Shown in pieces: positions 1 through 64,000 of a stretch of 64,000 nucleotides of DNA (the first letter of the stretch is position 1; each line of letters begins with the position of its first letter). The DNA comes from Toxorhynchites rutilus septentrionalis (taxonomy: Eukaryota; Arthropoda; Insecta; Diptera; Culicidae), in NCBI RefSeq assembly GCF_029784135.1, contig NC_073746.1, positions 104,470,661 through 104,534,660 on the forward strand, written 5' to 3'. Below the pieces are notes generated by a model. The model was given only the letters and a program-made list of their open reading frames with translations, was not told the origin of the DNA and ran no database searches. The position numbers and the translations under genes were made by a program.

Positions 1-1475
1 CAAAGTCAGCTACCCGAACGGACCGTAACGGAAAAATCCACACTGATTTCAGTTCCATTTGCGTTCGCACCCACTCAGTTTCAAGCTTTTCGTGCCTTCG
101 GTTCCGAATTAGGTTCAGAAAAATATTCATTCCTAGAACATATGGTTTGCACTGGACATATTTTATTCCGGATTTTGCACTCGGATAGTTCCACTCTCCG
201 GGTGGGTCGTTCCAGTCAGAGAGGTCAGTCTGTCAGTTGTTGGCTTTGATAACGGTAATGTGCTGTTTTGTTTTGTATCTGTTAGATTATGCGTCGGGCG
301 CAGCTTCTGGTGTTTGACATGGTGAGCAGCGTGAATTTTGTATGAGGGAGAATGGTGTAATATGCCCCCATAAGAGAATATAGTTATTCCTCAATGTAAC
401 TCCAATGACTGGCTTAAATTCTAAGTGGTGCTTCAATGAAAAATCTTACAGAAATAGAAAGTTACATTGGAAACTGCTTCAAGGGGAAATGTTTAGATAA
501 TGCTTTTAGAGCACTTCACAACTGCCGAGTTGTGAAGGATCAATCAGGATTACTCATAAGTATAGCATTCAGCTTGTTGTTTGTTTCCATGACATTCAAG
601 ATACTAGATCGGCTTTCGAATTAGAGAAAAATACTTTTTTTTTGCCATAGATGGTCCCGAAAGAGAAAGTGCAATTATTTCAGCATTTTTAATAGCACCG
701 CGAGACCACTCGAGATAAAGAGCGTTTGAATATTATTTCTTCAAACTTAATGTTGCCTTCATTCATATTAATCCATCGCCATCTCTCGATTCTAATCGTC
801 ATGTGTTGTTCATTTGAATGAGGAAAAAACTAAAACAATTGTAGCATGATTGAACTTTCTATGCCAAAGTTGGTCGTACGGAACCAACTTGTATTTCAAT
901 AGCATTTCAAACCTAACAAACACTTTAATCAACCGTTCGTATTCCGAGATCCTGAACGATTCCTTCCGTTTTCCCTAACGATTCTAGCCGCAGGAATGTC
1001 CGCCCAAAGCCAAAAGTTGTCGATAGCAAACGGATGATATTTCTGAATAGATGCCGTTTGCTGTATCGTTGATTTATGCACTCCTCTGAGCGACGCTCTT
1101 TCATTCGGTAGCTCATTTGAATATGAATCGATCCTATCATACCATGGAGCTGCTCTGCACGGTGGAATTTGAAACGACAGACGACTGTACGATTCTTTCG
1201 CTTCGCTAGAGGAGATGATTGATTTGTTTCAGTGCAGTCTTTTCCTCTTCATTTTCATTGAATGTAAAATGTGTTTAGGTCGATACAGGTTGGCATTCTT
1301 GTTTAATATTGCTGATATTTTCGAAGCACTGAGTTTAATAATTGAAAAACGTTTTGTTTAGCGAGCTATGTTCATAATACATTTGCGTGAGACAATTAAT
1401 AAAAACTACTAAAAACCGACTTTTTATTTACATAATTTCGCTAATTGAATTTCTCAACTTCATTCCATATAAAAA
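1..1475. other. No gene recognised
   Basis: AT-rich sequence with only short chance reading frames on both strands; the longest ATG-started one (436-624, 62 codons) has no recognisable domain and no promoter or splice context I can defend. No tandem repeat or transposon end is obvious. It may be intergenic or intronic. Confidence 0.5.
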
Positions 1476-2090
1476 AATTATAGGAGGTTGTGTCCAAGAT
1501 ACGACCGCATTGTTGACGTAGAACTACGCTGTAAGTCGCTTATTTATACCTTCGGATATTATTTATAATGCTGTGAAATTTTAGAAACAACTACTTAGTA
1601 GAATAATCTCTGAAATAGTTCTTTCATTGTAGAATCAGTTGACGATAATTTATTGATGATTCATTCTTGCCCTCGCAAAACAATACACTAGCTGATCGTA
1701 TGTCGCAATTTATTTCATGTCAATGCATTGAAAATTTACCTCCAACGTTATTCCGGTGGCCTTTTTCGCAATTGACATAGACTCGGCTACAGTCGATTAT
1801 ATACATGTTGCACCAGCACCATTATTCCACATCTCATAACTACATCAATATATCTTTGGCACCGCATGGAAACAACAACAATGACAACACTTGCAAGTAT
1901 CAAATATCCTGATACATGTTATTTAGTAATATACATACTAAACATCGATTCATGTCGATGTTTAGTATGTAAATCGCCAGAATCCGTTCGCGTCAAAAAT
2001 AGTTATTAACGTTAACTTTATTTCATAAAAACGTGACCTGTTTTCTGATTTGGCACCCTTAATGAAAGATGTAGTTCTACGTCAAAAAAT
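1476..2090 (-). mobile_element. Family A module, internally deleted copy
   Basis: The low-coordinate end (AATTATAGGAGGTTGTGTCC, then TTGACGTAGAACTACG) is the family right end read on the minus strand. The high-coordinate end carries the family left end, GTAGTTCTACGTCA, preceded by the A-specific stretch that includes TGATTTGGCACCC. The same ends bound 12533-18175 and 58495-60470. The middle, with the promoter and open frame of the full copy at 58495-60470, is missing, leaving about 0.6 kb. A 16-bp perfect hairpin (1933-1970) marks the deletion junction. This is a non-coding derivative. Confidence 0.7.
1933..1970. repeat. Perfect hairpin at deletion junction
   Basis: Arms ACATACTAAACATCGA (1933-1948) and TCGATGTTTAGTATGT (1955-1970) pair perfectly over 16 bp around a 6-nt loop, TTCATG. 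Sequence on either side aligns to the two ends of longer family A copies, so the hairpin sits where the internal deletion was joined. Confidence 0.8.
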
Positions 2091-2682
2091 TGTCTTTAAA
2101 ATGAAAGTAAACAAGCATGGGCATCGGAACTCCGGAACTCCGGAACACGTGTAGATAGATCGACCTGATAATAGCTCTCAAATTTAATAGGGTAACAGTT
2201 CATTGGTTTGACTTAAAAGTAGGAAAATATTTCGAAATCGAATAGTGAAAATGTTGGCTTATTCGTTTTACTGGTGTCTCACTCTGCTGCAAATTCTTTT
2301 CTAGTACATAAAGCTATAACACCGAAAGGGAACTGTAGTTAAAGAATGATTACTTTCCGTATTGTGCCGTTTGGATCGGGAAACGATATTTAACATTTCG
2401 TTCCTACATCAACTGAGCCACATTAAGGATAACGAATCATTCTTTGAGCTATTTTCCAATTTTTCAATTACAACATGCTTATGTCTCAACCGATATCAGT
2501 TGCAATAATGTAAGTAGATTGAAACAACAGCTCGATTATCTAATGCTTTAAATTTCAATATTTGAACGATTTTATTGGATTTTATCGCGAACTCCTCGGA
2601 TCTCGACATTAACAACTCTTCATTTGTATGCTCATATTTTTCTCCATCCAGGCTCAACTGTGTTCAACTGTTGACATTTTTT
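2091..2682. other. Spacer between two head-to-head family A copies
   Basis: About 590 bp between the left ends of the minus-strand copy (1476-2090) and the plus-strand copy (2683-3750). No reading frame, RNA gene or repeat of its own was recognised. Confidence 0.5.
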
Positions 2683-3750
2683 TGACGTAGGACTACGTCT
2701 TACATTAAGGGTGCCAAATCAGAAAACAGGTCACGTTTTTATGAAATAAAGTTAACGTTAATAACTATTTTTGCTGCGAACGGATTTTAAAGATTTGCGT
2801 ACCAATCGAATCGGAAACTTTCTAAGATTTGTTTGATATGCTAGACATTACAATCCCATAGTCTGTATATGGTTTAAATTGATGAAAATTGGGAGCATTC
2901 CCATTTCCTCATACATTCGTCCATTTGTGTGCTTTCCCGAACAGAGCTGTCAATAACGAGCAACTTATGCTACCGCTAGAATAGAAACAGTCGGAGACGA
3001 ATGAATCGTTGGATTCAAAGTCTCCGTAAATAAATGGAAAGAAGAAGAAAAAGAATAGAAACAATGAAGGGGGGAGAGCGAAGAGAAAATTCTTAGAATC
3101 TTTCTGTGCCCGAAACAGCAAAGATCGCTTATTCTACTCGTTTTGTGTTTTATGTTTCGCCTCAAGCTGTGAACGCTAGCGAAAATTTCACTTGAAATTT
3201 ATCGCTGTAACTGTGTCCATCTGTTAGCGCGTGTTTGTTGTTTGTTGAATGGCGATGTACGGAAAATGCCTCTCGTTAAATAGTTAGTGCAATGCGTTCA
3301 TTGATATAAAGAAACAAAATGCGACATATCGCCAACTTAGAGGCGAATGAACTGCAAAGTTTAAAGCCTCTCAAAAACAAAGAATCAACATATCGCATTC
3401 GTAGCGTGGACACCGACTGGACAACATCGTTGTTGGACGAGCTGGACGGCGAGGGATTGAGTGCCTTTCTCAAGGCAATGAGGGTGGAGGTGTAGAGCTG
3501 GAGTAGAGTAAAGTTTTCCAAGGGCCTTTCTCAAGTCTAGAGACGAATGAACTGGAAAAGTTTAAAGTCTCTATAATACAAAACCTTCCTTCGTTCCATA
3601 TCGCCAATTAGTGTATTGTTCTCGCAAAGGCAAGAAAGAATCTTTGCTTCTCGAAATGATTCTTCAAAACCACGCAAGCCATTACACCTTTTCAGGGCTT
3701 AATTGCGTAGTCCTACGCATTAAGCGGTCATGTCTCGGATACAACCCCTA
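2683..3750 (+). mobile_element. Family A module, plus-strand copy
   Basis: It starts with TGACGTAGGACTACGTCTTA plus the A-specific sequence (TGCCAAATCAG, AACAGGTCACG) and ends with GCGTAGTCCTACGC followed by GCGGTCATGTCTCGGAT. Best relatives are 48732-49714 in the same orientation and 58495-60470 in the opposite one. The promoter-like segment of the A gene (AGTCTCCGTAAATAAATGG near 3021) is present, but the 78-codon frame of the 59.7 kb copy is not. The 48.7 kb copy lacks a 261-bp insertion found here at 3336-3596. Confidence 0.7.
3336..3596 (+). repeat. 261-bp insertion with 11-bp target duplication and two mini-retroposon units
   Basis: The insertion is flanked by CATATCGCCAA at 3325-3335 and 3597-3607. 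The paralogous module at 49470 has the continuous sequence (ACATATAACCAATTAG), i.e. an empty site. Inside are two copies of the unit beginning TAGAGGCGAATGAACTG / TAGAGACGAATGAACTGG (about 3338 and 3539), each followed by AAAGTTTAAAG and CCTCT/TCTCT. The segment between them (GACAACATCGTTG, GAGCTGGACGGCGAGGG) resembles family B sequence, so the insert may be a chimeric retrotranscript. Confidence 0.7.
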
Positions 3751-4447
3751 GAATTTTTTTTGCTTCATTCCGGACATCGAGCTTCACTCTCAGCGACACA
3801 CAATGTGATGCTTTCACCATATACTCTTCCGCGGGTAATGTTTGATTAGGTATTTTAATATTTAATGTCGAGTAAACGTTTCATGGAACTTTATGTGAAC
3901 GGCCAGAAGTGGTTTTTTTTTGTGTTCATTTTATTTCTTCCTGTGATCGCGTCATTGCTGATCGCTGTTTTAATTCCTTTCGGGCGATTTTCAAGAGTGG
4001 GAAAAATAATATGAAGCATTTGGCAGGTGCATCATGTGTTAAGAAAAAGACTAGGTGAAAGAATTAACACATGAATCAACATGCTGTTGCTGTTTAGTTG
4101 TAGACGTTGGGGAAATTGATGATCGTTTTTTCCTTGATTCTTGCCATCGCTTAGTGCGATAGAATGTCGGTTTGAAAAAATAAATAATGGCAAGCAAACA
4201 TTCCGTTAATGTTGTGTAACCCAAAGGGTCTGAATTTTGTACAAAAAAAATATGGATGGATGATGTCGGTGGCATAATCGGAGAGACGTAGAACTGGAAA
4301 CCATGCCAACATGCACCTATGTTTTCGACAGCAATGGCGAAAGTTGCTGCCAACTACCGCCCAACAGTCGAAATATTTTTGTAACATGATCAATGAAATT
4401 ATAATAAGAGTACCGGTAAGCTTCTTCGCTTTTTTTTTTTCAAAAAA
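3751..4447. other. No gene recognised
   Basis: Spacer between the family A copy and the family B copy. Short overlapping minus-strand frames (100-121 codons at 4051-4516) run into the family B end and have no recognisable domain. Poly-T and poly-A runs are present. Confidence 0.4.
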
Positions 4448-5102
4448 CAGGAAGTGGGTTATATCTATGGTATAACCGCAAGGGTGACGTAGGACTATCG
4501 TTGATTTAGAGATCATTTATTTGAAGTTGATTCTAAATCCATTCTGAATGAATGAAAAAATTAATATTTGGGGGACTTCAAAAACGAGATCGTTACGTTG
4601 GAGGCTCAAGGTTTTATGCATCCAATATTGGATACAAAAAACCTTGTTCTGAAGAATAATCTTCAGAAGCTTTCCTGCTAACTGCACTTGATTGACAAAT
4701 CACAAAACCAAATGTATGTGGTCGCAGTATTATATGGATAGAAAACATTAAAATAAACTCGCTTGAATGTAATTTTCAATTCCAAGGGAAACTGGCAGTT
4801 TATTTTTCAGCAACGATCATTTCTTTCCAGGTTTCTTCTCGATAACCAGCAAACGAAAAGAGTTGCGCGCGTGTATGTGTGTGTGTGGCGGCTGCTTCGA
4901 TGTCTTCCCGAGGAACCGTATTTCGATGCTGATACTCTCTTGGTCACCTTCTCTTCTCTTTCTGATCGATCGGCTTTTCTGCGCTCCCTCACAGTTAAAA
5001 CAAACTGATTGCATTTCAGGTCAGATCAGGCCAGGTAATAAATCCCACGATCCCTCGCCGTTCAGCTCGTTCAGTAACGATGTTGTCTTGTCGATGTCCT
5101 CA

Positions 5103-5256
5103 GGCGTCGTGCACAAATTACGTAACGCTAAAAATCCGGATCTTGAATCCCCTCCCCCCCCTTACGTAACGCAATTTCCTATATCTAATAAACAGTAAGT
5201 AACGCAACATCTACCCCCTCCCCCCTTATCGCGTTACGTAATTTGTGCACAACGCC
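5103..5256. mobile_element. 154-bp MITE with 26-bp inverted repeats
   Basis: Ends GGCGTCGTGCACAAATTACG (5103 on) and its inverted counterpart ending at 5256 agree at 25 of 26 bases. The homologous place in the other family B copy (GTGAGGACATCG near 15328) is uninterrupted, giving an empty site. Comparison shows TCA on both sides of the insert, a 3-bp target duplication (5 bp, CCTCA, if the last two bases are counted as target). The ends and 3-bp duplication suggest a PIF/Harbinger-like or similar origin. No coding capacity. Confidence 0.75.
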
Positions 5257-5639
5257 TCACGAAAAATGAATGGGTTTCACCACCAGAATATCATTTAAGA
5301 TACTTTTCGCGCGTGATTGAATCGAGAGTAGGTGTGGTTTACGATGGCAATTTGGAAGGCATACTACAGGAGAATGAACTCTCTGAGTATGAAAATTTCG
5401 GCGACTGAGCAAAAATCGATTCAAAATTATATAATTTTCGCGATACGAAACATTTTCCGTTGCGCGGGCATACAATATTGGATACGAAAATATCCTACTG
5501 ATGGGAAAGAATAATCTTCAGAAGCTTTCCAGCTAATTACACTTGATTGAAAAATTACGAAATCAAATGTATTTGGTCGCTGTGTTATATGGTTAGAAAA
5601 CATTAAAATAAACTCTTTCAAATGAATGTATTTTTAAAT

Positions 5640-6070
5640 TCCTAGAGGAACTGGCAGATTATTTTCAGTAACGATTAGATATTTCCACATTTTCCTCGAT
5701 ACTGGAAGCCCACCAGTGGTTTATGCTAACTCGATAACCACCTGTTAATAGCACTTGATTGAAAGATATTTAGTCACAGTGTCACATGGATAGAAAACAT
5801 TAAAATAAACTCTTTCACATGAATGTATTTTTAAATTCCCAGAGGAACTGGCAGATTATTTTCAGTAACGATTAGATATTTCCACATTTTCCTCGATACT
5901 GGAAGCCCACCAGTGGTTTATGCTAACTCGATAACCACCTGTTAATAGCACTTGATTGAAACATATTTGGTCGCTGTGTTATATGGTTAGAAAACATTAA
6001 AATAAACTTTTTCGCATGAATGCATTTTTCAATTCCAACGGAACTGGCAGAATATCTTTCAGCAACGATT
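5640..6070 (-). repeat. Tandem 198-200-bp units of family B
   Basis: The stretch containing GATTAGATATTTCCACATTT, GGAAGCCCACCAGTGG and CGATAACCACCTGTTAATAG is repeated about 200 bp apart (from about 5676 and 5876). These are the same monomers as in the plus-strand array at 13960-16800. Confidence 0.8.
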
Positions 6071-6175
6071 AGATCTTTCCGGAATTTTCTCGATGCTGTA
6101 TGGCATCCAAACGAAAATTCTCCTTTCAGTTTGGCCTACAAAAAACTTTTCTGAGCTCTAATCCATCAAATTTGG

Positions 6176-6191
6176 AGCCCTGAAAAGGGCC
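6176..6191 (-). promoter_or_regulatory. Histone mRNA 3' stem-loop (near-perfect)
   Basis: Read on the minus strand: GGCCCTTTTCAGGGCT. This matches the metazoan replication-dependent histone 3'-end hairpin except for the last pair. It lies just downstream of the left H3 relic, where such a signal belongs. In functional genes SLBP and U7 snRNP direct cleavage here instead of polyadenylation. Confidence 0.85.
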
Positions 6192-6204
6192 GTTGATTAT
6201 ATGC

Positions 6205-6575
6205 TAAGCTAATATAGCACGCTCTCCTTGGATTCGACGGGCCAGTTGAATTTCTTGGGCATGATGTGACGCGTTTTGCGTAGATAGCACACAAATTTGT
6301 ATCTTCGAATAGGCCTCCTGCAGCGTCATAACCGCGGAACTTTGGAAGCGCAAGTCGGTTTTGAAGCCCTGAGCAATTCCACGAACCAAATGCTGCAAAG
6401 GTAGCTTGCGGATCAGCAATTCGGTCGACTTCCGATAGCGATGAATTTCACGCAAAGTTCCCGGTCAATAACGAAGTGGCTTCTTCACCTTTTCTGCGGC
6501 TGGTGCGCTTATCCGAGCTGCTTTCGTGTGCCTTACCACCGAAAGACTAACGAGCTGTCTGCTTGGTCCCAAACA
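6205..6575 (-). pseudogene. Histone H3 pseudogene, left arm
   Basis: The minus-strand translation from about 6431 contains [23 protein letters not shown] and IQLARRI, which are H3 core segments (alpha-N through alpha-3). Upstream, in shifted frames, traces of the tail (TKQTAR, VKKP) continue to about 6575. The start codon is lost, the SEAYLV part of alpha-2 is deleted and the frame then shifts, so the C-terminal part reads in two frames (NLCAI and KRVT are recoverable only in the other frame). A normal H3 has 136 codons and no introns in replication-dependent copies. Its 3' stem-loop is well preserved. It is paired head to head with a second H3 relic. Confidence 0.9.
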
Positions 6576-6848
6576 AACGAGTCCTCACGGTGCGAGAGTA
6601 GAGTAAGAAATGAACGAAAGCAAAGGAGGCGTCATTTTATAAACTATAAAAGTATAGAATCTAAACCCCACCCTTATTATATTCGTAGCTTACCCTGAGA
6701 GAGAAACGAATAACATCAAAGTAAGTATACAGTAAGCTTAAATAATAAAGTGGGTGGGGTTTACATTCAATACTTTTATGTTTTATAAAATGACACTTCC
6801 CTTGCTTTCGTTCATTTCTTACTCTACTCTCGCACCGTGAGGACTCGT

Positions 6849-7225
6849 TTCATCGGGACTAAGCAGACAGCTCGTTAGTCTTTCGGTTGTAAGGCACCAC
6901 GAAAGCAGCTCGGATAAGCGCACCAGCCGCAGGAAGCGTGAAGAAGCCACATTGCTATCGACCGGGAACTTCGCATGAAATTCGTCGCTATCAGAAGTCG
7001 ACCGAATTACTGATCCGCAAGCTACCTTTGCAGCATTTGGTTCGTGGAATGGCTCAGGACTTCAAAACCGACTTGCGCATCCAAAGCTCCGCGGTTATGA
7101 CGCTGCAGGAGGCCTCTTAGAAAATACCAATTTGTGCGCTATCCATGCAAAACGCGTCACATCATGCCCAAGAACATTCAGCTGGCCCGTCGAATCCAAG
7201 GAGAGCGTGCTATATTAGCTTAGCA
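6849..7225 (+). pseudogene. Histone H3 pseudogene, right arm
   Basis: The plus-strand translation shows [28 protein letters not shown] and [13 protein letters not shown], all H3. The start codon is degraded (TTCATCGGG where ATGGCNCGN is expected), there is an in-frame stop after TKQTAR, part of the tail (ATKAAR) is missing, and a stop follows LQEAS. It mirrors the left arm relic. In mosquito histone clusters H3 usually pairs with H4, so an H3-H3 pair points to local inverted duplication. Confidence 0.9.
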
Positions 7226-7235
7226 TATAATCAAC

Positions 7236-7251
7236 GGTCATTTTCAGGGCT
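7236..7251 (+). promoter_or_regulatory. Degenerate histone 3' stem-loop
   Basis: GGTCATTTTCAGGGCT lies just after the right H3 relic. The loop TTTTCA is retained, but two stem pairs are broken compared with the left arm. Confidence 0.75.
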
Positions 7252-8336
7252 CCAAATTTGATTGTTAAGAGTCCAGAAAAGTTTTTTACAGGCCGAACTG
7301 AAAGGAGCATTTAGCGAAAATCGTGGTGTCGATGATAATTCGATACCGATAGGTGCCATGGATATGGATTTCATAATGAAGAATATGAAATACATGACAT
7401 GATGTAGTGAACATATCCGAAGAAATCACTTTGGTGAAACTGCATTATAAAATTATTTGTGTACGAATGCCGCAATCGATAGTCGACACTAATTTGCGCT
7501 GGGTAATTTCCTCGGAGGACTCGATTCCTTTTTTGAGCATTAATAATCTCTTTCTGGCAAAACGAAGTGGTATGAATCACATTATTCGAATGATAGAATA
7601 AAGATGTTTTCTGCCAATTTCCTTCAACCTCCAAACATCTCTTTCTCCCGTTTGTCGTTTTCACGTTCGCTAATCCTTTCTCACAACATCCATTTCTCGT
7701 TTGAGAAATTGTTGAGTAAACATCGTTTGCCAGTGCGCGTAGAGCGGGAATTCCTAAAGATTCATTGCACCTCTAAAAAATTGCCGAAAGACGTGGTCTT
7801 GCGTTGATCGCACTTGATTGAAAAAATCCAAAACGAAATGTATTTGGTCGCAGCATTATATGGGTAGAAAGCAAATAATCGCTCGAAAATGACTGGATTT
7901 TCGCGATGTGGAACATTTTCCGTTTTTCATGTTATGCATCCAATATTGGATACGAAAAAATTTCAGAAGAGTTCCTGTTAATTGCGATTGATTGAAAAAT
8001 CACAAAATCAAATGTATTTGGTTGCAGTGTTATATGGATAGAAAACATTAAAATAAACTCTTTCGCATGAATGTATTTTTCAATTCCCAGGGGAACTGGC
8101 AGATTATTTTCCAGCAACGATGATAGCAACGAGAGTTCCGCGCGTGTATGTGTGTGTGTGACGGCTGCTCCGATGTTTCAAGCGGAACCGTGGCATCACT
8201 CTCCTCCTGATGGATTCCCTTCTGGCATTAGGTGCACAAACAGGCTCTTGGTGACACCGTTCATCAGCGCTTTCATGATAAACGAAATTAGCTTCACCAC
8301 AACAGCGACAACATGCTCCAATCGCTGTTCAATTAT

Positions 8337-8372
8337 AACTGAGTGGGTTTACGAGCGGCGCTCGCTTATATA
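8337..8372 (-). promoter_or_regulatory. Core promoter of family B (TATA + Inr), minus copy
   Basis: On the minus strand TATATAAG is followed about 30 nt later by TCAGTT, the arthropod initiator. The same elements with the same spacing occur at 13739-13774 in the other copy. Downstream a 26-codon frame starts MKALMNGVTK and ends SGGE. No known protein matches this. Confidence 0.65.
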
Positions 8373-8649
8373 CCGATTGGTGATTTCAATAGCCTGTTTT
8401 GAAAGCAGTTTTAAGACTATTGAAACAAGTTTTTGGATGGAAAAGTAACAAGTATATGACGCGTAGACATTTTATCTTTTGAATGAAGTGTTTATCATAC
8501 CATTTCGTTCAGTTATTTAAGAGCTATTAACGCTCAAAATCTCGGTCTCCGGCGTAACGCTTTCGTTTTCGAAACTTTGATTTTACACCCCGGTATAGAA
8601 ATGAAAGACGTAGTCCTACGTCAAAAGAATGCTTTATTCCGCAGAAATG

Positions 8650-9560
8650 GTTACAAATTTAGTATTCAAAGTATTGCCCATCGCTAGTCACTACTTTTTC
8701 CTATCTTTCTGGCAATTCACGGATCTCTTTGCGGAAATAATCGGGCGGTTTGTCGACTAACCACGAATTGATCCAATTTTTGACTTCATCAAAAAAGTGC
8801 TGGTCAACCAGGCCATGTTGCATTGATCGAAAAAGATAGTAATCGGACGGATCAATGTCTGTAGAATACGGCGGGTGGGATAGGACCTCCCATTTCAGCG
8901 TTTCCAATTATGTTTTGACTGGTTTCGCGACATTCGGCCGAGCATTGTCGTGCTCAAAAATAACTTTAACGTGTTTTTGCTCGTATTGTGGCCGTTTGTC
9001 CTTCAGTGCACGGCTCAAACGCATCAATTGTCGTCGGTAGAGGTCCCCCGTAATGGTCTCATTCGGTTTTAGCAACTCATAATACACCACACCCGGCTGA
9101 TCCCACAAAATAGACAGCATAAGCTTCTGGCCGTGAATATTTCGCGCGGCCGTCGATGTTGATCCATGGCCGGGGTATATGTTGTCCGACATTTAAGATA
9201 GTCGTAATGGACCCACTTTTTATCGCCAGAAACGATTCGATGCAAAAAAACCCTTTCTTTTACGTCGTTGGAGCAGTTGCTCGCACGAGAAAAACGGCGT
9301 TCGACATCTCGTGGCTTCAATTCATACGGCACCCAATGTCCTATCTTTCGGATCATTCCCATTGCTTTTAAACGATCGGATATACCTACAATTCTTCATC
9401 TTCAAACTTCGTCGTTCCTCGTCTTCCAAGTCAAAATTACCACTTTTAAACCATGCAAACCACGTCTGACACGTTCGCTCAGTTGGAGCGTGGTCACCAT
9501 AAACTTCCACCAAAATGCGATGACTTTTAGCAGCTTTTTTCTTCGTATTGAAGATTACTT
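8650..9560 (-). pseudogene. Mariner transposase fossil (DD34D, cecropia-like)
   Basis: Fragments in three minus-strand frames give an almost complete mariner transposase: LVEVYGDHAPTERTCQTW (about 9513), GHWVPYELKPRDVERRF (about 9340), GDKKWVHYD with the first catalytic Asp, YYELLKPNETITGD (about 9080), HDNARPN with the second Asp, and HPPYSTDIDPSDYYLF with the third. The spacing between second and third Asp is 34 residues. Several frameshifts and an internal loss after LEDEERR make it non-functional. Terminal inverted repeats are not visible, so the element is truncated or decayed at both ends. Confidence 0.9.
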
Positions 9561-11160
9561 GCGAACTTGCAAACTTGCACTTGCGAACTTGCGAACGACT
9601 GCGGTTCCTAGGGCCTAATCAACATAAGTGGCTTGAGGAAGAAAATATTCACTCGGGAAACGCTATCATGAGTAACACTGTAACAGAAATAATTTTGCGT
9701 AACAATTTTGCTTTCTGAAATCAGTTCAACTCAAGTCCAATCGAGTTGTGCAAATGTGTCAACCTTGCGACGCAATTCGACATAACACATTACACGGAGA
9801 TTGAGCTCCGTGTTCCATTTCTGTGAAGCAAAAATGCAAAATGGATATTCGGGAGGAATAAACACGCTTTTAAACCAATTTTCTAATTAAAGTTGATTCT
9901 ACATCTCAAAAATGTGTGCGATGTGAAAAAGCAACACATTCTCTGCAATTGGGGGAATAAATCTTGAACGAAAATTGTGTCTGACGTGACGAGTTTTGGT
10001 GGAAATGCAAGGAAATTAATAGACAAAAAAGTTAAGTTAGGGTTAGTACTATGTCTTCTATTTATTGAAACGACATCGAGTGATTGTGAAATTCGATCGA
10101 GTTTTTCGAATATGAATAACTGTTCGATAATGTTACCACAATAAAGGTGTATGGTCCATGCGGTGATACGGAATGCTTATCGCCTTGCAAAGACAGCCCA
10201 AAGTCGGGCAATTCCTTCCTCGAGTTCTGCTCTTATCAACACATCCGGCGATCCTTTTTTGGTATAGATAGAAGAAGATATAGGAGTGCGTTTCATCACA
10301 TTAAAATCCATTTCCAGTATCGAGCAAAGATTAATTTCGCTAGCGCAAACATCAAATGAACTAACAATACTTGTCACTATGTAATTGTAGAACATATGGA
10401 AATTTTCCGAATTTTCCCTTTTTCCTTCAGAGTTTTCCGAAAATTTTCAATTGTCATGTTTTGTATGGCAGCCCTCCTTTAGAGAGGGGGGAGGAGTATC
10501 TAACCACCATAGAAACATTTCTTGCACCCTATAACCTCGATATGCCTAATTTGGTTTCATTTGCTTGATTAACTCCCGAGTAAATTTGTGTTTAATTTGT
10601 ATGGCAGACCCCCCTCAATGAGGGGGGTGGAGAGTCTAATTACCATAGAAACATTTATTGCACCCTAAAGCCTCAATATACTTAATTTGGTTTTATTTGC
10701 TTGAATAATGTAGAAATTTGTGTATAATTTGTATTGCAGCCACCCCTTAGAGAGGGGGTATGGGTCTCAAACTATAATAATACGCGTTTCTCTTTTTCAA
10801 TATTCATGAATTGAGAAACCAACGATACGCCAGACAACAATGGTGCTGATGTATCGTTCTTATTTGGAACCGCATTGCATTATCAGTATTTATTCGTTGA
10901 TATATTAGATATTCGCCTACGCTTGTGTCGTTGGTGAAATCTCTAGGATAACGCTTTGCACATATTCCATTTACCATGCAAGGCGATAAGCATATCATAT
11001 TTTCTGTATAAAACATTTATTCCAAGTAACGGAGAAACATGTTATTTGCAAGTGGTTGAAACATCTTGCACGAGAATTGTGTCTGAAAATAATCAGATAT
11101 TATAATGATGAGTTTTGTTAGAAATACTAGGAATTTTATAGTAAAAGGTAAATTCAACGG
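9561..11160. repeat. Interspersed repeat E with tandem units at about 10430-10790
   Basis: Three imperfect units of about 137 bp contain TTTGTATGGCAGCC, a C-run/G-run stem (e.g. CCCCCCTCAATGAGGGGGGT) and CATAGAAACATTT. The flanks (AATTGTGTCTGA, ATGAGTTTTG) recur inverted at 50130-50230, and the unit recurs at 50330-50700. An inverted pair TGCTTATCGCCTTGCA (10172) and TGCAAGGCGATAAGCA (10977) lies around the array. The family is unresolved. No protein gene is visible, and the frames that cover it are chance frames. Confidence 0.6.
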
Positions 11161-12532
11161 GGTCGAATAGAAGATCAATCAATGAACAGCTCTGCGATTG
11201 GACTCATGAACTTGCTCATGGTAAGAAAACGTGAATGTTTGAAGGTATTGATAACAAAAAACAAATTTTGGGCCGGACGAAATTTGCCGGATCAGCAAGT
11301 AACATATAAAAACAAACTACAAAAAATTTAGCACTAAAAACACTTCACAAAATCAACTGAAAACCTGAAAACAAAGAGCTATAAGTTTAGCTATTCAACA
11401 TAATTACATATTGGCACATCGGGCACGAAAACTGCACAACAAGACAACATATAGACAATCATAACAATCACAAACAATAGCAAGCAAATTGTCAAAAGAC
11501 AGGAACAGATGGAAACGAACCCGCTATGCACAGTGTCATTGTTTATGGCGAATATTCTAGACGCAACCCATAAAACATTTGGGCGATTCAAATGGCTATG
11601 GGACCAATCGTATAAATGGGGCACGAAATGTTATGAACAGAGTAGAGGCGAATGAACTGAAAAGTTTAAAGTCTCTTCAAAATAAAGAAGCAAGCAAGTA
11701 TGAACAGAGTCAGTCGCAAATAAACCATCGATCAGTATAGACCATCCAGCTTCGGCTATATTTCTTCTCATCTCTACTAGAACATCGGATAGCCGGATAG
11801 CCTCATCTACTAGGACTCTGCTCAGAAACCTATCTGGGCGGAGACATAGGTAATGTATTATTTACAATTTACAAGAGAACATTATTCAGATGACTGGATT
11901 CAGATGATTTTTATGTCCGATTCTGTAGATTTTATGACGGCTGGGATTGCACATTCCATATGCTAATTAGCGCTAATTTCTTCCGGAGTGACTCCATCCA
12001 CCCATATCGTTTTCCACGTCCGCAAAACGGAACCCCTCGCCCACCAGCCACCAAATTGGCTCGTGCCTCTCTCTGCTGGTGGAATTTCTAGGCGTGCAAA
12101 ATAAGGAAGTCAGCTCCATTTCCTTTGCATGGTTGCCCGGATGCGAAATGGAATGAAATTCTCATATGGAATCTCATGAATGCAAAATTTGGGCTTCAAA
12201 ATCATTTGCGTTTACATGATTGTGGGAAGGTAAGAGTGTTTTTTTTTCAAAACAATGTGCAAAATTACCTGTGAGACGCGCAAATCTCCGATTAGCTTAC
12301 TTATGAATGCTGTTTTGTGAATGTTTCATAGTAGTGTACATAATAGAGATTAAATGGATATCCGGTATGTATCCCTTATTTTTTACTTATTTTTTACTTT
12401 TCAGCCAGATGCCGATGATTAAAATAAAATTAAACAAAATGCCATTGGCACATGATTGATCATACAAACAGAGGCGACGCGTGACTCAAACAGAAAAAAA
12501 TAAAAATATTCGGGATAATATGGAAATAAAAA
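11161..12532. other. No gene recognised apart from a mini-retroposon
   Basis: AT-rich sequence with one 56-bp retroposon-like insert (11643-11698, separate entry). A somewhat GC-richer stretch near 11990-12130 has no convincing reading frame. Confidence 0.45.
11643..11698 (+). mobile_element. 56-bp mini-retroposon with 11-bp target duplication
   Basis: The insert begins TAGAGGCGAATGAACTG, continues AAAGTTTAAAG and TCTCT, and ends in an A/AG-rich tail. It is flanked by TATGAACAGAG at 11632-11642 and again at 11699-11709. A second insert of the same length (17714-17769) has its own target duplication. The first part can fold: AGAGRC pairs with GYCTCT about 20 nt later. Direct duplications of variable length plus an A-rich tail are typical of LINE-mobilised RNA. 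Confidence 0.8.
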
Positions 12533-13738
12533 AATTATAGGAGGTTGTGTCTAAGATACGACCGCATTGTTGACGTAGAACTACGCTGTTATTCTATATA
12601 AGTCGCTTATTTATACCTTCGGATATTATTCTATAATGCTGTGAAATTTTAGAAACAACTGCTTAGTAGAATAATCTCTGAAATGATTTTTTCATTGTAG
12701 AATCAGTTGACGATAATTGATTGATGATTCATTCTTGCCCTCGCAAAACAATACACTAGCTGATCGTAAGTCGCAATTTATTTCATGTCAATGCAATGAA
12801 AATTTACCTCGAACGCTTTTCTTTTTTTTTGGCCTTTTTCGCAATTGACATAGACTCGGCTAGAGTCGATTATATACATGTTGCACCAGCACCATTATTC
12901 CACATCTCATAACTACATCAATATATCTTTGGCACCGCATGTAAACAACAACAATGACAACACTTGCAAGTATCAAATATCCTGATACATGTTGTGTAGT
13001 ATTTCCTTAAAGGAATCGCACCTCTAGGCATCGTTCGTAAAACGTAAACCAAGCGCCAAACAAGCGTTCGCCATAGCATGCATACAGAGCCATACATTGG
13101 TGGCTTGAAACTACTAGGAATATAAAACACTTCTCATCATTTTGCGCTATTCTCAAAAGAAACGCTTCTGTTAATATTACTGGCCTCGAAAAAAAGTTGT
13201 TTTTCTTTCTCATGCTCGAGAGAAGCGCAGCTATCACCCTTAGTAGAGGAAGTTTTGCTACTGACAAGCGAAACCACATACAAAATTCCAGAACGACATT
13301 TACTTTCTCGGTGACTAAACAAGCGAAATAAACTCTTTTTGTTAATAACAACCTCGAAAACAGTAGCAATGCTTCATAGCGCTAATGCAATCCTAGCTGA
13401 AGGCAGTTTTGCAACTGGCACGCGAACCCAAATAACTTATAACATTCCAGTAAGACATTCAAGATGCTTGGTATTCCCCAAATATTTTGACGTAGGACTA
13501 CGTCTTTCATTTCTATACCGGGGTGTAAAATCAATGTTTCGAAAACGAAAGCGTTACGCCGGAGACCGAGATTTTGAGCGTTAATAGCTCCTAAACAACT
13601 GAACGAAATGGTATGATAAACACTTCATTCGAAAGATAAAATGTCTACGCGTTATATACTTGTTACTTTTTGATCCAAAAACTTGTTTCAATAGTCTTAA
13701 AATTGCTTTCAAAACAGGCTATTGAAATCATCAATCGG

Positions 13739-13774
13739 TATATAAGCGAGCGGCGCTCGGAAATCCACTCAGTT
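13739..13774 (+). promoter_or_regulatory. Core promoter of family B (TATA + Inr), plus copy
   Basis: TATATAAG at 13739-13746 and TCAGTT at 13769-13774 place the probable start A 32 nt after the first T of the TATA box, textbook spacing. About 60 nt on, a 26-codon frame starts MKARMNGVTKSLFVH and ends SGGE. The minus copy keeps both the promoter and this short frame. Confidence 0.7.
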
Positions 13775-13959
13775 CTAATTGAACAGCGATTGGAGCATGT
13801 TGTCGCTGTTGCGGTGAAGCTCTTTATTTATCATGAAAGCGCGGATGAACGGTGTCACCAAGAGCCTGTTTGTGCACCCTAGGCCAGAAGGGAATCTATC
13901 AGGAGGAGAGTGATGCCACAAACGGTTCCCTGGGAAGACATCGCTACACACACATACAC

Positions 13960-16800
13960 GCGCGGCTATTAACAGGTGGTTATCGAGTTGGCATTAACCA
14001 CTGGTGGGCTTCCAGTATCGAGGAAAATGTGGAAATATCTAATCGTTACTGAAAATAATCTGCCAGTTCCTTTGGGAATTTTCAAAATATATTCATGTGA
14101 AAGAGTTTAATTGAATGTTTTCTATCCATGTAACACTGTGACCAAATACATTTGGTTTTGTGGTTTTTCAATCAATCGCAATTAACAGGATAGCTTCAGA
14201 AGATTATTCTTCCCCATCAGTAGGATATTTCCGTATCCAATATTGTATGCGCCCGCAATCGATTATTGCTCAGTCGCCGAAAGTTCCGAGCTCAGAGAGT
14301 TCATTCCCCTCTAGTTTTCCTTCCAAATTGCCATCGTAAACCACACCTTCTCTCGATTCAATCACACACAAAAAGCATACTTAAGCGATATTCTGGTGGT
14401 GAGACACATTCATTTTTCGTGAGGACATCGACAAGACAACATCGTTTCCTAACGTGCTGGAGGAGGTGGACGGCGAAGGATCGACACATACACGCGCAGA
14501 ACTCTTTCCGTTAGGATGCCATTCAGCATCGAGAAAGTTCCGGAAAGATCTAATCATTGCTGGAAAATAATCTGCCAGTTCCTTTGGAAATTTTCAAAAT
14601 ATATTCATGTGAAAGAGTTTAATTGAATGTTTTCTATCCATGTAACACTGTGATCAAATATGTTTTAATCAAGTGCTTTTAACAGGTGGTTATCGAGTTG
14701 GCATTAACCACTGGTGGGCTTCCAGTATCGAGGAAAATGTGGAAATAACTAATCGTTACTGAAAATAATCTGCCAGTTCCTTTGGGAATTTTCAAAATAT
14801 ATTCATGTGAAAGAGTTTAATTGAATGTTTTCTATCCATGTTACACTGTGACCAAATATGTTTCAATCAAGTGCTATTAACAGGTGGTTATCGAGTTGGC
14901 ATTAACCACTGGTGGGCTTCCAGTATCGAGGAAAATGTGGAAATATCTAATCGTTACTGAAAATAATCTGCCAGTTCCTTTGGGAATTTTCAAAATATAT
15001 TCATGTGAAAGAGTTTAATTGAATGTTTTCTATCCATGTAACACTGTGACCACATACATTTGGTTTTGTGGTTTTTCAATCAATCGCAATTAACAAGGAT
15101 AGCTTCAGAAGATTATTCTTCCCCATCAGTAGGATATTTCCGTATCCAATATTGTATGCGCCCGCAATCGATTATTGCTCATTCGCCGAAAGTTCCGAGC
15201 TCAGAGAGTTCATTCCCCTCTAGTTTGCCTTCCAAATTGCCATCGTAAACCACACCTTCTCTCGATTCAATCACACACAAAAAGCATACTTAAGCGATAT
15301 TCTGGTGGTGAGACACATTCATTTTTCGTGAGGACATCGACAAGACAACATCGTTGCCTAACGTGCTGGAGGAGTTGGACGGCGAAGGATCGACACATAC
15401 ACGCGCAGAACTCTTTCCGTTAGGATGCCATTCAGCATCGAGAAAGTTCCGGAAAGATCTAATCATTGCTGGAAAATAATCTGCCAGTTCCTTTGGGAAT
15501 TTTCAAAATATATTCATGTGAAAGAGTTTAATTGAATGTTTTCTATCCATGTAACACTGTGACCAAATATATTTCAATCAAGTGCTATTAACAGGTGGTT
15601 ATCGAGTTGGCATTAATCACTGGTGGGCTTCCAGTATCGAGGAAAATGTGGAAATATCTAATCGTTACTGAAAATAATCTGCCAGTTCCTTTGGGAATTT
15701 TCAAAATATATTCATGTGAAAGAGTTTAATTGAATGTTTTCTATCCATGTAACACTGTGACCAAATATGTTTCAATCAAGTGCTATTAACAGGTGGTTAT
15801 CGAGTTGGCATTAACCACTGGTGGGCTTCCAGTATCGAGGAAAATGTGGAAATATCTAATCGTTACTGAAAATAATCTGCCAGTTCCTTTGGGAATTTTC
15901 AAAATATATTCATGTGAAAGAGTTTAATTGAATGTTTTCTATCCATGTAACACTGTGACCAAATATGTTTCAATCAAGTGCTATTAACAGGTGGTTATCG
16001 AGTTGGCATTAACCACTGGTGGGCTTCCAGTATCGAGGAAAATGTGGAAATATCTAATCGTTACTGAAAATAATCTGCCAGTTCCTTTGGGAATTTTCAA
16101 AATATATTCATGTTAAAGAGTTTATTTGAATGTTTTCTTTCCATGTAACACTGTGACCAAATACATTTGGTTTTGTGGTTTTTCAATCAATCGCAATTAA
16201 CAGGATAGCTTCCGAAGATTATTCTTCCCCATCAGTAGGATATTTCCGTATCCAATATTGTATGCGCCCGCAATCGATTATTGCTCAGTCGCCGAAAGTT
16301 CCGAGCTCAGAGAGTTCATTCCCCTCTAGTTTGCCTTCCAAATTGCCATCGTAAACCACATCTTCTCTCGATTCAATCACACACAAAAAGCATACTTAAG
16401 CGATATTCTGGTGGTGAGACACATTCATTTTTCGAGAGGACATCGACAAGACAACATCGTTGCCTAACGTGCTGGAGGAGGTGGACGGCGAAGGATCGAC
16501 ACATACACGCGCAGGATGCCATTCAGCATCTAGAAAGTTCCGGAAAGATCTAATCATACATTCACGTGAAAGAGTTTATTTGAATGTTTTCTATCCATGT
16601 AACACTGTGACCAAAAATTTTCATCAAGTACTATTAACAGATGGTTATCGAGTTAGTATTAACCACTGGTTGGCTTCCAGTATCGAGGAAAATGTGGAAA
16701 TATCTAATCGTTGCTGGAAAATAATCTGCCAGTTCCCCTTGGAATTAAAAATGACATTCAAGCGAAAGAGTTTATTTTAATGTTTTCTATCCATAAAATA
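13960..16800 (+). repeat. Higher-order tandem repeat of family B (198-bp monomer)
   Basis: The monomer marker AACAGGTGGTTATCGAGTTG occurs at 13971, 14681, 14879, 15590, 15788 and 15986, with a variant at 16636. Three adjacent spacings are exactly 198 bp. A longer unit (CGCAATTAACAGGATAGC to GTTCCGGAAAGATC, including a TCGACAAGACAACATCG block) recurs about 909 and 1107 bp apart, i.e. the larger period changes by one monomer. Each monomer has TCCTTTGGGAATT followed by GAAAGAGTTTA, reminiscent of a histone 3' hairpin plus downstream element. Confidence 0.85.
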
Positions 16801-17123
16801 TCCATATAATACATTTGGGTTTGTGATTTGTCAATCAAGTACAGTTAGCAGGTTAGCTTCTGAAGATTATTCTTCAGAACAAGGTTTCGTATCCTATATT
16901 GGATGCATAAAACCTTGTGCCTCCAACGTAACGCTCTCTTTTTCGAAGTCCCCCAAATATTCATTTATTCATTCATTCAGAATGGATTTAGATTCAACTT
17001 CAAACAAATGATCTCTAAATCAACGATAGTCCTACGTCACCCTTGCGGTTATACCATAGATATAACCCACTTCCTGTTTTTTTGACGCACAACCTTAACG
17101 CCTACTTCGCCATAACGGCCGTT

Positions 17124-17516
17124 TTAATGCATTGATGCATTCTCAAAGGCACCAATGAAGCCCTTATGATGACGGAAAACAAACAATGTTAACTGCTTGG
17201 AAAAAGACTGAATTATGCCACACAGCTTGTACTCTGCTTTAACACCCATCGATGCGAATTCGCTGATGAGTTTTTCAAGAGCGACCGCCTTCACCACCAG
17301 CGGGGGAGCTTGATTTTGGTTGCTGCCTGGGTAACGGCGTTTACATTTTCGACCGACGCGCCGAAATCGCCTACTTCGCTGTTTTTCGATGCGGTGTCAC
17401 ACTCGCGAAGGCTCGGTTCAGTGCGAGCGTTTTTCACTGCACCAACATCGCGTGCATCATTGGATGCGTTCGTTTTTTGCAGGGCTCGAGCCTGCCTTCC
17501 TCTTCTTCTTGCTCAT
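17124..17516 (-). pseudogene. Family A basic-protein gene, broken copy
   Basis: The minus strand starts MSKKKRKAGSSPAKNER (ATG at 17514-17516), then runs to an early stop because 35 bp present at 59.8 kb are missing. The deletion lies between two CAT triplets. Beyond this the old frame resumes (TEPSLRECDT, NVNAVTQAATKIK). A second overlapping frame, APPLVVKAVALEKLIS... to ENASMH (about 17309 to 17124), is open in this copy. The product is unknown; the start is Lys-rich, as in a nuclear or chromatin protein, but no family is recognised. Confidence 0.55.
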
Positions 17517-17713
17517 CATACACAACGCGAAGCGTCCAATTTATGACGCTGAAAGAAAAACACACGATACGAATAACGAATAACGAACAGAAAAAGCAAA
17601 CGACGATATCCAAGTTGGATTACCACTGGTGTGGTCCAATCTTAGATCGAAGCGCAGCGAAAGCAAAGTGAACTGGATTTCTCAACAGTCCGATTCCGAA
17701 TGAAAGTTTGCCT

Positions 17714-17769
17714 TCTTCTTCTTTCTTTGTTTTTAAGAGGCTTTAAACTTTGCAGTTCATTGGCCTCTA
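17714..17769 (-). mobile_element. 56-bp mini-retroposon with preserved empty site
   Basis: Read on the minus strand it starts TAGAGGCCAATGAACTG, continues CAAAGTTTAAAGCCTCT and ends in an A/AAG-rich tail. TTTGCCT flanks it at 17707-17713 and 17770-17776. The paralogous module has the uninterrupted site (GAAAGTTTGCCTCAGCGAG near 60063), proving insertion with a 7-bp duplication. Length and start are identical to the insert at 11643. Confidence 0.85.
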
Positions 17770-18175
17770 TTTGCCTCAGCGAGATCCACTGTTTATACTC
17801 TAGGCAAATATTCCCCTTCATTCTTCTACTTTTCCTTTGTTCATGGGGACTTCGAACCCTACGATTTCCCCTCCGTTGGCCGTCGATAAGTTGCTCGTTA
17901 TTGACAGGTCTGTTCGGGAAAGCACACAAATGGACAGAACAAATGTATGGGAAAATGGAAATGTCGCAAGTTTTCATGAATTTTAACCATTTACAAACCA
18001 GATGATTCTAATGTATAGCATATTAAACAAATCTTACGGAATTTCCGATTCGTTTAGTATGTGAATCGCCAAAATGCGTTCGCGGCAAAAATAGTTATTA
18101 ACGTTAACTTTATTTCATAAAAACGTGACCTGTTTTCTGATTTGGCACCCTTAATGAAAGACGTAGTTCTACGTC

Positions 18176-21100
18176 AAAAAAATACCTTCGATAATTCTTC
18201 ATCCTCATCTACAAATGTGAAAGAATAAATAAAAAAAAAACTGAGATATTCTACCTTTGCTACGTACAGATGGAACAGGCGGACTACACACCAGTGAAAT
18301 AAAAAAAAATAACTGTGATCTGCAACTACAGATTCTATATTTCCAAAGTCTGAAAAACATTAGAAATACGAACTAGTTATGTTACCTCTAATTCTCAGTC
18401 TTCAATTGCAAAAGATTTCCTTACTCTTCAAGTGAATGACCTTCAAATTGTGCCATGCGAGATGTTTTAGTTTAGTGGCCATAAATAGCCCTGAAGAGCG
18501 CAGCGAAATTGAATTTCAGTTCCGAATCGAAACACAATTGGCAAACAAAGTGCAACGTATGACCGAACACACCTGTGTCGCCTTTGGAATTCAACTATTT
18601 TTTACTCTCTCGCTTCGATTTGTTCGAGGATTGTAAAGTTCCCCTAGCGAAAGGCGACGACTGATCTCGTTTATCCATTCGTGACGGGTTGATTTCCAAC
18701 AGCAAACATCGGTAAGCCACAAGTATGCAAATACTCGCCCTGCAGGGGATACCGACAAATTTGGGTGGTTCAATTGCTCCATATCCTTGTGAACAACGTG
18801 AATCGAGAGCATTGGCAAGTATTTTCACATCGAACTTTCAGCATCGCAGCATCGCACGTGAAAACTCGGTTCTCAAATGTGAAAAGGGTTTTCCTGCTCG
18901 GTGCACTCTTCGCTAACAACGCGCGCTGTGGAGACCAGTAAGTGAGTCCTTGGGAATTACAAAATCGAACGATTGATTGTAATTCACTTCGCGCTCGTAG
19001 ACAAGTATTCGGCAACCCGTTCATATACAGTTGAATGAATTCAATCCGGGTGGTACTAACAGTGGCATTTCTATTATGGTGATTGATGTGAAACTAAATA
19101 TATATTAGATGTCCAAATTTTATCTCCAACTCACCGTTTTCATAAGGAATTCCAAATTAGTTCTATTTTGTTCTGTCCTCAACTTAGCCTCCCTAAAAGG
19201 GTCTTATATAAGTTACTCTAATCTCAAACTACATTCGAACTTCCCGTTAACGAAAAAGAAATTATTGGTTGGGAAGTTACTATGTTAAAATTCCTATCAA
19301 GTTCTATGGATGAACGAAATGCCCCATACCAACGCTCGTTTTAAATTAGACTGCTCGACTTCCGCTCAGATTTTCAATCAAGTAATAAAAAAAATGTTTT
19401 CCCCTCAGAAAACCGAGAGAAGCCCACGCTGTGATTTCGAATTGCGCACACAATTTTCTTTCGAAAAACTCGCGTAGCTCGAAAAGGCAAATACGACCCG
19501 CGCGAACGCACTCTCAACGCAGCCTTTGAATAGCCATCGACAACGTATCGTTCGCTGCTTTTGCCGCCCGAAGGCTTAACATTTTTCCAAGCAACCAGCG
19601 GAGGAAGTAATTCAATCAATCGAAATGGTGAGATCAATCCTGCGCTCCTTTTCCGCATGCCGCCTGCAGCGGCCCGGAACAACGAAAAAGGCACGACAAC
19701 AGCGCTTGTAAGTTTGTACGTGAGGATATTCCGGCCCGCCCCGGCCAATCAAAATGTGGAGCTGTGTGTGTGTGTGTGTGTGAAAAATGTTCGATTCGCA
19801 TTCAGAGATGGAAATAATAGCAATCAAATGCTTCCGCCCACGAGCGGAGTGTGCGTTTTATGTAACGTTAAAAACCATTAAACATTCTGACTGTTGGGGG
19901 TGTCTGGAATGTCGTCGGAACATAACTCGTAATTTATTTGCGACTTTGTTCCATTGAGCCGAGATGTTCCCTCGAATAACTTTCGCGAAAATCCGCTTTC
20001 ACTTAGGTTATGAGCTCACACGTTTGCAGAATCGGCAATGGTCGTAATTTTGTTTACATCTTGATTATTTCAATTTTTCACTACCTACAATTTTTTTTCC
20101 AAAAAAAGGAATGTAGGAAATTGTTTTTGTTGATTGATTTATCTGCGACTTTGTGATGACTTGTACTGGGTATTTCTCGGCCCATGTATACCAATGCTAG
20201 AAGATCTATTGCGGTACTAGATTTGAGCTTAAGCTATCGCAGTTCAATTTGAATGTACGTAAGAATAGGGTATGTACGAAACGGCAAGTATGGAAAAGTT
20301 CATTCGCTCAATTCTCCACACCTAATTATAAATAACTCTTGTATCTGCTTGGAATAATCATGGCGAAAAGAATGCAGCAAGCAATCGTGATATTGCACGA
20401 TGAATCATTTTGCACTCTCCGACCATCTTCATTCGGGACTGAGAGTGAACATAACGAAACAAAGAGTGGAAAACAACATTCAATGAATGAATACTCCTTT
20501 GGAAGGACCGCACGAAACAAAATAACGAGTGATTCAAAACAGACCCAATCTGCGTGTATGTATGATTTTATAATTCCCTCGTACTCTTTTTCTTGTCAGC
20601 ATTCAAGTGCGCATGATGTGCGATTCACATAGAACGTTACGGAAAAGAACGTCTACGTTCCGTCAACGTCTCCACCAATTCACACATGCAGTCAATGCTT
20701 CCACCAGCACTGTCACGTCGAATGTCAAACGAATGATTTATTTAATGTTATTCATGGTGTCGCCACCTACAACGATTTAAAATTGCAATGCTCTCTTTCG
20801 AATCGGCATGCCTAGAATCGGTTTTAATCTTAGAAAAATTCAATGAAAATCATTAAATTATATCATTTAAATGCTTACATCCCGTTGTCCCGACCCGAGA
20901 TTCAACAATAATAATATATAGACTATTTTCCTCAGCTAGTCGCGAAAGATTTTGACTCCGAACTATACTCCGAAAAATACAACCAAAAACAAAACAAAAG
21001 CCGAGGCACAAAGCCCAGACAAAAACCCAACGAACCGTCCCTCTCCGTCAATTATTCTTTTCTACAAATCCAGCCGGTCGTTTTCGTTGAACATATGCTG

Positions 21101-21697
21101 ACGGGTCGTAACGTTGCCGGTGTATGTGAATGTTTTCATAAGGATTGCATGGTAGAATAACTGACATAACGTGACGTGGCGGGACGTGAACGTGACGTGG
21201 ATGTCGTATGTGAATCGCACTTGAATCTCCCTTCCCGCTCACCAATAACATGCGTTCATATGGTCTTTTGCGTTGGCTTAGATCGTTTCATACTAGAAAA
21301 AAAAAATCATTGCAATAGTGCACAGGCAACAACTCGTTTTGAACTATCTACCTATATTTTATTGGCGCGATCGAGGGTTCAATTATTGACATTTGAGTGA
21401 AAAACGAATGATTTTACAGAGACAATCGCTGGCTCAAGCAAAAGTTTTCAATTTGATTCTCTCGCCATCTAACGTCATTCTGAGAGGCAAATGAGGGAAT
21501 GCAAAATTCTCTGAGAATAGATGAGCGGAATCGGAACAGTATTTTTCCGTTCAAATCGAGAATGAACTTTGCGAAGATGATAGGTGAATGTTTTCTGTCT
21601 CAAATAAAGTGAGGCATAAACGGAAAATAGAAGGGTGAACTTTATCTGTGAATGAGTGTTGAATTCGATGTGATTTTGCCCATACCTGCATAACGGA
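18176..21697. other. Low-repeat region, no convincing gene
   Basis: About 3.5 kb without the module ends or transposon signals seen elsewhere. GC-richer patches at 18480-19000 and 19390-19760 hold overlapping frames of 60-124 codons on both strands, the pattern expected of chance in GC-rich DNA. There is no domain, splice-signal pair or codon pattern I can defend. They could be exons, promoters or enhancers of a larger gene. Confidence 0.4.
19762..19782. repeat. (TG)n microsatellite
   Basis: An uninterrupted run of about ten TG/GT dinucleotides. Confidence 0.9.
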
Positions 21698-21897
21698 CAT
21701 AACGGATCCAATTTCGTGGGTGCAAAGAACAAAATGCGTGAGTTGTTCGAATTGATCAAATGTCAGCGACATCATTATGCTATTTCTAAGGAATGTGCAA
21801 ACGAGGGGATGCAGTGGCACTTTATTCCTCCAGAAGCCCCACACTTTGGCGGATTATGGGGAGCTGTGGAACGTTCGGAAAAATATCATTTACTATA
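21698..21897 (+). pseudogene. BEL/Pao retrotransposon integrase fragment
   Basis: The plus-strand translation reads NGSNFVGAKNKMRELFE, WHFIPPEAPHFGGLWG and SEKYHLL, then a stop. This is the part of the integrase core that normally carries the second and third catalytic residues. The Asp expected before NG is His, and the Glu expected after GGLW is Gly, so the domain is dead. About 90 bp downstream may be further decayed integrase. No LTR is visible. Confidence 0.85.
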
Positions 21898-22125
21898 GCA
21901 CAATCCAGCTCAATCGATTAAGTTGATGATAATTAGGGCAATTGCAGGATATCCGGAAACGTTGGTGAACTAAGTATTTCTTCCAGCCCCAGGCCAGCTC
22001 AAAACATTGGAAATCATCAATAAAATTGGATGTAGGATTCAATCAAACTTTTTAGTTGAAGATTTTTGTAATTTTGATTTTTTTTCTAACTTGTTTCTAA
22101 AAATCCAATCTAATCTAATCTAATA
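21898..22125. other. Degraded retroelement remains, then spacer
   Basis: Possible decayed continuation of the integrase to about 21990, then AT-rich sequence to the TA target (22124-22125) of the next transposon. Confidence 0.4.
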
Positions 22126-23425
22126 AAGGGTGTGTCACATCAAATTGCATCACGGAAAAAACGCTGTAGAAATTTAATTTTTAGGAATTATATCTTCAGC
22201 TTTCGCTTATAATCAGATAAGAGTGTATAGATTACGTTGGCCATGCTTCACTGTCAATTTTTCGTAAATTTGGAAAAATATCGTCGAACGAAAAAGAGCG
22301 TCGTGAATTAATCCTGTGCACTCATTTCGAGAATCCGGAGTTGTCACTTCGGGACATCGGTAAGATGCTGGAAATCGTCCAATCCACGGTCAGCAGAGTA
22401 CTTAAACGATAATTCGAGAACCTAACCATCGACCGGAAGGTGAAGAACGGCATAAATGGATGCTCCGCCAGTGAAAAAAGATCACAAGCGCGTAGTTAAG
22501 CAGTTTAGACGTCATCCGAGAAGTTCGGTCCGGGATGTTGCCAATAAGCTGAATTTGTCAAGTTCATTCGTCCAGCGGACCAAGCAGCGGGAGGGCCTGC
22601 GTACATACAAGGTTCAGAAGGCTCCTAACCGCGACGAAAGGCAAAACATGGTGGGTAAGACGCGAGCCCGGAAGCTGTACACCGAAATGCTGACGAAGCC
22701 GCATTGCCTGGTAATGGACGACGAAACCTACGTCAAAGCGGACTTTCGTCAGCTGCCGGGCCTGTTGTTCTTCTCCGCAGAGGACAAATTCAGCGTTCCG
22801 GAGGAGATTCGCAAGCAGAAACTATCCAAGTTTGCCAAAAAGTACATGGTGTGGCAAGCGATCTGCTCTTGCGGAAAGCGGAGCGCCCCCTTCGTGATGA
22901 CCGGCACGGTAAACGGGCAGGTTTACCTTAAGGAGTGCCTACAGAAGCGCTTACTACCACTATTGAAGCAGCACGAGAACCCGACCATCTTCTGGCCGGA
23001 TCTCGCTTCGTGCCACTATTCAAAGGACGTGTTGGAGTGGTATAAAGCCATCGGGGTCACCTTCGTGCCAAAGGAAATGAACCCGCCCAACGCGCCGGAG
23101 CTTCACCCAATAGAGAAATATTGGGCGATTATGAAGCAGGCCCTCCGGAAGAACCCAAAAGTTGTCAAATCGGAGGCGGACTTCAAGAGAAAATGGATTT
23201 CTGTTAAAAAAAAAACTACAACCTGACGTTGTACAGAACCTTATGGATGGGGTAAAGAGGAAGGTGCGAGCATACGGGCTTGGGCTCGAAGTATGAATAA
23301 AAAGAAAATGCCAAAAGTTGTTTAATAGTTTTTATTTTACTGTCTAAAATTTTCAAAAGGATCGGTCTACTGGGCGAATTTCTACAGCGTTTTTTCCGTG
23401 ATGCAATTTGATGTGACACACCCTT
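22126..23425 (+). mobile_element. ITmD37E-type transposon, copy 1 (1300 bp)
   Basis: Both ends read inward as AAGGGTGTGTCACATC followed by AAATTGCATCACGG; the inverted repeats match over nearly 50 bp. TA lies on each side (22124-22125, 23426-23427), the target duplication of the IS630-Tc1-mariner superfamily. The single internal gene (22278-23296) encodes a DD37E transposase, the signature of the ITmD37E family described in mosquitoes. It is about 95% identical to the copy at 43565-44861. Confidence 0.95.
22278..23296 (+). pseudogene. DD37E transposase, copy 1, broken
   Basis: The transposase cuts and pastes its element by recognising the inverted repeats. The N-terminal helix-turn-helix region (LILCTHFENPELSL, STVSRVLKR) lies at 22278-22440, then a second DNA-binding part (VVKQFRRHPRSSVRDVANKL) and the catalytic core from about 22700. 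Catalytic residues are intact: Asp in VMDDETYVKA, Asp in FWPDLASCHYS, and Glu in HPIEKYW 37 residues later. The lesions are: start ATG changed to ATA (22278), TAA after VLKR (about 22411), one extra A near 22480, and an A-run frameshift near 23208. The longest frame left is 22456-23226. Confidence 0.9.
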
Positions 23426-24442
23426 TAACTACTGCTCACCAGTTTTCTGCTAACCAGTCTTCAGAATGCAAAATAAAAGCGCAACAAGATTTTTGTACCC
23501 AGTTGAGCTCCCACTCCTTGTGCACACATGCGCTCTGGCGAATGAGCACGCTCCGAAACACAGATGAAATGTATGGTTGTCAGCGCCGTTTTTACGCAGA
23601 GATTTGTGCCCAGTGTTAATCTGAGTTTTATGCTGAATTTTGCGCCGTGCTTGCGCCGTATTCCATTCTGCGCGCTTGAAACTGGATTGCTCTCTCTGTT
23701 GAGATATTTTTCTTCGCCCATGCGTATACGGTTCAAATGGGGGCGCGCTGTTGTTTTTATGCTTTGCTCAGAACGAACGAAGACAAAGCGGGTGCTAGAA
23801 TTTGATGTGTATGTGTGCGTGTGTGTGCGTGTGTGTGTGTGTGTGTATAGAATGAGACGCGCATCACACAAGTGAGAAGAAATGTTTAGTATCTGAGTTC
23901 TGCGCCGGGTACATTTTGCGCTGTCGTGCTTATGAATTTTGTGCTCTTCGCACCAAGATAGAATACGAGTTTTCTTTGAGCGCGCGCTGATGAAAATTAA
24001 ACTCAAGCGCAGCGCTGCGTTTGTTTTCTGAACCATAGATTGGGTGTAGGGAAGGTGTTTCTTCAGACGGTCTTCACAAATATATGTGACATCAGAAACT
24101 CTATTAATGGATAATGGAAATTTCTAGAGATTCTTGGTTCCAAAATGTTTGAAAAATCTGTATAAACACAGATTATTCAGTAGATATGGTAACCCAGTGC
24201 ACGACATTAGCATTTTGCCATCTTTTGTTAGAAAATTTATAATATAGGCGTCTTGGAACAATGATTCCTAGAATATTAATTTAGCTATTAGAATACAGAA
24301 TGGTACAAACTTATACAAAAATATGATACCATAACGCTAGGATCCGCTTAGTTCGTGATGTACGAGAAACAATTCCGAAAACACCACTTAGCGATATCAA
24401 TTACGCCCACTGGGTTGAGCATTGATTGTCTCATTTGCAATA
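23426..24442. other. No gene recognised
   Basis: It contains GC-richer sequence with a TG/GT microsatellite (23806-23846). A 191-codon minus-strand frame (23461-24036) is caused by the repeat and by many GCGC stretches, and I do not treat it as a gene. Confidence 0.45.
23806..23846. repeat. (GT)n microsatellite, imperfect
   Basis: A run of about 20 GT units with a few GC and AT interruptions. Confidence 0.9.
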
Positions 24443-24666
24443 CACAATGGTCCAGAAGGTGGATTTTAGTGAAGATTAGAATCTAGAGCTCAACAATTAT
24501 TCTCTAGACAAAAACTGTCTTCGACAAAGTTGTTGCATATGATAGAGCGATTATTTTGATTTTGTTAAAAATAGGGTGACCAACATTTACGATGAAATAA
24601 GAATTCTAACTTTCTTATCTTTATAGATAGAGGTAAACATAGTCCTACAATGTTATAGCCCCAGTT

Positions 24667-27600
24667 TTTTTTTTTTTTTTCAAAATATATATTTTTATAA
24701 ATGCTCATATGGCGTTAGCCTCACGGGGCCGAGAGTTCAATACTTTGACAATTTTTCTTGTTATCTATGTTAGTAATATGTAACCGATTACTCGCGGTTG
24801 GCTCGAGGTTAGTATTACAAGTGTTTTCGTAATTGTGATGTTGCTGTCTTCAATGATCTGTACCTGTGCCCGACACGGGATACTTCCTATTGGGATGCAG
24901 CTGACCATTAATCAGCAACGCCCCCCTAGTCTGTACCTCATATCTAGCGTGGTGCGTCTTTCTCGACTCGAGGAATCCAGGATAGAAAGGTCACTAGCCG
25001 GCGCAATCATCAGCTGGTGTAGAGTTGTCATGAGCGGTACAACCTTTGGCTCTTGTTGAATGATCAGTGGACTGCACAACCTTTGGCCCGTGTGTCTGTA
25101 AAGAGTGTGTGTATGTATTGCCGCGACTAAGTAAAAGTTTATCGATCGGATAGGAGGGATATGAAACGGGGACACAACGAAGGAAACATCATTAAACGTT
25201 GACATCGGCGTGTCTGAGGAACAGGTATTGATGAAGCAGAAGATCAGGATCACGGCTACCTAAGATATCCCGGACGGGGATCTCCGATTGTCTGCCTTGT
25301 GCTCTCAGTGCTCTAGAGAGCTGAGAGCGAGCAGCATGGAACCGGATACACGACCAGACAACATGCTCGATGTCGTGGTAGCCATCGCCACAATCACAAA
25401 GATTGTTTGCTGCGAGCCCAATTCGATAGAGATGCGCGTTTAGGTTGTAGTGATTGGACATAAGCCGAGATATCACGCGAATGAAATCACGACCTACATT
25501 CAATCCCTTGAACCATGCCCTCGTCGAGACCTTAGGGATAATCGTGTGTAACCAACGACCGAACTCATCTCCACTCCACATGCGCTGCCAACTTACGAGC
25601 GTGTACTGACGAGGAATGTGGAAAAATTCATTATAAGCAATTTGCCTTTCAAAAAGAGTGCCTTCTAAAGCGCCCACCATAGCTAGCGAGTCCGCTTTCT
25701 CATTCCCCGGAATCGAGCAATGAGAGGGAACCCATGCTAAGGTTATCTTGTATAATTTTTCGACCAAAACACTCAATAGTTGTCTTATTCTTGTTAGGAA
25801 GTAAGATGAGCGTTTATCAACCTTCATTGAGCGGATTGCCTCTAATGAGCTGAGACTGTCTGAAAAAATAAAATAGTGGTCGATGGGCAATGTTTTAATG
25901 ATTCCCAGTGCGTAGTATACCGTACCCAGTTCAGCAACATACACGGAACGAGGATCTTTGAGTTTGAAAGAGGCTCTGGAATTTTCATTGAAGATGCCAA
26001 AGCCAGTGGACCCGTTTATGAATGAACCGTCAGTAAAGAAGATTTTATCAGATCTAACTATGCCCCCATATTCTGCCGAAAATATCGGCGGAATAGAATC
26101 TGAGCGTAGATGATCTGGGATTCCATGGATTTTTTGTCGCATGGACAGATCAAAAATGACAGAGGAATTGCAAAAGTATGGGAAGCAAACTTGGTTGGAG
26201 ATGCCTGGTGAAGGGTGCACGTCGTGGGTAAGGTACTCATGGTATAAAGACATAAAACTTGACTGAGGAATCAGTTGGAGTAGATTTTCGAAGTTATCAA
26301 TCACCAATGGATTCATGATCTTGCAACGGATGAGAAATCTGTAGGATAATTCTGTGAACCGAAGAGTAAGCGGGGGTACTCCTGCCAAAACTTCGAGACT
26401 CATCGTATGTGTCGAATGCAAACACCCCATTGCTATACGCAAGCAACGATATTGTATTCTCTCCAGCTTGAGAATATGAATCCTGGCAGCTGATCGGAAG
26501 CAAAAACTGCCATATTCTAACACTGATAATATCGTTGTTTTGTATAACTGAATGAGGTCTCCTGGGCACCCCACCATGTTCCGGTTATTGTTTGGAGAAA
26601 ATTGATTCTTTGCTGGCATTTCTGTTTCAAATACGCAATGTGTATTCCCCAGGTACATTTAGAGTCAAAATATACTCCAAGGTATTTGAAAAACATCGAG
26701 TGCTTGATCGTTTTGCCGGATAGGTGAAGCTGGAATTGGGCGGGTTCGTGCTTCCTAGAAAAAACGACCATTTCGGTTTTCTCCGTAGAGAATTCGATAC
26801 CCAGCTTGAGAGCCCACGTGAACAGGTTGTTCAGGGTATCTTGCAAGGATTTTTGCAGAACGGCGGGATTAGTACCCGTGATGGAAATAACTCCATCGTC
26901 TGCAAGTTGTCTCAGCGTGCAGTCTCTAGTTAGACAATCATCCATATCATTGACGTAAAAACTGTACAAGAGGGGGCTTAGGCAGGAGCCTTGTGGTAGG
27001 CCCATAAAACTGTATCGAGAAGATTTCAAGCTGCCATGATTGAAAAACATGTGCTTTTCTGACAGTAATTGTACAGAAAATTATTCAGAATTGGTGAAAG
27101 TCCACGATTATGAAGTTTCTCTGAGAGAATTTCCATGGAAACTGAATCAAATGCCCCTTTGATATCGAGAAAAACGGAAGCCATTTGTTCTTTGCGAGCA
27201 AATGCGATTTGGATTTCAGAAGATAGCAGCGCGAGACAATCATTTGTCCCTTTACCTCGGCGGAAGCCAAACTGCGTATTTGACAGCAAATTGTTCGCTT
27301 CAACCCACTTGTCCAAACGAAGTAGAATCATTTTCTCTAACAATTTACGAATACAGGATAACATTGCAATCGGCCTATACGAGTTGTGATCGCAAGCCGG
27401 CTTGTTGGGTTTTCGTATGGCTATCACTCTCACTTGCCTCCAGTCATGTGGGACAATATTCAGCTCCAGAAACTTGTTGAACAAGTTCAGCAAACGCTGT
27501 TTCGCCAAGTCGGGAAGATTCTTCAACAAGTTGAATTTAATCTTGTCCGACCCAGGAGCTGAATTGTTACATGAGAGGAGGCCAATTGAGAATTCTACCA

Positions 27601-28262
27601 TCGAAAAATTATCATAGTCGCATTGGAGCGGAATGTCGCGTACGACGCTTTGTGCAGGAACGGAATCGGGACAAACCTTTCTTGCAAATTTGAAAATCCA
27701 ACGGTCAGAGTATTCCTCACTTTCGTTTGTATGGTTCCAGCCACGCATTCTCCTAGCCGTATTCCAAAGAGTGCTCATAGCGGTCTCCCTTGACAAACCA
27801 TTGACGAACTTTCGCCAATATCCACGCTTTTTTGCTTTAATCAGACCTTTTAGTTTGGCTTCTAGAGCTTGGTACTTTCGAAACCATTCCACTAATCCAG
27901 TTTTCCTGAATTTTTTGAAAGCGGATGATTTTTCAAGGTAGACCTTTGAACACTCCCTGTCCCACCAAAGTGATGGAGGACGACGTCGGAAAGTGGTAGC
28001 AGGAACACGTTTCTTTTGAGCTTGAAGTGCGCTTTCGTAAATCAAACTCGATATAAAATTATACTCTTCGAGTGGAGGAAGTTCATGCATTGAAACAAGT
28101 GCTTCAGATATTATTTCTGCAAATTTTCTCCAGTCAATATTTTTCGTGAGGTCATACGTAATATCGACTGACTCACGAGAACCTGATTCATTGGCGATCG
28201 ATAACATTATTGGCAGGTGGTCACTACCGTGGGGATCTTGGATTACCTTCCACGTGCAATCC
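24667..28262 (-). mobile_element. 5'-truncated LINE with 10-bp target duplication
   Basis: The element ends in a poly(A) tail (seen as T-run 24667-24682) and starts abruptly inside the endonuclease domain near 28262. AGCCCCAGTT occurs at 24657-24666 and again at 28263-28272, the expected target duplication. It is inserted into fold-back repeat C, whose sequence (CCCCAGTTATTT) continues beyond it. The 3' UTR (24683-25190) recurs alone at 38020-38273. Confidence 0.9.
25192..28262 (-). pseudogene. LINE ORF2 (endonuclease end, reverse transcriptase, RNase H)
   Basis: Domains from the 5' side: the last endonuclease residues (DPHGSDHLPIM, about 28230), a linker, then reverse transcriptase with SYRPIAMLSCIRKLLE, FGFRRGKGTNDCLALL and FLDIKGAFDSVS (about 27140-27380), GLPQGSCLSPLLY and LADD (about 26890-27000, the catalytic DD box). 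Next come RNase H with FTDGSF, VAELGTVYYAL, FSDSLSSLEAI and WVPSHCSIPGNEKADS (all acidic residues and His present, 25680-26030), and a Cys-rich end CDCGDGYHDIEHVVWSC (about 25400). Two frameshifts (about 27040 and about 26590) split it into three open pieces. RNase H after RT points to the LOA/I group of LINEs. Confidence 0.9.
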
Positions 28263-28476
28263 AGCCCCAGTTATTTAAGAATTTTTTTTATAACCACGTT
28301 TTTTTTCTATCTTTTGAAATAAGCGATATAGCGCTTTTTTTCTAAATTGTGTTAGGGTCACCATCAAAAATGGTTTTTTTTGCTCTAGCTTTTATATTTC
28401 AAATTTCGCAAACTGTCTTCAGAAGACTTTTAGAGCTTACTAAAACAAACATTTTGCGATTCCTAACTTCTCAATA

Positions 28477-28866
28477 CAGGGAAAATTCGATATAACGCAC
28501 CCTTGATATAACGTCACTCGATATAACGTACACATTTCCAAAGTGTAAAGGAACATTTTTTTAATGTTTTTTTTTCTGATAGAAAAATGAATTATCTGTA
28601 TTGTGATGCTAAAATAAGTTTTGTACCTTCAATCAATCCTGAAATACAGCTGGTTTTGTAATCCCGGATTGTTAATGAATCAAGTTTTAATCAACAGTAC
28701 GAAGGGAAACATCATGATAAACATTCATTAACTTTACTAAAACAGTAACACAATAATGTATTATAGACTACGTTTGCGAGTACTTTATTATGCTTCGATA
28801 TAACGTACAATTCGACACAACATACAATTTTGAAAGTGAAATGTACGTTATATCGAAGTTTACCTG
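28477..28866. mobile_element. 390-bp pogo-like MITE
   Basis: The ends are CAGGGAAAATTCGATATAAC and its inverted counterpart CGTTATATCGAAGTTTACCTG. TA flanks both sides (28475-28476, 28867-28868). There is no coding capacity. A second member lies at 34727-35241. CAG...TIRs with TA targets fit the pogo/Tigger group. It is nested in fold-back repeat C. Confidence 0.75.
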
Positions 28867-30295
28867 TAACGCAACTCTACTCAAAGTTATTGATATTGCT
28901 TAAAAAAAACGCTCTCTTCATTCGCTTGTCATTCATTTTGGGGCAAACATAAAAAATGCTCGTTGATGCCATTTGAAAGAGCATACTTGACTCTACATAA
29001 GGTGGGATTTCCAAAACTATGTTATTTTTTTTATTTGAGTAAACTAAAATTGAAGTCATGAGTTTTTGGGTGAAAGAGCATCTACAACTTTGAGCAATAT
29101 TAAGATGTTGACAAGTTCTGCATCGCAAAATGTTGGTCATGATAAGCTTTAAAAGTCATCCGAAGACAATTTTAATGTAGAGATTGAAATATGGAAGTAA
29201 GAGCAAAAAACCCATTCTTGGTGACCCTAATGCAGAAAGCGCTATAAACAACTTTATGGAAGATCTTTATTCTCTAGACAAAAACTGTCTTCGACAAAGT
29301 TGTTACATATAATAGGGTGCTCATTTTCATGCTATCAAAAATAGGGTGATTATAATTTTCGATGAAATGAAAAACCTAACTTTCTTATCTTTATAGATAG
29401 CAAAGCAAATATAGTTCAACAGTATTGTAAACTCAATAATTTTAAGCAGTTTTCTAGAACAAAGTTTTGTTCTATCTCTTGAAATATCCGATATACCGCT
29501 TTTTATTCTATGTTTCATTAGGGTCACCATGACAGAACGTGTTTTTTTGCTTTAACTTTTATATTTAAAATCCTACATCGAAATTGTCTCGGAATGACTT
29601 TTACAGCTTATCAAGACAAATATTTTGCGATGCAGAACTTGTCAATATCTTAATCCTAGTTTAAGTTATTGATGCTCAACTCATTGGTTTCAATTTTAGT
29701 TTACTCAAATATAAAAAATAACATAGTTTTGGAAATCCCACATTATGTAGAGTCAATTATTCTTTTTCAAATGTCGTTAACGAGCATTTTTTATGTTTGC
29801 TCCAGAATGAAGGACAAACGAATGAAGAGAAGGTATTTTTTGGGAAGAAATATCAATAACTTTGAGTAGAGTTGCGATATTCACAGGTTCTACATCACAA
29901 AATGTTTGTTCTAGCAAGCTCTGTTGACAGTTTGCATGTAAAATTTGTAACATAAAAACTAGAACAGAAAACCCGTTTTTTATGGAGCCCCTAACACAAC
30001 TTAGAAAAAAACGCTATATCGGTTATTTCAAGAGATAGGAAAAAACAATGCTCTACAAATTTGCTTAAAATAACTGGGGCTAAACCATTGTTGAACCATA
30101 TCTACCTCTATCTATAAAGATAAGGAAGTTAGATTTCTTATTTCATCGAAAATTTTGATAAACCTATTCTAGACAACATAAAAAAGAGCGCTTTATCATA
30201 TGTAACAACTTTGTCGAAGACAGTTTTTGTCTAGAGAATAACTGTCGAGCTCCAGATGCTAATTTCCACTTCAATGCACTTCCTGGACCATTGTG

Positions 30296-31889
30296 CAATG
30301 GGATATTCTCCCGGCTCGACATTGTCACATTCACGCCTTTATTCTACTCGTTTAGTGAGGAATCATTCTCAATAGGATCATTTCTCGTGAAGACTCTTTT
30401 TTATTTTGTCAAATGCAAATTACACACGATACGCTCAGGATCCCTCTGAAAGTTGTTTGATTGCAAATGCCAAGAGTGTCGTTTAGACGTTTCAATCACC
30501 GGGAACCGAACCCTGATTTATCAACTCGGATTCGAGCATTTCGTTGTTTTCCAATTTGTCACTCAGATTTTTCTTCCAATATATTTTTTTCCTGTCCTCA
30601 CAGTGTGAGATGCGACGATTTCGAACCATTCGAATTGTTTGCCATTCATGCTCCGTTTAGCAGTTGATAAATTGATGCCACCCAGCATTTACATTCCGAC
30701 ACACTTTGTTTAGTTGTCAAATCTATGTCTATCTGGAAGTAACCCTCGTCCCGCGGCATAAGCCTTGCTGCGTAAATATCCCGAATACAATGTCCCGTCT
30801 CGCGCTGAATCGAACTCCATCAACAAGTGCAATTTCGGAGTCAGCGAACAATCCGGCGAAACTATATAAATCGCAAAAGTCCGACGAAGCGAACTTCGGT
30901 ATGAAATGTAAATCGGCAAAAGCAGCCAGTAATGCAAATTGGAAAAGTTATATCTTTCTCGGGAAAGAGCTTTTCCGGTGCAGCTTCCAAGATGCCGCGA
31001 TGTTGCAGCCGTATGCAAAGGGAAGAGTTGCAAGGATCGTCCATGATATGACGTGTGATGCACCTGCGGGTAGTAGGTGTCTTCCAAGTATATGATGAGA
31101 GAAGTTGCAGTTACAACTGTTGATTGCAGAGAAAAGGCGTCCGCGTTTTGTGGCGCTTTGGCTAATTCGAGCAGCTGCAGTAACAAAACTTAGCGTATCG
31201 GTTTTTCTCGTATGACGGACATACGCTGTTGTTTCTCTTTCGTATTCAATACCATTTAGAGTCATTTTTATACGATTTTTTTTTGTATAAATCGGTTGCG
31301 GGGCTTATGCGCCACCCTGTACAACAAATTGCGAGCCGGATGGGAAAAACGTTTTTTCAGCAGTGAGAGTTGTATTCTTCGGTTGAAAACTGAAGGAAAA
31401 AAATCGTTAGCCGCCCCCACTACAATCGGTTTCGGATATTCTAATGCCATTCCGCGAAAGGTGCTGCATAGTATAATTCGTGGGTTATTTCTTTGGGAAT
31501 AATGTTTTTAGGAGCATTGAGCAGAGATACTGAGAAACTATTTGAATATTCAATAAGCTCAGCATTCTAGTATCTCTCTAGATAGCGAGCAATCGTTAGT
31601 AGGGGAAAAGAGGGGAATTTGGACCACCTAAGCAAATCGCCTAATATTTCCAAACCAATACGGTCTAAATAAAAAATGTCACATTGTATACATTAAAATT
31701 TGATGCGGAGTGATTTGGACCGTCTGTGGGGTGATTTGGTCCAGTATGTGTTTCATCGAAAAAACGTACTTATGTTCATGTAAAGTATTTTGGGATAATG
31801 TTACAATCAGTAGCAGTGTTCAGGGATCGATACCTGATGTCTTGGTCAGATTCCAGACCAGAAAAATTGGATTGAGACCATCTCGAATT
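30296..31889. other. No convincing gene
   Basis: A moderately GC-rich patch (30700-31180) is open on both strands (129 codons plus without its own ATG at the start, 158 minus); open frames on both strands of the same patch argue for chance. No domain seen. From about 31620 on, sequence rich in GGACC/GATTTGG precedes a pogo fossil. Confidence 0.4.
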
Positions 31890-32060
31890 CTGCATGGATC
31901 TTTTTACTGTTGTTCGAGCATTCTCAAACACTTTCGATGCTTGCTCAAAGAAAGTCCATTCTTGATGACCTGCGTTGCTCTTTCAAGCTCCTCCTTCTTC
32001 CAACGTTGTCTGCCCATCCTCTTTTTGTAATTCAGCGGCATCTGGAATCAATTAGACCAA
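31890..32060 (-). pseudogene. Pogo-type transposase N-terminal fragment
   Basis: The minus-strand translation near 32040 gives NYKKRMGRQRWKKEELERAT followed by QVIKNGLSLSKHRKC. This resembles the psq-type helix-turn-helix at the start of pogo/jerky transposases. A frameshift follows and the DDE core is absent. The assignment rests on about 40 residues. Confidence 0.5.
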
Positions 32061-32349
32061 AGAAAAACTTCGATCCTGTAGGACCAATTCACCCCACAAA
32101 AACGTGTCCACACAACATGCAAAAATTGGAATGCAATTAATTTCATTTATTGTTATCAAACTTACAGTTTCGCTGCATCAAATTGTTCCTCTTCTGTAGG
32201 CGAACAGAACTTTACTGTACAATAAACGAAACATTTGTTTAATCAGCAGGAATTACATTACATCTACAAACATTTTAAAGCGTTGGGGAACAGATGACAT
32301 TATTTGCCTATTTGACGCTCAAGGCATGTTTTCTGTCGAAAATGAAATG

Positions 32350-32800
32350 CTTTCTGACAACGCTAGTTTGGGTGTAGTTGGTCGGGCTTTACATACGATC
32401 TTTTGCATTGCGGAGTGTCGTAGTGAATCCATTTTTCGTCTCCGGTGACGATTCGATGCAAAAACGACTTTCTGTTGTACCGTTCAAGCAACATTTCTGA
32501 CATGAAAATAGCTGTTCGACATCACTTGGATTCAATTCCTATAGAACATAATTTCCTTGGATGTGTCCTGCGGCTTTGAGTCGTTCAGTAATAGCTTGTC
32601 GAATTGCGTTTGACACGAACCTTGATCGAGTAATGCCTCTGATTCTTCAACTTCAAGTTTTGTATTTAAAACTAAAATTAACACTGTTGAATCATCCAAA
32701 CCATTTACTACAAAATCTATTCGATGGTGCGAAAGTTTCCATAACCTTCCACATATATTCAATGCATTTCAGCTGCACTTTTCTTTCAATCGAAACAGAA
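32350..32800 (-). pseudogene. Mariner transposase fossil, N-terminal half
   Basis: Minus-strand pieces include EESEALLDQGSCQTQ (about 32660), then in other frames the equivalent of the linker and of FLHRI-GDE-KW (first catalytic Asp near 32450) followed by YVKPDQLHPN. Only the part up to the first catalytic Asp is found, with several frameshifts. It is a different and older copy than the fossil at 8650-9560. Confidence 0.7.
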
Positions 32801-34726
32801 AATCAAAATTTTCCGCTAATTGAGCTTTTGAACCTTGAAACGAAACTCGACATTTTTAGCGCAGTAAAAATTGAACATGTTGCGCAAAGCTCAAAGACTT
32901 GTAGACAATATTCAGTTGACAGATATCGACACTCCACGATTCAACAAAAATCCGCTATCTCCGTCAACTATTTATAGCACCTTGAGTCATCTTGTAGAAA
33001 CGAAACGAATGAAGTTGTACACAGGGTTGCGACATTCAATTTTGTAAAATTTTCTGAAAAAAACTATCTGTTTTTTTATGTTTTTCTGTATAAAAATCGG
33101 TATCAAAAAACTAACGGAAAAAATTAAAACAAAGGTTTATTTTCATTTTGATTCATTTCTCTAATTTATGGATTGCTAATTGCGTATCAATACAACAAAC
33201 TAAAGCTTAAAAATATTATCTCATAATAAATTGTATGATTTTTATACATGGTTTTGTTGAACTTTTCCTTGAGCCGATACATAGTTCTTCGCCTTCAAAA
33301 TAGAGTCTATCATTGTAATCAATGCCAACCGATTTCTGAACAATGTGTTGTTGGAATTGTAAAGCGAAATATTCGCTCAACATACGCTGATAAATGTGGA
33401 ATTATCAAAAAGTGTCTCACAAACGACCTTAGCCGGAGGTGAGGTGACATTTAATATGGTTCAACATTTTTTATAAATCAAGATATCTTCATAACTCAAC
33501 GAAAAAAAAACCAAGATTATTAGTAAGAAGTGAACAGAGAAAATGCACTGTAATTAATCTTAAAAAAAAAAAAACTTTAAATTATGTATCTTTGCTGAAA
33601 ATCTGTAATTCTGTATATACAGATTCTGTATCTGTAAAATTGACGAAAAACTGTAAAATACAGAATATTCTGTATATGTGGCAACCCTGGTTGCACTAAA
33701 ATGAAGTATTATGGAAAGTTTTAGTATTTTTCCAGAAGCTGATTCAAAAGATCTATAGTTAGCAGTGCTGAAAATATTCACGTTCACGACATTCAAATTC
33801 GGCGAATCTCTGCCTTCTTTGTATTGATAATCTACTGCTCAAGCGAGAGTCGATAAATATGAAACAACACTATCAATGAACCCCAGTGGAATGAACATCA
33901 ACATCAGCTTGCCATGAAGTTCATTTTTCATTTGCATCTTCCTTTTCGTCATGGTATTTGTAAGGTCGAAAATGAAGATCATTGCGTGTTAGTGAAAATC
34001 AGAGCATAAAATTCAACGTCACCAATTGAGAGTGCAATCGATCAATGGTAAAGGATGGCAATTCATCACACAAAATTCTTGTTTATGACGACTTCGGCAA
34101 TGGAATGTATAGAACAACTCTTGCTACGTTTTATAAATCTACTTACGATTGCTCGGAAATGGCATACACCACCATTATATGTGCAATGGGTGACACGTTT
34201 TCAATAAAAATTCACTGCAAGCGATGAAGATCAACTTAACGTACGTGATAATCACCTAAATTTTTTGACAGTAATGAAAGTGCCTGAATGTAGGCTTTTC
34301 GAAATTCGTTCATGCTGTTTTCGATCAATATACCAGTTCAGTTCACGCGTCTCGACTCTTGTGTTATACTCGTTATGGCAGATATGGTGTTGAGTTTCAA
34401 CAGAAGAGAATTCATCCGATACTGGGAAAAATCTGATTCCTTCATTCGTGAATAAATTTTGATAATCTGTGGCACTGATAGTTAGTGTGGTGAATGATGA
34501 AAATCGGTTCAACGGTTAAGAATCTATAAAAGTTTTTGAAAAATTACGATTTTTGAGAAAGGCTAACTTGGAAAGGATCAGTCTAATGACGGAATAAAAA
34601 ATATTGGTATAACTTTTTTTCGTTAAGGAACGATCCTATCAAATATTACGGAAATATTCTTAAAGATCGTATCACTTTTTCCTGTGGAATCGATGCATTT
34701 TTTTAAAATATGTTTGTATGTTGGTA
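32801..34726. other. No gene recognised
   Basis: AT-rich, with a short motif rich in CAGAATATTCTGTATA near 33600-33680. The frames (60-78 codons) are isolated and without recognisable domains. Confidence 0.4.
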
Positions 34727-35241
34727 CAGGGTAACTTCGATATAACGTACATGTTACTTTCAGAATTGTTCGTACAATTCGATAATTGTACATTATATCG
34801 AAGTATAATAAAGAACTCAGAAACGTAGCTTATATTATTTTATTTTGTTGCTGTTTGAGTAATATTAATGAAAAATTTCAACTAGAGGACGAAGTCAATC
34901 TTTCTCATGATTTTTTTTATTAATTCGTTTATTTTTACAGGTTCAGTTACTTAAGTTTAAAGGCACCGAATTCTTAAATATAATTTTAAAACTATATATA
35001 TAAACAATTTTCTTACATCTTTGGTGATGTTTTCCTTCGTATTGTTGATTAAAATTCTACTCATTTAGAATTCGGAATCACAAAACAGTTGTACTTCGGG
35101 ATTGGTACAAAACAAAACAAGCTTTAGTATCAAAATGCAGATAATTTATTGTTCTTTCAGAAAAACAGTATTCAAAAAGTTGTTCCTTCGGACTTTGAAA
35201 ATGTGTACGAGGTAAAATGTACGTTATAACGAAACTCCCTG
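34727..35241. mobile_element. 515-bp pogo-like MITE with internal insertion
   Basis: The ends CAGGGTAACTTCGATATAAC and the inverted CGTTATAACGAAACTCCCTG are flanked by TA (34725-34726, 35242-35243). It is longer than its relative at 28477-28866. Near 34912-35010 there is a T-run followed by TTTTTACAGGTTCAGTTACT, inverted relative to the A-tailed end at about 51770, so a truncated retroelement 3' end is probably inserted. Confidence 0.7.
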
Positions 35242-35550
35242 TATGTACCCTGTATGGATAAAGAAATTGGTTGCATCTCGAGTAACATCTCAGAGCGATA
35301 ATTCACTTTTTCATGCAGGGTTAGGTGTAGAATCTATGATTTTGGTCGGGATTATACAATTTAAATACTAATTCTCAGAAAACCGACATGGCAACAATTT
35401 AGGAAGCATGAACAACTGAACAACTTTGTCGAATGTTGTATTCTGGTCACACGAGACATTCTTAAGCTACAAATTCTTGAGGGAAAGGTCATTGACTATG
35501 TAATGCTCTTGTAAAAATAAGTCTTCACTAACATTGGTTTTATGAGAATG
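35242..35550. other. Spacer, nothing recognised
   Basis: About 300 bp of AT-rich sequence between a MITE and a fold-back element. Confidence 0.4.
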
Positions 35551-36226
35551 CACAATGGTCCAGGAGATGCATTTAAGTGGAAATTAGCATTTAGAGCTCG
35601 ACAATTATTCTCTAGACAAAAACTATCTTCGACAAAGTTGTTACATACGATAGAGCGCTCATTTTTATTTTATCAAAAATAAGGTGACCAAAATTGTCGA
35701 TGAAATAAAAAACCTAACTTCCTTATTTTTATAGAGGTAAATATAGTTCGACAATGTTGTAGTCCCAATTATTTGAGACATTTTTGTAAAACAAAGTTTT
35801 CTTCTATCACTTGAAATAACCAATATAGCGCCTTTTTTTTAGGTTACGTTAGGGACACCATGAATTTTTTTTTGCTCTAACTTTTATATTTCTAATTCTA
35901 CATACAAACTGTCTTCAGAAGACTTTTAGAACTTACTAATACAAACAGAAAAAAGCGCTATATCGGTTATTTCAAGAGATAGAAAAAAAAGATGTTTCAA
36001 ATAACTGGGACTACAACATTGTCGAACTATATTTACCTCTATCTATAAAGATAAGAAAATTAGGTTTTTTATTTCATCGACAATTTTGGTCATCCTATTT
36101 TTGATAACATTAAAATGAGCACTCTATCGTATGTAACAACTTTGTCGAAGACAGTTTTTGTCTAGAGAATAACTGTCGAGCTCTAAATGCTAATTTCCAC
36201 TGAAATACATCTCCTGGACCATTGTG
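35551..36226. repeat. Fold-back repeat C, compact copy (about 676 bp)
   Basis: CACAATGGTCCAGGAGATGC at the left is mirrored by GCATCTCCTGGACC-like sequence ending at 36226. The arms include GAGCTC, ATTCTCTAGACAAAAACT and TCGACAAAGTTGTTACATA, and extend over about 250 bp each. The centre carries TTGCTCTAACTTTTATATTT. It could fold into one long hairpin. No coding capacity. Confidence 0.85.
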
Positions 36227-36849
36227 GAATGATGTTTTAGGTAGCCCCATACTATATATCCAAAGTTTTGGATTAATGCGTGGAATTACATTTTAATTAA
36301 AAGGAAAAAAATCGTACGTTTTCGAAATATTTGGATCCACATAGCACTACCATATTTTATAATTTGGGGAATCAGGTAAATATTGTTGAAGTGAATAATA
36401 AGGGATATTATTTGCTTCTGCGTAGCAGATCGAATCGAACAAAAAGTTATTTTTGGTAAATATAAAAAAAACAATTTTGAATAGGATTTTATAAAAGTAA
36501 AGTCTTAACTGAATTCGGTCATATGATTATGCAAAATATCAGTATTTGTATACCCCCATCTCAAAACCAAAACATGAATTTGTTAGGTGCACTTTCATGA
36601 TGCAAAATCTGTTTGTCTTGTATTTACCATAGAGCAATTCCACGTCAAATCATAAAAAAAAAACAGCAGAATTTGACCCGAATTTTTCCGATTTTTTGGA
36701 AACTTGGTATCGTAAACCAAGGGCAAATTGGTCACGATTTTCAGAAAAATGTAAATACAGGTCGGACTCGATTATCCGGAGTATTTTTTTTTTTTAATTT
36801 TTCTTATTTTTAGATAGGAAATTTTCAATAGTTTGTATAATAATTCCAT
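36227..36849. other. No gene; isolated pogo-like end
   Basis: AT-rich. TACAGGTCGGACTCGATTAT near 36756 resembles a pogo/Tigger inverted-repeat end after a TA; no partner end was found nearby. Confidence 0.45.
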
Positions 36850-37310
36850 ATTGAAGAAACAATATGGGTATCAAATGAAATGGATTGATTAGTAGAACAC
36901 AGTTATTTATGAAAAATTCAAATCCGAAATGGCGGTCACTACAAAATGGCGGATTACATATTGTTTCTGAACCCCATCATTATGGCTATCAAATGAAATG
37001 GATTCACTAGTAGAACACAGTTATTTATGAAAAATGTAAATCCAAGATGGCGACCGCTACAAAATAGCGAATTTCATGTTTTCTCAGAACCCCATCAATA
37101 TGGATATCAAATGAAAGGGATTGACTAGCAGAACACAGTTATTTATGAAAAATGCAAATCCAAAATGGCCGCCACCACAAAATTTTTCAAAACCTCTTCA
37201 ATATGGGTATCAAATGAAAGTGCTCGACTAGTAGAACATAGTAAATCATGAAAAATCCAAATCCAAGATGGCAGCAGTTCCCAAATAACTAATTACTTTT
37301 TAAGAAGTTT
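36850..37310 (+). repeat. Tandem units of about 118 bp
   Basis: Four imperfect units each contain ATGGNTATCAAATGAAA, GACTAGNAGAACACAGTTA and a phrase like CCAAAATGGCCGCCACCAC. Inverted single units occur at about 38285-38465 and partial ones at 37560-37620. Confidence 0.8.
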
Positions 37311-38019
37311 CATTCAGCTTGACCTGTTTGTATTTATGTTTGTAGGGTTGTCACACATCAATAGAAAATTGACCCCGTTCCTGTTGATTGGTTGATCTGA
37401 AATTTGGAAGACCCTTTTAATTCTACTGTCATTATAAAACTGCTTATTCCATGATCTTGAAAAATTCAATTTGACCGTCGCTAAAAAATGACTGAATGGT
37501 TTGACTTGGAGAACACTAAACATAATAAACAACATAAATTCAAAAAGGTCGCCGCCACAAAATGGTCGGCTATGTATTTTTTGCAATCTCCTCAAAATTG
37601 GTATCAAATGAAGTGATTTGACTAATAGAATACTGACACCATCAAAATATTCCGAAGGAAGTTAGGTAAGAAATAAAAATTAAAAAAAATGTGAATGGTT
37701 TTACTAAAAACAAGAAAATAGAAAAAAGTAAAAAAACTTATTAAATTAAACGGTTTAATTTACTAAAAGCTAGAAAATAATTAGGCAAGTAGCAGTTAGT
37801 AGTTATCACATCAGTTCCTTCATTAATCTAGGGCAATGATGAGAACAAAAATAAAATCGTTGTGTATATAATTGAACAACTAACTGTGGATAATGGAAAT
37901 CCGTTTATTTCTTACCGCATTGTCTTCGGAATATTTTCATGATGTACTGTATTTTATTAGTCAAATCATTTCATTTCATATTGATATTGAGGGGATTCCA
38001 AAATACATAATCGACCATT
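37311..38019. other. No gene recognised
   Basis: AT-rich sequence with partial relatives of the neighbouring 118-bp repeat at 37550-37630 and, inverted, 37900-38000. Nothing coding is seen. Confidence 0.4.
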
Positions 38020-38273
38020 TTTTTCCAAAATATATATTTTTATCAATGCTCATATGGCGTTAGCCTGACTGAGCCGGGAGTAATATATTGACAATTTTTC
38101 TTATTGTCTATATTAATAATATGGACCCGATTACTCGCGGTTGGCTCGTGGTTAGTATTACAAGTGTTCTCGTAATTGGGATGTTGCTGTCTCCAATGCT
38201 CTGTACGTGTGCCCGATACGGGATACTTCCTATTAGGATGCAGCTGACCATTAATCAGCAACGCCCCTCTAGT
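38020..38273 (-). mobile_element. LINE 3' UTR fragment
   Basis: It aligns with 24680-24935, the 3' end of the LINE at 24667-28262 (ATGCTCATATGGCGTTAGCC, TACTCGCGGTTGGCTCG, CTGACCATTAATCAGCAACG). It stops at AGTCTG, so it is a severely 5'-truncated insertion of the same family. Confidence 0.85.
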
Positions 38274-39175
38274 CTGCTATGTTTGAAAAAAAATGGCGCC
38301 ATTTTGTGGTGGCGGCCATTTTGGATTTGTTTTTTCATAAATAACTGTGTTCTACTAGTCAATCCCTTTCTTTTGATATCCATATTGATGGTAGTCTGAG
38401 AAAATATGAAATTCGCCATTTTGTAGCGGCCGCCATCTTTGATTTACATTTTCTATAAATAACTGTGAATGGAATTGTGAATTTCAAAACCGACCATGTA
38501 CATTTTTTTCATTGGCCCAAAAAATGACCTGTGCATTCAGCTCAATCGGACATGATTTAGGGGTGCCTCAAAGCACTCAAAGTTTTGATTTTTTGGATTT
38601 TCTTTTTGGAAGTCCCAAAAAGTCGATTTGGTCGAAATTTTTTTTTCGAGATATCACCAGATCTCGACGTTTTATGCATTTTGAAGTCATTTGGCATCGA
38701 AAAAAAAAATCTATTTTCTTTCCTTTTCTCCCCCCTTGGAAGATTTTCGAGGATCAAAAATCAAAAATTTGAGTGCTTTGAGGCACCCCTTAATCATGTC
38801 CGATTGAGCTGAAACTTTGCACAGATAATTTTTTTAGGCCAATAAACAAAATGTACATGGTCGACTTTTGAAATTCGATGATGAAATATTTTCCCATACC
38901 TTCATTGCCTCTCAAGCTAAGTCCCAAAAGGTTAATTTTTGGCCAAAAAATTTTTTTCGAGATGAAACCAGATCTCGACGTTTTATGCATTTTAAGGCAT
39001 TTGACATCGAACAAAAATATTTCGATTTTCCAAATTTCCTTTACATCCCCTTTGGAAGATTTCTAATGATCAAAAAAACAAAACTTTGAGCGCTTTGGGA
39101 CACCCCTAAATCATGCTGAAACTTTGCACAGGTCATGTTTTGGGCCAATAAACAAAATGTATATGGTCGGTTTTT
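38274..39175. repeat. Inverted and fold-back repeats
   Basis: Inverted 118-bp-type units (38285-38465) are followed by a fold-back pair: GGGGTGCCTCAAAGCACTCA (38560) against TGAGTGCTTTGAGGCACCCC (38770). A third related arm runs to 39150 (GGCCAATAAACAAAATGTA). Poly-T and poly-A runs generate spurious frames on both strands (38512-39089). Confidence 0.75.
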
Positions 39176-40184
39176 GAAATTTGACATGACCATTTTCGCT
39201 GACACCCTAATGTACATAATCCGCTATTTATTGTAGTGGCCGCCATCTCGGATTTTCAAGATCATGGAATACGCAGTATTATAATGCCATCAAATTTCAG
39301 ATCTATCGGTCAACGGGAAGGGGGTTGAATTCCTATAATTATGGTACAGCGCTACAGACAAAGTTACAAAGTCACAACCATACAAACGGGTCAAGCTAGA
39401 TGAAACATAATAATTCATGGGGCTGAGGATACCAAATCTGATTTAATCCACCTAGAGGTGTAGTCGTACCTTTTTCATATCTCGACCTAAAGTTTGAGCT
39501 GCCAATCATCCGGAGACCGTTCGGGTTATCCTGATGTGACCATAAACCCTTGAAATGGTAACCAATGAATTAGCATTGACGAATCATGAACATCAATATG
39601 TCGCAAGATTGGATTTGGTTCTGGACATAAACTGATTATTTCTCTAGGAAACCTGACCAGGAATATATCCGGGTCATACCACATAGGCTTAAATTCATCA
39701 GAAATAAGCTAGTTCCGAAAAATAATGATGTTTGATACTCCAATTGGCGGGTTTTGTGTTGTTTTAAGGTCTGGAATTTATGGCCATTGAACATGTTCCC
39801 GCATATCTCCAGAACTCATGGAACGATTCCGAAAAAAAAAATTAAGAGTTCTAAAATGAAACAAAATTGGTTTTCAAATGAATCTTGTCACGCCCAACTT
39901 TTTATTTCTGCCCTTTTTCAGCCTTTACCGAGAAAACTGAGGCACAGCATTAGTTGTCTGGTTGAAAAAAAATGTTGATTTTCATGGTTCATGGTTGTCA
40001 AATTAATTTTTATTACTCGTTTTAATAGTAATTTGTAACTATCTGATCACTATTCCTATTCGTAAAGAATCAGCTTAGTGTACTCAATATGTTAACATAT
40101 AAAATAATATAAAGACGAGTATACTCATCCTTGGCAGCGAATGGGTTAATTGCGTCTTCGTGTATTTGACAAGATTCGTTCTTA
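39176..40184. other. No gene recognised
   Basis: It holds remnants of the neighbouring repeats to about 39440 and then AT-rich sequence. No frame with a recognisable domain. Confidence 0.4.
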
Positions 40185-40349
40185 CAGATGTTTTTTTTTC
40201 TTTCAATATTATAGTGACCTTCAACACTTTTGGCTAGTTCGTCACTTTACTTCCATTTCGGAAGATTTTTTTTCGGGAGTGATAATTGAACTCGTGACCT
40301 TCAGCGTGAGAGGTATGGATGTTACCACTACGCCAGATCGCCTCCGCCG
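40185..40349 (-). mobile_element. tRNA-derived SINE, type 1
   Basis: On the minus strand from 40349: GGCGATCTGGCGTAGTGGTA (tRNA A-box region) and GGTCACGAGTTCAATTA (degenerate B box). The spacing is that of a tRNA and a cloverleaf is only approximate. The T-rich part below 40270 would be the tail or body. Confidence 0.6.
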
Positions 40350-40509
40350 TTACAGATCTATGTGCAAGTGTATTACATGTATGTGTGAATTTTTCTTGGT
40401 ATATACACATGAAACTGGTGGAGTGCAGGGTATTTAATTTATAATACAGAATCATGGGTAGTGATTTGTAGGTAACAGTTCAAAAAGTCATCGGTAGCAA
40501 AAAAAATTG

Positions 40510-40516
40510 TATAAAA
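40510..40516 (+). promoter_or_regulatory. Probable TATA box of the APPBP2-like gene
   Basis: TATAAAA lies 88 bp upstream of the chosen ATG. A second TATAAAT is at 40531-40537. The position is right for a short 5' leader. Confidence 0.45.
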
Positions 40517-40597
40517 ACGTTGCCCGACTCTATAAATCATACCACTGTCAACCCAGCTTTCGCGATAGATAAACACCGACTAGGAATACATTTGAAA

Positions 40598-41905
40598 ATG
40601 GAAAGCCCAGTATATAACCCCATGAACCAACAACCGTTAAGTGTATCGGTATCACCGCAATCCAATTCATCACATCAGTCGTCGAGTTCTGGATCACAAT
40701 TACCAGCACAAATGTTGAACACTGGTTCGATTTTCGCGTCACCATTACGGCGTTCTCTGGAATCCAACGGCATAACGTTGGAAGAAATTGAACAGCAACC
40801 GGCTTCAGCACTAATCACGTTCCTAGAGGAGATTGTGCATGTGAAGAGCATGTTTGGGTATCAGCGTCAGATCCTCAGTAATCCTTACAACGTTAGCAAG
40901 ATACTACGGTTGAGTGACGACCAACGGCCTCGGGAGAAGTTGGTGAAATATTTTGTGTGGTTAGAAAGTTTCGGTGGATCTTTCGTGTGGGATCTAGTCA
41001 AGAGTATCAAGGTGCATCTCAACTCACTACTGATAACAGCTAACGTTGATTACGATCTTCCGCTGGGGTTTAATTTCATACTAAAGCTGGGAACGATCTT
41101 TGCAGAGTACGGGTGGCACTTCGAGGCGAATGTTCTGCTGCAAATCGCCCGGGAAGATGCCAAAGAAGTGCATCAAGTACTGCAGGTACTGAAGCCATTA
41201 CTTCATCTGGACACTTTTGTGAACGACCCGATGGAAGGCTCGCAGTACATCGGTGTCATTTACAGAACATTCGATCAATATAAACCGCCTGTTGATCTGT
41301 ACGTTTCAGTGATCAACACTCTGGCCATCAATTTCTTTGAGAGGCACGATTTCATCTCCAGTTTCGACACATCTTTGTGGGCGTTCAACGCGACTAAAAT
41401 CGCAGAATGCAAATTGGGAACGGTGGTTTCAGTTCTCCGACAACTGGCGAAATCGTGCCTTGCAGTGAAGAAAGTACACCAGGCGTCGTATCTTTTTTCT
41501 CAAGCCATCAGCTATTCGTTCCTTCATCCGGCACTCTACGCCGAGGCGATGGAGGATTTCGCATTCTATCTGCTGGTGATGGGACAATTCGAGTACTCTT
41601 TGAAGGTGCATCAACGAGCGCTGGTCATCTATGGGAGGGTGTATGGATCGGGTGACTTGCATCCGGAGCTTGTCCGCAGGGATCTGGCCTACTACATGTA
41701 TCTACAGGTTAAGGGCGTTTTAGACGAAGTCTGGGTAGATTCCTCCGATTCTAGTCTGGAATCGGTGCGGCGAAAAATAAGAACAATTGCTGCTGTGGCC
41801 AATATGGTGCAATCGATTCCAGTAGTATATCCTAATACACAGATCTCACAAATAACACCGTTCGATGATTTGAGACAGCTATTATCTCTCGAAAAAATGT
41901 ATTGA
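40598..41905 (+). CDS. APPBP2-like protein, intronless, C-terminally short
   Basis: 435 residues. The start is the ATG at 40598 (AAAATGG context); the frame extends 26 codons upstream, but without another ATG. After a Ser/Gln-rich N-terminus (about residues 10-45) the protein is helical. The C-terminal half aligns by eye with vertebrate APPBP2 (PAT1), a TPR protein that binds microtubules and the amyloid precursor tail and serves as a CRL2 substrate receptor. Matches: GTIFAEYGWHFEANVLL, VVSVLRQLAKSCLAVKK and EDFAFYLLVMGQFEYS, followed by HPELVRRDLAYYMY. APPBP2 is about 585 residues; here the later TPRs are replaced by an unrelated-looking tail to LSLEKMY. GC content and codon use are higher than the surroundings, consistent with a real gene. 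It may be a divergent retrocopy-derived paralogue. Function is inferred from similarity only. Confidence 0.75.
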   Translation: MESPVYNPMNQQPLSVSVSPQSNSSHQSSSSGSQLPAQMLNTGSIFASPLRRSLESNGITLEEIEQQPASALITFLEEIVHVKSMFGYQRQILSNPYNVSKILRLSDDQRPREKLVKYFVWLESFGGSFVWDLVKSIKVHLNSLLITANVDYDLPLGFNFILKLGTIFAEYGWHFEANVLLQIAREDAKEVHQVLQVLKPLLHLDTFVNDPMEGSQYIGVIYRTFDQYKPPVDLYVSVINTLAINFFERHDFISSFDTSLWAFNATKIAECKLGTVVSVLRQLAKSCLAVKKVHQASYLFSQAISYSFLHPALYAEAMEDFAFYLLVMGQFEYSLKVHQRALVIYGRVYGSGDLHPELVRRDLAYYMYLQVKGVLDEVWVDSSDSSLESVRRKIRTIAAVANMVQSIPVVYPNTQISQITPFDDLRQLLSLEKMY

Positions 41906-41997
41906 AATAGAAGAATTGTTGAGATAACTTTGAACGAAACGAAAATATTTTGAATATGCATCAAGAGGAACAAAGAGGACACAAAGGAACAAAGACA

Positions 41998-42003
41998 AAT
42001 AAA
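41998..42003 (+). terminator. Polyadenylation signal
   Basis: AATAAA about 95 bp after the stop of the APPBP2-like gene, followed by an A run that could also be a genomic poly(A) remnant. Confidence 0.6.
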
Positions 42004-42249
42004 AAAAAATTACTTGAACTCAAACATACGTTTTTCAATTAATGGCCAGTCTTTTAAATCTCAACGAACCCATCACATTTTAAGCATGATTTTGGAAAGA
42101 ACTTGTAGCAAAGTTCAAGTGCAATAGAAGGTTCAACCAGTTAAATTTCTTATTTGTTTATTTGTGGATGGAAACTTAAAACGTCTCTGTAGAAATCCGG
42201 AATCAACAAGAGGAAATTCTCGTTAGGTAACCGGAGAAGGAAAACTTTA

Positions 42250-42600
42250 AAATCAATTGGGCCGTCTATATATTCAAATATTTATCGTACTTTTCATCGA
42301 AATCCAATCGCGACCACGGATAATCAACTATGGGAGACCTGAGATGGTAACCGAGAGAACTCCTTTGAAATCAATCGACCCGGTAATTTATTCCGTTAAT
42401 CATCGAGCTTGCTCTATACCGAACACCAATCGCAACGACGGGGAGTTACCTTCGGTTCTTTAACGAACTTCAACTGCGATGGCGGAGAGTTATCTTTGGG
42501 AAATCTGAGATGGTCACTGAGAGAATTCCTCTAAAATCAATCGGACCGCCGATATATGCCGTTAATAATCAAGCGTATTTTTTTTACCGAACTCCAATCG
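42250..42600 (+). repeat. Tandem units of about 118 bp near the APPBP2-like gene
   Basis: AAATCAATYGGACCG-type starts occur at about 42250, 42368 and 42534, with CCGTTAAT, CCAATCGCGACGRCGG and GAGATGGTAACCGAGAGAA in between. The third spacing is longer by about 48 bp. Confidence 0.7.
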
Positions 42601-42606
42601 CGACGG

Positions 42607-43010
42607 CTGGAAAGAATCAAAGAATTAAATATTTAAATGACTGAATAATTGGAGAACCAAAGAACTGAAGGATCAAAGAATCAAAGGGCTAAAGAATTAA
42701 ATGGAAAAAGAATTAAAGAGCTAAAAAACTAAATGCCTAAAGATTTATGAATCAAATAATCGAAGAAATAAATAATTAAATAATCAAAGAACTAAAGAAT
42801 TAAATAATTAAATAATTAAAGAATTAACTGACTTAGCATCATGACAAGAATGATTAAATATGATTAAATGACAAGAATAAAAAAATTACAGAATTAAACA
42901 ATGAAATAATCAAAGAAATAGAGAATTAAACACTCAAAGAATCGAAAATTGATGAATCAAAGAGGCAAAAACACGAAGAACGAAATAATTACAGAATTCA
43001 GTTATTCAAC
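42607..43010 (+). repeat. Simple repeat with about 8-bp period (AAAGAATT/AAATAATT)
   Basis: Many imperfect copies of AAAGAATTAAATAATTAA-like octamers run for 400 bp. No function can be inferred. Confidence 0.85.
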
Positions 43011-43564
43011 TCATCAACTTCCCGACCCTCCAATCTTCCAACAAAGCGTTATGGATTAAGGAATTGAAAATCAAAGAAACAAATAATCATAGAATTATAG
43101 AATAGATTTTTTTAGATTTTTTTCAGAACTTACACATAGAGCAAATCCTTCCGAAATCAGCCGACGTGACCTTCTTCGATTTTGTTGAAGCTTGGTACAT
43201 ATGATAGAAGCTACCCAAAATCACAATTTTCATTATCATATGTTCAATTTCAATTACGACTGATTTTTTTAAAGGGCTTATCCAGAAACATTGAACTTTT
43301 TTGACGTAGGAATACGTCTTTGATTTCTATATAGGGAGGTCACTCTACGAAAAATGTAACGTAAGAGTATGTAAGAGTTTTCAAATGCATATTACGCAGA
43401 ATTGTTCTTAAGATATACGTTATAATATATAACATTAGACGGAAAATTTATCCAGCATTTTTTTTGTCTGAGACATCAACAGTGGAAGTAATAAAACAAG
43501 TGAGCAATTTAACAAATAAAAGAGGTGTGTTTTGCGAGCGGATGCGAAGGTAAATCATGTATTA

Positions 43565-44861
43565 AAGGGTGTGTCACATCAAATTGCATCACGGAAAAAA
43601 CGCTGTAGAAATTCGCCCAGTAGACCGATCCTTTTGAAAATTTTAGACAGTAAAATAAAAACTATTAAACAACTTTTGGCATTTTCTTTTTATTCATACT
43701 TCGAGCCCAAGCCCGTATGCTCGCACCTTCCTCTTTACCCCGTCCATAAGGTTCTGTACAACGTCAGGTTGTAGTTTTTTTTGAACAGAAATCCATTTTC
43801 TCTTGAAGTCCGCCTCCGATTTGACATCTTTTGGATTCTTCCGGAGGGCCTGCTTCATAATCGCCCTATATTTCTCTATTGGGCGAAGCTCCGGCACGTT
43901 GGGCGGGTTCATTTCCTTTGGCACGAAGGTGACCCCGTTGGCTTCGTACCACTCCAACACGTCCTTTGAATAGTGGCACGAAGCGAGATCCGACCAGAAG
44001 ATGGTCGGGCCCTCGTGCTGCTTCAATAGTGGTAGTAAGCGCTCCGTAGGCACTCCTTAAGGTAAACCTGCCCGTTTACCGTGCCGGTCATCACGAAGGG
44101 GGCGCTCCGCTTTCCGCAAGAGCAGATCGCTTGCCGCACCATGTACTTTTTGGCAAACTTGGATAGTTTCTGCTTGCGAATCTCCTCCGGAACGCTGAAT
44201 TTGTCCTCTGCGGAGAAGAACAACAGGCCCGGCAGCTGACGAAAGTCCGCTTTGACGTATGTTTCGTCGTCCATTACCAGGCAATGTGGCTTCGTCAGCA
44301 TTTTGGTGTACAGCTTCCGGGCTCGCGTCTTCCCCACCATGTTTTGCCTTTCGTCGCGGTTAGGAGCCTTCTGAACCTTGTATGTACGCAGGACCTCCCG
44401 CTGCTTGGTCCGCTGGACGAATGAACTTGACAAATTCAGCTTATTGGCGACATCCCGGACCGAACTTCTTGGATCACGTCTAAACTGCTTAACTACGCGC
44501 TTGTGATCTTTTTCACTGACGGAGCATCCATTTTTGCCGTTCTTCACCTTCCGATCGATGGATAGGTTCTCGAAGTATCGTTTTAGTACTCTGCTGACCG
44601 TGGATTGGACGATTCCCAGCATCTTACCGATGTCCCAATGTGACAACTCCGGATTCTCGAAATGAGTGCACAGGATTAATTCACGACGCTCTTTTTCGTT
44701 CGACGACATTTTTCCAAATTTACGAAGAATTGACAGTGAAGCATGGCCAACGTGATCTATACACTCTTATCTGATTATAAGCGAAAGCTGAAGATTTAAT
44801 TCCTAAAAATTACATTTCTACAGCGTTTTTTCCGTGATGCAATTTGATGTGACAAACCCTT
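43565..44861 (-). mobile_element. ITmD37E-type transposon, copy 2 (1297 bp)
   Basis: The same inverted repeats as copy 1, with TA at 43563-43564 and 44862-44863. The inverted family D copy at 61350 has the uninterrupted ATCATGTATTATGCATTC, i.e. the empty site with a single TA. Internal sequence is about 95% identical to copy 1 in reverse orientation. Confidence 0.95.
43694..44709 (-). pseudogene. DD37E transposase, copy 2, one frameshift
   Basis: It starts with an intact ATG at 44709 (MSSNEKERRELILC). The N-terminal helix-turn-helix (FENPELSHWDIGKML, STVSRVLKRYFENL), second DNA-binding part and first catalytic Asp (VMDDETYVKADF) are in frame down to about 44053. One base missing relative to copy 1 in CCTACGGAGCGC then shifts the frame. 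The rest continues in the next frame to 43694, with the second Asp (FWSDLASCHYS) and Glu (RPIEKYR; Trp changed to Arg after the Glu). About 338 codons in total. This single lesion is the only gene-breaking change I can see. Confidence 0.9.
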
Positions 44862-45387
44862 TATGCATTCTTTCTTCCAACTTCGTTCCCATGAATGTTG
44901 TATGTAACATAAAATTGCGTGCAATTCATGCGTTCTATCTAACAAATTAGCAAGATGTTAAAGTAATCAGATGCAAGATTTCTGCATCACTCAAACTTCA
45001 TGCAAGATTTCATCAAAGTAATGAGGAAAGTGTCACCCATACAGTGATCGTTCATTAATTAGGAGGAAGCAACGATTATCATGCAAAAACTTATTCAGAT
45101 CGGCATTACATCGCATCACAAAAATCAAACGAAATGAAATATTATTATTCTTCATGGCTCATATTCATTATTCTCAATGACTCAATTTCTTCTATGATAG
45201 ATTGAGCAGTAGAACCAATACGACTTGATTGTGATAGTCTGCAAACGAATATTATTTCACCGAAAAAGCTACTGCTCCCGATGCCTAATAATAAGAATAA
45301 GACAATGGCCATAGCTACCCATTAAAAATAAAACAACTTCATGATTTCATGTGTATTCTACCTCAAAGTATCACGAAATCGTGAGTA

Positions 45388-45450
45388 CAGTGGAACCCCG
45401 ATCATCCGCGAGCGGATGAACCGCGGTTCGGATTATTCGCGAAAGCGAAT
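45388..45450 (+). mobile_element. Isolated pogo/Tigger-like end
   Basis: TACAGTGGAACCCCGATCAT followed by CCGCG is a typical pogo/Tigger inverted repeat after a TA. No opposite end was recognised, so the rest of the element has gone or is very diverged. Confidence 0.5.
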
Positions 45451-46300
45451 TCCATAGTAATTCTATAGAGCTACCCAAAATTTGTCAGTGAGACGTATGC
45501 GCATGCTCTTTTGTTTTGATCATAACTTCCATTTAATCTGACAACTGGTGCACACGACCTTGTAGATGGATGGTTGATTGTTCTCCGTATTGATAAAACA
45601 TAGTTTTCATGCTGGAATATCTTTATTTCGTGTATATATCTCATTTTTAGTTGTATATCGCGAATAACATATGAGTGCCACATTACAGGAACATAAAAAA
45701 TGTTCTATTTTGTTATCTAAGTAAAAGTGCGTAGATAAAATGTGACCAAGTTGGGAACGAGTGAGAATCAATCTTTATCGACTGTTGTTTCGGTGAAAGA
45801 TGTGAAGATGAATGCTTATATCCCAACTTAGTCGGACCTGATGTTTTACCCAATGGATGATGTCCGATGAAAGACAGAAAATATCTTAAGGTCCTTTTTC
45901 TATTTTTTTTCCAGAGTTCCTGAATAACCAGGAATCCAAAAGATTTTTTTTTCTGTTGCTTGGTTCAGCTTATCACGCACCCGGGCTACCAAAAAACTCT
46001 TCTAAAGAGTTAATTGTAAAATTTCATACCTTCCTAAGTTAATATTGAAAGTGATAATTGAATTGAAGGCAAATTGAATGCAATGAGTTCGTAGTACTAC
46101 GTTAATTATGTGGTCGTGTCCTGAACACCACCGTCCTAAAGCGGCCCTAACACGATCAGTAGCATCGACATTATCAGTAATGGCAATACTAGCAAGACAC
46201 ACTCCATTCGGCATCATCATTATTCTTCAACCCTACACGATCTTTTTTTTTTGCTTCGAGGAATGCAGCAACTCTAGCCTTCATAGTCGTAAGAGAAATA
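45451..46300. other. No gene recognised
   Basis: AT-rich. It contains the presumed right end of the family D module (46086-46137). Confidence 0.4.
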
Positions 46301-46445
46301 GAGAGGAGGGGTGTCAAACTATCACGAAAACCTTCCCCGGCCCCAAAAACCCCTACATACCAATTTTCATGTTGATCGGTTCAGTATTTTTCGAGTCCAT
46401 AAGAATCAGACAGACAGACAGAAATCCATTTTTATATGTATAGAT
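46301..46445 (+). repeat. 3' part of interspersed repeat E
   Basis: CCTTCCCCGGCCCC, TTTTCATGTTGATCGGTTC and CAGACAGACAGACAGAAATC, ending in a T/A-rich stretch. The same tail follows the tandem units at 50690-50800. Confidence 0.75.
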
Positions 46446-46589
46446 TTTTGTTTACTAACAAACATCAATACAGTCTGATTCTCAGACTTAATAATGGTTC
46501 GAAACTACAAAAGAAAACCGATAGATCAACGAAGATGAAATGGAAAGAGCTATCGAACTAGTTTCAAATAAAACGTTTTCATGATTCCA

Positions 46590-47253
46590 GCTCACACGTG
46601 GTCCAACTGGGTCCATTGTCTTTGCTAAATTCCCAACTAACGGTTGCATAACGGGAAAATTGTTTCTCAATGTTCTGGAACATTTGAAAAAGGTATCAAA
46701 AAGCAACGTTAACGAATCAATTTCAAAAAATCAAAAATCAATCAAAAAGTCATTGCACTTTGGAAACATTTAAATATTGCCGAGAAAATTCTACAATTCA
46801 TGTATCTTTTCCACCTTATGTCATAAATCGTTTACAACCGCTGGAAGTTTCAGTTATGGGTCCTTTCAAGCAAAAGCTCTCAGTTTCCCAGAACGATTGG
46901 CTACTCAACCATCCTGGAAAAACTATTTCTATACACGACCTTTCAGGTATAGTTGCATCGGCTTATAATGCTTCTTCCAATCTGAGTAATATCCTAGCTG
47001 GATTCAAAATGACAGTTTGCTATCCATTCTCAAGAAACGTTTTTTTCGGACAAGGATTTTGAATGCTCAAATGATTTCACCTACTGGAGCGGAGGTAGCA
47101 ACTGACTCATCGGGTAATACAACAATGCTGCAAAACATTACCTCTACAGCGCCGATAGATTTTACTTTGGCACCGGAAAATGTTGAACCTTTACCAAGAA
47201 CTTCACCGCGGAAAACCACCACTCGAAAACGGAAGAAAGCAGAACTCTCATAG
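46590..47253 (+). pseudogene. Pogo-type transposase fossil (DDE core, C-terminal part)
   Basis: The plus strand near 46595 reads RGPTGSIVFAKFPTNG, then a frameshift. From 46790: FPPYVINRLQPLEVSVMGPF, then WLLNHPGKTISIHDLSGIVA and GFKMTVCYPFSRNVF. These are characteristic segments of pogo/Tigger-type DDE transposases (HKLQPLDV, GPFK, PGR-ITIYD, GIWPFNR). The catalytic DD part upstream is missing or unreadable. After 47050 the tail reads in another frame, PRTSPRKTTTRKRKK. Confidence 0.8.
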
Positions 47254-47478
47254 CAAGCAGTTTCTTTTCAGACAAATACTGACAGAAAAATGCAGAATAA
47301 GCTGGAATTAAGAGGAAACGGAGGTAATTGTTGATAAACATAAATTTTTTTTTTTCGTTATCCGAAACTGAAAAAATCCGAAATCCGAAATTCAGGATTT
47401 TTTTTTAAGTTTACAAAAGTATTAAAAATCAAGGAAAAAAAAGTGTCCGAATGTGCCCCCACCCTCTCCCCTATGCAT

Positions 47479-47692
47479 TAACTAGCGTCATTTATTAATA
47501 CTTAGTTGAGATTTCTTTAGCCAAATAACACGCCTCGAATGTATTCCGAGGGGCAAGCTCTAGAATACGCGTGACCACAGTGCAAGTCGAAGGAAATTTC
47601 TTTGACGAAAAAATCCCCCGACCAGAACGGGAATCGAACCCGAACACCCGGCATGATAATGTGAGACGCTAACCACTCGGCCACGGGTGCAC
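47479..47692 (-). mobile_element. tRNA-derived SINE, type 2, minus copy
   Basis: On the minus strand the head reads GCACCCGTGGCCGAGTGGTT (A box) and GGGTTCGATTCCCGTTCTGG (B box). The body (CTCAACTAAGTATTAATAAA on minus) matches the plus copy at 54476-54671. A CGCCTCGAATGTATTCCGAG segment in the middle is absent from the other copy. Confidence 0.85.
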
Positions 47693-48583
47693 CGATCTAA
47701 ACCAAGCTGCCTGGGGGAAATCGACATTGCTAATACATGAGAGTAGGGGGAGCTTTGGTTCCCACCGAAATGTGTTCCCTAACAGAGACATCAAAATCAA
47801 GATGCCCAGGAGAAATCAGCATTGCAGATATGTGCAAGTCTGGGGGCATTTTCATATTTCAAGTAAGGTGATACGATTATTTCTAGCATATAAATTTAAA
47901 TTTTGATCTTTAATGTGAAGCAACGTGAAGTTTTATATCAAAGACCGATCATGTATTGTGAAAAATTTAGCCCAAGTGTAAAATTGTATGTGTTAGCAGT
48001 TGTGTTAAAAATGACTTGATATATGAAACGATTTGTTTCAATTTTCATAAATAAAAACCAAGGTGTGTTCCCGCTCGGGAACGGGTCGTTAGGCTTAAGC
48101 AGTCTGTGTTTTTGTGTTCATTTTCACCCATGGAAATTTTATACAGCGAGAAAAATTGGATGTGAAAAAAATATCAGAAAAAGTGATTTCCCATATGCTC
48201 TACATATAGTATTACGTGTTGTTAGTTCGTATTGGGTTGTAATAACACTCAAAAAGTAAAAATTATAAAAGAAAATTACCTTTCCCATTTCAAATATGTT
48301 TTCTCTATATTAAAATAACATGTTTTTACTGATGAGAAAAATCGATAATTTTGTTCGGTATTGGTAATTATCTTATATTACATTGGTGAGTGTTAGTCAT
48401 CCATACATAACACAGGAGGCATCTCGTCTAGGGTCAAAGAGGACGGTTTTCATCATATCTCATTCCACTTCGACTTCTTTTATTTGATAAGCATCATCCA
48501 ACGACTGTTTAGTATCCTTCTGTCATCATCACTCGGAAAACACTGGTGAAGTGAACAAACAACACTCAACAACCAAACAAAAC
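47693..48583. other. No gene; possible histone leader at the end
   Basis: AT-rich. The last 100 bp (ACACTCAACAACCAAACAAA) look like a histone-type leader joined directly to a histone 3' stem-loop, with the coding part missing. Confidence 0.4.
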
Positions 48584-48599
48584 GGCCCTTTCCAGGGCC
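48584..48599 (+). promoter_or_regulatory. Histone 3' stem-loop without a gene
   Basis: GGCCCTTTCCAGGGCC has a perfect 6-bp stem; the loop differs by one base from the canonical TTTTCA type. About 14 bp downstream lies ATCAAAGAGTT, a purine-rich histone downstream element. The coding region that should precede it is absent. The module right end follows at 48672-48725. Confidence 0.8.
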
Positions 48600-48671
48600 A
48601 CCAAATCATTATCAAAGAGTTTAACAATGTAATGCTTCAAAAATATCCAAAATCAACAGATATCCTAACGG

Positions 48672-48725
48672 AGTTCTACGTCAAGTATGCGATCGTGTCT
48701 CGAACACAACCCTCCTGTGACTTTT
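48672..48725 (+). repeat. Shared module right end
   Basis: GGAGTTCTACGTCAAGTATG, then GCGATCGTGTCTCGAACAC, ending CCTCCTGTG. It abuts the left end of the next module after about 10 bp. Confidence 0.75.
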
Positions 48726-48731
48726 TTATTT

Positions 48732-49714
48732 TGACGTAGGACTACGTCTTACATTAAGAGTTCCAAGTCAGAAAACAGGTCACGTTTTTATGAAACAAAG
48801 TTAACGTTAGTAACTATTTTTGCTGCGAACGGATTCTAACATTTTGCATACCAATCGAATCGGAAATTTTCTAAGATTTATTTGATGTGCTATACATTAC
48901 AATCCCATAGTCTGTATATGGTTTAAATTGATGAAAATTGCAAGCATTCCCATTTCCCCATACATTTGTTCTATCCATTTGTGTGCTTTCCCGAACAGAG
49001 CTGTCTATAACGGGCAACTTATGCAGTCGCTAGAATAGAAACAACGAAGGGGGTAGTAAGTAAGCTGTCGCTAGCGTATAAGTATTGCATCTCCTCTGAG
49101 GAGAATTCTCAGAATCTTTCTGTGGCCGAAACAACAAAGGTCGCTTATTCTGCTCGTGATGTGTTTTATGTTGATTTCCTGTACACGTGAATAGCACACC
49201 TCCAATACTTTTAGTTGCCATTCGTATTTGCTCTCGTGCGCATCGAATCTGTTCTGATGCAACATTCTCCATGCTCTGTTGACGGGTTTGCCCGAGAGTC
49301 GAAAAACGATTTTTCATAAACAGTCATTCTCGCGATGTTTCATTTTTATCGCTGCAAGTGTGTGCATCTATTAGACGCGTGTTCGATGATTGTTGAATGG
49401 CGATGCACGGAAGATGCCTCTTGTTATATACTCAGTGTAATGCGCGCATTGATATTAAGAAACAAATTACGACATATAACCAATTAGTGTATTGTTCTCG
49501 CAAAGGCAAAAAAGAATCGTTGCTTCTCGAAATGCTTCTATAAAAACACACAAGCCATTACATCTTTTCAGGGTCCCCGGAACTTTTTACTAAAGGATTA
49601 CTCATGAAATTTCGACGTATTCGCAAATAATATCCGAAATGATGAACCACCAAATATGAAAAAAAAGCGTAGTCCTAGTCCTAACCGGTCGTGTCTCGGA
49701 TACAACCTCTCTGT
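48732..49714 (+). mobile_element. Family A module, plus copy 2
   Basis: The left end TGACGTAGGACTACGTCTTA and the A-specific start match 2683-3750. The right end is GCGTAGTCCTAGTCCTAACC plus GGTCGTGTCTCGGATAC, with a small local duplication of TAGTCC. It lacks the insertion at 3336-3596. The A open frame is not present. Confidence 0.75.
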
Positions 49715-50329
49715 TTTTTTTTTAAATATTTTCTTATAAAATAGAAGTTATGTAGCAAATTTACGAAATGAGTTCATGATGGTAAAACTATTTCTGACGA
49801 ACTTTATGTAAAATCGAATTTTTAAGAATTTTCGAAACTTCGAATTTTATATGTTAACAGTCATTTTTAGCCACAAATTATGAATTCTGATGTGATTTAA
49901 AACAAAAATGCTCTTCATCAATCTCCTTCTAACTGCAGCCATTTCCGAGATATTTAAAAAAATATTTCTAATTTATTGTCTTTTCATAGTAAACTGTAAA
50001 CTAGCTGACACGGCAAATTTCGTTCAGCCCAAAATGGATATTGTTGTTATCAGTTCCTTCAAACGTTCACGTTTTTTACTAAACGAACGTTCGTGGATCC
50101 AATTGATCTACTAATTGATCCTTTACAATTTTCTTTTACTATAAATTTCCTATTACTTCTATCAAAACTCGTCATTTTCAGACACAATTCTCGTTCAAGA
50201 TTTTTCAATCACTTGCAAATAACATGTTTCTCCCTTACACAGAATACAGTAAATATAATAAAATGATCACATCTCAAATCTTGCCTCCTAAAATCTCTAC
50301 ATGTCAAATTTGGTTCCGTTTGCTTACTT
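49715..50329. other. No gene; start of inverted repeat E
   Basis: AT-rich. From about 50130 the sequence is an inverted relative of 9960-10020/11041-11160 (TCAGACACAATTCTCGTTC). Confidence 0.5.
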
Positions 50330-50800
50330 AGTTCATGAGTTATGCAGACATTTGTGTTTCTTTTATATGGCAGCCCCCCTTAAAGACGGGGGAGGAGAGT
50401 CGAATCACCATAAAAACATTTCTCACCCTCATGACAAATTTGACTTCATTTACTTGATTAGTTCTTGAGTAATGCAGAAATTTGTGTTTAGTTTGTATGG
50501 CAGCAATACACCCCCCCCCCCATTTAAGAGAGGGTAGGAGTGTCGTACCACAATAAAAATATTTCTTGTCTCCTAAAGTCTCTACAAACTTGACTTCATT
50601 TACTTGATTAGTTCTTGAAATATGAAGAAATTTGTATTTCATTAGTATGGCAGCTTCCCCTTAGAGAGGGGGAGGGAACTATCATATGAACCTTCCCCGA
50701 CTCCAAAAACTCCTACATACCAATTTTCATGTCGATCGGTTCAGTAGTTTTCGAGTCCATAAGAATCAGACAGAAATCCATTTTATATATATAGATAGAT
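50330..50800 (+). repeat. Interspersed repeat E, second copy
   Basis: Three units with TTTGTATGGCAGC, C-run and AAAAACATTTCTT are followed by the tail CATGTCGATCGGTTCAGTAG and CAGACAGAAATCC. It is related to 10430-10790 and 46301-46445. Confidence 0.75.
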
Positions 50801-50811
50801 AGATAGGCAGA

Positions 50812-50992
50812 GCAGTTGTATGGATGCATCGATCTTATTTCGACCGTGGATCGATCTCCATCGCTGATGATGGTTGCGTGGACATAGTTATTCTATAACA
50901 AAACAAAGATGGTCAATTGAGGGCCCTGAGTTTGAAACTCACGATCGATCGCTTGGTAAGCGAACGCGTAACCAAGTGGCTACGAAGACCCC
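50812..50992 (-). mobile_element. tRNA-derived SINE, type 3
   Basis: On the minus strand from 50992: GGGGTCTTCGTAGCCACTTG (A-box area), TTACCAAGCGATCGATCG and AGTTTCAAACTCAGGGCC (B-box area). It differs from the two other SINE heads in this window. Confidence 0.65.
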
Positions 50993-51955
50993 CTAAATAC
51001 ATCATTATGGTAAAACTATTTTTTTTTCACCGATAGATCTGCAGTTAATGATTTTTCTCGATATCGACAAACTAATCAAAAAGCACTGAGGTCCAAGTGC
51101 AATGCATCTCTCATAATATTCCTCTTCCACAATGACACCGTTATAAAAAGTGATAATACAGCACATAACACATGAAATAAACGGTGCAATCCAAAACACG
51201 TCTTTACGTGACGATTCACTGAGCCTCTCTATCCGCATAAATACATGGGGGCATGATATATAATCATATAGAAACTTGACATAATAATTCAAAACAAAAA
51301 GACTAGCTAGAGGAAGGCAACCCAATGTGCCGGTGAGAGATGTGTTGGCTCGGTTAGACCTTGATTACATGTCCCAAATATATGTCTTCCTAAAAGTTAT
51401 CGATCTTCGTGTGTGATTGTCCTTATATCCTTATATTCTCCTTTTCCTTTTCCTTCGCGAGAAATCAAATCCCTTCTAACTAACAATAGAATAAGGTGAA
51501 ATGTAAGAACATATTACATATAAGATAGGCTTAAGAATTGAGTATGATGAATGTGAGTGCGAATGTGAGCGTGAACATTGTCAACATATCCTTATATCCC
51601 ATCCTTTTCCTGAAACAAAATGTCACCCTTCTAAACTCGAGCAAACCGCGAGTAATCGGTTCTCTACTTCATCAACATTAGAATTAATAAAAAATGTTTA
51701 TATATACTTGTAACTATACAGATAGGAGTGTGGCTCCTTTAAACTTATGTAACTGAGCCTGTAAAAATAAACGATTTAATAAAAAAAAAAGACTAAGACA
51801 AAACCGAATCAGTTTTTCATATATCTATAATTGATTATTTTTTAATGAAAGTTGAATGAATAGTATTACCAATATCGGGTATACAAGCAAGTCCTAAAGG
51901 ACGAGTTCTTCTTTCATAAATTTTCGTTAATGGTCTTGAGCTGCAATTTCTATTT
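50993..51955. other. No gene; A-tailed retroelement end near 51640-51790
   Basis: GCAAACCGCGAGTAATCGGT resembles the LINE 3' UTR at 24.8 kb. CTGAGCCTGTAAAAATAAAC with an A run follows and is mirrored at 34.9 kb. This is probably a truncated LINE 3' end. Confidence 0.45.
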
Positions 51956-52469
51956 TGACGTAGGACTACGTCTAACCGGAAGATATAGGGGGTGAAATGG
52001 AAATCTAGGCTCTGAACAAGTAGGAAAAAATGCAAGATTTGGAACGCTTATAACTCGAGCATTTCTCAATAGATCGCAAAGGTTTTTGCATCAATTGATA
52101 GGAAATATATCTACGCATCTATCATAACGAATAACATTTCATCTTTCTTGAGATAAATAATTGAATAATTGTGAAATATCAAGCATTGTCAAAATGCACT
52201 ATGTGCCCATTTTTGATTGGTCCATTTTGTGCTCCTCAAATCGTACCGACCAAAACGGGCAACCAGCAGCGAAATAGAATGAAGCACGATTGGAAAGTAA
52301 AAAGAAAAAAATGAACGAAACATTGGTCGCAGTCTCACACATGCGTAATTCTCGAGCCAGCCAGTCAGCTTAAAAATCCCCGCTCCGCTGCCGTAACGAT
52401 CATTCTCATTCAAACCGTACACCACATCGTTTCGCATCACAACACATCAACAAACCAACCCAAGCAGCC

Positions 52470-52675
52470 ATGTCTGGACATGGTAAAGGAGGAAAAGTGA
52501 AGGGAAAGGCAAAATCCCGCTCGAACCGTGTTGATCTGGAGTTCCCCGCAAGGGTAGCTAGGCCGAGCGCGTTAGTACCAGTGCACCAGTCCACCCAGCC
52601 GGCGTTATATAGTTTCGGCCGCCGAAGTGATCGAGTTAGCTGGCAAAGCTGCTCGCGACGATAAGAAAACCCGCA
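52470..52675 (+). pseudogene. Histone H2A pseudogene 1
   Basis: Starts MSGHGKGGKVKGKAKSRSNR, the H2A N-terminal tail (one His where Arg is usual). It then passes LEFP (H2A: LQFP) into an internal deletion that removes the GRIHRL part. The remainder is recognisable in shifted frames (RKG, VGAGAPVY equivalents), and VIELAGKAARDDKKTRI matches H2A alpha-3. After this, H2A similarity is lost. The upstream region has CCAAT boxes and ACAACACATCAACAAACC-type leader, so the 5' end is well preserved. Confidence 0.9.
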
Positions 52676-52928
52676 TTCGGAACAGAACACATTCGGAACA
52701 GAACACATTCGGTTCGGTGGACATCAAGACAACAGGCAGTTGCAGCGAGTGGCGAGTGGCAAACGCAATCGCAAAACGGCATCAGGTAGCAGAAGAAAAA
52801 AGTTTGTTCTTTATACAAACTGCTTTGGTGGCAAAACCAGAACAAGGCGGCATCGAGGGCGTTCGAAATTGTTTTTTTCAAAACCACGAGTACTAAGTTT
52901 TCTAAATTGGAACCATTCCATAAAACAC

Positions 52929-52944
52929 GGCGCTTTTCAGGGCC
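52929..52944 (+). promoter_or_regulatory. Histone 3' stem-loop, one stem mismatch
   Basis: GGCGCTTTTCAGGGCC follows H2A relic 1. The loop is canonical; one stem pair is broken. AAAAAAGAGTTTAGG downstream resembles the histone downstream element. Confidence 0.8.
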
Positions 52945-53162
52945 ATTAAACCTTCCAAAAAAGAGTTTAGGAAATACAGTTCAATGCTTTCTAAAACATT
53001 ATCCAAAATAATAATAAAACACAAATTGATTTTTTCATCATTTGTTTGCCAGGATCTGATGAGTATGTGAATATGGCAGTTGTTCTGAGCTTATTGATAG
53101 TTGGGGACTTTCCTGATTATTAAATTTTCACCAATTCTTAAATTATTTCCAGATTGAAAGTA

Positions 53163-53382
53163 CAGTAATTTACAATTAGTTCGAAATTTAGCTAGTTGGA
53201 CGGACATGTAATGCGACTTATTTAGTTGAACATTTTTGTAAACATGAAGATCCAAATTATTACCCCACATTGAAAGTCGACACTGTACCACTGTCATCGC
53301 AAATGTTCAATTACAGGTTAAAATCGCCTCCAATGCGACACTGAGTGGCGCTTCGGCACGTCGCATTGAATGTAATTTACTG
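53163..53382. mobile_element. Possible 220-bp TA-flanked MITE
   Basis: CAGTAATTTACA at the left and its inverted counterpart TGTAATTTACTG at the right are flanked by TA. However, the right end also occurs alone in the direct repeat at 54074, so the boundaries are tentative. Confidence 0.35.
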
Positions 53383-53508
53383 TACAACATGTCACAAAGC
53401 TGGATGGGAAGAAATTTTCCAACTGTGAAAGCTGTGGCGAGTGGCAACAAATCGCTAAACAGGAAGGTTTAGCCGAACAAGATGGGGATATCGAGTGATA
53501 ACAAAACA
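53343..53508 (+). repeat. Direct repeat, first copy (second at 54074-54250)
   Basis: GAGTGGC, CGGCACGTCRCATT, GCTGGATGGGAAGAAATTTT, CCAACTGTGAAAGCTGTGG and GAACAAGATGGGRATATCGA are shared over about 165 bp. The second copy follows H2A relic 2, so this is duplicated histone 3' flank. Confidence 0.85.
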
Positions 53509-53538
53509 ATAAACTCTTTAGATTGAAGATAATTTTGT

Positions 53539-53554
53539 GATCCTGAAAAGGACC
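53539..53554 (-). promoter_or_regulatory. Histone 3' stem-loop on the minus strand
   Basis: The minus strand reads GGTCCTTTTCAGGATC, followed by CTAAAGAGTTTATTG about 25 nt on (downstream element). This implies a histone gene once read leftwards from about 53.7 kb, as in an H2B-H2A divergent pair; its coding part is not recognisable. Confidence 0.75.
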
Positions 53555-53714
53555 CTTTTTAGCCTGCATGTGAATCCAACAAGCGAACAAATCGTAATGA
53601 ATGTATTGTTTTGCCATCGCTCCCTTTTAACGCTCATTCGTTCGTCTCGTTGGACTCGCCCTTCTGGCTGAGTCTGCCGATTTGTCTCTATCCTGTGAGT
53701 GTGTACCGCTAGAG

Positions 53715-53720
53715 TATAAA
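53715..53720 (+). promoter_or_regulatory. TATA box of H2A relic 2
   Basis: TATAAA about 85 bp before the first recognisable H2A codons. Confidence 0.5.
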
Positions 53721-53799
53721 ACACGCGGACCCCAAAAAAATATCTTATTTTCTTTCAAACCGTAAACCCGTGTGGTTGTACGACATCGGCATCGTGGAC

Positions 53800-54030
53800 G
53801 TAACAAAGGAGGATAAGTTAAGGGAAAGGCAAAGTCTCACTCGAACCGTGCAGGTCTCCAGTTCCCTGTTGGTCGCATTCACTGATTGCTCCGCAAGGGT
53901 AACTAGGCCGAACGGATTGGTGCCGGAGCACCAGTATACCTAACAGCGATTATAGAGTTTCGGCCGTCGGAGTGCTCGAGTTGGCTTGCAAAGCTGCTCA
54001 CGACAATCAGAAAACCCGCATCAAGAACAG
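53800..54030 (+). pseudogene. Histone H2A pseudogene 2
   Basis: The start codon is lost. In shifting frames one reads KGKAKSH(S)NRAGLQFPVGRIH (AGGTCTCCAGTTCCCTGTTG), then the RKGNYAERVGAGAPVY equivalent (CTCCGCAAGGGTAACTAGGC), then ELACKAAHDNQKTRI. It is more complete than relic 1 in the middle but has many stops. Its 3' stem-loop at 54262 is perfect. Confidence 0.9.
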
Positions 54031-54073
54031 AGCAGCTTCGGTTCGGCGCTCATCAAGGCAACAAATAGTTTCA

Positions 54074-54250
54074 GTGAGTGGCAAAGTGTTTCTCCGGCAC
54101 GTCACATTAAATGTAATTTACTGAACAACATGTCACAAGCTGGATGGGAAGAAATTTTCCAACTGTGAAAGCTGTGGCGAGTGACAAACGCAATAGCTAA
54201 ACAGGAAGGTTTAACCGAACAAGATGGGAATATCGAGTGATAACAAAAAC
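54074..54250 (+). repeat. Direct repeat, second copy
   Basis: Partner of 53343-53508, located between H2A relic 2 and its stem-loop. Confidence 0.85.
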
Positions 54251-54261
54251 ACAACACCAAA

Positions 54262-54277
54262 GGTTCTTTTCAGAACC
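54262..54277 (+). promoter_or_regulatory. Histone 3' stem-loop with compensatory pairs
   Basis: GGTTCTTTTCAGAACC: a perfect 6-bp stem with the canonical loop. Compared with GGCCCT/AGGGCC, two pairs changed C-G to T-A on both sides. ATAAAGAGTAAACAG downstream fits the purine-rich element. Confidence 0.85.
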
Positions 54278-54475
54278 ATCAACATATTCATAAAGAGTAA
54301 ACAGTAAACTAATCTATTTTTCAGGTAGATAGGTAGGTATTCACGTAGGAGAAGAAAATAAAACAATATATTTAAAATATATATTTAACAAAAGCTGTCC
54401 CCTTTGTATAGTCCTACGGCACTCCGGTTATGTCCCCGACATTACCCACCCGTCTTTTTTTTAGAACTCATCATT

Positions 54476-54671
54476 GTGTTCCCGTGGTTGAGTGGTTAGC
54501 ATCACACCTAACATGCCGTGGGTTCGGGTTCGATTCCCGTTCTGGCTGGGGGATTTTTCGTTATATGGCATAGAAATCTCAACTAAGTACTAATAAAAAT
54601 GACGCAAGTAATACTACGTCGAAGTTCCTCTAGGAACTTTAGTGCCATTTAAGAAGAATAAGAAAAAGAAG
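54476..54671 (+). mobile_element. tRNA-derived SINE, type 2, plus copy
   Basis: TCCCGTGGTTGAGTGGTTAG (A box), GGTTCGATTCCCGTTCTGGC (B box), body with CTCAACTAAGTACTAATAAA, then CTCTAGGAACTTTAGTGCC and an AAG-rich tail. Same family as 47479-47692. Confidence 0.85.
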
Positions 54672-55988
54672 AACTCATCATCTACAACAGATATATCAGA
54701 TAATGAATGACACCGGAGAAATACTTCATCATTTTGGGAAAAATGAATCACTTGAAATTTATTGCACCTGTATTACGATAGAAATTTATGCATGAAACAC
54801 TTACTCTAAGTGCACATCGTTTATATTTATGTGATGGAAATGGTTATTATCCAGTCATATACCGTACAGCCTATATTTGGAATATGCTTCAAAGCTTCAA
54901 AAATCGCTTTATTATAGATATGAAAAACATCCTGCTGCTCCAATGGGCGTCATCATCCTTCAAATTCACTGGAAACAAAAGTCCATAAATTTTAGCTTCA
55001 TGAAAACCGCCACTAGTAGCCACTTGTTTATGACCAATTCGGCTTTGTTGATCGCAAACACTCTATTTTATCGATACTGCAAGCCATAAATATTAGTGCT
55101 AAACACGGGCCGTAACATAAAATACAGTATCTATTCATTCCTCGAATCAGCAGCTTCCGCTCTTCGTCCACCATGCGCCTACGAAAATTATGTGTTCAGG
55201 AATAATAAAGCAAAACAAACCAAATAATATATTTATTCGTTCATCCCACCAAACACAGGACCGCCCTGGCCGCCCGCACGTATACGCATCTATTCATGAA
55301 ATAATCTAATCATGATTGCTCAATTTAACAAATTGTGTGTGCGTAATTGATTTTCGCTCGTAAAACACTCCCGTTCCCGTAAGTGATAACATTTCCCTTT
55401 TATGAGTTTATGGGTAATGGGCGGTCCCCACAATGTCCAATGTGCGTGCGAAACGATTCATCAAGCTGTGTTTGGGTCCCATTTGGCGCGAATGGCACTG
55501 AGCTGGGAAAGCTGCTGTCCGTTAAAGTGGGGGATCAATTTTTAACTGCCACTCAACGCGACAGCGGAGTGTTGCTTTGAAGTATTTAAGTGATCATTAT
55601 GATTAGTTCGAATCGTGAGTTATGCACATTGATGCAGATTTTTCCCGGGTCTAGTGGTTTTCTAAGAGTTAATATTCCTAGTGCCATATTCCATTTGTAA
55701 AGTCTTACTGATGGTAGAAAAAAGATCCAGTTAGATTTCGAACACAGCTTGCGGAAAATATTCTATATCTAATGTGTGATATACGTACCCCGAGTTGCGT
55801 TCAACATTATTGTTGTGAAAACCTTTATAAAAACACCTTGTTCACATACCATGGAATGAAACAACACACCTAAAGTTCACACCTGATGCACGATTGATGC
55901 GATCTCGTGCTTTTTATCTTTTTCAAAAGCATGAAGTGCGTCTCGAAGCATCAACTGTTGTACAACGTCGTGTCAGCCCAAGTGGTTT
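54672..55988. other. No gene recognised
   Basis: AT-rich with a slightly GC-richer part (55380-55580). A 65-codon frame there has no recognisable domain. Confidence 0.4.
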
Positions 55989-56235
55989 TGACGTAGGATT
56001 ACGTCTTTCGGGAACATATTGGGGTACAAATTGAAAAACGAATATCGATCGCATCGTGAAAAATGTCCAATTTCAAACGTTTATTGCTCAGTCATTTCAT
56101 GACGGATTGATGAGATATTTACATAAAAACATTGCGGCACTCAATAACAATTTTTCATCTTGAATAAAATAATATATATCATGTAATTAACTATCGAACA
56201 ATTGAAAAATCTCAACCCCTATCCAAACGGTACTG

Positions 56236-56310
56236 ATTGGTCGAAATTGACGTCATTTCTTTTTCGCCTGCTTCGCTTCTTTCGTTCCCTGATAAGTCAA
56301 ATATTTGCAT
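56236..56310 (+). promoter_or_regulatory. Histone-like promoter (CCAAT, CRE, octamer)
   Basis: ATTGG (inverted CCAAT) at 56236-56240, a perfect TGACGTCA at 56248-56255, and the octamer ATTTGCAT at 56303-56310. The octamer is characteristic of H2B promoters. Confidence 0.6.
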
Positions 56311-56814
56311 GGCGAGCGAGTGGGGGGCGCCTATTTCTCACATACCAACTGATGTAAACGGACGGTAGCATTTTTGGATTTCTCATCAACTTAAAGATGT
56401 AGAACCCTAGGTTGATCACTTGAAATGTATTATTATATTATAATGTAAACCAAATTAAGAAATAAAAAGAATTTAAGTGAAAAAAAAAAGTTGGATTTCT
56501 CATTCTCGTTCAACGCTCAGATCGGCAAACATTTAACAGACTTTAAACTTTACGTTCATTCGTCTCTAGCCCTGAGAAGGGCCCTTGCGAAGAGAACTAG
56601 TTCATACTCTTTCTCGACCTACCTTTAGAAAGACATTTTCATTGTCGCTCAGCACTCCTCAGCAAACGAGTCTGCTTTCGGCGGCACCAAGCGATGCCAT
56701 GAGCAATATTCATTTAGGGAGGCAGATTAATCTCCCATCGAATTAGCAGGCCCAAAGGCAGTTTTGAATTGATAAAATTTAAATGTATTTATTTTTTTTA
56801 TTTTGATTTTTGAC

Positions 56815-56830
56815 GGCTCTTTTCAGAGAC
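56815..56830 (+). promoter_or_regulatory. Histone 3' stem-loop, one mismatch
   Basis: GGCTCTTTTCAGAGAC with the same downstream ACCAAATCATTATCAAAGAG as the stem-loop at 48584. Confidence 0.8.
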
Positions 56831-56956
56831 ACCAAATCATTATCAAAGAGTTTAACAATATAGTTTCTCAAACGTATCCAAAATCAGCATGTGGCAGATA
56901 GCCTAACGTAATCCTACGTCAACTATGCGGTCGTGTCTCAGACACAACCCTCCTGT

Positions 56957-58494
56957 GGCTTTTTTTTATTTGTAAAACATCCCCCACTATAAGATACAAC
57001 CTATCTGTACAAGCAGGTTAGCAGGTTAGGGAATACACCAAAACACCGATTAAAGTCCGAGGAAAAAACACGGGAAGTGGGTCGAAGCCTACGAGAAGAT
57101 GCTTTCATTCCGCAGCATTTTATTATATTTATTTCCTTTTACTTTTCCCAAGGACATTTTTACTGCTACGTGAGAAGACGAAAATCAATGATTCATCCCA
57201 GGATATTCCCTAAAATACCGAGCTATTTCGATTTTACGATACAAGAAGTGATATGCAAAGTGTATCCCAAAAGTATTTTACGAATTTATGAAATCCATTA
57301 ATATCGTCGGGGCAAACGATGGCAGTCCCTGTGTTTAACTTTAAGGAATATTGTGTTGTTTATTACGATCACCTAACGGATGTAACGTTGAAATTATATT
57401 TCATGTTTTCTCCTTAAATTTTTTTCGATATATTTGGGTCAAATACCAGTGAAGTGATTCCATATGGTCTCCCTATTTAACATATAATTTCCTAGAAAGA
57501 TTTGAGCCCGGTTAATTATATTGTTTTTAAATGTGTTGTGATTTTTTACGGTTTGTTAATGCAATCGTATTATCTGTTGAGTAGAAAAAATACAGTAATT
57601 CCTGTTGAACTTGGAATAATTTTAGTTTAATCGAAATCCAGTTTACTTCCACCCATGTTCAGTTTTCAGTATCTCTATCTAGTATCTAATTCTTATGAAA
57701 TTTTATCATGGCCGATGTTTATCCCGACATCAAATTTGTACAATCAATTGAGAAGCAGAATCAACGACAACCTTGGATCCTTTAGCTATGATTCCATATG
57801 TACATAGATTAACGAATAAACAGAAAAGTTTGTAACAACTCCGTCAGTGTAAAATCGAGATGCAATGAAAAGTGCTGCCAAAAAAAAAGTTGTTTGACTC
57901 ATGTATCATGTATCTTGATACCACCAACAATAACAAACCTCCCCAACACCAAATTTAGAACTTTGTGTATCCGGAAGAAAGACAAAAACTCTCCATCCGT
58001 CCTAGAGAGCATTGCAAAAAAATACCCAATATTTTTTCCGTTTTTGGCATCCTAATCCCTCCTCTGCCAATGAGACGAAGTCAATATTGTTAGAGTGTGG
58101 AAAGTTTCACCTGCTGCAAATATTTTTATTTGCGCTACAATTTCCGTTCTGTTTACTTTGTGGGCTGCCTTTTCTCGTATTTTCATTCACACTCCACCGA
58201 TGCACTATGGGGGATTTTAATTCCAGCAGGCGGACAAAAAAACATTGAGCAACGGGTTTTGATGCCAAATCATCCAGTCGCTGCCCCGAAACTTTGTACA
58301 ATCGTTCGCGAAATCACAATTCTATTATCAAATGACCACTTTTATATACGATTTTCTAAAGTGTCATTTCCAAAAACATTTTCTCGACAAATAGTAACTC
58401 GGAATTTAGATATCTGATCAAAATGTAGTGTTGTGTTATTGTTATTGGTTATTAAGAAAGCAATAAACTTAATGACATAAAATGAATGACAAAA
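56957..58494. other. No gene recognised
   Basis: AT-rich. Frames of 74-106 codons (57077-57301, 58012-58417) have no recognisable domain and no promoter or splice context I can support. Confidence 0.4.
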
Positions 58495-60470
58495 AATTAT
58501 AGGAGGTTGTGCCCAAGATACGACCGCATTGTTGACGTAGAACTACGCTGTTATTTTATATAAGTCGCTTATTTATACCTTCGGATATTATTCTATACTG
58601 CTGTGAAATTTTGGAAGCAACTGCTTAGTAGAATAATCTCTGAAATGGGTTTTTCATTATAGAATCTGTTGACGATAATTTATTGATGATTCGTTCTTGC
58701 TCTCGCAAAACAATACACTAGCTGATCGTATGTCGCAATTTATTTCATGTCAGTGCATTAAAAATGTACCTCGAACGCTATTCCGGTGGCCTTTTTCGCA
58801 ATTGACATAGACTCGGCTATAGTCGATTATATACATGTTGCACCAGCACCATTATTCCACTTCTCATGACTACATCAATATATCTTTGGCACCGCATGGA
58901 AACAACAACAATGACAAAACTTGCAAGTATCAAATATCATACTACATGTTATATAGTATTGCCTCAAAGGAATTGCACCTCTAGGCATCGTTCGTACAAC
59001 GTAAACTAAGCGCCAAACAAGCGTCCGCCATAGCATGCATACAGAGCCATACATTGGTGGTTTGAAACTACTAGGAATACAAATACTTCTCATCATTTTG
59101 CGCTATTCTCAAACGAAACACTTCTGTTAATATTACTGGTCACGGATAAAGTTACATTACTTTCTCATGCTCGAGTAGCAAAGCTGTCATCCTTAGTGGA
59201 GGAAGCTTTGCTACTGGCAAGCGAAACCTAATCATATACAAAATTCCAGCACATTTACTTTCTTGGTTTCTTGGTGAAATAAACTCTTTTTGTTAATAAC
59301 AACCTCGAAAACGGTAGCAATGCTTCATTATGATCAATATTAGCGCAAATGCAATACTAGTTGAAGGCAGTTTTGCGACTGGCACGCGAACTCAAATAAC
59401 TTATAACATTCCAGTAAGACATTCAAGATACTTGGTATTCCTCAAATAATTTTTTGGCGCCTGCTTCGCCATAACGTCAGTTTAATGCATTGATGCATTC
59501 TCAAAGGCACCAACGAATCCCTTATGATGACGGAAAACAAACAATGTTAACTGCTTGGAAAAAGACTGAATTATGCCACACAGCCTGTACTCTGCTGTAA
59601 CACTCATCGATGCGAATTAGCTGATGAGTTTGTCAAGAGCGACCGCCGTCACCACCATCGGGGGAGCTTGATCTAGGTTGCTGCCTGGGTAACGGCGTTT
59701 ACATTTTCGATCGACGCGCCGAAATCGCCCACTTTGCTGTTGTTCGATGCGGTGTCACACTCGCGAAGGCTCGGTTCAGTACGAGCGCTTTTCACTGCAG
59801 CAACATCGCGTACATCATTAGATGACGCTTGCTTCGAAATTTTATTGTCCTTGGCAATGCGTTCGTTTTTTGCAGAGCTCGAGCCTGCCTTCCTCTTCTT
59901 CTTGCTCATCGCAAACTACGCGAAGCGTCCAATTTATGACGCGGAAAGAAAAATATACGATACGAATAATGCGAAAAACGAACAGAAAAACCAAACGACG
60001 ATATCCAAGTTGGATTACCATTACCAAAGTGAACTAGATTGCTCCACAGTCCAATGCCGTATGAAAGTTTGCCTCAGCGAGACCCACTGTTTATACTCTA
60101 GCAAGTATTCCCCTTCATTATTTTACTTTTCCTTTGTTCACGGAGACTTTAAATACGATTTCCCCTCCGTTGGTCGTCGATAAGTTGCTCGTTACTGACT
60201 GCTCTGTTCGGGAAAGCTCACAAATGTACAGAACAAATGTATGGGAAAATGAAAACGCTTAAAGTTTTCATGAATTTTAACCATTTACAAACCAGGGGAT
60301 TCTAATGTATAGCATATTAAACAAATCTTACGGAATTTCCGATTCGTTTAATATGTAAATCGTCAAAATCCGTTCGCGGCAAAAATAGTTATTAACGTTA
60401 AAATTATTTCATAAAAACGTGACCTGTTTTCTGATTTGGCACCCTTAATGAAAGACGTAGTTCTACGTCA
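58495..60470 (-). mobile_element. Family A module, most complete copy
   Basis: The right end is at 58495 (AATTATAGGAGGTTGTGCCC, TTGACGTAGAACTACG), the left end at 60470 (GACGTAGTTCTACGTCA). It contains a leader with GTATTTAAAGTCTCCGTG, a 78-codon open frame (59673-59909), an overlapping second frame, and a 3' region whose 70-codon frame (58875-59096) is also open in the 12.9 kb copy. It lacks the family B and mini-retroposon insertions of the 12.5-18.2 kb copy. Confidence 0.8.
59673..59909 (-). CDS. Unknown small basic protein of family A
   Basis: 78 codons from ATG (59907-59909): MSKKKRKAGSSSAKNERIAK, then QASSNDVRDVAAVKSARTEP and NVNAVTQAAT before TAG. In the sister copy the equivalent of the stop is a Lys codon and the frame ends a few residues later (KIKLPRWW). 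A second frame that starts at about the same place (APPMVV..., ALDKLIS) runs to about 59482 with one stop; in the sister copy it is fully open. The two frames may once have been one protein of about 140 residues, now separated by a shift. The Lys-rich start suggests nuclear location. No known family is recognised and this copy may itself be a relic. Confidence 0.4.
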   Translation of the reverse strand: MSKKKRKAGSSSAKNERIAKDNKISKQASSNDVRDVAAVKSARTEPSLRECDTASNNSKVGDFGASIENVNAVTQAAT

Positions 60471-60849
60471 AAAAAGTAGAAGGGTCTGAGCCTAGGGGCA
60501 CGGACGGAAGTTTGACGTAGGACTGTGATTATTCAGAACACTTGGTTATTTTAAATGTAATTCTTTCATTGTTTATAAATCTGTTAGTTTAACTTTTTTG
60601 ATACTCTAAATAATATCCCTAAAAAGGGCCGTTTGTTGTAAGTACTCATAATCTTCGAACGGTTTGTAACGAACAGAGAAAGACTATAAGCTTCTGGCAG
60701 GAAATTGAACTGTCTAACTGAAAATGATTAATGAATATCAGTGGGACACATAACAGGGTGGAATGGTAGATGAGGTATATGTGAATCGGTGAACAAAAAA
60801 AAAATTTCATTGATTACATTCAAAATGAGAATCGAAAAAAAAAGTTGAA
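60471..60849. other. Spacer with a partial module end and a stem-loop
   Basis: TTTGACGTAGGACTGTG at 60511 is a truncated left end. On the minus strand 60615-60630 reads GGCCCTTTTTAGGGAT, a degenerate histone stem-loop. No gene. Confidence 0.5.
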
Positions 60850-61466
60850 AATACTCACGATGTCATGATATTTTGAGGTAAAATACACATAAAATCATGA
60901 AGTTGCTTTGTTTTAATGGATAGCTATGGTATTGTAATGTTTTCCCATTGTCTTATTCTTATTTTTAGGCTTCGGGAGTATTTCGATGAAATAATGTTCG
61001 TTTGCATACTATCACAATCAAGTCTTATTGGTTCTACTGCTCAATCTATCATGGAAGGAATTGAGTCATTGAGAATTGTGAATTGAAGAATATGAATATT
61101 CCATTTCGTTTCATTTTTGTGATGCGATGTAATCCCGATCTCAATAAGTTTTCGCATGATAATCGCTGCCTCCTCCTAATTAACGAAAGATCACTGTATG
61201 GGTGACACTTTCCTCGTTGCTTTGATGAAAAGTTTGAATGATGCATGAAATCTTGCATCTGATTACTTTAACGTCTCGCTAATTTATTAGATGGCACTCA
61301 ATTTTTTGTTACATACAACATTCATGGGAACGAAGTTGGAAGAAAGAATGCATAATACATGATTTACTTCGCATCCGCTCGCAAAACATACCTCTCTTAT
61401 TTGTTGAATTGCTCACTTGTTTTATTATTTCACTGTCTCAGAAATCAAAGACGTTGTCCTACGTCA
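60850..61466 (-). mobile_element. Family D module, second copy (empty site)
   Basis: An inverted relative of the family D module at 43302-45385. The left end (minus) is at 61466: GACGTTGTCCTACGTCA preceded by AGAAATCAAA. At 61350-61375 it reads through the point where copy 1 carries the ITmD37E element. The distal (right) end is not clear. Confidence 0.75.
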
Positions 61467-63094
61467 AAAATAATATTTTAATACACCGTTGAAAATATCA
61501 CTCTAAAATTGTATTTATTATTGAAAATAGATATTCTCAGTTCTCAAGATAAATTGGGATTGGATTTCTTTTCAGAACATGTTGGTGGATATCTAAAAGG
61601 TGACGAGAAACAAATACATATGAGGCGCTTAGAATGCAAGTGGTGTAAGTGACTTGATCGACATTCAAGTGGTGTAAGATCTCTTCATCGACATTCTCTT
61701 ATGCTTGTAACTTGACTGCAAACACATTCCCAGCTTATTTGACAATGTGGCCGATAGGTCAGAACCTCAATTATCGGTTTCTATAGCAAAATCAAATTAA
61801 AACGTTTTTGTGCGCTGAGTTATTCACGAAAGAAAAAGTTGATGAAAAGAAATCGATCAAATCACTCACACCCCTTGCATTCCAAGCCCCTCATATATCT
61901 GAGAATGTGTGAGAATAAAATTATGACATTTTTCTTTTATTGTCAACAATTATCCTTCTTATGATTTAATTATTTCACTTTCATTGATAACTTAGCTAAT
62001 CCAATCCTATTTAAGAGCCTTTCAAATAAGATAATGAGTTCATTGGCTATTTTGATTTAAAAAATTAAGTGAAGCGAATTGAAGTTATAAAAATTGCTAT
62101 TTCTTGCGTTTTTTCAACATCTACATATCAGAAACAATACCTACTGAAGATCGAAATTTTTTTGTTTTTTCTTAGTTAAAGATGTTCTTTTAATAGTAAT
62201 TTCCCAAAACAAGATTGATGGAAGCCTGTTCTCTTATTTCTTTCCGTCTGGTATCCCATAGTGCGTTGGGATTCCATTTTTTTGGTTAACACTTCATTCG
62301 TTCGGGAATCCACCTGAAAGCTTCCCGAAGAAACGTTTGTATTGATTGCATGGTTTCGAGTTGGTATTTCAACGCTCCAAGCATTGTTTGAATCGCTAGA
62401 ATTGTTCATTTTAAACTTGATCATATAAGGCTGCACATGAAAAAAAATCTCAAAACTCAGTGTATTTAGCTATCCGAAGTAATAAATGAATACTGTTCGA
62501 TACAACATAAAGCATTACTTCGGCCAGCTCTCCGACATGATAGGTTTTGCGGCATGGGTCCGAATAATCTCCTTTGGAAATGTTGATCACTAACACATAG
62601 AAAAGGAAAATAAAAAGAAACAAACAAACAAACAAACAAAGGAAAGTATAGAGAAAGGGAGATAAGTACATAGGAAAGGATTTGAAATTATTATTAAAAA
62701 CAAAAGGATTCAAACGGAGTGCATGTTAGATAGGAGAGTCAATTATTAATTACAATTACAAAAATCACCAAGGAATTGTAGAAACCTCTGTAAATAGTAG
62801 AGGAATAAAAAAGTGGTAAAAAATAGGAATTCAAAAGAAGTAAAGTGTTATCCATCGTAAAACATCCTATATTGACTGCAAAAGGAGCCACCGATAATAC
62901 CGAAAACGGATTAAAATTCCAAGTGCGAATATCGGGGATGTATCGCAACCCAGTAGGAACCAGACCCGGGGGCAAGGTTCGATTAAACAAATACTTTAAA
63001 TTGATTTCAATCATACGTTTATGCGATTCACATATTGGCATGATATTAGGTTGTGGAAAAATGAATCCATTATTTTTGGGTAAAATTCAAAACC
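61467..63094. other. No gene recognised
   Basis: AT-rich, with a (CAAA)n run near 62620. Frames of 85-100 codons (62176-63102) overlap on both strands and carry no recognisable domain. Confidence 0.4.
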
Positions 63095-63480
63095 ATTTTT
63101 AATATGCTCCGGATTGTCCGATTTGGGTCAAATATACACCGTTTTGTTGTAAAATGTGTTGCCATTCTAAAGGTAGCTTCACAATATCTCTATCATAGAA
63201 GTGTTGGTTCTTATTGGCGAAAAACTCTAGCAATAGTTTTTTACAATCTTATCACTCTGGGAATTTTGCAATGCGAGGAAAAGGTGATAATCGTTTGGTG
63301 CCTGGTCCGGACTATATGGTGGATGCATTGAAACATCCCAATCATGCTTTCGGAATTGTGTGGCCTTGCGTTATCCTGGTGGAACACAACACTTCTCCTG
63401 TTGGTCAATTCTGAACGTTTTTGGCCATTTGTTGACAGTAGAGATCTTGATTTAGTGTATTGCACTGAAATAAAAAAAAT
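63095..63480 (-). pseudogene. Mariner transposase fossil, C-terminal half
   Basis: The minus strand shows NRRSVVFHQDNARPHNSES (second catalytic Asp, about 63390) and, after a shift, HPPYSPDQAPNDYHLFLALQ (third Asp, about 63320). The C-terminal part is degraded to about 63095. It resembles the mauritiana-type mariners rather than the type at 8.6-9.6 kb. Confidence 0.85.
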
Positions 63481-64000
63481 TGTTAACATTGGCATTATCT
63501 TCCCTGAATGAGAAGGTGTTTCAGTTCAGTGATCAAGTAGATCACCCCTCACTAGCCGCTAATTCTGATCCCGTCAACATTTGTACGGAAGTAAATCGTA
63601 GAAGAATCACATTGTCTTTGTCAGCAAGCTTGATGAAGCGCTCCAAAGCGATCCAAATGTTAACATTGTGCTTATAAAGTTTGTCATGTGGTCTTTGATG
63701 AGATTAAAATCGATGTACCTTCATCCGGAGATAAATTTATCACCGGGGTGAAATCAATCAAACGTTCTAATGAAAACAAACTGAAACTTTTGGAGGTATT
63801 ATTTAATGCAAATTTAAAACTTTTATATAAGACACGTTCAACTACACATTTAGAGGGATTAAATCAGATTTTGAATAATCAAACACTTAAATTATCATTT
63901 ATATGACCGTTTGTAATGAAAGCAGTATAAATATTTAGATAAATATGCACTAAAATATATGGAAATATACTACAATAGAAAATACTAAAAAAAAAGATTG
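63481..64000. other. Decayed frames of unknown origin
   Basis: Plus-strand frames (63480-63677 and 63688-63906) join if one frame change is allowed near 63650 (DEALQSDPNVNIV in another frame). The sequence looks protein-like but I cannot place it. It may be a fossil. Confidence 0.3.

Follow-up and report, generated by a model that had tools for sequence, protein, structure and literature searches.

The described systems closest to the modules analysed here are the Helentrons, their non-autonomous derivatives (HINEs) and the Helitron2 group. HINEs of mites carry the second of their subTIRs 38–60 bp from the 3' terminus, and histone gene fragments, assigned to the H4 superfamily (smart00428) and to H15, are described in one Culex quinquefasciatus family, Helentron-Cq-32A, with eight copies, in the part of that study drawn on here (Thomas, Vadnagara and Pritham 2014, PMC4067079). 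Helitron2 elements have a 5' hairpin formed by the 5' repeat and the bases downstream of it, and a similar hairpin is seen in our modules; Helitron2 elements of Chlamydomonas families insert after TTTT, and Helitron-1N1_CQu and Helitron-1N2_CQu show compensatory changes at their ends (Bao and Jurka 2013, PMC3627910, in the part drawn on here).

In the 64-kb stretch of DNA analysed in this work (referred to as a whole as the window), modules with differing interiors share a pair of characteristic ends, and we hold with high confidence that they are non-autonomous Helentron-type rolling-circle transposons (HINEs; Helitron2 group) belonging to several related families. They are filed with the HINEs because of their asymmetric palindromic subTIRs, 3' stem-loop, T-runs of variable length, matched changes at the two ends and, in some of them, tandem repeats. 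The original prediction knew of no named family with these ends, which is not supported: their layout, as the parts of the two papers drawn on here describe it, matches that of Helentrons and HINEs (PMC4067079) and of Helitron2 (PMC3627910). An apparently nameless module system is thus placed in a known transposon class, and its end profiles can be used on whole genomes. Two other classes were considered and set aside. Canonical Helitrons (Helitron1) have 5' TC, 3' CTRR and A/T insertion, and the ends found here are TTTTGACG... and ...T-run; IS200/IS605-type ends are bacterial.

Allowing at most 3 mismatches, the pattern GACGTAGnnCTACGTC occurs 19 times in the 64-kb window, compared with a mean of 0.78 and a maximum of 3 in 100 shuffles. 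Seventeen of the 19 are ends of the elements described below, and the matches at 27972 and 54605 look like chance. Five of the 11 right ends (3704, 4501, 17023, 49666 and 54405) are missed by the pattern and found by profile. When nhmmer profiles were applied with one copy left out, all 11 left ends (E <= 1.6e-6) and all 11 right ends (E <= 2.7e-5) were recovered, which confirms as element ends each of the 22 places for which this had been proposed. Sister copies of the same family were kept in these profiles, and consequently the elements that have no sister are the harder cases; one of these, C, was recovered with E of 5.4e-7 at its left and 2.7e-5 at its right end. The right end of D, earlier considered tentative, is likewise supported (E 6.2e-8 when left out). 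Pairing of the ends yields ten elements bounded on both sides, namely A1 to A5, B1, B2, C, D and E, and the incomplete set comprises F with a decayed right end at 60529 (profile E 0.055), H0, of which only the right part was detected, and a single right end on the minus strand (4295–4245, profile E 5.3e-5) that resembles by eye the right end of C. Outside the window, the end patterns gave 0 matches in viral contigs and matches in 3 bacterial contigs of a genome contig collection, which we take as chance, and a search of open full-text literature for several spellings of the end sequence found no paper.

The elements of family A comprise A1 (12528–18179, minus strand), which is interrupted by B2; its uninterrupted relative A2 (58491–60473, minus); the short copy A3 (1471–2087, minus), which has both ends and matches parts of A1 and A2 at 92–96% identity; A4 (2680–3761, plus), also with both ends; and A5 (48729–49723, plus), all delimited by the end profiles. 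The left 126–375 columns of family A are 79–96% alike between copies, whereas in its right part A5 is just 62–63% alike to A1, A2 and A3. Family B consists of B1 (4442–8626, minus, both ends) and B2 (13485–17082, plus), again delimited by end profiles, and much of both is filled by tandem repeats of ~198 bp (5565–8206 in B1, 13853–16817 in B2). The end profiles also delimit C (51953–54462, plus), E (55986–56967, plus), D (43299–46142, plus), which has both ends and no T-run at the right one, and F (60475–61469, minus), which forms one family with D. H0 (48579–48726, plus) was located by the right-end profile and consists of a histone 3' stem-loop and a right end; no left end was found for it. 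The claim that the interiors are unrelated stands in so far as they do differ between families, but C and E share their left 242 bp at 63% identity, A1 and D are 66% identical over ~141 aligned columns that take in the right end, and D and F belong together. H0 and E are 82% identical over 153 columns. A piece of ~59 bp is common to A4 (3523, plus) and E (56583, minus) in opposite orientation at 85% identity, and part of it also occurs in A1; a promoter piece is one possibility.

Element D is itself interrupted by a Tc1/mariner-type copy (43562–44864, minus) that is 97% identical to another at 22123–23428 (plus); the Pfam family DDE_3, detected in two of 50 ORFs, probably corresponds to these copies. 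Just downstream of C, at 54475–54560 (plus), lies a sequence that by eye appears tRNA-derived and SINE-like, and its segment 54481–54558 matches 47609–47687 in reverse; a tRNA scan of the window returned 0 tRNA genes. This repeat, a putative DD37E-type transposase and the resemblance of the element layout to that in Culex make a mosquito host plausible.

An insertion can be seen in B2, which is nested in A1, while A2 contains the same sequence without B2, with the junction at a T-run. The empty site in A2 has a T-run of 6, and in the filled site in A1 the element is preceded by TTTT and followed by TTTTTTT; just to the right of this T-run A1 has ~13 additional bases that are missing from A2. 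Given these 11 T in the filled site against 6 in the empty one, together with the ~13 extra bases of A1, a short T duplication may have accompanied the insertion of B2, as judged from this one empty site. Elements of the Helentron group insert into T-rich sequence and do not duplicate their target; here, T-runs flank all 11 left ends and 10 of the 11 right ends, and the single empty site is likewise a T-run. In addition, A5 lies next to the right end of H0 and A2 next to the decayed right end of F, in both cases at a T-run. The proposal that the ends are insertion boundaries is therefore borne out by B2 and its matched empty site, and a common mobilising machinery, also proposed originally, continues to be the best reading of different interiors that share their ends at such boundaries.

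The same arrangement bears on the possibility that the modules are spacers of a tandem or dispersed histone array that is not mobile, with the histone relics representing decayed units of the array. Histone pseudogenes or stem-loops in several modules agree with this, but B2 lies inside A1 at a site that A2 preserves without it, the interiors differ, and no match to histone coding sequence was found in A1, A2 or B2. Head-to-tail histone units at regular spacing were looked for, and the elements were found instead to be dispersed, with one of them nested. Since elements occur in both orientations, nested and abutting, they are not the spacer of a tandem histone repeat, the finding that the original prediction had named as fatal to it, and we regard the histone array as a very improbable explanation.

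Equally improbable, in our judgment, is a cut-and-paste DNA transposon of MITE type, for which the palindrome would be a terminal inverted repeat and the short T string a target duplication. Inverted copies of the motif do occur near both ends, with T-runs on both sides, and 11 T in the filled site compared to 6 in the empty one is what a T duplication would give. The anatomy of the two ends argues to the contrary. At the left, the terminal 16-mer agrees with its own reverse complement at 12–14 of 16 positions in all 11 copies. It is preceded by 4–7 T in every copy (exactly 4 in five copies), so that all 11 left ends have the palindromic subTIR following TTTT, in keeping with its location at or 2–4 nt from the 5' terminus in the Helentron group. 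At the right, the number of self-complementary positions is 6 in B1, B2, C and F, 8 in A5, 10 in A1, A2, A3 and E, 12 in D and 14 in A4. The original notion of one near-palindrome at both ends thus holds for the left end, while the right copies (6–14 of 16) are often not palindromic. What the right end retains is 12–14 bases complementary to the left end, outside of which it is often non-palindromic, and this complementary second subTIR is set back from the 3' terminus, as in the Helentron group: the distance from the right subTIR to the start of the T-run, counted by hand in five copies (A1, A5, B2, C and E), is 32–39 bp, and up to 47 bp when the T-run is included. At least 6 T follow 10 of the 11 right ends found by profile, the exception being D. 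The symmetric terminal inverted repeats of a MITE are not what is seen, because the right repeat is internal, behind a conserved hairpin tail of 32–39 bp, and the two ends are asymmetric.

Matched changes at the two ends are a published feature of this group, and matching of this kind is observed here. When each left 16-mer is compared with the right 16-mer of its own element, 136 of 176 positions agree, as against 130.5 when the partners are shuffled (p 0.001; the 11 copies are related); with one copy per family or subfamily, three different choices of copies yield p of 0.024, 0.033 and 0.05. In the centre, for example, AA at the left is answered by TT at the right in A1 to A3, and in E GGAT is answered by ATCC; no matched change of the centre is found in D and F, the left GGAA of D being paired with a right GTAC. 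The tail is also conserved in its pairing, with 81% of the cells of the hairpin stem paired in register as compared with 26–44% when the stem is slid (10 distinct tails). The tail hairpin shows no more covariation than letter shuffles do (118 of 500 shuffles were as high). Regarding the small inverted repeat ascribed to the right tail, a hairpin bounded by GGT...ACC is indeed kept, and CCTCCTGT occurs in exact form in H0 and E only. In folding compared to shuffles, the left palindrome reaches z of -3.6 (consensus 18-mer) and -2.4 (B end), the right ends of B, C and E show a weak advantage (z -1.4 to -1.5), and the right end of A3 (z +0.7) gives no hairpin. The small hairpin near the 3' terminus that characterises the Helentron group is accordingly present by its pairing register and weak in folding. 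Least probable of all is a Crypton-like element moved by a tyrosine or serine recombinase, for which the palindrome would serve as the site of the recombinase, with T as crossover core. The motif is palindromic and the two ends do have the same short T string, but the left copy alone is reliably palindromic, the right-end hairpin tail is to our knowledge no part of a Crypton-like layout, and no recombinase family was detected among the 50 window ORFs scanned.

If the elements are HINEs, as we prefer, transposition would depend on a Rep/helicase (fused to an endonuclease in Helentrons) that an autonomous Helentron at another genomic location would provide. This enzyme would nick at a T-run, one strand would be copied from the left palindrome to the right subTIR and hairpin, presumably by a rolling-circle step, and the copied strand would be inserted into another T-run. 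Among the 50 window ORFs of at least 90 aa, no Pfam family of Rep, helicase or endonuclease was found at E 0.01. The scanned ORFs do include reverse transcriptase (2 of 50) and RNase H (1 of 50), probably from a sequence resembling a non-LTR retrotransposon remnant at 25192–28207 (minus), and Transposase_1 (1 of 50), probably from what looks like a mariner transposase fragment at 8908–9362 (minus). A 461-aa ORF at 40520–41905 (plus), which has one protein match at 34% identity and may resemble APPBP2, may be a host gene, and a degenerate A-rich array with an 8-base period occupies 42606–43005.

Several elements carry pieces of histone genes. Two H2A pseudogenes were found by tblastn in C (52470–52686, E 1.8e-7, and 53796–54031, E 9.9e-20), each of which has a histone-type stem-loop ~230 bp downstream. 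B1 contains an inverted duplication of 1.2 kb (6115–7312, self-match 88%) with two back-to-back H3 pseudogenes, matching H3 at 6527–6216 (E 1.9e-37) and 6899–7173 (E 7e-35); we take smart00428 to be a model of H3. No match to this duplication was found in B2, and no recognisable histone coding sequence lies near the stem-loops of H0 and E. Only one stem-loop scores above the Rfam gathering score, namely that at 54257–54301 in C (41 bits); those at 48579 (H0, 28.5 bits), 52924–52969 (C, 23.5 bits), 6151–6196 (B1, 22.6 bits) and 56810–56854 (E, 18.4 bits) score below it. A stem-loop-like sequence in F at 60630 was detected by pattern only. Family A shows a decayed trace by alignment only, in A5 near 49562 and in A4 as CACCTTTTCAGGGC ~20 bp before the right subTIR (the latter by eye and alignment only), and D has no recognisable stem-loop. 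A strict stem-loop pattern occurs 8 times in the window, always within element intervals (22.2 of 64 kb, with the interval of H0 set by hand), compared to a mean of 0.65 and a maximum of 4 in 60 runs of a Markov null. Three of the 8 are doubtful: the one at 52870 is chance-like, and those at 53554 and 56583 are antisense with no adjacent histone gene seen. A looser pattern gives 47 rows against 20–41 in ten null runs, to which we assign no weight because some stems are counted on both strands.

The kinship of these regions was assessed from the 130 bp preceding the right subTIR in 8 representatives (28 pairs, z uncorrected for multiple tests). The values are 5.1 for A1–D and A1–A5, 3.4 for A5–D, 3.3 for A5–H0, 3.1 for F–H0, 2.9 for F–E, 2.8 for D–H0 and 2.6 for A5–E, and they are low for A1–E (0.8), A1–F (0.0), D–E (0.3) and D–F (-0.1, despite these two forming one family). 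No pair that includes C exceeds 1.2 and none that includes B2 exceeds 1.7, which suggests that the cargo of C and that of B1 are probably separate from that of the other elements. We infer that there were at least two, and probably three, separate acquisitions of histone material, the H2A, H3 and 3' stem-loop pieces having presumably entered the elements by capture. Four elements, H0, E, F and C, have a histone 3' stem-loop 83–143 bp before the right subTIR, its quality varying between them (83 bp in H0, 90 bp in E and 101 bp in F, where the match is weaker), and on this ground one may suppose that histone transcription units recur in this Helentron lineage and are perhaps useful to it, with element transcripts produced and processed in the manner of S-phase histone mRNA, or that the elements preferentially insert into and capture histone genes; we consider this unlikely.

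Compared with known systems, the elements share with the Culex Helentrons and HINEs the palindromic 5' subTIR, another subTIR lying some way inside the 3' terminus, the 3' stem-loop, insertion at T-runs with a varying number of T, tandem repeats in some elements, and histone fragments, a likeness of layout (PMC4067079, in the part drawn on here). The set-back of 32–47 bp ranges from just under to within the published HINE values (PMC4067079). With Helitron2 they have in common asymmetric terminal inverted repeats whose 3' copy lies just upstream of a 3' hairpin, 32–39 bp before the T-run here and 20–30 bp from the 3' end in Helitron2; this likeness too concerns layout, as our elements are known from their ends and not from an observed protein (PMC3627910). 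DINE-1 of Drosophila also has subTIRs, a 3' stem-loop and a preference for TT, but it also contains a core sequence and an inverted repeat separate from these, and its subTIRs are not themselves palindromic (PMC4067079). No later report of histone fragments in Helentrons appeared among the matches listed in a non-exhaustive search of the open literature, of which PMC4067079 alone was relevant as judged by title or abstract. Whereas histone fragments in Culex are described from one family in the part of the 2014 report drawn on here, H2A and H3 pseudogenes and stem-loops are distributed over several families in the present window, and the histone-carrying elements found here therefore extend that report (PMC4067079).
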